Source: a virus. Taken from it: a stretch of 27,304 nt of DNA. A program made the position numbers and the translations under genes. Positions 1 to 27,304 of the stretch are shown in pieces; positions within the stretch are counted from its first letter, which is position 1, and every line of letters starts with the position of its first letter. The stretch spans positions 1 to 27,304 of the IMG/VR virus record IMGVR_UViG_3300009180_002325. One strand, written 5' to 3'. A model generated the notes under the pieces. The model was not told where the DNA came from. It saw nothing but the letters and a program-made list of their open reading frames with translations, and did not search any database.

Positions 1-37
1 AGTTACCCGCAGCGTTTACTTTTGATTTTGTTGCCAT
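1..37 (-). CDS. Partial small phage protein (N-terminus only)
   Basis: An ATG at 37-35 on the minus strand opens a frame that reads MATKSKVNAAGN and runs off the left edge. A good ribosome site (AGGAAA, about 8 nt upstream) precedes it, directly after the terminase small subunit gene. From memory, short basic phage proteins beginning this way (TKSKVNAAGNYTKP-type) occur next to terminase genes in many environmental phages. Their function is unknown. Only 12 residues are visible, so the family assignment is tentative, but the start and its position in the operon are convincing. Confidence 0.55.
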   Translation of the reverse strand, partial: MATKSKVNAAGN

Positions 38-48
38 AATGAATTTTC

Positions 49-549
49 CTAACCGTTGGTTCTTGCAGGGCCACTAATCTGACTCAATCCAGTCGGGGTT
101 ATGTCAATCATGTTCAGGTCTTCTTGCTTTGACTTCAAAGCAATCAACTTCATCAGTTGATCGTCAGTCATGCGCGTCACATCCATCTTGTGGGTGACTT
201 GAACAGTTTCCTGCAACACACCCATAAGCTGCGCCTGTAACTTCTTAGCCGCAATGGCTGGCGTGTAGTCTTTATCAATCATGGCTGACTGATGGATCGC
301 ATCCAGATCAGAGATGATGCTTTCTCGCGTAATGTCTACAGACGCTGGCTTCCTAGCCTTGGACTCTTTTGCGACCTTAATGGCTTCTTGAATATCGCAG
401 CGGTCCAGCAGGTATTCCGCAACCGTGCGGTCGTCGTAACCGTTAATGATGAAGCCAGCCCGTTTACACGCATCCAAGCCGTCGCCTGTCTGTAGGTAGA
501 CTTTTACAAATATGGCGTCTCGTTCAACATCTGGCGGAATATTCAGCAT
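49..549 (-). CDS. terS: Phage terminase small subunit-like protein
   Basis: Predicted DNA-recognition subunit of the packaging motor, which would bind the packaging site and hand DNA to the large terminase. The 166-residue protein has the usual size and layout. Residues 8-60 look like the N-terminal helix-turn-helix (a V/A-x-x-Y-L-Q-T-G-D element followed by a DRTVAEYL stretch). Residues 70-115 form the long helical oligomerisation segment containing DAIHQSAM and AAKKLQAQLMG. The last part, with MTDDQLMKLIALKSK, resembles the short C-terminal motif of many small terminases. The ATG at 549 follows AGGAAAG. The gene is near the 3' end of the leftward operon, and the large subunit would be expected just beyond the left edge. 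No large subunit is in the window, so this assignment rests on the protein pattern. Confidence 0.75.
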   Translation of the reverse strand: MLNIPPDVERDAIFVKVYLQTGDGLDACKRAGFIINGYDDRTVAEYLLDRCDIQEAIKVAKESKARKPASVDITRESIISDLDAIHQSAMIDKDYTPAIAAKKLQAQLMGVLQETVQVTHKMDVTRMTDDQLMKLIALKSKQEDLNMIDITPTGLSQISGPARTNG

Positions 550-567
550 CTTGCTTTCCTAAAGGGT

Positions 568-640
568 GCGACCGAGAAGCAGAACGGTGGGGACCAGCAC
601 CTTCTCGGTCGCTTCAGCGTGCAGGGGAATGTACGCTGAA
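568..640. repeat. Two tandem inverted repeats (hairpins) upstream of terS
   Basis: The gene-free gap 550-640 holds two perfect inverted repeats back to back. The first has 12-bp arms (GCGACCGAGAAG at 568-579 and its complement at 601-612) around a 21-nt loop. The second has 8-bp arms (TTCAGCGT at 613-620 and ACGCTGAA at 633-640) around a 12-nt loop. Neither is followed by a T-run on either strand, so they do not look like ordinary intrinsic terminators. Lying just before the terminase small subunit gene, they could be RNA processing/attenuation structures or a terminase recognition (pac/cos) element. Confidence 0.7.
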
Positions 641-883
641 TTACGTGCTTCCATGACAAATGTAATTATTGTGTCTCCAAGAGACGATCATCGCAATCCG
701 GCGTGCGTGAGCTTTGCAAACATTCCATTCTGAAACTGTGTCGTGGTCATCTTCGTCTCCAAACAAGAACTCGTAATTTGGATAGAACTCAATGCAGCAG
801 ACAACATTCCCAACCGTGTTGTAGCCAACAAGAAGGCCGTCTGGAATCGCGTCGTTAATATGAATTGTTGGGATTAGAAACAT
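641..883 (-). CDS. Hypothetical protein
   Basis: An 80-residue protein of unknown family, beginning MFLIPTIHINDAIPDG. The first half is hydrophobic and beta-rich (DGLLVGYNTVGNVVCCIEF). The second half is acidic and then basic (GDEDDHDTVSEW, KAHARRIAMIVSWRH). I chose the ATG at 883. A longer reading would need a TTG at 904. The frame overlaps the end of the upstream ribbon-helix-helix gene by 29 bp, as is common in this operon. No motif indicates a function. Confidence 0.55.
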   Translation of the reverse strand: MFLIPTIHINDAIPDGLLVGYNTVGNVVCCIEFYPNYEFLFGDEDDHDTVSEWNVCKAHARRIAMIVSWRHNNYICHGST

Positions 884-1040
884 TTTTAACTTTTTCTTTC
901 TCAACAGTTAAAAAACGCCTAATTGCAAGCTCAACTACTTCCTTCTTGTGCATACAAGCATTATCACAAAATTTCTCTAATTCGTCAATTAAGTCCACGG
1001 GAACTCTGGCGTTTAGCTGAGTCAGTCTATCTTGCATCAT
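855..1040 (-). CDS. Small ribbon-helix-helix (CopG/Arc-type) protein
   Basis: About 61 residues. The core has the RHH pattern: a beta strand (QLNARVPVDL), helix A (IDELEKFCDNACM), then a turn and helix B (HKKEVVELAIRRFL). It would dimerise and bind DNA through the strand, probably as a repressor or accessory regulator. Two adjacent ATGs (1040 and 1037) overlap the end of the NeuC-like gene by 11-14 bp, so translation is probably coupled. A conserved NARVP-type strand supports the call. The target is unknown. It is one of three RHH-type proteins in this window. Confidence 0.7.
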   Translation of the reverse strand: MMQDRLTQLNARVPVDLIDELEKFCDNACMHKKEVVELAIRRFLTVEKEKVKNVSNPNNSY

Positions 1041-1986
1041 CAAGCCATTCTTTAATCTTAACTGCAATCTTCTCTGACGCTCCGCCGCGATAAAATGGCT
1101 TCCACGGGTGTTTGTGTTCTAGGGCTTCCTCAATGTGGTTCATTGACGGATAAACAGACTTGGCCATCGGACGGCCCTTTTGCCGGTCGCCAATGTTAAT
1201 TGTCGGAACGCCAACCCAGGGTGCCTCAATAACGCCAGCCGAGGAGTTGCCGACAACTAGGGCAGCGTGCTGCATCTTCTCGACATATTCACGATGGCTC
1301 ATGCTGGTGACAATCTTGGCGCATAAACGCTGTTCGCAATAAGTCTTAATCAGTTCTTTAATCTCGTCCGAACCTGGGTCGTTGTTAACGCCGCAGAAAA
1401 GGATGTCGTACCCATCCTTGTAGTATTTATCCAAGGCTAGAAGCATACGTTCACATTGGGATATGCCGTAATCGGGCGAACGTGTCTCTGGGTGGTAGGT
1501 AACCAGTATCTCGTTCTTGTCGCGCTTTGCGCTATTGCCCTCAATGTTATCCAAGCCAGAAGCGCCAGTGACTTTAATGGTGTATGGGTGAATACCCATG
1601 TTCACCAGCTTCATGGCAAATTCATCTGTAGCCACAAGATGAAGCGCCGCCATATGACTGATGCTGTTACGCATGGAGTCATCAAACGCCCCAAGGGTCG
1701 TTTCACCCCCACCAAGATGGGCCACGGGTATACCAGCGAACATAGCCGCCATCGACGCCGCCAGCGTTTCATATCGGTCCCCCAACAGAACTACGAGTTT
1801 TGCGTCTTGAGATTTGAACGCAACGGTAAAGAAGATAACCGCCTGAGCGACGGCAACGGCTGGAGACATGCCATCCGAATTAAAGCGCGTTACAGAGCAT
1901 CCTGGCATCGCCTTGATTACGGATTCCAACGGCCCGTCTTCGGCGCGGGAGTTGCTGACAACGGTTACGCCATTAAAGTCAGTCAT
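1027..1986 (-). CDS. UDP/GDP-sugar hydrolysing 2-epimerase (NeuC/LegG-like)
   Basis: Predicted to remove the nucleotide from a 2,4-diacetamido sugar nucleotide with inversion at C2, giving the free ManNAc-like sugar used by NeuB-type synthases. The 319-residue GT-B-fold protein keeps the family blocks: SRAEDGPL near the N-terminus (the GTRADYG-like loop), LLGDRYETLAA (67-77), HLGGGETTLGAFDDSMR (90-106), VTGASGLDNI (139-148), VTYHPET, and GNSSAGVIEAPWVGVPTINIGDRQKGR near the end. The ATG at 1986 overlaps the acyltransferase gene by 8 bp. A longer frame to 2124 exists, but its extra residues are a shadow of the neighbouring gene. It is about 50-60 residues shorter than typical NeuC, with the loss at the N-terminus. 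With a dehydratase and aminotransferase next door, LegG (legionaminic route) fits better than NeuC (sialic acid). Confidence 0.87.
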   Translation of the reverse strand: MTDFNGVTVVSNSRAEDGPLESVIKAMPGCSVTRFNSDGMSPAVAVAQAVIFFTVAFKSQDAKLVVLLGDRYETLAASMAAMFAGIPVAHLGGGETTLGAFDDSMRNSISHMAALHLVATDEFAMKLVNMGIHPYTIKVTGASGLDNIEGNSAKRDKNEILVTYHPETRSPDYGISQCERMLLALDKYYKDGYDILFCGVNNDPGSDEIKELIKTYCEQRLCAKIVTSMSHREYVEKMQHAALVVGNSSAGVIEAPWVGVPTINIGDRQKGRPMAKSVYPSMNHIEEALEHKHPWKPFYRGGASEKIAVKIKEWLDDAR

Positions 1987-2527
1987 ATAACTCGTTCCCA
2001 ATCCAAGTCTCTCCATCTTCCATGTTGTCTGTGACAACCGCACAAGCGCCGATAATGCAGCCGTTACCAATCTTCTTACCGGGGAGAATAACGCTGTTGG
2101 CACCGACATGAGTTTCTTCACCAATAGTCACGCCGCCAAGAACCGTTGCCCCAGGAGCAATGTGGCAATGTGGGCCAATGACGCAGTCATGCTCAACAAT
2201 CGCGCCGGTATTGATAATCGTATTGTGCATGACCCTGGCATTTGGATTGATTACCGCCGTCGGCATGACTTGGCAGGTTGAATCAACTTCACCCAAAACA
2301 ACCGCAGTTGGATGGCAAACGCCAACCAATCTGCCGTCATATCTTTCAAATAACTTCCGGCGCGTTGATAACCCGCTATTGCCAATCTCTGGAACATTGC
2401 CAATTCCAATGCAGATAAACATTTTATCTGGCAAATCATCAGGCATAAAGAAGTCTGCCTGATCTTTTAATATGGCCTTGAGCATCCGGCCATGACCACC
2501 GTTACCGATGATTGCGATTTCTACCAT
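1979..2527 (-). CDS. NeuD/PglD/LegH-type sugar acyltransferase
   Basis: 182 residues with the two-part architecture of this family. Residues 1-25 are a small nucleotide-sugar-binding Rossmann segment (IAIIGNGGHGRMLKAIL). From about residue 70 on, hexapeptide repeats form a left-handed beta-helix that binds acetyl-CoA. His113, in VEHDC, matches the catalytic base of PglD (His125 there). LegH/PglD enzymes N-acetylate the 4-amino group made by the aminotransferase, and NeuD relatives O-acetylate sialic acid. The protein is slightly shorter than usual in the Rossmann part. The ATG at 2527 overlaps the SDR stop codon by 7 bp. In this cluster it is the best candidate for the N-acyl step, although the acyltransferase at 5547-6050 could also do it. 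Confidence 0.85.
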   Translation of the reverse strand: MVEIAIIGNGGHGRMLKAILKDQADFFMPDDLPDKMFICIGIGNVPEIGNSGLSTRRKLFERYDGRLVGVCHPTAVVLGEVDSTCQVMPTAVINPNARVMHNTIINTGAIVEHDCVIGPHCHIAPGATVLGGVTIGEETHVGANSVILPGKKIGNGCIIGACAVVTDNMEDGETWIGNELYD

Positions 2528-3120
2528 GCTGAATATCCTCCATCGACCATCAGCACTTGGCCGGTAATGTACCGAGCCGCATCGCTGCATAGAAACAGCA
2601 CCGGGCCTACAATGTCGTCTTCGGTAGCCATACGTCCAAGAGGGACTTTCGCTGCATACCTTCTGTTGAAGTTATCTGAATGGCCCCTGAAAATTCCGCC
2701 GGGACAGATACAGTTACTCCGCACCGGAGCGAGATTTGTCGATTGCCATTTGGTAAGAGCGACCATTGCTCCTTTGGACGCCGCGTACCACGCGGGGGTG
2801 GGCGGGACTTCGGTTCCTTCGTAGAGATTTGGGTCATTGCCTAATACTCCATAGATGGAACCAATGTTGACGATGCAGGATTTAGCCCGACTGGCTAGTT
2901 CATGGTGCGCTTCCCATGTGCGGCATTTAGCGTTGCAGATAACGATGTCTACTGGAGATAGAAAATCAAACATACCTGGGTTGTCTAAATCAATTTCAAT
3001 ATCTGGATCGGTAATTGGCAGGTCTAAACCAATAACCCTATCCCCCTGCGCGACAAACGCCGCACGCAGCGCCTTGCCGAGATGCCCTTCCGAGCCGGTG
3101 ATTAGTACCTTACGCCCCAC
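2521..3120 (-). CDS. Short-chain dehydrogenase/reductase, shortened (PtmA-like)
   Basis: NAD(P)-dependent oxidoreductase of the SDR superfamily, 199 residues. Visible motifs are the cofactor loop TGSEGHLGKAL (8-18), the acidic turn DLP after beta-2, NIGSIYG with the catalytic Ser88, the catalytic YAASK (Tyr112-Lys116), CPGGI, and the C-terminal ITGQVLMVDGGYSAW. Only about 25 residues separate the NAKC strand (the usual NNAG) from the catalytic Ser. Normally there are about 50, so the helix carrying the structural Asn appears to be missing. SDRs of this kind (PtmA) lie in legionaminic clusters, but their exact step is less certain than the core six. The start overlaps the dehydratase gene by 11 bp. 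Confidence 0.83.
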   Translation of the reverse strand: MGRKVLITGSEGHLGKALRAAFVAQGDRVIGLDLPITDPDIEIDLDNPGMFDFLSPVDIVICNAKCRTWEAHHELASRAKSCIVNIGSIYGVLGNDPNLYEGTEVPPTPAWYAASKGAMVALTKWQSTNLAPVRSNCICPGGIFRGHSDNFNRRYAAKVPLGRMATEDDIVGPVLFLCSDAARYITGQVLMVDGGYSAW

Positions 3121-4018
3121 TTGAAACCCTCCAGATACCGTCCATGCCGGACGGGTTTACGACTTCAGTATTGTAGAACAACTCTTCAGTCAGCCTCTCG
3201 CCGGGGCGTAATCCGGTGACTTCAATCTTAATTTCTTCGTCTGGCATTTTGCCGGACAGACGGATCATGTCCCGCGCTAGGTCCATAATCTTCACAGGCT
3301 GGCCCATGTCCAAAACGTAAGTGGCTGGCTCCCCCGTTGCGGCTTGCAGCACCAACTCAACCGCCTCATCAATCGACATGAAGTACCGCTCCATGTCCTC
3401 ATGCGTGACCGTAAGCGGCCCGCCTTTAATAAGCTGACGCTCAAATAAAGGTACGACCGAGCCAGAAGAACCCAGGACATTCCCGAAGCGGACGACGGTG
3501 CGGTTTTTGCAGATAATTTCCGCAGTGCGTTTTGTCTCGCCCATGAAGCTGCTGGGGTTGACGGCCTTGTCGGTTGATATAAGAACCAGACGGTAGACAA
3601 AATTCTGGTCACAGGCCGTCGCTACATTGGCAGTGCCAACCACGTTGGTTTTCAAAGCCTCGCCTCTATTATGCTCAACCAGCGGTACGTGCTTCATCGC
3701 AGCGGCATGAAACACAACCTGCTCCAGATTGCTACGCATGAATGTATTCACAGAATCACTATCCCGAATGTCGGCATAAACCGCCTTGGCGGTGGGGATT
3801 TGCTCAGATATTGAATACAGATTGAACTCGCAGTTATCGACCAGCACCAACTCACGCGGCTTGTATTGATTGATCTGCCGCGCCAGTTCGGACCCGATAG
3901 ACCCACCCGCGCCGGTCACAACGATGCGCTTTCCGTCTAGCATCTGGCTCACGGCAGTCCGGTCCCTGACAACAGAACGGCGCGGAAGCAAATCGTTTAG
4001 ATTAATCGGGCGAGTCAT
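3110..4018 (-). CDS. NDP-HexNAc 4,6-dehydratase (soluble LegB/PglF/CapD type)
   Basis: Predicted to convert a UDP- or GDP-linked GlcNAc to the 4-keto-6-deoxy intermediate, the first committed step of this pathway. The 302-residue extended-SDR protein has VTGAGGSIGSELARQI (34-49, NAD binding), YADIRD, HAAAMKHVPLVE (104-115), STDKAVNP with the Thr149-Asp150-Lys151 catalytic triad typical of PglF-type retaining dehydratases, GETKR (160-164), VRFGNVLGSSGSVVPLF, and GLRPGERLTEELF near the end. The N-terminal INLNDLLPRRSVV resembles the linker between the membrane half and the catalytic half of large PglF/CapD enzymes. The gene therefore looks like the catalytic domain without its four-helix membrane part. 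It shares an ATGA junction with the NeuB-like gene. Confidence 0.9.
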   Translation of the reverse strand: MTRPINLNDLLPRRSVVRDRTAVSQMLDGKRIVVTGAGGSIGSELARQINQYKPRELVLVDNCEFNLYSISEQIPTAKAVYADIRDSDSVNTFMRSNLEQVVFHAAAMKHVPLVEHNRGEALKTNVVGTANVATACDQNFVYRLVLISTDKAVNPSSFMGETKRTAEIICKNRTVVRFGNVLGSSGSVVPLFERQLIKGGPLTVTHEDMERYFMSIDEAVELVLQAATGEPATYVLDMGQPVKIMDLARDMIRLSGKMPDEEIKIEVTGLRPGERLTEELFYNTEVVNPSGMDGIWRVSSGA

Positions 4019-4707
4019 ATCTGGCGTATCTCCGCGACCATCTGCTTCAACTCATCTGGCTCGATGCTGCAAATCTGATCGGGTCCGGCCAATCTGCGGT
4101 CTAGGGTGAAGTGCTTCTCAATCACCACCGCGCCAGAGGCAGCAGCAATGACAGACGCCGCAATGCCCTGCGTGTGGTCTGAGAAACCAGCGTTCAAAAA
4201 CAACTCTTTAAGTTTTGCAAGTTTGCGGAAATCAATTTTATGAAACGGCGTCGGGTATTGCGAAACGCAGTACAGCGCCGTGTCTACAAAATTAGTGCTG
4301 GTAAGAAAATCCGCTTCATCAATCATGCCGTTGCTGATGATGAGCGGCAAGTCTGTGGCTCTGGCGTAATCAACAAACGCCTTGTCTTTGACTTTGCCAG
4401 ATGAAATCTTCAGACGTTTAACGCCAAGCCAAACAAGGAAGTCCACCCACTCCGTGCTGAACGGCGTGGACATAAACTCAATGCCGCACTTGTCAGCCTT
4501 TATTTTCAGCTTGTTGTGATCGTCTTTAGAAAGCTCAACGCCTTTCAGAAAGGCGGTCAGTTTTTCGTCGTAGCCGAGCTTGTCAGCCGTGAAGGACTGG
4601 AACTTAATAACATTAGCTCCCGCGTCTGCCGCAGCTTCCACCATCTTCAGGGCGCGGTCTAACGAGCCGCAGTGATTGATCCCGGCTTCTGCGATGACAG
4701 TAATCAC
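4015..4707 (-). CDS. NeuB/LegI-type nonulosonic acid synthase lacking the SAF domain
   Basis: Predicted to condense PEP with a six-carbon amino sugar to make a nine-carbon nonulosonic acid. The 230 residues form only the TIM barrel: AEAGINHCGS (6-15), VIKFQSFTADKL (33-44), MSTPFS (79-84), KISSG (100-104), CVSQYPTP (147-154), GFSDHT (174-179), and VIEKHFTLDR (195-204). His178 and His199 have the same 21-residue spacing as the two manganese-binding histidines of meningococcal NeuB (His215 and His236). The frame stops at about the end of the barrel. The C-terminal antifreeze-like (SAF) domain, which makes the family about 340-350 residues and supplies an arginine to the partner's active site, is absent. 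The ATG overlaps the CMP-transferase stop (ATGA). Confidence 0.9.
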   Translation of the reverse strand: MITVIAEAGINHCGSLDRALKMVEAAADAGANVIKFQSFTADKLGYDEKLTAFLKGVELSKDDHNKLKIKADKCGIEFMSTPFSTEWVDFLVWLGVKRLKISSGKVKDKAFVDYARATDLPLIISNGMIDEADFLTSTNFVDTALYCVSQYPTPFHKIDFRKLAKLKELFLNAGFSDHTQGIAASVIAAASGAVVIEKHFTLDRRLAGPDQICSIEPDELKQMVAEIRQI

Positions 4708-5405
4708 GAAACGTACCCCTTGCTATAAGCATACTCAGCCATCTCAAGATCGTGCATAGAGTCAATCTCAATGCTCCTCCAGCGGTCCATCAACAGCCCG
4801 TAGTTCCTCGCCCCGCCGTAGATGCTGCCGGTTTTCTTAAACATCTCAGTATCAAATACGTATAACGCGCCGTTCATAGTCCACTCTTGCCTTAGGTCTT
4901 GACGGCGCAGATTGCGGCCAACGCGGTCCATCTTCACCATGATGGGCGTTACGAAGTCATCGTCAGGCTGCTCCGCAACAAAAGTCGTGTGCGGTTCTGT
5001 GTGCTTCATGCCAACAATCAAATGCGCGTCTTTGGCTTGCTTCATGGTCAGGGCGGTTACCAGATGCTCCGGCGTTGTAAACGGGGCGCTGGGTTCCAGC
5101 AGCACAACCGTATCGTGATATGTGTCCAACTCAACCAACGCATGTTTAATCACATCTGCGCTTGAAGCCGTGTCCGTCGCTAATTCCGCAGGTCGTGTAA
5201 ACGGCACTTCAACGTGGTTGAGGCGGGCTTCCTTTTGAATGAGCGGGCAATCGGTAGAGATTACCAGCCGGTCGTCTTTGGTGATGACTTGCTTGGCAGC
5301 GTTAGCCTTCCAGGCAATCAGCGACATACCGCCAATCTTCCGCAGGTTCTTTCCCGGTACGCCCTTTGAGCCACCGCGTGCCGTGATGAGATATAGAACG
5401 CTCAT
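4704..5405 (-). CDS. CMP-nonulosonic acid synthetase (NeuA/LegF-type)
   Basis: Cytidylyltransferase that activates the nine-carbon sugar as CMP-sugar, the donor for glycosyltransferases. The 233-residue protein starts with the nucleotide-binding ITARGGSKGVPGKNLRKIGG (7-26), followed by VISTDCPLI, TDTASSADVIKHAL and LLEPSAPFTTPEHL, all typical of the NeuA/NeuN/PseF/LegF group. LEPSAPF stands where most members have LQPTSPL. The length is normal for the catalytic domain alone, with no extra hydrolase domain. The start overlaps the small RHH gene (AAATGAG), and the stop overlaps neuB (ATGA), so the three are probably translated together. Substrate choice (Leg, Neu5Ac or Pse) cannot be read from the sequence. 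The neighbours favour a legionaminic-type sugar. Confidence 0.9.
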   Translation of the reverse strand: MSVLYLITARGGSKGVPGKNLRKIGGMSLIAWKANAAKQVITKDDRLVISTDCPLIQKEARLNHVEVPFTRPAELATDTASSADVIKHALVELDTYHDTVVLLEPSAPFTTPEHLVTALTMKQAKDAHLIVGMKHTEPHTTFVAEQPDDDFVTPIMVKMDRVGRNLRRQDLRQEWTMNGALYVFDTEMFKKTGSIYGGARNYGLLMDRWRSIEIDSMHDLEMAEYAYSKGYVS

Positions 5406-5554
5406 TTCTTGTCTTTCTCGCGGTCTAGCTTCTCAATGCACGCTTCGTTAATGAACCAACTGCGTTCGTATGGGGTGGCAACTTCATCAATACGCTTCAG
5501 TAAGTCAGGCGTAATGGTGATGTTAATTCGTAGTTTCTTTACGTGTTTAGCCAT
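5402..5554 (-). CDS. Micro-gene: 50-residue ribbon-helix-helix protein
   Basis: A 50-codon gene that fits exactly between the acyltransferase (8-bp overlap at its start) and the CMP-transferase (TGA inside the next ATGA). The product starts MAKHVKKLRINITITPDLL and continues with a second helix around ERSWFINEACIEKL. That is the strand-helix-helix pattern of RHH/MetJ-Arc proteins (basic strand KLRINITI, then helix DLLKRIDEV, then helix B). Both junctions match the coupling seen elsewhere in the operon, which supports a real gene. It is probably a DNA-binding dimer. Its target is unknown, and autoregulation of the operon or binding of one of the repeated motifs are possibilities only. Confidence 0.75.
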   Translation of the reverse strand: MAKHVKKLRINITITPDLLKRIDEVATPYERSWFINEACIEKLDREKDKK

Positions 5555-6050
5555 GCTTCACCTTAAAGATGTCCTTGATGACGGATCGTTTCGTTGGCTT
5601 CCAGCTACAAACGGAACGGGTCTTGTGATCCGATTTTTCTTGTGCTTCTAAGAACGGGAACACCACAGAGTTGTCCGGTATATCGACGTTCTGCACCACC
5701 GTATTGGCGGTGATGAATACGTTGTTGCCGATCTTGGTATTGCCCAACACCTTAGCGCCGGGGAACAACACAACGCCCTTACCAAGTACGGGCCGGTTGC
5801 CGTCAATGTCAGACCCAACGCCCACGTTCTGATAGACGCACAGATAGTCGCCATACGTAGCGCGTCCCAGAACCGTGCCAACGGGATGCACCAGCATCAC
5901 GTTCTTAGGCAGCACGACTTCGTAATAAAGCTCACAGCCGTGTTCGGTGCGAACACGCTGGTAGTACTTCTCAGCCATTTTAAGATCGTTGTCCTTCCAC
6001 ATATTGTGGGCGACACGGTAAAGCTGAAGGCATTGGTCGTCTAAGCGCAT
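5547..6050 (-). CDS. Serine-acetyltransferase-like hexapeptide acyltransferase
   Basis: 167 residues. A short helical N-terminus (1-38, LQLYRVAHNMWKDNDLKMAEKY) is followed by a left-handed beta-helix with hexapeptide repeats: VHPVGTVLGRATYGDYLCVYQ, VGVGSDIDGNRPVLGKGVVLFPGAKVLGNTKIGNNVFITANTVV. VHPVGTVLG and the LGKGVVLFPGAKVLGN block resemble the CysE/SerA-type fold, with the usual catalytic His in the first coil. In a nonulosonate cluster this could acylate the 4-amino group or add an O-acetyl or other acyl group to the finished sugar. The cluster has two acyltransferases, so two acyl groups may be fitted. The start overlaps the aminotransferase stop by 10 bp. Confidence 0.75.
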   Translation of the reverse strand: MRLDDQCLQLYRVAHNMWKDNDLKMAEKYYQRVRTEHGCELYYEVVLPKNVMLVHPVGTVLGRATYGDYLCVYQNVGVGSDIDGNRPVLGKGVVLFPGAKVLGNTKIGNNVFITANTVVQNVDIPDNSVVFPFLEAQEKSDHKTRSVCSWKPTKRSVIKDIFKVKHG

Positions 6051-7126
6051 ATCATCTCTACTGAGTCTAGAATTGCCGAGACATCATCATCCGTAAGTGT
6101 TGGATACACCGGCAAAGACAGCGTGTGAAAACCAAGCTCATCAGCCACAGGGCACGCATGTGCGTTGTTAACAAAGACCGCCTCGCGGCCAATGTTGGGG
6201 CAACCTCCCAACCGCGCAGCCACGCCCATGTTCTGCAACTCAACCATCTTGCGGTCGCGGTCATCGACATAAGCCATGTACATGTACCGGCCATGTTTCT
6301 GGCCAGTGGGCGTTGGGATGCCGCCGAGAATGACATCATACGCAGCAGCAATCTGATTGCGCCGGTTGATCCAACCATCCAGCTTTGTCAGTTGAATCCG
6401 GCCAATGGCTGACTGCATCTCAGTCATACGCAAGTTGGTGCCGAACTCTTCAACCGTCCACTGGAACGCAGTCATGTCCTTAGAACCGACCATCTGATAC
6501 CGGCCATGATCGCGCCGTGCGCCCATACGGCGGTGTAGCGTTTCGTCGTTGGTAATCACCATGCCGCCCTCACCACCCAGGGACATGATTTTGCCAACGC
6601 AAAACGAGAAGGTGCCAACGTCACCAAACGTGCCAACGTGTTGCCCATTAATCCGCGTCCCGTGAGCATGGGCGCAGTCTTCAATCACGTAGATGTCGCG
6701 CTTAGAGGCCCAGTCCATAATCGCCGCCATGTCGCACGGCAACCCGGCATAATGGACAACGATCACCGCTTCCGTATTGTCGGTGCGCCGCGCTTCCAAT
6801 GTCTCAACGGTCACGTTGAGCGTAGCGTCAATGTCGGCCAGCACGGGCTTACACCCAGCCGTTACGACTGCACTGGCCGTCGCCATGAATGTGCGGCATG
6901 GCACGATCACTTCCGAGCCGGGGCGCAGACCGAACCCGTGCAGCGCAAGCTCAAGAGCCGTCGTGCCGTTGGTTACCGCAAGGGCGTGCTTCGCTCCGGT
7001 GTATTGGGCAAACTCGGATTCAAACGCTTGCCCGTTTGGACCCGACCAATAGTTCGTCTTACCAGAGCGAAGCACATCAGCTACGGCGCTGATTTCGTCT
7101 TCAGAGTGATACGGCCATAGAGTCAT
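6041..7126 (-). CDS. DegT/DnrJ/EryC1 family PLP sugar aminotransferase (LegC-like)
   Basis: Predicted to convert the 4-keto intermediate to a 4-amino sugar nucleotide with PLP and glutamate. The 361 residues show the family pattern: KTNYWSGPNGQAFESEFA (23-40), VTNGTTALELAL (51-62, phosphate and ring contacts), EVIVPCRTFMATASAV (72-87), VIEDCAHAHG (147-156, Asp150 at the pyridine nitrogen), FSFCVGKIMSLGGEGGM (173-189, with the Schiff-base Lys179), and RMTEMQSAIGRIQL. The ATG at 7126 has a clear AGGAAG ribosome site. A longer frame to 7213 would only read through the upstream micro-gene. The ATG overlaps that gene's TGA. It supplies the amino step between the dehydratase and the N-acyltransferase. 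Confidence 0.9.
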   Translation of the reverse strand: MTLWPYHSEDEISAVADVLRSGKTNYWSGPNGQAFESEFAQYTGAKHALAVTNGTTALELALHGFGLRPGSEVIVPCRTFMATASAVVTAGCKPVLADIDATLNVTVETLEARRTDNTEAVIVVHYAGLPCDMAAIMDWASKRDIYVIEDCAHAHGTRINGQHVGTFGDVGTFSFCVGKIMSLGGEGGMVITNDETLHRRMGARRDHGRYQMVGSKDMTAFQWTVEEFGTNLRMTEMQSAIGRIQLTKLDGWINRRNQIAAAYDVILGGIPTPTGQKHGRYMYMAYVDDRDRKMVELQNMGVAARLGGCPNIGREAVFVNNAHACPVADELGFHTLSLPVYPTLTDDDVSAILDSVEMICA

Positions 7127-7263
7127 TTTACTTCCTTCACATAAAACGCGCCGCAGTACGGACAGCCACGGCCAGCAGACCCGGCCCACTCTCGCCCACA
7201 GCCCAAGCCCCACCGCGCATTCTCAGGGTGTTCGCGCAGACAGATGAACTTGGCGGAGGTCAT
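7123..7263 (-). CDS. Micro-gene: 46-residue zinc-ribbon-like protein
   Basis: A 46-codon gene bounded on both sides by ATGA overlaps, with the unknown protein upstream and the aminotransferase downstream. The product begins MTSAKFICLREHPENARWG and ends with GRGCPYCGAFYVKEVK. Cysteines at about positions 8, 22, 34 and 37 could form a four-cysteine zinc site (CPYC is a standard knuckle). The upstream stretch of the next gene's frame is hydrophobic nonsense, while this frame is sensible, which favours this reading. The role is unknown. A small zinc ribbon could be a partner of one of the sugar enzymes or a nucleic-acid binder. Confidence 0.68.
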   Translation of the reverse strand: MTSAKFICLREHPENARWGLGCGREWAGSAGRGCPYCGAFYVKEVK

Positions 7264-7796
7264 TCGCACGACCAGACTTGTGTCTGGGTTAGCAAGTCTT
7301 TTGGCACGCCCGTATCCACCGTGAACGACTTGTCCTCAAAGAGGATTCGGTTCGTCGGCTGGATTGTTAACCGGCCATTCTCCAACTCGATGAAGCTGAA
7401 CTCCTTGCCCTGCTCCGGCGTGCGGGTGAAGGCGTCTTCAATGAAGGCTGCGGTAAACAAGTACGTGCCGTTGTGTTTGCCGGTCTTCACACGGGCCTCC
7501 CGTAGATAGGCATATTCGTGGAGTTGGAATTTGTCGGCGTAACAATCCCACATTTGGGCGTCTTTGATTGTCCACAGCCCCGGCGACTTAGAAGAAATCG
7601 CCGCATGGAACGCAATCGCATGGGGCGGGAGGCTGCGGTAAATCGCGCCACATTCCAACATCACGTTCAGGCCCCAAGCACGGCCATACTGGCTAACCAA
7701 CCCAAACCACACGGCTGGCTCAAAGCCTTTGCCATTTTCGCGTATAAAGCTGGAGTCAACCCAGACGTATTTATGTTGAGGCAGAGAGGCGATCAT
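7260..7796 (-). CDS. Unknown protein in the hisH slot of the cluster
   Basis: 178 residues of no family I recognise. It is mostly beta-rich with many aromatics: HKYVWVDSSFI, GLVSQYGRAWGLNVMLECG, PGLWTIKDAQMWDCYADKFQLHEYAYL, GTYLFTAAFIEDAFTRTPEQGKEFSFIELENGRLTIQPTNR. It lacks the GxCxG nucleophile elbow and the His-Glu pair of class I glutamine amidotransferases, so it is not HisH, although it sits directly after the HisF-like gene where hisH normally lies. Both ends share ATGA junctions with neighbours. It could be a structural or sugar-binding protein or an unrecognised partner of HisF. No function can be claimed. Confidence 0.75.
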   Translation of the reverse strand: MIASLPQHKYVWVDSSFIRENGKGFEPAVWFGLVSQYGRAWGLNVMLECGAIYRSLPPHAIAFHAAISSKSPGLWTIKDAQMWDCYADKFQLHEYAYLREARVKTGKHNGTYLFTAAFIEDAFTRTPEQGKEFSFIELENGRLTIQPTNRILFEDKSFTVDTGVPKDLLTQTQVWSCE

Positions 7797-8446
7797 ACTG
7801 CCCTCACAGTGCAGCCCTCGGATACGAGCCAGGAGCGTAGCTTGATCGGTGATTTGTCGGTAAAGAAAAACATGGAGCTAATGGCAACGCCATTAGCGCC
7901 AGCATTTAACGCTTGCTTAACGTGATCCAATTTGCCGCAGCCACCGGCAATCACAACCGGCACATTCCATCTGCGTTTCAATACGTCCAAGTCAAACCCC
8001 TTGCCCATGCCGTCGCGGTCGATGTCCGTCAGCAAAACTTCACCCGCGCAGTTAGGCACATCTTCTACACACAAGGTGTGATAGTCAATAGGCCAGACCA
8101 CCGCTTGCCGCCCATATTTTTGAGCAACCTGTTCGGCTAGGGGTAAGTCCTTGATGACCACTTTATCAACGCCGCTGTTTTGGATTAGCTCGTCCACTTG
8201 GCCCATAGAATGAATAGACCCAGCCACGGTAACGGGGGTGAACACATCGGCTGTCACATCCCTAATCATGGCTGGGTCAATTACGCCCAAGTCGCAGAAG
8301 TACATCTCATCGACACGTAGGTCTTCATATGTACACGCCGTCGTTACCGGATTACCGGCCAGTCTTTTGGCATTGGTAAACTGCTTGTACTTAACGAGCT
8401 TGCCGTCCTCGATTAAAAACTTCGCAATGATCCGGCGTTTCAACAA
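7793..8446 (-). CDS. HisF-like (WbuZ/PtmG-type) TIM-barrel cyclase homologue
   Basis: About 217 residues resembling imidazole-glycerol-phosphate synthase HisF. RRIIAKFLIEDGKLVKYKQF forms strand 1. VTVAGSIHS, WPIDYHTL and LLTDIDRDGMGKGFD (the phosphate-binding block with the Asp176-equivalent), VPVVIAGGCGKLDH and GANGVAISSMFFF follow. The Asp130-equivalent seems kept in WPID. The catalytic Asp11 position at the end of strand 1 aligns with a hydrophobic residue, so it is unlikely to make histidine. Sugar clusters use such HisF copies with WbpG/PseA and HisH to make acetamidino groups, and the WbpG/PseA gene is two genes upstream. Translation starts at tandem TTG codons (8446/8443) overlapping the previous TGA, with GGAAA upstream. 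No in-frame ATG precedes the conserved region. Confidence 0.8.
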   Translation of the reverse strand: MLKRRIIAKFLIEDGKLVKYKQFTNAKRLAGNPVTTACTYEDLRVDEMYFCDLGVIDPAMIRDVTADVFTPVTVAGSIHSMGQVDELIQNSGVDKVVIKDLPLAEQVAQKYGRQAVVWPIDYHTLCVEDVPNCAGEVLLTDIDRDGMGKGFDLDVLKRRWNVPVVIAGGCGKLDHVKQALNAGANGVAISSMFFFTDKSPIKLRSWLVSEGCTVRAV

Positions 8447-8916
8447 GCCATTTCCAATTTCATAAACGCCACTTTTTCAATCGGGCTAAAGTAGTACATC
8501 TGATTTGATTCTTGATAGCGACTATCAATTCGTCTTTCCATTGTCCAAGACGGATGATCTTCGCCATAAACCAAAGCAACGTGCGTTAAGTCTTTAGACA
8601 AGATAAAATAAATGTGCGGCTTTGGATTGGCCAAATCCCAAGAATGAGAAGCGCAAACAATAAAGTTATATCCAAATGGCCAATCCTCGGCAGACGTAAA
8701 GCTTGCAGACAGGTGCTTAACTTCAACGCGCTTATCACCCATATACAAATCACCATCGTCAACAAAATCACGCCATTGTTTATGGTGAGATAGCTTACGC
8801 ATTGGTGCAATCGTAACTTTCTCACTATGAGAAACGAGATAAGACGCCACAAGCCAACGGGCTTTCTCGCTTGCATCAAGATGCTTTAGAAATAATTGGG
8901 TATCGTGTTCACTCAA
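8440..8916 (-). CDS. Hypothetical protein, possible PD-(D/E)XK-type fold
   Basis: 158 residues of unknown family. A helical start (SEKARWLVASYLVSHSEKV) is followed by DDGDLYMGDKRVEVKHLS (about residues 53-70), then a strand-rich part (GYNFIVCASHSWDLANPKPHIYFILSKDLTHVALV). The spacing Asp56 ... Glu65-Val-Lys67 matches the D-x(n)-ExK signature of restriction-endonuclease-like folds, and the following beta strands fit too. No sequence relative is recalled, so this is structural inference. The start is a TTG overlapping the secreted protein's TGA (TTGA), with no in-frame ATG nearby. Its place inside a sugar cluster is unexplained. Confidence 0.6.
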   Translation of the reverse strand: MSEHDTQLFLKHLDASEKARWLVASYLVSHSEKVTIAPMRKLSHHKQWRDFVDDGDLYMGDKRVEVKHLSASFTSAEDWPFGYNFIVCASHSWDLANPKPHIYFILSKDLTHVALVYGEDHPSWTMERRIDSRYQESNQMYYFSPIEKVAFMKLEMAC

Positions 8917-9452
8917 GGCGTCGGACCGCCCACAGGGTCAACCGCACCAGCCGGAGATTGGGTCATCACCTCAGTACCGGCAGCAACCGCAACACCAGTC
9001 GGGCTTTCGTTCATCGGGCCGTAGCAATCAGCCAACTTTGTTTTGTTAATGTTTTTAGAACGCACAGTGCAGGGAAACGAGAACATGTTGCTCATGCCGC
9101 CACCAGCCGCTGTAGTCGTCGTGAACTTACGAAACGGCGCTGCGGTGTTTGCCCAAGTCGGGGCTTGCGGAAAGCTGTCACGGGGCTGGAACAGGCTCCA
9201 GACTTGGTTCTTGCCGGGAGCGGTGCAGGAGTTATTCATCAAGTCCATGTCGGCCAATGCCGGACCGCGCAGTACGGGACATACAGCAACGCCCAGCGGG
9301 AATACCTTACCGTTGACGGTGACGGTCTTGCCGGGGACAGGGGTTGTGGGACTGGCCGCGCACAGGGCGAACTCGCCTGTGCAGACCTGAATTGTCAAAG
9401 CATGTGCGGGAGCCGCAAACGTCAGCGCCGCAGCAATCAATAGTTTTTTCAT
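8913..9452 (-). CDS. Exported hypothetical protein with signal peptide
   Basis: 179 residues. The N-terminus is a textbook Sec signal: basic MKK, a hydrophobic core LLIAAALTFAAP and a cleavage site AHA (about residues 16-18). The mature part is Thr/Pro/Gly/Ala-rich with several cysteines (VCTGEFALC, VAVCPVL, NNSC, FPCTV, ADCYG), probably paired as disulfides in the periplasm. The C-terminus is low-complexity (SPAGAVDPVGGPTP). I chose the ATG at 9452, which overlaps the amidotransferase TGA by 4 bp. A TTG six bases earlier is possible. Phages rarely export proteins except for lysis or superinfection exclusion. Beside a surface-sugar operon, a role in altering the cell envelope is plausible but unproven. 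Confidence 0.72.
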   Translation of the reverse strand: MKKLLIAAALTFAAPAHALTIQVCTGEFALCAASPTTPVPGKTVTVNGKVFPLGVAVCPVLRGPALADMDLMNNSCTAPGKNQVWSLFQPRDSFPQAPTWANTAAPFRKFTTTTAAGGGMSNMFSFPCTVRSKNINKTKLADCYGPMNESPTGVAVAAGTEVMTQSPAGAVDPVGGPTP

Positions 9453-10585
9453 ATCCAATCTTTCATGTCTGGAAGTTCTGAACCAGCCACAATGGCTGAC
9501 CCGTCAAATTCCCACGGATCAACCACATGGCTCAAGGCCATCTCGTAAAATTCATCCCGCGTGATGCCGACCGTTTGGAGAAACCAGCCAAGAGAGGCCG
9601 GTTCTTTGCCGTCGTATTGCTGGGCTAAAGCGGCCCCAGTCGCCCGATCCATACGCCCATGCCGTATCTCAATGTTGGCCAGATGGTTGGTCCGACCAAA
9701 CCCGCGCTTGATGTACTTGAGCCAATCCCTAACGCCCTGGAACTGGCACTCGATCTTCTCGTAATCAAACTGCGGCGGGATGCCCTCGACCACATCACCC
9801 TCCCAGCCAAGGTAGTCCTTAATCAGCGCCACTTGATTGCGGGTATCCCACCGCACGTAGTCTCCCAGACAGATCGACTGCACATTCAGCTTATCCAACT
9901 CGGCCTTGGGCGGGTACGTGTGCCAATGCAAATCGCGCCGGTCCAGGCCGGGGTTGGCGTCCTTAATGAACTCCCACATATCGTCCGCCGTCATGCCAAG
10001 GTTCATAGCGCGGTTAAAGCGCACCTCATCAACATTCTCTTTAGCCGTTGGGTCGAGCCAGGACTGGTACTCCTTCAGTGACTCACCCCAGAATATAAGC
10101 GGCGTGTTGAACTTAAGCGCCATGTGCATCGGGAACGAGTAGACTCCCGTATGACAGTGCCAGCACGAATCGCCCTTGCGGGAAAGTGCCTCAAGCATAG
10201 TGGCCTGGACGACCTTCCAGTTCGGCTTGAAGTCCAAGACTTCAACGCCCAACTGCTTGAACACTCGCGCATTGTTTCGCTCCAACTGTGGCCGAGTTCC
10301 CCAGTGATTATAGCGCACAACCAAAGGCCGCAACTGTAGCTGCGTCACCACATACCAAAGCTGGTAGGTGCTATCTTTGCCGCCAGAGAAGGGCACGATG
10401 CAATCGTACTGGCCGTTGCGTTGACGAGCCTGGGTGATGATGGAGTGTAACTCCATCTTGCGTTCGTCCCAGTCCACCGCCGTTAGCTTGTGGTCTACCT
10501 GCACGCATACACTACACGCACCAGCCGGATTGAACGAGATGGTGTCGGCTGTCTCGGTATTCAGACAGCGGGTGCAGGATTTCAT
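9449..10585 (-). CDS. N-acetyl sugar amidotransferase (PseA/WbpG family)
   Basis: ATP-dependent enzyme predicted to turn an acetamido group of a sugar into an acetamidino group, using ammonia from a HisH/HisF-type partner. The 378 residues show an N-terminal zinc motif (CTRC at 4-7, CSVC at 24-27), the PP-loop VPFSGGKDSTYQ (64-75) for ATP, VRYNHWGTRPQLERNNA, DSCWHCHTG and FWGESLKEYQSW, which fit PseA of Campylobacter (Pse5Ac7Am) and WbpG of Pseudomonas O-antigen. The length (about 370-380) is normal. It starts with an ATG overlapping a 22-codon membrane micro-gene (ATGA). Its presence suggests the phage makes an amidino form of the nonulosonic acid. Confidence 0.9.
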   Translation of the reverse strand: MKSCTRCLNTETADTISFNPAGACSVCVQVDHKLTAVDWDERKMELHSIITQARQRNGQYDCIVPFSGGKDSTYQLWYVVTQLQLRPLVVRYNHWGTRPQLERNNARVFKQLGVEVLDFKPNWKVVQATMLEALSRKGDSCWHCHTGVYSFPMHMALKFNTPLIFWGESLKEYQSWLDPTAKENVDEVRFNRAMNLGMTADDMWEFIKDANPGLDRRDLHWHTYPPKAELDKLNVQSICLGDYVRWDTRNQVALIKDYLGWEGDVVEGIPPQFDYEKIECQFQGVRDWLKYIKRGFGRTNHLANIEIRHGRMDRATGAALAQQYDGKEPASLGWFLQTVGITRDEFYEMALSHVVDPWEFDGSAIVAGSELPDMKDWI

Positions 10586-10650
10586 TTGTTTTTAACCAGC
10601 CAGACAGTGATGAACGCGGCTATGGCAATTAGTAATACAGCGGAAATCAT
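10582..10650 (-). CDS. Micro-gene: 22-residue single-helix membrane peptide
   Basis: A 22-codon gene with a strong ribosome site (GGAGGGG, about 5 nt upstream) and ATGA overlaps at both ends, joining the 83-residue gene to the amidotransferase gene. The product is MISAVLLIAIAAFITVWLV followed by KNK, which is a single transmembrane helix with a positive C-terminus. If it were only spacer, two exact ATGA couplings and such a strong SD would be unexpected. It may act as a small membrane anchor or regulator, or serve only to couple translation. Function unknown. Confidence 0.62.
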   Translation of the reverse strand: MISAVLLIAIAAFITVWLVKNK

Positions 10651-10898
10651 TTCCCCTCCTTGATGGCGCGGATAAATACCTTGAATAAATCGTGCCCGTT
10701 TATTTCACCAAAATACGGCCCGCTGTCTTGAATATCGTCAGCTTCTTTTTGCGTCAGTCCAGTGAGCAGCGCGTCGAGGATGCTATCGGTTAGCGCAGTA
10801 GGGTTTAATGCAAGCCTTACGGTTCCGTCATCTTCAATTTTAATGACGTTTGTTGGGTGATTAGCTATCAAACTTTGTATCTTCTCCCGCATAGTCAT
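10647..10898 (-). CDS. Hypothetical protein
   Basis: 83 residues, mainly helical: MTMREKIQSLIANHPTNV, a short beta pair (IKIEDDGTVRLAL), then DSILDALLTGLTQKEADDIQ and HDLFKVFIRAIKEGK. No known domain is recognised. It shares a 4-bp ATGA overlap with the gene upstream and another with the membrane micro-gene downstream. The last codons also form the strong ribosome site of that micro-gene. Confidence 0.6.
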   Translation of the reverse strand: MTMREKIQSLIANHPTNVIKIEDDGTVRLALNPTALTDSILDALLTGLTQKEADDIQDSGPYFGEINGHDLFKVFIRAIKEGK

Positions 10899-11323
10899 CG
10901 GTCACAATTCCCGCTACCACTTCCGCCGCCATCATTCTTGCGGAGAAATTGCATCTGGCCTTGTTTTGCTAAAGGGTCATAAGGCTCCAGCCGACGCATG
11001 GCGCGGTAGACTTTTGGCAACAGCGCCTCCCCGGTCGGCGTGAGCGGCGAGCAGTTGCAGTTCCATGCGGCTATTCCCGCGACCCGCATATCCTCCGTCA
11101 CCACAATCTCAGGCTCAGGCGGCGGGTTGAGTGCTTCAGCCAATTCTGTGACGCTCGTGCCAAGTATAAAAGCCGCACGGATTAAGTCGTCGTCGGTCAC
11201 TTCTATCTTCGTCATCTCATCCCTCGTTATGTCTAAACATGCGCGGTAGAATCTGTTCATTGCCCGTTGGGCGACTTCGTTGAATGAGTTGTATGGAGAT
11301 TTGTAGTGATCCTTTTGGTTCAT
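10895..11323 (-). CDS. Hypothetical protein
   Basis: 142 residues of unknown family. The N-terminal 60 residues are helical (FNEVAQRAMNRFYRACLDI, DDDLIRAAFILGTSVTELAEAL). A proline-rich linker (NPPPEPEIVV) leads to a region with WNCNCSP and a charged tail ending in glycine/serine repeats (NDGGGSGSG). It resembles small phage proteins with a helical domain plus a flexible tail, but no function is suggested. The ATG overlaps the previous stop by one base (TAATG). Confidence 0.6.
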   Translation of the reverse strand: MNQKDHYKSPYNSFNEVAQRAMNRFYRACLDITRDEMTKIEVTDDDLIRAAFILGTSVTELAEALNPPPEPEIVVTEDMRVAGIAAWNCNCSPLTPTGEALLPKVYRAMRRLEPYDPLAKQGQMQFLRKNDGGGSGSGNCDR

Positions 11324-11841
11324 TACATATGTCCTAAGTCGGTAACCGGGACAAAAAACGCAGCGCGGTTGTTGCCAGTGGGGTCTGACCAGTATTGCCC
11401 TTGTTTGCCTTCACGGCCATACATCCAACCATATATGTCGTAGATTCCATTCGTGCCAATGACGAAGAAAAACAAATCATTGTCTTTATCGTCTGGATGC
11501 AAAATCAACGAACCAGGTTTGTGTTTGTAATTATCAGGGTTCAAATTGCGTGACCGAACTTGATAAGGCCCAACGTCGGCAGATTGATTGCTGGAAATAT
11601 CGCCAGACCAGAAAATGTTCAGGTGTTTGGCAACCGACATTTCAGTACGTGCCGACTCAATATCAACTTGCCAAGTGTCTTCAGACTCAAAGCCATGTCG
11701 CGGCTTCTTGCCCTCAGTGATGCACTTAAACCTACGGGCCGAGCCGATGGTGTTGGACATGAACATCTCAAACGGCGTGAGCGTAACCCGAACAGGAACT
11801 GGTATAGCTTTGGACACGGGCATGAGAATTACATTGTTCAT
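11323..11841 (-). CDS. Conserved-looking phage protein, possible PD-(D/E)XK-like
   Basis: 172 residues. An N-terminal tail precedes a helix (FEMFMSNTIGSARRFKCITEGK), the element SARTEMSVAKHLNIFW (a Glu plus alanine helix), SADVGPYQVRSR, GSLILHPDDKDNDLFFFVIG and YDIYGWMYGREGKQGQYW. The order helix-Glu, D-V-G-x-Y-x-V-R and K-D-N-D followed by a strand is like phage proteins of the restriction-like fold that carry a D...(E/Q)-x-(K/R) core. Here the usual ExK would be QVR, so activity is doubtful. The phage family is recalled only from general pattern. The ATG overlaps the 60-residue gene's stop by 4 bp. Confidence 0.65.
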   Translation of the reverse strand: MNNVILMPVSKAIPVPVRVTLTPFEMFMSNTIGSARRFKCITEGKKPRHGFESEDTWQVDIESARTEMSVAKHLNIFWSGDISSNQSADVGPYQVRSRNLNPDNYKHKPGSLILHPDDKDNDLFFFVIGTNGIYDIYGWMYGREGKQGQYWSDPTGNNRAAFFVPVTDLGHM

Positions 11842-12020
11842 TTGCTGTCTTTCTTCCGTGCCAGGAACTCCGCAATCTTCTTTTCGCGGTCTGGGTCAAC
11901 GGGGAACTCGCGGGGTTTGGGTTTGGGGCCGCGTTTGAATTTAAGTGTCGAGTAAGCGTTCGGGCCGAGCATGGCCTTCTCCGGCGGATTGTTGGCCATT
12001 GTCTTCTTTGGCTTCCACAT
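11838..12020 (-). CDS. Small basic hypothetical protein
   Basis: 60 residues, very rich in lysine and proline (MWKPKKTMANNPPEKAMLG, KFKRGPKPKPREFPVDPD, KKIAEFLARKKDSK) and probably largely disordered, with a short C-terminal helix. It begins with an ATG 2 nt after the upstream stop codon, with only a weak ribosome site, so translation probably depends on reinitiation. It may bind nucleic acid. No family is recognised. Confidence 0.55.
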   Translation of the reverse strand: MWKPKKTMANNPPEKAMLGPNAYSTLKFKRGPKPKPREFPVDPDREKKIAEFLARKKDSK

Positions 12021-12022
12021 GG

Positions 12023-12421
12023 CTATTTGATCTTCGTCACACGCATCTCGTACTCATTCCACGGCTGGGGTTCGGTCTTGCCGAGTGCGTCGTCAACGTC
12101 CTGCATGGTGCGTGCCTCGATGTACTGACCACCGACCTTGGCGAACTTATCGAGCCAGTCTAGTTGGTCGGGGGACAATGGGTATTTGCTTTTGGCAAAC
12201 TCCGTCTCAATGGCAAACGCCTGACCGTAGTACAGCCAGCCAGTGTAGGTAAATGGGTGGTAGCCGTCTGCACCGCGTACCTCTGTCTCACGGGCACGCT
12301 TGTACTGCACGCCGCGTATGGCGGGTGCGCCGTTGTGGGCGCTGGTGGACTCGTCCAGCCAGATGTCCTTGCGGCTCTTTAGGGCTTTGAGAATCTGCAA
12401 GTCTAGTTTGGGTGCGGTCAT
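12023..12421 (-). CDS. VRR-NUC-like nuclease-fold protein
   Basis: 132 residues and the first gene of the leftward operon. The ATG at 12421 has a GAGGA ribosome site. Frames extending to 12547 run through a poly-G, AT-rich control region and are unlikely. The C-terminal half matches the layout of VRR-NUC/restriction-like domains: YTGWLYYGQAFAIETEFA, then PLSPDQLDWLDKFAKVGGQY and ARTMQDVDDAL. In active VRR-NUC proteins the strand carries E-x-K. Here it is E-T-E, so the catalytic lysine is missing or displaced. Such proteins usually resolve branched or flap DNA in phage replication. The family call is moderate. Confidence 0.6.
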   Translation of the reverse strand: MTAPKLDLQILKALKSRKDIWLDESTSAHNGAPAIRGVQYKRARETEVRGADGYHPFTYTGWLYYGQAFAIETEFAKSKYPLSPDQLDWLDKFAKVGGQYIEARTMQDVDDALGKTEPQPWNEYEMRVTKIK

Positions 12422-12890
12422 GGAGTCCTCATGTTGTGGTGTACACACACATTGCATACGGAGTGTGTAGGGGGCAAGTGGAAAATTGGGAAATAAAATT
12501 TTGTAAAAAATTTTGGGGAATGGGGGGGAGGGGGTTAACTTTAACACCGCAGCCGCCGCTCCGCCGTCAAAAGGCCTCCGTGGGGTCGTTTCGCCTCGCT
12601 ACTGTAGCTCATCGCTATCGCATCGCATCGCTACTGTATCGCCTCACAACCATACACGCAGCACGCGCACAGCCCCGTTGCGCTTCGCGCATTGGCTAGG
12701 ATCGCATTAGAGCGTCAAGGGTGCGCGTCATTCTGTCAGCTACCTGTGTGCCATGACAGGCTGACATGCGATTTGTTCTAGTATTGTTCTGCTAACATTA
12801 CAATGCTGTCATGTTGTCACGGCGTGCTTGCAACGTGTAAACATACGTGACGTTATGACAGTGCTTAAACAATCAAAGGAACCTAGCACC
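12422..12890. promoter_or_regulatory. Divergent non-coding region with iterons, candidate origin/operator
   Basis: 469 bp between the leftward and rightward operons, with no credible gene. It holds a GTGTACAC palindrome at 12439-12446 and an A/T-rich block at about 12483-12520 beside a G-run (12522-12535). An iteron-like cluster follows: TCGCTACTGTA at 12596-12606 and 12628-12638, TCGCCTC at 12591-12597 and 12639-12645, plus several ATCGC steps between. Further on are six TGTCA/TGACA words in 12734-12861, including TGTCAGC (12734-12740) facing GCTGACA (12760-12766), and one GTGTAAAC at 12835-12842. Promoters must be here for both operons, but none is a clear -35/-10 pair. TTGTCA at 12814 with TGTAAA at 12836 is a weak candidate. 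Confidence 0.5.
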
Positions 12891-13463
12891 ATGAAACATG
12901 CAACACGCGAAACATACCTTGCCAGCGCAACTGAATACCTTGCGCCTCACTTCGTTAACCTTGGCTACCCCCTACCGCCCGTGCGCGCTTCCGTTGGTAT
13001 CCCTGCCGGGGGCAAGGGCAAGAAGCTCAAAGCTATCGGTCAATGCTGGAGCAACCTTGCAAGCGCGGATAACACCACCGAGATATTCATCTGCCCTAGC
13101 CAAAGTGAACCGGTAGCAGTCCTTGCCATTCTCTTGCATGAGCTAGTCCATGCCGCCGTTGGCCTGAAGTGCGGCCACAAGGGCGCGTTTAAACGTGTCG
13201 CCGTTGCGCTTGGTTTAGAAGGCAAAATGACGGCCACCTATCCCGGCCCGGCCCTGGCCAGCGATCTTGCCGATCTTGCCAGCACATTAGGCGAATACCC
13301 CCATGCCGCGCTTAACACGGCGCTATCTGGCCGTAAGAAGCAGGGTACGCGCATGATAAAGTTGGAATGTGACGACTGCGGCTGGTCATGCCGCACGGCG
13401 CAAAAGAACGTCGACGCTGGCACGCCTACCTGCCATTGCGGTGGCTCAATTAACGTAGCGTAA
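12891..13463 (+). CDS. SprT-like zinc metalloprotease
   Basis: 190 residues with the gluzincin-like SprT fold. HELVH (83-87) gives the first zinc ligands and the catalytic Glu, and His96 in GLKCGHKGAF fits the third. Upstream are KAIGQCWS and EIFICPS, as in SprT/Spartan proteins. The C-terminal end (160-185) is a zinc ribbon: CDDCGWSC ... CHCGG. SprT-like proteases act on proteins bound to DNA (Spartan cuts DNA-protein crosslinks), and phages often carry them among early genes. The ATG at 12891 has AAAGGAACC upstream. An in-frame ATG at 12855 and a TTG at 12828 would lie within the control region and lack ribosome sites. Confidence 0.82.
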   Translation: MKHATRETYLASATEYLAPHFVNLGYPLPPVRASVGIPAGGKGKKLKAIGQCWSNLASADNTTEIFICPSQSEPVAVLAILLHELVHAAVGLKCGHKGAFKRVAVALGLEGKMTATYPGPALASDLADLASTLGEYPHAALNTALSGRKKQGTRMIKLECDDCGWSCRTAQKNVDAGTPTCHCGGSINVA

Positions 13464-13469
13464 ACCTAA

Positions 13470-13490
13470 GGGGCGGCATGGTGCCGCCCC
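13470..13490 (+). terminator. GC-rich hairpin after the SprT-like gene
   Basis: An 8-bp perfect stem GGGGCGGC (13470-13477) and GCCGCCCC (13483-13490) closes a 5-nt loop 6 nt after the stop codon. There is no T-run after it, so it may slow polymerase, protect the mRNA 3' end or act with Rho rather than as a strong intrinsic terminator. Confidence 0.55.
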
Positions 13491-13524
13491 ACACCTTGAA
13501 CCAGGAAAGAAGGAAACCGAAACA

Positions 13525-13710
13525 ATGAAAATTATTTATTCGTGCATTATCAGTGATAATTGGCCGCCGTGCCCTGGTGAAATCATTATGTATTTTTCCA
13601 CACGAAAAAAAGCACAATGGTTCGGCGAACGGGAAATAGAAGCGGCGATTGAATTGAAAATGCAGCCTCTGCCGACTTTTGTTGTAAAGCCGTTTGCAAC
13701 CGACGCCTAG
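13525..13710 (+). CDS. Small hypothetical protein
   Basis: 61 residues of unknown family (MKIIYSCIISDNWPPCPGE, then STRKKAQWFGEREIEAAIEL). The pattern is a beta strand, a loop with two cysteines and an amphipathic helix. A long purine-rich leader with GAAGGAAACC precedes the ATG. Its base composition is more A/T-rich than the following genes. It lies between two hairpins, the second of which is a strong terminator, so it may form a short unit with the SprT-like gene. Confidence 0.6.
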   Translation: MKIIYSCIISDNWPPCPGEIIMYFSTRKKAQWFGEREIEAAIELKMQPLPTFVVKPFATDA

Positions 13711-13730
13711 CCCCACCCCCACCCCCCAAG

Positions 13731-13756
13731 CCCCGGCCTTAGTGCCGGGGTTTTTT
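13731..13756 (+). terminator. Intrinsic terminator
   Basis: A 7-bp perfect GC stem, CCCCGGC (13731-13737) and GCCGGGG (13744-13750), with a 6-nt loop, followed directly by six T residues (13751-13756). This is the clearest Rho-independent terminator in the window and ends the SprT-like/61-residue gene transcript. Confidence 0.87.
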
Positions 13757-13757
13757 A

Positions 13758-13785
13758 TTGCGCGGGTTTTGGGTGTGTGTATAAT
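13758..13785 (+). promoter_or_regulatory. Candidate sigma70 promoter
   Basis: A perfect -10 TATAAT (13780-13785) sits 16 bp after TTGCGC (13758-13763), directly behind the terminator and 35 bp before the next start codon. The -35 is a weak match. Position and the perfect -10 make it a credible start of a new transcript for the small-gene array. Confidence 0.55.
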
Positions 13786-13819
13786 CCCGGTCCTCGCGCA
13801 CGCACTCCCGGCAGGAACC

Positions 13820-14104
13820 ATGCCAGCGCCCTTAACCCGCGTCTACCGCCCCGCTTACGAACCCCTTGGCTACTACGTAGCTAACCGGGACCATCACTAC
13901 GTGATCCGAATAGGTGACGTTATCGGACACTATCGGGCGGGACAAATGGCTAGTCTCAACTGGCTGCTAAACGTCTATCCCGATCCCAGCCACTGGACCC
14001 GTCTATTTCCCGGCACCCGTGCCAGCCGGTGCGATAGCAAAGCCGCCGCTTCCTGGTTCATTCGCGGTTGCCGCGAACGAGGCGTTTACACGCCTCCAAC
14101 CTAG
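13820..14104 (+). CDS. Hypothetical protein
   Basis: 94 residues of no known family. It starts MPAPLTRVYRPAYEPLGYY and contains RDHHYVIRIGDVIGHYR, GQMASLNWLLNVYPDP and a basic end (CRERGVYTPPT). The ATG at 13820 follows GGCAGGAACC, the same AGGAACC leader as its neighbours. An earlier in-frame start at 13694 would read through the terminator and promoter and is rejected. A GTTTACAC motif (14084-14091), set in a perfect 5-bp stem, lies just before the stop codon. Confidence 0.6.
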   Translation: MPAPLTRVYRPAYEPLGYYVANRDHHYVIRIGDVIGHYRAGQMASLNWLLNVYPDPSHWTRLFPGTRASRCDSKAAASWFIRGCRERGVYTPPT

Positions 14105-14519
14105 CCAATACGGGCCAGAGGCTTATCCACCTTACAGATACTTATTAGCCAAAAAACAAAAACCCATTTTGCTTAATCATTGCAACAGGTTAGACCCCTT
14201 CTTACCCTTTTTCACCTTTTTGCCGAAGAAAACCGTAAAGGCTACCCTAGAACAAAAGTAGAACCCCAGAAGTCACGGCAAAAAGGTGAAAAAGGGTACT
14301 ACTACCCTATATATGTGTAATATTATATTAGATAACAGTAGGTTACGACCCCCCCCTTTTTGCTTTTTGGAGTAGGTTAAAAAGCCCTTAATAACTCCCC
14401 CCGGCCCGATCCCCCTGCCCGTCTGAACATTACAACGATGTAATCCAATCCACACTATACACCCGCCCCGAACCGTGACACATTGCCACCACTGAACAAC
14501 AACGAAGGAACCCGAACCG
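14105..14519. other. 415-bp gene-free region: inverted repeat, AT-rich tract, leader
   Basis: No convincing gene on either strand. Contents in order: A/T-rich sequence (14140-14180), the 23-bp perfect inverted repeat 14203-14298 (listed separately), an AT-only-like tract (14307-14333, TATATATGTGTAATATTATA), two copies of AGTAGGTTA 34 bp apart (14337-14345 and 14371-14379), an 8-C run at 14349-14356, and finally a leader with TGACACATTGCCA (14476-14488) and AACGAAGGAA (14501-14510) that recurs at 15981-16015. It probably combines promoter functions with a structural element such as an origin. Confidence 0.6.
14203..14298. repeat. 23-bp perfect inverted repeat with 50-bp spacer
   Basis: The left arm 14203-14225 (begins TACCCTTTTTCACC, ends TTTGCCG) is exactly complementary to the right arm 14276-14298 (begins CGGCAAAAAGG, ends AAAGGGTA). 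The 50-nt spacer may hold a smaller CTAC/GTAG stem. There is no target-site duplication outside the arms and no T-run ending. It could form a cruciform or a long RNA stem. Confidence 0.9.
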
Positions 14520-14723
14520 ATGACCAAGACCGAACTGTTCAACCTGTTCACCGCCGTGGGCAACGCCCACAACGCCGCGACCCGCGTCCTTCAGGTCAAC
14601 GGCCCCGGCCCCGCTTACGAAGCCGCCGCTGACGCTGCCGATGCCTTGGAAGCTACCCTTGAAGCCGCCGCCGATGCCTACCACGCCGCGAACCCCGGCC
14701 CCATCTCCGTCCCCGTCTATTAG
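14520..14723 (+). CDS. Small Ala-rich helical protein
   Basis: 67 residues, strongly helical and rich in Ala/Asp/Glu (FNLFTAVGNAHNAATRVL, then EAAADAADALEATLEAAADAYHAA), ending PGPISVPVY. It looks like two helices forming a small bundle. No family is recognised. The gene is very GC-rich at third positions, unlike the A/T-rich stretch before it. AAGGAACCC is the ribosome site. It resembles the Ala/Asp-rich protein at 16024-16272 in composition and shares its leader sequence. Confidence 0.62.
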   Translation: MTKTELFNLFTAVGNAHNAATRVLQVNGPGPAYEAAADAADALEATLEAAADAYHAANPGPISVPVY

Positions 14724-14734
14724 GAACCCACATC

Positions 14735-15085
14735 ATGAACACCCCGGCACGCCGCATCCGCTTCCTGACCCACATTAACGACAGCGTGGTGAAAATCACC
14801 CTGGCCCCCGGCCAGACTTTGCACCACTTCCAAGGCGGTCCGACTGACGAGGGCTGGACATCATCCGCCGAAAGCTGGACGTATGACGGCGCAGGGGTGA
14901 CCCGCGAGACGCTGGACCGGGGCCGCGACTGTGACGGCCTACATGAGCATGGCGGCACTTCATACGCTCCCGCCGCCTTCCTGACGGCCCGTTGCGACCA
15001 ATGGACCGATGGACACCGTATGCCGGTGTGGTCGCACGTTGACGCATATCAGCGCGACCACACCGCCGAAGCCGCGAACTATTAA
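14735..15085 (+). CDS. Hypothetical protein of the MNTPAR set
   Basis: 116 residues of unknown family. Starts MNTPARRIRFLTHINDS, then ITLAPGQTLHHFQGGPTDEGW and WTYDGAGVTRETLDRGRDCDG, and ends with HVDAYQRDHTAEAANY. The beta-rich middle suggests a small folded domain. The first six codons are nearly the same, base for base, as those of the gene at 15123, and both have GGAACCC before the ATG. The stop codon is followed at once by a GTTTAAAC motif (15088-15095). Confidence 0.6.
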   Translation: MNTPARRIRFLTHINDSVVKITLAPGQTLHHFQGGPTDEGWTSSAESWTYDGAGVTRETLDRGRDCDGLHEHGGTSYAPAAFLTARCDQWTDGHRMPVWSHVDAYQRDHTAEAANY

Positions 15086-15122
15086 CCGTTTAAACGCACC
15101 CCAACCCAAGGAACCCGAATTC

Positions 15123-15419
15123 ATGAACACCCCGGCCCGCATCCTGAAAGACGTTAAGAACGCTGCCCGCAACCGCTACGCTTGGCCGGGTGGCTATCCT
15201 CTCCTGCTGATAATGTCTGACGGCGAAACCCTTTGCCCGGACTGCGCCAAGTCCGAGTTTCCAGCCATTGCCCGCGCCACTATCGCTAAGGCCCGCGACG
15301 GTTGGCGGTGCGAAGGTGTGGAAGTCCATTATGAAGGCCCGCCCGCCTATTGCGCCCATTGCAACGCGCAAACAGAATCAGCCTATGGCGATCCCGCCGC
15401 AGAATCAGAAACCGTTTAA
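15123..15419 (+). CDS. Small zinc-binding-like protein of the MNTPAR set
   Basis: 98 residues. After MNTPARILKDVKNAARNRY come GGYPLLLIMSDGETLCPDCAKSEFP and YEGPPAYCAHCNAQTESAYGD. The CPDC and CAHC knuckles, about 40 residues apart, would bind one zinc. Phage proteins of this kind are common in early regions, and their role is unknown. The ATG at 15123 lies after AAGGAACCCG. A longer frame from 15009 would overlap the gene before it and is rejected. The stop codon is part of a GTTTAAAC motif (15414-15421). Confidence 0.65.
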   Translation: MNTPARILKDVKNAARNRYAWPGGYPLLLIMSDGETLCPDCAKSEFPAIARATIAKARDGWRCEGVEVHYEGPPAYCAHCNAQTESAYGDPAAESETV

Positions 15420-15441
15420 ACGCTTGTAGGAACCCTGCAAC

Positions 15442-15930
15442 ATGAACACCGCACACGCTCACGACTTTGCCGCTGTCGCCGCTGCCGCCTATCCCGCCGA
15501 CCCCGAGAAGTCCTCCATCTTGTCGGCCCTCACAGGCTTCGCGGCTGGCCGTCCCGGCTTGGAATACGCCGATTACGGCGACCCTGTAGCCTACCGCGCA
15601 GAGTCCCGCGCCATCACCCGCGACCTGCACCACGTTTACACGCTGCTACGCCGGGTCCAGCTCGCGCACTCGATAACCTCCGTTGACCTCAAGGCCGCCT
15701 TTCGGGCCTACTCTGGCCGACTGACATGGGACGGCTCCCGGCTGGATTACACTCCCGGCCAATATTTCCCCACGGAATACCGCCGCGCAGTGTGCGCCGT
15801 GTTGGCCGCTGCGCTTTGGGACTATTGGCGCGACTGCGTGCCGGAATCCGTCAGCAACCGCGCCGAGTGGATACGCTGCACGGCACGCCGCGAGTTAGGC
15901 CGCACCTTGGCAGACCGCTGGTTCCACTAG
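15442..15930 (+). CDS. Hypothetical phage protein
   Basis: 162 residues of unknown function, mostly helical: HDFAAVAAAAYPADPEKSSIL, AESRAITRDLHHVYTLLRRV, SVDLKAAFRAYSG, then PTEYRRAVCAVLAAALWDYW and RCTARRELGRTLADRWF. The GYxxYxx-type aromatic segments and the ending with basic/aromatic residues recall small DNA-binding or structural phage proteins, but no family is known to me. The leader is GTAGGAACCCTGCAAC before the ATG. The first codons (MNT) fit the two genes before it. It contains one GTTTACAC (15634-15641), and another motif (15936-15943) follows its stop. Confidence 0.65.
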   Translation: MNTAHAHDFAAVAAAAYPADPEKSSILSALTGFAAGRPGLEYADYGDPVAYRAESRAITRDLHHVYTLLRRVQLAHSITSVDLKAAFRAYSGRLTWDGSRLDYTPGQYFPTEYRRAVCAVLAAALWDYWRDCVPESVSNRAEWIRCTARRELGRTLADRWFH

Positions 15931-16023
15931 ATACCGTTTAAACGCACCGAAATAACACCATTGCGCTATGCTTTGCGACATGACATATTGCCATTGCTGC
16001 ACCCGAACGAAGGAAATAACCCC

Positions 16024-16272
16024 ATGACAATCGTAACAACCGCCTACGCCGTTGACCCGTCCGTGACCCGCCGCCAAAAAATTGAAAGCCGCATTGCATC
16101 CCGCGCCGCCATCGCCAAAGCCCGTGCCGACGCTTACAACGCACTTGACGACCTCGACGCAGCCACCACCCACAACGACGCTCTTGCAGCCCAAGATGCC
16201 ATTGACGACCTTAACGCAGCCCTCGACGCAGCACGCGCCGCCATCGCTCGCGCCCAGGGTGCAGCACCATGA
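16024..16272 (+). CDS. Ala/Asp-rich helical protein
   Basis: 82 residues, one long amphipathic helix by composition: RRQKIESRIASRAAIAKARADAYNALDDLDAATT, then AAQDAIDDLNAALDAARAAIARAQ. It could be a coiled coil. The ATG at 16024 follows GAAGGAAATAACCCC. The longer reading from a TTG at 15961 lies in the leader. That leader (TGACATATTGCCA at 15981-15993, AACGAAGGAA at 16006-16015) repeats the one before 14520. The stop overlaps the next micro-gene (ATGA). Confidence 0.6.
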   Translation: MTIVTTAYAVDPSVTRRQKIESRIASRAAIAKARADAYNALDDLDAATTHNDALAAQDAIDDLNAALDAARAAIARAQGAAP

Positions 16273-16358
16273 CCCCCGGCCTTCGCCTCCAGCTATACCT
16301 CCGCCTCGCCCTGGTGCTGGCCGTAGCGGCCTACGTCATCGCCCACGGTGCCGCATGA
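16269..16358 (+). CDS. Micro-gene: 29-residue membrane peptide (first of a pair)
   Basis: A 29-codon gene starting in an ATGA overlap with the Ala-rich gene and ending in an ATGA overlap with the next micro-gene. The product MTPGLRLQLYLRLALVLAV continues AAYVIAHGAA, a single transmembrane helix with basic residues near the N-terminus. Exact coupling at both ends supports translation. Function unknown. Small paired membrane peptides in phages can be holin-like or block superinfection, but nothing in the sequence proves that. Confidence 0.55.
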   Translation: MTPGLRLQLYLRLALVLAVAAYVIAHGAA

Positions 16359-16432
16359 GCGACCTGATTTACTCCGCCCTGGCTGGCCTAGCCCTAGCCC
16401 TGCTGTTCTATGCTTTGTGCATTGTGACATGA
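16355..16432 (+). CDS. Micro-gene: 25-residue membrane peptide (second of a pair)
   Basis: A 25-codon gene overlapping the previous one by ATGA. The product is MSDLIYSALAGLALALLFYA followed by LCIVT, again one transmembrane helix, with an acidic N-terminus, opposite in charge to its partner. The two may insert in opposite orientations or form a pair. A TTGACA promoter-like element begins 4 bp after its stop codon. Confidence 0.55.
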   Translation: MSDLIYSALAGLALALLFYALCIVT

Positions 16433-16436
16433 CCGC

Positions 16437-16465
16437 TTGACACCGCGACGAACTGACACTAGACC
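16437..16465 (+). promoter_or_regulatory. Possible promoter
   Basis: A perfect -35 TTGACA (16437-16442), a 17-bp spacer and TAGACC (16460-16465) as a poor -10, about 30 bp before the next start codon. The -35 and the spacing are good and the -10 is weak. Confidence 0.35.
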
Positions 16466-16495
16466 TTGAACCGCTACAACCCAAACGAGGAACCC

Positions 16496-16780
16496 ATGAA
16501 AAAAGTAATCAATCTATCAACAGCCTGTTTAAACGGCTCACACCTTCAAGGCCGCATTATGGCCGATGTGTCGGAACTGACCGCCGTATTCGGCGACCCC
16601 TTCAAACCGCTCGACCCCGACAAGACAACGATGGAGTGGTCGCTGTTATTTGTGGACGAGGAAACCGGCGAGAGTGTACCCGCCACAATTTACGACTGGA
16701 AGCGGTCACCCGGCTGGAGTGTCGGGGGATACAGCCCCAAGGCCGTGGAACTGGTTCAACAGTTTATCGGGGGGCTGTGA
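16496..16780 (+). CDS. Conserved phage-type small protein
   Basis: 94 residues: MKKVINLSTACLNGSHLQG, then ELTAVFGDPF, DKTTMEWSLLFVDEETGES, PATIYDWKRSPGWSVGGYS and AVELVQQFI. I recall small phage proteins that share the order 'L...FG.P', 'KTT.EW', 'ATIYDWK', 'W.VGG' and 'A..LV...I' in many tailed phages. The role is unknown. It is an alpha-beta fold, possibly single-strand DNA-related. The ATG at 16496 has GAGGAACCC. A GTTTAAAC motif (16527-16534) lies inside its first codons, so the region may also be a control site. Confidence 0.65.
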   Translation: MKKVINLSTACLNGSHLQGRIMADVSELTAVFGDPFKPLDPDKTTMEWSLLFVDEETGESVPATIYDWKRSPGWSVGGYSPKAVELVQQFIGGL

Positions 16781-17103
16781 TGGCTAAAAAACACAAACCC
16801 ACGCCCTTGCGGCTCACGCTTGAAAAAATGCTCAAGAAAGCCTTGCGCGTGCAGGGTGAAAACGAACGAGAAAAAGAACGGCTGGAATGGCGTCAAGGAC
16901 TGATTGAAAAAGAAGAATTAACGCTTGCAAGCCTAAGAGCCGAAATAATTGAGTGGCATCAACTAAAAGTCACGCATTCAATATTTTGCAATGCAATTAA
17001 ACATGAGCTTGCGAAACCAACTGAAGAAAATATGCTTGGAAACATTCAAAAAGCTTATTCCGATTTTCAAAAACGTTTACACGCTATCAAAGGAAAATGG
17101 TGA
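16780..17103 (+). CDS. Coiled-coil hypothetical protein
   Basis: 107 residues, highly charged and helical: LEKMLKKALRVQGENEREKERLEWRQ, then LIEKEELTLASLRAEIIEWHQLK. The middle should form a coiled coil, while the C-terminus (AYSDFQKRLHAIKGKW) is basic. The ATG overlaps the previous stop by one base (TGATG). There is a change to A/T-rich codons relative to the gene before it. A GTTTACAC motif lies near the 3' end (17075-17082). No known family. Confidence 0.6.
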   Translation: MAKKHKPTPLRLTLEKMLKKALRVQGENEREKERLEWRQGLIEKEELTLASLRAEIIEWHQLKVTHSIFCNAIKHELAKPTEENMLGNIQKAYSDFQKRLHAIKGKW

Positions 17104-17420
17104 ATAAAATGATTCACGAATACAAATGCACACATTCATTTGACGGTGATAACGACTACGACCTTGTGATTACTTACACCTACAACCCCGGCTCGCCACC
17201 CACCGGCGCGTCATACAGCAGCGGTGGCGACCCCGAAGAATATCCCGAGATTGATGTGCTGACGATAACTGTGGATGGCATCAAAGCCGGTCTACAACAG
17301 TGGGACGATGTGATTGAAAGCGAACGGCTGTACAACGAAATGTCGGCCCATGCCGTCGATTGCATCGCCGACGAACAAGCTGCGGCTGAAGAATACCGCA
17401 ACGAACTGAGGAGAGATTAA
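17097..17420 (+). CDS. Hypothetical protein
   Basis: 107 residues of unknown family. It begins MVNKMIHEYKCTHSFDGDN, followed by strands (DLVITYTYNPG, EIDVLTITVDG) and an acidic, Ala-rich helical end (ERLYNEMSAHAVDCIADEQAAAEEYRNEL). This looks like a small beta-sandwich plus a helix. The ATG at 17097 overlaps the previous gene by 7 bp. An internal ATG at 17109 is possible. No motif points to a function. Confidence 0.6.
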   Translation: MVNKMIHEYKCTHSFDGDNDYDLVITYTYNPGSPPTGASYSSGGDPEEYPEIDVLTITVDGIKAGLQQWDDVIESERLYNEMSAHAVDCIADEQAAAEEYRNELRRD

Positions 17421-17421
17421 A

Positions 17422-17796
17422 ATGAAAGTAACAATGCCCCCAGGTGTCTATATCCTTGGTGATCCCTGTTATGTGATTCCAGAAAACATGTGGGACGACT
17501 TTTGTGAATCAACCAAGGGCTACAATTACAAGAGATTAGAACACGAAGGCCACACGGCTATGGCCTTCGGAACCGACCACGGAGATGGCGTTTTTTACGA
17601 CCAACAAGGCCGCGAGTATGGCGTGGATGCTGGCATGATCGGATTGGTCCCGGCGCTGTGGGCCAAGCCGCGTCATCCGCTGGACCGCTCAAAGCCCGTG
17701 CAGATCACACTAACCAAACCTACTAAATGCAGCCGCTCAGACAACGGCACGTTGACCTTTGGCGACATAAAAATTGTGACGGGGCTTTCGTTATGA
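17422..17796 (+). CDS. Hypothetical protein (GDPCYV type)
   Basis: 124 residues, beta-rich: MPPGVYILGDPCYVIPENMWDDF, then HTAMAFGTDHGDGVFYDQQGREYGVDAGMIGLVPA and DNGTLTFGDIKIV. The element GVY-IGDPCYV with a following W and a DAG-x-(I/L)-G block recurs in phage and bacterial small proteins that I recall only as uncharacterised. The gene starts one base after the previous stop with AGGAGAG. It ends in an ATGA overlap with the following RHH gene. Confidence 0.65.
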   Translation: MKVTMPPGVYILGDPCYVIPENMWDDFCESTKGYNYKRLEHEGHTAMAFGTDHGDGVFYDQQGREYGVDAGMIGLVPALWAKPRHPLDRSKPVQITLTKPTKCSRSDNGTLTFGDIKIVTGLSL

Positions 17797-17960
17797 AAGA
17801 CCGCACCGCAATTCAATGCGACCTATCGCCCGAAATTCTACGCCGTTTTACAGAACTGCGTAAGAAACTTGGCATGTCTAACCGCGCTTTGTTGGAACGC
17901 ATACTGCTGGAGGCTCTGCCGCGCTGGGAACTAGTCACGCTGCCGGGAGACGAACAATGA
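17793..17960 (+). CDS. Small ribbon-helix-helix-type protein
   Basis: 55 residues: MKDRTAIQCDLSPEILRRF, then LRKKLGMSNRALLERILLEALPRW. The pattern strand (AIQCDLS), helix (EILRRFTELRKKLG), turn with MSN and helix (RALLERILLEAL) is that of CopG/Arc-type RHH DNA-binding proteins. It overlaps its upstream gene by ATGA. A longer frame from 17727 is a shadow. It is the third RHH-type protein in the window and a candidate to bind a repeated DNA motif, though the target is unknown. Confidence 0.6.
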   Translation: MKDRTAIQCDLSPEILRRFTELRKKLGMSNRALLERILLEALPRWELVTLPGDEQ

Positions 17961-18148
17961 GCGTCACGAACCAACGATTTATGTTTTGCATCAACTGCGC
18001 CCATGCCGTCTGGCCGCAACACGAACTGGGCTACTGCGGCCACCCAGACGCACGCAAATCAATCACATCCGAATGTCGGGATGCCCTCGGCGCGTGCGGC
18101 CCGAACGCAAAACTGTACATGGAGATGCCAGATGAAAAAACTATATGA
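17957..18148 (+). CDS. Small cysteine-rich protein (zinc-binding-like)
   Basis: 63 residues: MSVTNQRFMFCINCAHAVW, then GYCGHPDARKSITSECRDALGACGPNAKLY. Cysteines in CINC, YCGHP, SEC and GAC could bind one zinc. The layout C-x2-C ... C-x-H-P ... C ... C resembles small phage proteins listed as hypothetical. It starts in an ATGA overlap with the RHH gene, overlaps the next gene by 17 bp, and has no known function. Confidence 0.6.
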   Translation: MSVTNQRFMFCINCAHAVWPQHELGYCGHPDARKSITSECRDALGACGPNAKLYMEMPDEKTI

Positions 18149-18293
18149 ACGCTTTTTAGAATACCTCATCAACCGGCTGCGCGGTCCCTGGCTGGATGCC
18201 GTTCCGCTCCCGCCGCATGTTGCGAACCTGAAACTAAACCCTGAACTGCTGCTGGTGCATTTAATCAAAACAACGAATGGAACTGGGCGATAA
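18132..18293 (+). CDS. Small hypothetical protein
   Basis: 53 residues, MKKLYERFLEYLINRLRGPW, then DAVPLPPHVANLKLNPELLLVHLIKTT. An amphipathic helix at the start and a second at the end suggest a helical hairpin, perhaps membrane-associated. GGAGATGCCAG precedes the ATG. The overlap with the previous gene is 17 bp. It is below the size where function can be judged. Confidence 0.5.
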   Translation: MKKLYERFLEYLINRLRGPWLDAVPLPPHVANLKLNPELLLVHLIKTTNGTGR

Positions 18294-18295
18294 AA

Positions 18296-18508
18296 ATGAC
18301 AATCCAACAAAAGAAATTTACGGCCTGGTGTAAGGCCACCGAGCTAACCCGCGAACAAACTGCCGCCGTGTTTGGCTGCGACCTGCGGACCATCTACCGC
18401 TATTTGTCTGGCACGACAGAACCGCACGGCGGTGTCATGCGACTGCTGGAAGTGTTTACACGCTTCCCCGATGTCCAGGCTGAGATGATTGAGAAGCACA
18501 CTCACTAG
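18296..18508 (+). CDS. Helix-turn-helix regulator
   Basis: 70 residues: KKFTAWCKATELTREQTAAVFGCDLRTIYRYLSGTTEPHGGVMRLLEVF. LTREQTAAVFGCDLRTIYRYLSG is a clear XRE/lambda-repressor-type HTH (helix 2, turn and recognition helix 3). Similar DUF-type phage HTH proteins control early transcription. A GTTTACAC motif lies in the gene itself (18454-18461), inside a 7-bp stem. The stop codon TAG shares the bases CTAG with the stop of the converging primase gene, so no terminator lies between. Confidence 0.75.
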   Translation: MTIQQKKFTAWCKATELTREQTAAVFGCDLRTIYRYLSGTTEPHGGVMRLLEVFTRFPDVQAEMIEKHTH

Positions 18509-20754
18509 AACGGCGCGGCGTCTTTCAGGCGGTAGATCGTCTTAGGTCTGCCGCCCGTTTCTTTGATGACTTCAATCAAATCCTCAGAACCCATTAGCGC
18601 CTTGAGTGTCGTGTCCCTGTCGCGGCCTAAGAACAACGTCTGTTTATACAGCCTGGACTTATCAATCGACCCACCCGCCTTACGGACTATCTCGATCACA
18701 CGCTTGCTAAAATTCTCTGCGGCGTTGTCGCTGACATAACGCTCGACACCATCCACTAGCTGATTGATTGACCTGTCTACAATGGCTCGGGCGAACTCTA
18801 CATCGTAGGTGTTGATGATCGGGTTTTCGGGGTCACAGCCGATGGCGTGGATCATTGCGACCTTGATGGTCAACTCGTCGCGCCGCGCCCAGAACGATGT
18901 AAACGGTGTGCCTTCCAAAGCCCTCAACTTTTTGGTTGTGTCTAGCTTCATGTCTTTAATCATCTTGGTAGCGGCATCGTCGTATGAAACGTGCATTAGC
19001 TCTGGCGTATGACTGCCATCCAATGCGGATGCAATGCCGCCTATGCCCTCGTTTATCCGGGCTAACAGATCAATCAACTCGACTGGCGGGTCTTTCTCTG
19101 GCGCGTTTTGATCGTCGGGGTAATTCTCCTCGGATTCAAAGACCAAGAACCGCGCCAGCGAACCGTCTACCGCGTTGCTGCTTTCCAGAGCCTTCCAGAA
19201 GTGGCTTGGGACTGTCGTGCCGTAGACCGACAAACACGGCTGGACGATTTCCTGCCGGGGGCGGTCCCGTTGGTCGGCGTACTCGATGCCGTGGTACGTC
19301 AAATTGCTGGAGGTAAACAACTCGGTCATGTGGGACATAATCTCGATCAGATGCTTCGGTCCGCGCTTGTCGAGCATGGCACCCAGAAACATCCCGAACT
19401 CGTCGATCTGGAACAGAATGGACGGGCTGCGGTGCAGGGCACTCAACAAGCCCGAGCCTGACGCGATCTTGGACCCGCCGATCTTCTTCTCGGCTCCCAG
19501 AAAGTCGCTGAAAAGCCGGTCTATGATCTGGCGGCTATGGTTCTTGCCAGCGCCCGAATCGGCCAGACTGATGGCGAACAGGTTGGTACGCAGATTGGAC
19601 GGGCTGCGGTACTTGCGCCCTGCCAGCGTCCCAATGGCGCACAAGGCCGCTGCCAGGGCCAAGATTGGCTGGGGACGGATGGAGGTTTCATTGATGTACT
19701 GGGTCAGCTTGCCGACAGCGCCTTTTGGCTCCAGGGAGCCAGACTTGCGTTTACACGGTGCGGCCACTGACTCGGCCTTCTTCCAGGGCGCTACAGGCGC
19801 GACCTTGGCCGGGGGCGGCTCAAATACCTTGGCGTCAAAGACGGCCTCCTGGCGCATCCCCAGGGCATCCTGTAGCCATGCCGTAGCCCCATCGAGGGTT
19901 GCCCCGGTCACGGCTATAACCAAGTCTATGGCGGTCATACCAGTATCCCTGGCGAAATCCCTTATGCCGTCTGGGGTGATACCGATATTGGCCCCATCGC
20001 CGTCCCGCCAATGGGCAACGGCCCTATACCCGCGATTAGCCCCACGTTTGGCGTCTGGGATTAGCCTTAGTACCCAATTATCTAAGTTTAACAACGCGGT
20101 ATCATTGATATCACGCCAAAAGCTATCATTGTCGCCTTGCACGGGAGTTTGGATAGCTTTGCCGTTAACAGCCTGTTTTTCTACCTTAGATTGGAATGGC
20201 TCCAGGGCTTTTGCAATTCTATCGTGTATGTCGTGGGGTAATTCTGGCAACTCAGAGGCCGTTAAATCCTCCAAAGTGTCGGGGGTCAGCCAGTGATAAC
20301 TCATGCCCTCGGGGTGGATGGACGGCGGCAGGACCGTCTGCTTGCCTTGGGCCAGCACCTCAATCACCGAAACGCCATCCAGCAGGTACTTCTTGCTGAC
20401 CACCGCGAAGCCCCTGTACATAGCCGTATAGCCCTTGGCACCCATCTTTTTGACCGGGGACGGCGGCAGACACGCCTCCAACGCGGCACGGACTTCTGGG
20501 CTACCGTAGTCAAAGTCTATGGCGGTGACGTTGCTGGCTCGACCCAAGGCCAAACAGATCGACGGGCTAGGCCACTTGGCCCAGATGTCCAACTGGAACT
20601 TGGTTGGTGCTTTATCGCAGAACCGCTGCCATTGGTTCATACCGATCCACTGGTTGCCCTTGAACTCGCCGGGACGCTTCTCTCCAGGCATGATGGGTAT
20701 AACCGAGTACCCCCGCTCTACGAGCCGGGTTGCAGTCGTGATGAAGTCGGTCAT
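18505..20754 (-). CDS. Bifunctional primase-polymerase with DUF3987-like helicase-type domain
   Basis: 749 residues and the largest gene here, probably the replication primase/polymerase with a helicase-like ATPase. N-terminus (about 1-165): AEP-type primase-polymerase with AIDFDYG (Asp80 and Asp82), SVIEVL (Glu132) and LPPSIHPEG (His147). A middle region (230-300) is like the helical PriCT/linker domain. C-terminus (about 345-700): P-loop-like LADSGAGKNHSRQI (398-410) and ILFQIDEFGMFL with Asp451-Glu452 as Walker B, typical of DUF3987-type phage proteins. It is transcribed against its flanking genes, together with RusA and the Cro-like repressor (4-bp overlaps), and has one GTTTACAC (19749-19756). 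Fusion and length are normal for phage replicative primases. Confidence 0.88.
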   Translation of the reverse strand: MTDFITTATRLVERGYSVIPIMPGEKRPGEFKGNQWIGMNQWQRFCDKAPTKFQLDIWAKWPSPSICLALGRASNVTAIDFDYGSPEVRAALEACLPPSPVKKMGAKGYTAMYRGFAVVSKKYLLDGVSVIEVLAQGKQTVLPPSIHPEGMSYHWLTPDTLEDLTASELPELPHDIHDRIAKALEPFQSKVEKQAVNGKAIQTPVQGDNDSFWRDINDTALLNLDNWVLRLIPDAKRGANRGYRAVAHWRDGDGANIGITPDGIRDFARDTGMTAIDLVIAVTGATLDGATAWLQDALGMRQEAVFDAKVFEPPPAKVAPVAPWKKAESVAAPCKRKSGSLEPKGAVGKLTQYINETSIRPQPILALAAALCAIGTLAGRKYRSPSNLRTNLFAISLADSGAGKNHSRQIIDRLFSDFLGAEKKIGGSKIASGSGLLSALHRSPSILFQIDEFGMFLGAMLDKRGPKHLIEIMSHMTELFTSSNLTYHGIEYADQRDRPRQEIVQPCLSVYGTTVPSHFWKALESSNAVDGSLARFLVFESEENYPDDQNAPEKDPPVELIDLLARINEGIGGIASALDGSHTPELMHVSYDDAATKMIKDMKLDTTKKLRALEGTPFTSFWARRDELTIKVAMIHAIGCDPENPIINTYDVEFARAIVDRSINQLVDGVERYVSDNAAENFSKRVIEIVRKAGGSIDKSRLYKQTLFLGRDRDTTLKALMGSEDLIEVIKETGGRPKTIYRLKDAAPF

Positions 20755-21170
20755 TCTTGCCCTATAACCGTTACGATTAATTGAGGAATCTCGGCGTACT
20801 GCTTGGTAGCTGTCAGCTTAACGATCTGCGAGTCATCGACGACGACAATGCCGTTCATGCCGTCGAGGGCTTTAACAATGTTATCTAGGTCAGGCTTAGT
20901 GATCGGCTTGATTTGTCCCGCAATGGCCGACAACCGCTTCTTAAACGACCATGAGGCTGGCACCATCATAAACGCCTCCACGACAACTTCAACAGGCCCA
21001 CCAAGCGGCGGCATGTTTTTCATCGCCTCGGCTGCGTAAGCCGACACCTGATTCTCATACCGGCGCGTCTTCTCTGGCGTGTACGAACGCACATGACCAC
21101 CAAATGTAGATATCCTGGCGCGTCCCTTCGCTACAGGTTGTCCCGGCACGGTGAAGGTAACGACTCTCAC
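20751..21170 (-). CDS. rusA: RusA-type Holliday junction resolvase
   Basis: 139 residues with the full RusA pattern: VPGQPVAKGRARIS (8-21), SYTPEKTRRYENQV, PVEVVVEAFMMVPASWSFKK, then KPDLDNIVKALDGMNGIVVVDDSQIVKLTATKQY. PDLDN and VVDDSQI carry the catalytic aspartates and VAKGRAR the DNA contacts. It cuts Holliday junctions during phage recombination, replication or packaging. The length (about 120-140) is normal. It overlaps the Cro-like gene and the primase gene by 4 bp each, so the three form one leftward unit. Confidence 0.93.
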   Translation of the reverse strand: MRVVTFTVPGQPVAKGRARISTFGGHVRSYTPEKTRRYENQVSAYAAEAMKNMPPLGGPVEVVVEAFMMVPASWSFKKRLSAIAGQIKPITKPDLDNIVKALDGMNGIVVVDDSQIVKLTATKQYAEIPQLIVTVIGQE

Positions 21171-21361
21171 GAATAGAAGTCCTGCGCCTTCACTTTTCCC
21201 CTTGTTGCCTTCTCTATAGCCAACATATGTTCTGAACGCGGTATACGCTTGTCATCATCCGTAGATGTCCACCTGTGTATCGCGCTGTCTGAAACATCAA
21301 TCATAACGGCGAACTCACGATTGGTGAGCTTCTGCTGGTCAAGCCATTTTCTTAATTTCAT
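21167..21361 (-). CDS. Cro/YdaS-like helix-turn-helix repressor
   Basis: 64 residues: MKLRKWLDQQKLTNREFAV, then MIDVSDSAIHRWTS and RIPRSEHMLAIEKATRGKVKAQDFYS. LTNREFAVMIDVSDSAIHRW is a lambda-Cro/YdaS-type HTH, and RIPRSEHMLAIEKATRGKV is the typical C-terminal part. The ATG at 21361 follows GGAGG. Longer frames upstream only reflect the divergent gene. As the first gene of the minus-strand unit, with dyads in the 104-bp divergent gap, it probably regulates its own promoter and that of the 21465 gene. Confidence 0.85.
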   Translation of the reverse strand: MKLRKWLDQQKLTNREFAVMIDVSDSAIHRWTSTDDDKRIPRSEHMLAIEKATRGKVKAQDFYS

Positions 21362-21464
21362 ATAAACCTCCGTTGTAGAGAAAATAGTGTTTGACAGAAC
21401 CAAGACGACTTGGCAATCTCCTTTTTGCCAAAGCGTAAACATAACCACAACCAACGAGGAAACC
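21362..21464. promoter_or_regulatory. Divergent promoter/operator region of the Cro-like gene
   Basis: 103 bp between divergent genes. There is a perfect -35 TTGACA at 21391-21396 on the plus strand without a good -10 (CAATCT at 17 bp). Two adjacent dyads follow: CCAAG (21400-21404) with CTTGG (21409-21413), and TTGGCAA (21410-21416) with TTGCCAA (21425-21431). Next is GCGTAAAC at 21433-21440, one base off the dispersed motif. The dyads are likely repressor operators. Confidence 0.6.
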
Positions 21465-21869
21465 ATGAACTTCAAACCAAAAATGTTTTCTAACCGTACT
21501 GTTGAAGACGCCGCATCAGATTGGATGGATGCAAAGAACGAAGAGATTGCGGCAAACAAGCGCCGCATTGAAATCGAGGAGGAGATTCTCTCCTTCCTCA
21601 CATCAAAGACTGAAGGCAGCGAGTCCCATCAGATCGGACCATACAAGGTCACGCTCACTGGTCGCCTCAACCGTAAGGTTGAATGGGATATGTTGCCGAA
21701 GCTCGGTATCCCAGAAGACATGCTGCCGTTTAAACATAAACCCGAACTGGACTTGAAAGGACTGCGCTATTTGGAAAGCAATGAACCTGAATTTTATAAC
21801 GCTTTTTGCAAGGCTCTAACTGTTGAACCAGCAAAAACATCTGTAACCGTCATTAGAAACGAGAATTAA
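21465..21869 (+). CDS. DUF7173-like phage protein
   Basis: 134 residues: a charged helical start (SNRTVEDAASDWMDAKNEEIAANKRRIEIEEEILSFL), then YKVTLTGRLNRKVEWDML, KPELDLKGLRYLESNEPEFYNAF and LTVEPAKTSVTV. The order of a helical part, then a 'V-T-x-x-N-R-K-V-x-W' strand, then 'KPELDLKGLRYL' and a 'PAKTSV' end is what I recall for DUF7173 proteins, found beside phage recombination genes. Function unknown, probably tied to the Sak4/Cas4 set. AACGAGGAAACC precedes the ATG. It contains a GTTTAAAC motif (21728-21735). Confidence 0.75.
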   Translation: MNFKPKMFSNRTVEDAASDWMDAKNEEIAANKRRIEIEEEILSFLTSKTEGSESHQIGPYKVTLTGRLNRKVEWDMLPKLGIPEDMLPFKHKPELDLKGLRYLESNEPEFYNAFCKALTVEPAKTSVTVIRNEN

Positions 21870-21870
21870 T

Positions 21871-22632
21871 ATGGCAATCAATCTTAAATCATTACGAAAA
21901 GGCAGCATTGTCCGTCCTCCGCGTATTGTCTTGCACGGTACGCACGGCGTTGGTAAGAGCAGCTTCGCCGCACAGGCCGACAAGCCGGTGTTCATCCAGA
22001 CTGAGGAAGGTTTGGATGCTTTGGATGTGACGGCCTTCCCACTGGCTCGGTCATACGATGAGGTGATGGAGGCTATCGGCTCCCTGTACAGCGAAGACCA
22101 CGACTTCGGAACTGTCGTGCTGGATTCAGCCGACTGGATGGAGCAGTTGATCTTCAAGCAGGTAGCCGTAAACCATAAAGTCACTAACATTGAGGACATG
22201 GGCTATGGCAAGGGCTACACGTTTGCCGTCGATTTATGGCGTAACGTCATGGAGGGGTTTGATCTTCTCCGTAATGAGAAAAATATGCAGGTCATATTTT
22301 TGGCGCACACCCAGATCAAACGGTACGACGATCCTCTCGTCGATAGCTATGACCGCTATATGCTTGATCTTCACAAAGGCGGTGCGGCGATAATCTCGGA
22401 ATGGTGCGACCTTCTGATGTTTGCGAACTACCGTGTAAACACCGTGAAGTCGGATGCGGGCTTTAGCCAGAAAAAGACCCGAGCCGTTGGTGCTGGTGAG
22501 CGTGTTCTGCACACTCAAGAGCGTCCCGGCTGGGTGGCTAAAAGCCGCTGGGCATTACCCGAATCTATGGAACTAAACTACGAAACTTTCGCAACCGAAC
22601 TTGCAAAAGCAATGGAACCCAAAGGAGAATAA
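21871..22632 (+). CDS. Sak4-like RecA-type ATPase (phage nucleotide-binding protein)
   Basis: 253 residues of the phage AAA/RecA-fold group (AAA_24). Walker A is LHGTHGVGKSSF (21-32) and Walker B is TVVLDSADWM (81-90). Later, QVIFLAHTQIKRYDDP (sensor-like strand) and DRYMLDLHKGGAAIISEWCDLLMFANY fit Sak4-type annealing/recombinase proteins. With the DUF669 ssDNA-binding-type protein and the Cas4-like nuclease downstream, this is the standard phage recombination module. It probably loads or pairs single strands. It contains one GTGTAAAC (22433-22440). Confidence 0.85.
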   Translation: MAINLKSLRKGSIVRPPRIVLHGTHGVGKSSFAAQADKPVFIQTEEGLDALDVTAFPLARSYDEVMEAIGSLYSEDHDFGTVVLDSADWMEQLIFKQVAVNHKVTNIEDMGYGKGYTFAVDLWRNVMEGFDLLRNEKNMQVIFLAHTQIKRYDDPLVDSYDRYMLDLHKGGAAIISEWCDLLMFANYRVNTVKSDAGFSQKKTRAVGAGERVLHTQERPGWVAKSRWALPESMELNYETFATELAKAMEPKGE

Positions 22633-22634
22633 CT

Positions 22635-23141
22635 ATGGCTGAACTACATGGATTTGAGTTTAACCCTGATGCCGTTACGGATCGTCCTGGCAAGACGTTG
22701 TTGCCTGTTGGTGAATACGTCGTTGAGGTAACCGACAGCGACTTCAAAGACACTAAAAACGGCCTTGGCAAATATATCAACTTTGAGTTTACGGTCCTCG
22801 ACGGTGAGTACGTTGGCCGTAAGTTCTATGAAAACCTGAACGTCGTAAACAGAAACGATAAAACTGTTGAAATCGCAAACCGCGCCTTGAAGGACATACT
22901 CCGCGCAACCAATACGCTGGGTAAGCCGTTCAAGAACACCGCTATGCTGCACAACATCCCCTTGAAAGTCCGTGCTGCTATGGGGAAACGCAGTGATAAC
23001 GGTGAAGACGAAAACAGATTCCGTTTCTTTGCTATCAATGAAAGCGTCCCGTCAGACGCTTCGGCCACGCCAGTAACGGCTGTGCGTGCCGCTTCAGTGG
23101 CTTCTGATAACGGTCCCAAGAAGAAGCCCTGGGAAAAGTAG
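22635..23141 (+). CDS. DUF669 single-strand DNA-binding-type protein
   Basis: 168 residues: FEFNPDAVTDRPGKTLLPVGEYVVEVTDSDFKDTKNGLGKYINFEFTVLDGEYVGRKFYENLNV, then KDILRATN and a C-terminal tail ending KKKPWEK. The order 'LP.G.Y.v.i....K.TK.G.G.yl...f.vl.G.y.Gr.......l' is the DUF669 signature. These are OB-fold-like proteins encoded beside Sak4-type ATPases. The tail ends in basic residues plus W, unlike the acidic tip of typical SSB. AGGAGAATAACT precedes the ATG. Not far downstream is the hairpin leader of the Cas4-like gene. Confidence 0.87.
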   Translation: MAELHGFEFNPDAVTDRPGKTLLPVGEYVVEVTDSDFKDTKNGLGKYINFEFTVLDGEYVGRKFYENLNVVNRNDKTVEIANRALKDILRATNTLGKPFKNTAMLHNIPLKVRAAMGKRSDNGEDENRFRFFAINESVPSDASATPVTAVRAASVASDNGPKKKPWEK

Positions 23142-23159
23142 CAAATTAACTGAAAGGAA

Positions 23160-23185
23160 ACCGGGGGCGTGTAAACGCCTCCGGT
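23160..23185 (+). promoter_or_regulatory. 11-bp hairpin with GTAA tetraloop in the Cas4-like gene leader
   Basis: Arms ACCGGGGGCGT (23160-23170) and ACGCCTCCGGT (23175-23185) pair over 11 bp with one G-U, closing a GTAA (GNRA-type) loop. An AAAGGAAA ribosome-site candidate lies immediately before it (about 23153-23160), and the ATG is 6 nt after it at 23192. No ribosome site is visible between hairpin and ATG. The loop and inner stem form one copy of the GTGTAAAC motif (23169-23176). Confidence 0.8.
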
Positions 23186-23191
23186 ATCTCT

Positions 23192-24157
23192 ATGGTCCCC
23201 ATTAGCCTTCCCGACCCAACGCTTATGCGTATGAACGATGCCCTTGAGCAGCAGTATGCCTCAGAGCAGCGCGGCTACATCGGCGCGTCCTCCATTGGCT
23301 CGGCTTGCGAACGGCGTATATGGAACCAGTTTCACTGGGTCAATGCGGAGAAGATGACCGCCAAGTCCCTTAAGGCCATTGCGGACGGCCACCACAGCGA
23401 AGAACTGATGGCCAGCCGATTACGGCTGGTGGACGGCATATCCCTCCAGACTCATCAGGAAAGCGGCGAACAGTTTGGCTTTGAAGACGGCCACATTCGG
23501 GGCCACCTAGATGGCATCATCTTCGGGCTGGAACACTCCCCAGAACAACACGTTTGGGAACACAAGTGTGTAAACGTCGAGAAGTTTGAGAAATTGATAA
23601 AGCTGAAAAACAAGGATGAGTCTCGCGCTTTGCTGGAATGGGACGAAATCTATTTTGCCCAGGCCCAGCTTTACATGCACTACTTCAATATAGATTGGCA
23701 TTACCTGACGGTCTGCACGCCGGGGAGCCGGGATGAGACAGCGTGCTTTACGGCGTTGAACCCCGACGCGGCCAAGCACTACATAGAACGCGCCAACAAG
23801 ATCGTTAGCGCCGATAAGCCCCCGCCGCGCATATCAGAAAGCGCGGCATGGTTTCAATGTAAGATGTGTCCGTTCACGGACAACTGCCACGGCGCTAAGA
23901 TACCAACGCCGAATTGCCGCACTTGCGTCCACTCAACGTCTACTCAGGACGGCAAATGGATTTGTGAACTGCACAAGCAAGAACTAAATCGTGAAGTACA
24001 AAAGTCTGGCTGTAAGGATCACTTGTACAACCCTGGCCTAATGCCGGGAACGCAAACTGATGCCGGTGAAGGCTGGATTGAATATAAACTCAACGACGGA
24101 AACATAATTAGGAACCAAAATGCTACAGTTACGTCTCTACCAGCAACAGGCGGTTGA
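23192..24157 (+). CDS. Cas4/RecB-like PD-(D/E)XK exonuclease
   Basis: 321 residues. The fold is shown by GASSIGSACERRIWNQF (31-47, with the first cysteine), GHHSEELMASRL, GHLDGII (Asp107), VWEHKC (Glu123 and Lys125, the ExK), and EIYFAQAQLYMHYF (the Gln-containing helix). The cysteines CKMCPFTDNC complete an iron-sulfur-type cluster of the Cas4/AddB kind, and further cysteines follow (CRTCVH, CELH, GCKDH). It is probably a 5'-3' exonuclease for phage recombination. CRISPR genes are absent, so it is not an adaptation Cas4. The ATG at 23192 is preceded by the bridging hairpin. The 3' end overlaps the helicase gene by 38 bp. Confidence 0.85.
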   Translation: MVPISLPDPTLMRMNDALEQQYASEQRGYIGASSIGSACERRIWNQFHWVNAEKMTAKSLKAIADGHHSEELMASRLRLVDGISLQTHQESGEQFGFEDGHIRGHLDGIIFGLEHSPEQHVWEHKCVNVEKFEKLIKLKNKDESRALLEWDEIYFAQAQLYMHYFNIDWHYLTVCTPGSRDETACFTALNPDAAKHYIERANKIVSADKPPPRISESAAWFQCKMCPFTDNCHGAKIPTPNCRTCVHSTSTQDGKWICELHKQELNREVQKSGCKDHLYNPGLMPGTQTDAGEGWIEYKLNDGNIIRNQNATVTSLPATGG

Positions 24158-25748
24158 TTCGGTATTTGAATGGTTTGAGGGTGACGGCCATTCGGCCAAC
24201 CCTCTGATCGTCCTGCCCACAGGCACGGGCAAGAGCCTTGTGCTGTCTGAGATATGCCGCCGGTCGATTGCCGAATATGGCGAGATGAAGATCGTGGTCG
24301 TCACCCACGTTATGGAACTGATTAAACAGAACCATGACGAGATGATGCGCCAATGGCCCGAGGCTGACGCTGGCATATACTCGGCTGGCATTGGTAAGCG
24401 CCAGCACACCCCAGCCGTTGTGTTCTGCGGCATCCAATCCGTACATGCAAAGGCCCACCTGTTCCAGAAGGTGGATTTCGTAATCGTTGATGAGGCGCAT
24501 CTCATTCCGCGCAAGGTCAACACGATGTACCAGAAGTTCCTCAATAGCCTCCGCGTAGCCAACCCGCACATGAAGATCATCGGCCTGACGGCCACGCCAT
24601 ACCGAATGGACAGCGGGATGCTGCACCGGGGCGATGGGGCGCTGTTTGATGATGTTTGCTACGATTACAGCGTCCTTGATGCGGTTAAAGAAGGCTACCT
24701 CTGCAACCTGATTACCAAGAACACTCGGCTGGAATTGGACACCAGCGGCGTCCACACCAGGGGCGGTGAGTTTATCCAAGCCGAACTGCAAGACGCGGTG
24801 GACGAAGAAGGCATCAACCGCCGAGCCGTAGAAGAGATGATCGAGTGGGGCCAGGACCGCAACCATTGGCTGGTCTTTGGCTCTGGCGTAAACCATTGCC
24901 GCCATCTGGCTGACATGCTGAACGAAGAGGGCGTAGATTGCCGCACCATCTTTGGCGACACGCCTAAAGACGAACGCGCTGAAACGATTGCAGCGTTTAA
25001 ACGCGGTGAGGTACGTGCTTTATGCTCAATGGGCGTACTGACAACAGGTTTTAATGCACCGCAAGTAGACATGATTTCCGTCTTGCGGCCTACCAAGTCC
25101 CCAGGTTTGTATGTGCAGATTGTAGGGCGCGGTATGCGTATTGCCGAGGATAAGAAGGACTGCCTGATCTTAGACTTCGCCCGTAACATCCAACGGCACG
25201 GGCCTGTGGATCAAGCCAGGGTCAAGAACAAAGACCACCGGGAGAAGACTGGGCCGAGCGACGGTCCGTTGGTTAAGAACTGTCCCCAATGCCGTAGCGT
25301 TGTGCATTTGTCCTGTATGCAATGCCCCGACTGCGGCTACGAGTTCCCCCGTGAGATTCAGATCGTGTCCAAGGCCAGCGAACTGCCTGTTCTATCGAGC
25401 GGCAGTCCTACGCACTGGGTTGATGTTGATAGCGTCCACTACGCGACCCACCGCAAGGTTGGTAAGCCTGACAGCCTCAAGGTGACTTATAGCTGTGGGT
25501 TCCTAAAGTACAGCAATTGGATTTGCCTGGAACACTTTGGTTTCGCGGCTGAGAAGGCAAGAGCTTGGTGGCGGCGGAGTGGAGGTGGTAATCCTCCTGC
25601 TTCCATAGCCGAAGCGATTGCGCGGCAGCATGAATTGACGAAGCCAAGTTCTATACAAATCAAACGCAATGGTAAATTTGATGAAATTACAAACTACAGG
25701 TTTGATGTGCTACGTGTGCCGCAGGGAGAGTCGAGGCTTTCGGTATGA
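24120..25748 (+). CDS. SF2 DEAD/DEAH-box helicase with zinc ribbon
   Basis: 542 residues. Q-like RLYQQQAVDSV (5-15); motif I LPTGTGKSL (32-40); motif II DEAH (124-127); motif III LTATPYR (156-162); motif IV-like HWLVFGSG; motif V GVLTTGFNAPQVD; motif VI QIVGRGMR. The zinc ribbon NCPQC ... CPDCGYEFP follows, with a C-terminal extension (WVDVDSVHYATHRKVGKP, a 'W..V..v.y..H.K.gk.ds..V.Y' domain often seen after phage helicases). It probably unwinds DNA in replication or recombination. The ATG at 24120 lies inside the end of the nuclease gene, with AGGAACCAA as ribosome site. One GTTTAAAC motif is inside (24995-25002). Confidence 0.93.
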   Translation: MLQLRLYQQQAVDSVFEWFEGDGHSANPLIVLPTGTGKSLVLSEICRRSIAEYGEMKIVVVTHVMELIKQNHDEMMRQWPEADAGIYSAGIGKRQHTPAVVFCGIQSVHAKAHLFQKVDFVIVDEAHLIPRKVNTMYQKFLNSLRVANPHMKIIGLTATPYRMDSGMLHRGDGALFDDVCYDYSVLDAVKEGYLCNLITKNTRLELDTSGVHTRGGEFIQAELQDAVDEEGINRRAVEEMIEWGQDRNHWLVFGSGVNHCRHLADMLNEEGVDCRTIFGDTPKDERAETIAAFKRGEVRALCSMGVLTTGFNAPQVDMISVLRPTKSPGLYVQIVGRGMRIAEDKKDCLILDFARNIQRHGPVDQARVKNKDHREKTGPSDGPLVKNCPQCRSVVHLSCMQCPDCGYEFPREIQIVSKASELPVLSSGSPTHWVDVDSVHYATHRKVGKPDSLKVTYSCGFLKYSNWICLEHFGFAAEKARAWWRRSGGGNPPASIAEAIARQHELTKPSSIQIKRNGKFDEITNYRFDVLRVPQGESRLSV

Positions 25749-26025
25749 CCCGAGGGTCAGGGGACTGTTTAGTCCTGTGCTGCACTTTTGTTCAATGAGA
25801 TGTATGGGGGACCGCATGATTGATCCAACGGCGAACGAAAAGAAGGCTATGGAAATCTCCAGCGAACGCGCCGGGGAATACCTTGGCTGGCTAAAGAAGA
25901 CCGACATGGCTGAGTTCAGCAAGAAGGAGTGGTCCGATCTTATCGAGGTGATCGTAACGGGTTACTTTGAGGGGATGCAGAATATGGCCGAGAAGGCTCT
26001 GGAGATTGAGCCGGTGCCGTTTTAA
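25705..26025 (+). CDS. DUF6511-like cysteine-motif phage protein
   Basis: 106 residues beginning MCYVCRRESRGFRYDPRVR, then FCSMRCMGDRMIDPTANEKKAM, SERAGEYLGWLKKTDMAEFSKKEW and VIVTGYFEGMQ. CxxC at the start with a later FCSxxC is a zinc knuckle. The order 'C.vC.R..rGF...D', 'FCS..C', 'A....G.yL' is what I recall for DUF6511 proteins, which follow the helicase in many phages. ATG at 25705 has AGG five bases upstream and puts the conserved CxxC at the start. Earlier in-frame ATGs (25681, 25669) have no ribosome site, and all overlap the helicase gene. Confidence 0.72.
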   Translation: MCYVCRRESRGFRYDPRVRGLFSPVLHFCSMRCMGDRMIDPTANEKKAMEISSERAGEYLGWLKKTDMAEFSKKEWSDLIEVIVTGYFEGMQNMAEKALEIEPVPF

Positions 26026-26026
26026 A

Positions 26027-26827
26027 ATGTTAAACATCATATCACTCGGCGCTGGAGTTCAGTCCTCAACAATAGCTTTGATGGCGGCGCGTGGCGAAAT
26101 AACGCCCATGCCAGATGGTGCAATCTTTGCAGACACTGGCGCAGAGCCTAAAGTTGTTTACGAGTGGCTTGACTGGTTGGAAAAGCAACTGCCGTTCCCA
26201 GTCTACCGCGTCAGAAGCGGAAACCTTCGCGCTGACATCGAGGCGGGTACTAATTCTACTGGGCAGATATTTTCTCCAGTGCCTTGGCATATGTATAACG
26301 CAGATGGTTCAAAGGGTTTTGGTCGTCGGCAGTGTACTCGAGAATATAAACTAAAGCCTATTCGCAAGAAAATGCGGCAGTTGGTCGGTTTGTCTAAGGG
26401 CCAACGCGCAAAGGAAGTTTTAGTACACCAATGGATTGGCATATCAAGCGACGAAGCCCAACGCATGAAGTTGTCGATGGATAACTGGATGGTTAATAGA
26501 TTCCCGCTTTACGACATGCGTATGTCGCGTAATAGCTGCCTTAAATGGATGGCTGATAAAGGCTACCCCGCGCCGCCAAGAAGCGCGTGTACTTTTTGCC
26601 CGTTCAAGTCTGCTGTAGATTGGAGAGCTTTACGTGACGGCCCTCAAGACGAATGGTTAGACGCCATTAAGGTAGATAGGCTTATCCGTGACCAGCCAAA
26701 AAACGGCGGAAAACAATATGCCCACTCAAGTCGTGTTCCTTTGGAGGATGTTGATTTCAGCACGGCGGAAGAAAAAGGACAGGGGAATCTGTTCAATATA
26801 GAATGTGAAGGGATGTGTGGCGTCTAG
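26027..26827 (+). CDS. PP-loop (PAPS-reductase-like) ATP-pyrophosphatase
   Basis: 266 residues. The PP-loop is ISLGAGVQSSTIALM (5-19). Then DGAIFADTGAEPKVVYEWLDWLE, RRQCTREYKLKPIRKKM (the CTR-x-x-K motif), WIGISSDEAQRMK, SCLKWM and SACTFCPFKS, as in the adenine-nucleotide alpha-hydrolase/PAPS-reductase family carried by phages. Relatives activate a substrate with ATP, for example in sulfate reduction or DndC-type DNA sulfur modification. The two cysteine clusters could bind iron-sulfur or zinc. Its phage role is unknown. ATG at 26027 directly follows the DUF6511-like gene. A longer frame begins inside that gene. Confidence 0.85.
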   Translation: MLNIISLGAGVQSSTIALMAARGEITPMPDGAIFADTGAEPKVVYEWLDWLEKQLPFPVYRVRSGNLRADIEAGTNSTGQIFSPVPWHMYNADGSKGFGRRQCTREYKLKPIRKKMRQLVGLSKGQRAKEVLVHQWIGISSDEAQRMKLSMDNWMVNRFPLYDMRMSRNSCLKWMADKGYPAPPRSACTFCPFKSAVDWRALRDGPQDEWLDAIKVDRLIRDQPKNGGKQYAHSSRVPLEDVDFSTAEEKGQGNLFNIECEGMCGV

Positions 26828-26859
26828 CTGCTTATGCCGCCTCCACCAAAGGACGCCTA

Positions 26860-27198
26860 ATGAGCGAAATTAAAAAAATAGCAGTCAGCTTCAGCGGGGG
26901 CCGCACCAGCGCCTACATGACGCAACGTATTTTGCGTGAGTACAAAGAAACTCACGAAATTGTTGTGACGTTTGCGAACACAGGTCTTGAGCATGAAAAG
27001 ACGCTGGAGTTTGTTCATAACTGTGACAAACATATGGGTTTCGGTACTGTATGGCTTGAGGCCGTCGTAGACCCGCGTGAGAATAAGGGGACGCGGCATA
27101 AGGTTGTCACGTTTGAAACGGCAGCCAGAGACGGAGAGCCGTTTGAAGATGTAATAAAGAAATATGGAATACCGTTTTCTCATTCTTGGTCATTCTGA
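26860..27198 (+). CDS. Second PP-loop ATPase, apparently C-terminally truncated
   Basis: 112 residues. The start fits the family: KIAVSFSGGRTSAYMTQRIL (SGGRTSAY, 12-19), IVVTFANTGLEHEKTLEFVHNCDKHMGFGTVWLEAVV, then VVTFETAARDGEPFEDVIKKYGIP. The frame then stops after FSHSWSF. Full-length relatives continue with a 'C-T-R-x-x-K' motif, as the neighbouring gene does. Here it is absent, so about half the protein is lost. The likely break is near 27170-27180, where the gene meets a minus-strand membrane gene. It may be a remnant or an inactive partner of the protein upstream. No ribosome site is obvious. Confidence 0.7.
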   Translation: MSEIKKIAVSFSGGRTSAYMTQRILREYKETHEIVVTFANTGLEHEKTLEFVHNCDKHMGFGTVWLEAVVDPRENKGTRHKVVTFETAARDGEPFEDVIKKYGIPFSHSWSF

Positions 27199-27286
27199 TG
27201 CCCATGCCGTTGACCTCACCCAGCAGCCAAGCAATTGCCGCGACGACGACAGGTATGACGGCCTTTAAGATGTCGCCCCAGTTCAT
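27107..27286 (-). CDS. Small membrane protein (holin-like), C-terminus replaced
   Basis: 59 residues from the ATG at 27286: MNWGDILKAVIPVVVAAIAW, then LLGEVNGMGIRMTKNE, with one transmembrane helix (about 8-24) followed by a short charged part. From memory, this start resembles a widespread small phage membrane protein (W...P...A...W..GEV....R.TK.E). From about residue 37 the frame reads KTVFHISLLHLQTALRLWLPFQT, which is unlike that family and antisense to the PP-loop gene, so the C-terminus seems replaced. An upstream GTG at 27295 is an alternative start. A holin or i-spanin role is possible, but not shown. Confidence 0.5.
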   Translation of the reverse strand: MNWGDILKAVIPVVVAAIAWLLGEVNGMGIRMTKNEKTVFHISLLHLQTALRLWLPFQT

Positions 27287-27304
27287 TTTACCCACACCCC
27301 AGCC

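Follow-up and report, generated by a model that had tools for sequence, protein, structure and literature searches.

A 10-bp DNA word dispersed over the early block of an uncultured phage, and an MqsA-like helix-turn-helix protein as its candidate binder

The word YGTTTAMACR is over-represented in this phage beyond any effect of codon use, and we hold with moderate confidence, on the basis of sequence comparison, that its copies are dispersed operators of a regulator with sequence specificity, the most likely candidate being an MqsA-like helix-turn-helix (HTH) protein that the phage itself encodes at 18296 (HTH18296). The window, that is, the whole stretch of 27,304 nucleotides analysed, contains by exact count 7 copies of GTTTAAAC and 11 copies of GTTTACAC/GTGTAAAC, and 16 of these 18 lie between 12835 and 25002; both counts are exactly those given by an earlier, sequence-only reading. 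The comparison set consisted of two near-complete relatives, G001 and G002 (59 and 62 kb), with further contigs. The sites and the genes relevant to them are the following.

461..470, plus strand, CGTTTACACG, in ORF 49-549 (minus strand); kept in G001 and G002, also in G003
5194..5203, minus strand, CGTGTAAACG, in ORF 4704-5405 (minus strand); relatives without it
12834..12843, minus strand, CGTGTAAACA, intergenic, 57 bp upstream of ORF 12891; kept in G001 and G002, flanks 77-78%
13186..13195, unstranded, CGTTTAAACG, in ORF 12891-13463; kept in G002, not in G001
14083..14092, plus strand, CGTTTACACG, 12 bp before the stop of ORF 13820-14104; kept in G001 and G002
15087..15096, unstranded, CGTTTAAACG, just past the stop of ORF 14735-15085; kept in G002
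15413..15422, unstranded, CGTTTAAACG, includes the stop codon of ORF 15123-15419
15633..15642, plus strand, CGTTTACACG, in ORF 15442-15930; kept in G002
15935..15944, unstranded, CGTTTAAACG, 5 bp past the stop of ORF 15442-15930
16526..16535, unstranded, TGTTTAAACG, in the start of ORF 16496-16780; kept in G001, G002 and L008
17074..17083, plus strand, CGTTTACACG, 20 bp before the stop of ORF 16780-17103
18453..18462, plus strand, TGTTTACACG, near the 3' end of the HTH gene 18296-18508; kept in all site-rich relatives
19748..19757, plus strand, CGTTTACACG, in a poorly conserved linker of the primase gene
21727..21736, unstranded, CGTTTAAACA, in ORF 21465-21869; this phage only
22432..22441, minus strand, CGTGTAAACA, in a Sak4-like gene; kept in all relatives examined except G003 and G015
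23168..23177, minus strand, CGTGTAAACG, intergenic (23141/23192), centre of a 10-bp inverted repeat; this phage only
23567..23576, minus strand, TGTGTAAACG, in the Cas4-like exonuclease gene; kept in G001, G004, G005 and G006
24994..25003, unstranded, CGTTTAAACG, in the helicase gene; kept in G001, G002, G004, G005 and G006
17793..17960, plus strand, RHH-like protein (RHH call by eye), disfavoured as binder
18296..18508, plus strand, 70-aa MqsA-like HTH protein, best candidate binder
18505..20754, minus strand, Prim-Pol/DUF3987 primase, convergent with and linked to the HTH gene 18296-18508
21167..21361, minus strand, Cro/YdaS-like HTH protein, disfavoured as binder

As a codon-aware null model, synonymous codons were permuted gene by gene and intergenic bases were shuffled in 2,000 runs. 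The strict form CGTTTAMACG occurred 12 times in the window, compared to 0.385 on average and at most 4 in the shuffled sequences, and the relaxed form YGTTTAMACR 18 times, compared to 0.94 and a maximum of 5. The enrichment over synonymous shuffles, which had been proposed as a test by the sequence-only reading, is thus real. Against an order-3 Markov model, the most over-represented 9-mer was GTTTACACG (10 seen, 0.25 expected) and the most over-represented 10-mer was CGTTTACACG (7 seen, 0.08 expected). The motif is sharp, since the remaining one-base variants of YGTTTAMACR were not enriched, and its copies, with one exception, have at least one perfect half-site: both half-sites were degenerate in 1 of 56 sites, while by our own arithmetic about 10 would be expected if they varied independently. 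A search of the literature for GTTTAAAC in phages found nothing relevant.

The relatives G001 and G002 carry 18 and 19 sites, respectively. As in the window, these are concentrated in the early block, which holds 16 of the 19 sites of G002 (p = 8e-7) and 11 of the 18 of G001 (p = 5e-4), at a density of about one per 0.7-1.2 kb. Sites lying mostly in intergenic DNA numbered 4/18 in the window, 3/18 in G001 and 4/19 in G002, with an intergenic fraction of 8-9% of the genome, and those inside genes of the window occupy all three reading frames, as had been claimed. Eight of 11 coding sites were kept in the orthologues of G001 and 8 of 12 in those of G002, while background 10-mers were kept at 17% and 15%, respectively. 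In G001, the site at 18453 is turned into TGTTTAAACG by a T-to-K change (VFTR to VFKR), and in G001 and G005 the site at 19748 is kept as CGTTTAAACG through a C-to-F change (PCKR to PFKR); both changes affect precisely M, the one free position, and the motif survives. The counterparts of the primase-linker site in G002 and G004 persist through a one-codon deletion. These results indicate purifying selection on the 10-bp DNA word, even where the encoded protein changes. The proposal that it is the DNA, and not the protein, that is under selection is borne out, and the retention of sites in relatives, whose lack had been named as a refutation, was observed.

HTH18296 matched only positions 74-130 of the Pfam MqsA model, without the N-terminal zinc domain (E 7e-7; 29.9 bits, just under the curated cut-off of 30), and a PDB MqsA profile with an E value of 2e-5. 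Its AlphaFold model had a pLDDT of 68 and fold matches to HigA2, MqsA and P2 C, none below E 0.2; since the model is of low confidence, these are taken as no more than consistent with an HTH of such a kind. No HTH18296 was found in GenBank phages, which also yielded no near DNA relatives, and a GTDB search for the host with HTH18296 or the DegT aminotransferase gave no relative.

The type A HTH, in which FGCDLRTIYRYLSGTTEPHGG is invariant, was present in all site-rich phages having the gene, whereas type B was found in G003 (3 copies of the motif) and type C in G015 (1 copy), L214 and L215 (0 copies each). Contig L214 is a mosaic, G002-like on both sides of its type C HTH-primase module, and it lacks the site homologous to G002:29952, the one site at which the loss can be aligned. 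A search for a replacement motif in type B and C phages found none that was comparable, G003 and G015 showing nothing but local tandem repeats. The HTH18296 allele, primase-linked and with one mosaic contig in support, may decide whether sites are present. Residues R31 and R35, at the positions of MqsA N97 and R101, do not differ between the three types, so any change of specificity is putative. The HTH is not singled out by this comparison: it is co-inherited with the primase, and the site-rich group is set apart by further early genes as well (ORF 13820, ORF 16496 and the gene at 12891).

HTH18296 would bind as a dimer and set one recognition helix on each half-site, with TTAA at the centre. 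Because most sites are intragenic and unoriented, the bound protein might, over the early block, serve as roadblocks or form a silencing scaffold, and early transcription could then be shut off once the protein accumulates, or superinfecting siblings could be silenced. The HTH18296 gene has no site immediately upstream. Among the binders that had been put forward, HTH18296 survives, but the RHH protein (17793-17960) was missing in site-rich G001 and G002 and conserved at 81% in site-poor G003, and in the HTH at 21167 the recognition helix differs from one site-rich phage to another and is equally conserved in site-poor ones. The zinc ORF at 17957 was also rejected, since L214, which is free of sites, carries its G002-like form at 72%.

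The phage origin of the binder is itself a hypothesis, and the sites might be bound by a host protein, for example a nucleoid, division or global regulator, which the phages recruit or mimic. Site-rich and site-poor phages have different tail fibre genes and may therefore infect different hosts. However, the portal and capsid proteins of site-poor G003 and G015, which belong to the same phage group, are 87-95% identical to those of site-rich G002, and the presence of sites tracks the early-block haplotype, mosaic L214 included, which makes a host protein an unlikely binder. We consider it quite unlikely that the sites organise the phage DNA instead of acting on transcription, whether through bridging, through partition or as a nucleoprotein scaffold that the HTH or some other early protein assembles: they are unoriented, mostly intragenic and 0.2-2 kb apart, as this would allow, but they are concentrated in the early block instead of genome-wide, and no ParA/ParB-like gene was present among the G002 proteins scanned.

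Iteron-like recognition of the sites by the Prim-Pol/DUF3987 protein as replication initiator or primase is improbable. Sites surround the replication genes and the primase allele is linked to that of the HTH, but the sites and the C-terminal winged helix of the primase are distributed differently: the winged helix varies among site-rich phages (about 61% to the window phage in G004 and G005) and is window-like in site-poor G015, L214 and L215. The sites also show no origin-like clustering. RNA hairpins with GUAA or UUAA loops, acting as terminators or RNA-protein sites, are very improbable. By direct reading, longer perfect inverted repeats enclose the sites at 14083, 18453 and 23168, but over 57 sites flank complementarity was at chance level, no Rfam match was found, and asymmetric copies pooled from three genomes showed no bias relative to the direction of the nearest gene (17:14). 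The lack of flank pairing already largely refutes a hairpin, and together with an orientation indifferent to transcription it indicates that the motif acts as double-stranded DNA. The plus-strand blocks described by the sequence-only reading are present in the window; the pooled ratio denies them generality. Chi-like sites for the Cas4-like exonuclease and helicase, suggested by a short, exact, over-represented word in a phage with recombination genes, have next to no probability, as G003 (61-81%) and G015 (about 74%) keep these enzymes without the sites and there is no strand bias.

Operator function of the sites, if confirmed, would take control by dispersed operators beyond the temperate mycobacteriophages, into uncultured phages without a detected lysogeny module, and would add a new site architecture, symmetric, intragenic and unoriented. 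It would also make these phages a natural allele-swap series for tracing how an entire site set is gained or lost alongside the regulator, and it bears on the role of dispersed repeats in lytic T1-like phages. It is a more doubtful proposition that, in this phage group, a solo 70-aa MqsA-type HTH is a global early-region silencer acting through such sites, with exchangeable alleles and a site set built or eroded according to the allele, as an immunity-type coevolution outside mycobacteriophages.

The stoperators of cluster A mycobacteriophages (L5, Bxb1, TipsytheTRex) comprise about 20-30 exact short sites per genome, the sequence of which co-varies with the phage regulator allele (PMC6550527, PMC9283540). 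The stoperator-like layout suggested at first reading holds for the many exact dispersed sites, but not for symmetry, placement or orientation: stoperators are 13 bp, asymmetric, found in short gaps between genes and aligned with the direction of transcription, whereas the present sites are 10 bp, near-palindromic, mostly intragenic and unoriented. Cluster A phages are temperate, with integrase or parABS, while a PHROGs scan of 30 G002 proteins, the majority longer than 200 aa, found no integrase, partition or lysogeny gene. In the T1-like lytic phages Stevie, T1 and TLS, dispersed 22-bp repeats have been likened to stoperators; unlike the present sites they have an asymmetric sequence, lie for the most part between genes and point one way, and the available text of these reports names no binder (PMC4319613, PMC11447400). 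The 43 and 21 repeats of Nostoc cyanophages A-1 and N-1, possible stoperators, resemble the present sites in not being consistently aligned with the direction of genes, but they are asymmetric and lie mostly between ORFs (PMC4916379). Finally, HTH18296 is similar in sequence to the DNA-binding domain of the MqsA antitoxin, which uses AACCT-N-AGGTT palindromes at several loci, e.g. AACCT-TA-AGGTT, also centred on TTAA (PMC4894380); it differs from MqsA in having Arg for Asn at position 97, another site sequence and no zinc domain.

The copy numbers that the sequence-only reading had given for the motif in the window, an IMG/VR virus record of 27,304 bp, were exact on recount. Relative to an order-3 Markov model, GTTTACACG was the top 9-mer over expectation and CGTTTACACG the top 10-mer. 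When 2,000 codon-aware shuffles, which preserve each protein and its codon usage gene by gene, were used as the null, the strict site CGTTTAMACG (M, A or C) was present 12 times versus 0.385 expected (shuffle maximum 4), and the relaxed site YGTTTAMACR 18 times versus 0.94 expected (shuffle maximum 5).

Protein-guided searches recovered several relatives, all of them metagenome contigs, and those belonging to the phage group of the window include G001 (59.4 kb), G002 (61.8 kb), G003 (60.4 kb) and G015 (58.7 kb). G001 has 18 relaxed sites, 11 of them in the early/replication block (23% of the genome, p = 5e-4), and G002 has 19, with 16 in this block (29% of the genome, p = 8e-7). Only 3 strict sites were found in G003 and 1 relaxed site in G015, and none in high-GC distant primase relatives. 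In genes beyond the early block, G003 and G015 match G002 about as closely as G001 does (capsid 93-95%, portal 87-91%); therefore, the loss of sites is not a matter of general divergence. By portal protein, the nearest named phages, at about 35-40% identity, are DSL-LC04, Pelagibacter HTVC023P/HTVC027P and Roseobacter CRP-901/902; that of the Caulobacter phages RW and GB2A is 30% identical. In the early region of G003, units resembling CCTTGGA/CCTAGGG are repeated locally in tandem (13128-13455). The window has the following features:

1027-12421: metabolic gene block common to the group (NDP-sugar epimerase, DegT-like aminotransferase, QueC/PAPS-reductase-like proteins)
12891-13463: gene whose product has a metalloprotease-like motif (HELVH) and a CxxC ribbon at its C terminus (phrog_6361; SprT-like by eye), present in the window, G001 and G002, not in G003 or G015
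14203-14225 and 14276-14298: perfect 23-bp inverted repeat TACCCTTTTTCACCTTTTTGCCG, arms 50 bp apart, inside a gene-free stretch of roughly 415 bp (14105-14519); a possible origin or regulatory region
17957-18148: Cys-rich, zinc-finger-like small ORF shortly preceding the next
18296-18508: HTH protein of 70 aa resembling the MqsA DNA-binding domain
18505-20754, minus strand: Prim-Pol/DUF3987 primase, convergent with the HTH gene

The proposal that selection acts on the DNA rather than on the protein was borne out, as was the retention of sites in relatives. The motif remains at 8 of 11 orthologous coding sites in G001 and 8 of 12 in G002, whereas of all 10-mers in these genes just 17% and 15%, respectively, are identical. 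Two amino-acid replacements within the motif alter its free M position alone: in the HTH gene VFTR becomes VFKR, and in the primase gene PCKR becomes PFKR. The primase-gene site sits in a poorly conserved linker, which lacks one codon in G002 and in the site-rich relative G004, yet the motif still reads GTTTAAAC. Extragenic sites, such as that at 12834, are retained with flanks 77-78% identical. Orthologous sites were kept at 1 of 9 positions in G003 (background 16%) and 0 of 9 in G015 (8%).

Across the window, G001 and G002, enriched one-base variants were limited to T at position 1, A at position 10 and A/C at position 6, with no other variation in the GTTTAMAC core and no fixed base past position 10. 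Classed by half-site (YGTTT or YGTGT), 24 sites were T/T, 31 mixed and 1 G/G; since about 10 G/G sites were calculated under independence, the motif seems to require one perfect half-site. Some sites are contained in longer inverted repeats, but taken over the 57 core sites together the flanks pair no more than chance would give, and the orientation of asymmetric copies relative to the nearest gene was 17:14. The motif is thus a double-stranded DNA word.

Candidate binder genes were compared across phages by presence or allele. Among the binders suggested earlier, the HTH at 18296 was kept as the best candidate, its allele appearing to co-vary with the sites, while the RHH-like protein, present in the window and G003, is absent from G001 and G002, and the recognition helices of the HTH at 21167 vary between site-rich phages. 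Also disfavoured were the primase C-terminal winged helix, which is not constant among site-rich phages and takes a window-like form in site-poor ones, and the zinc ORF, whose G002-like form occurs in the contig L214, devoid of sites. For the last 70 primase residues (window about 18508-18700) there are two exchangeable versions in phages that are nearly identical in other respects; the window and the site-rich G005 match at about 61% there and at 93-100% elsewhere.

In the HTH at 18296, the stretch FGCDLRTIYRYLSGTTEPHGG is invariant across all site-rich phages having the gene (type A). G003 has FGIDLRTVHRYLSCKTQPHGG in its place, while G015, L214 and L215 (type C) have FGV..RTMRRYA.GETSIP, and each of these four phages has 3 sites or fewer. 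L214 is the most useful contig for the binder question: ORFs upstream of its HTH-primase module are 72-92% like G002 and the DNA downstream 86-91%, and between these flanks lie a type C HTH and primase. It has zero sites across 5.4 kb, and its counterpart of the G002 site at 29952 reads CATATACACT. HTH and primase alleles are linked, and a few other early ORFs likewise mark the site-rich group. Arg31 and Arg35 of the HTH align with Asn97 and Arg101, residues important in MqsA DNA binding (PMC5422877). Because a zinc domain and an HTH are parts of the same protein in MqsA, the zinc ORF and the HTH could represent a split MqsA arrangement.

Strict conservation, palindromic form and apparent co-variation with one HTH allele fit a reading of the sites as a putative operator set, with this allele as candidate reader. 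Palindromes bound by MqsA have the form AACCT-N-AGGTT, one example being centred on TTAA (PMC4894380). Since most sites are intragenic and unoriented, bound protein would likely act as a roadblock or in silencing over the early block, beyond promoter control alone.

A role in lysogeny is doubtful, because no integrase or partition gene was present among 30 scanned G002 proteins. Repeats of T1-like phages (PMC4319613, PMC11447400) and of Nostoc phages (PMC4916379) pose a similar puzzle, the relevant portions of these papers naming no binder. The nearest working analogy is that of cluster A stoperators; phage stoperators were among the systems to which the sequence-only reading had likened the layout. 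Cluster A stoperators are asymmetric, intergenic and oriented, defining features that the sites of this group do not have, but the likeness holds for the many dispersed sites. In cluster A, motif distance tracks repressor distance (PMC6550527), and a halt of elongation by bound repressor has been proposed (PMC9283540).
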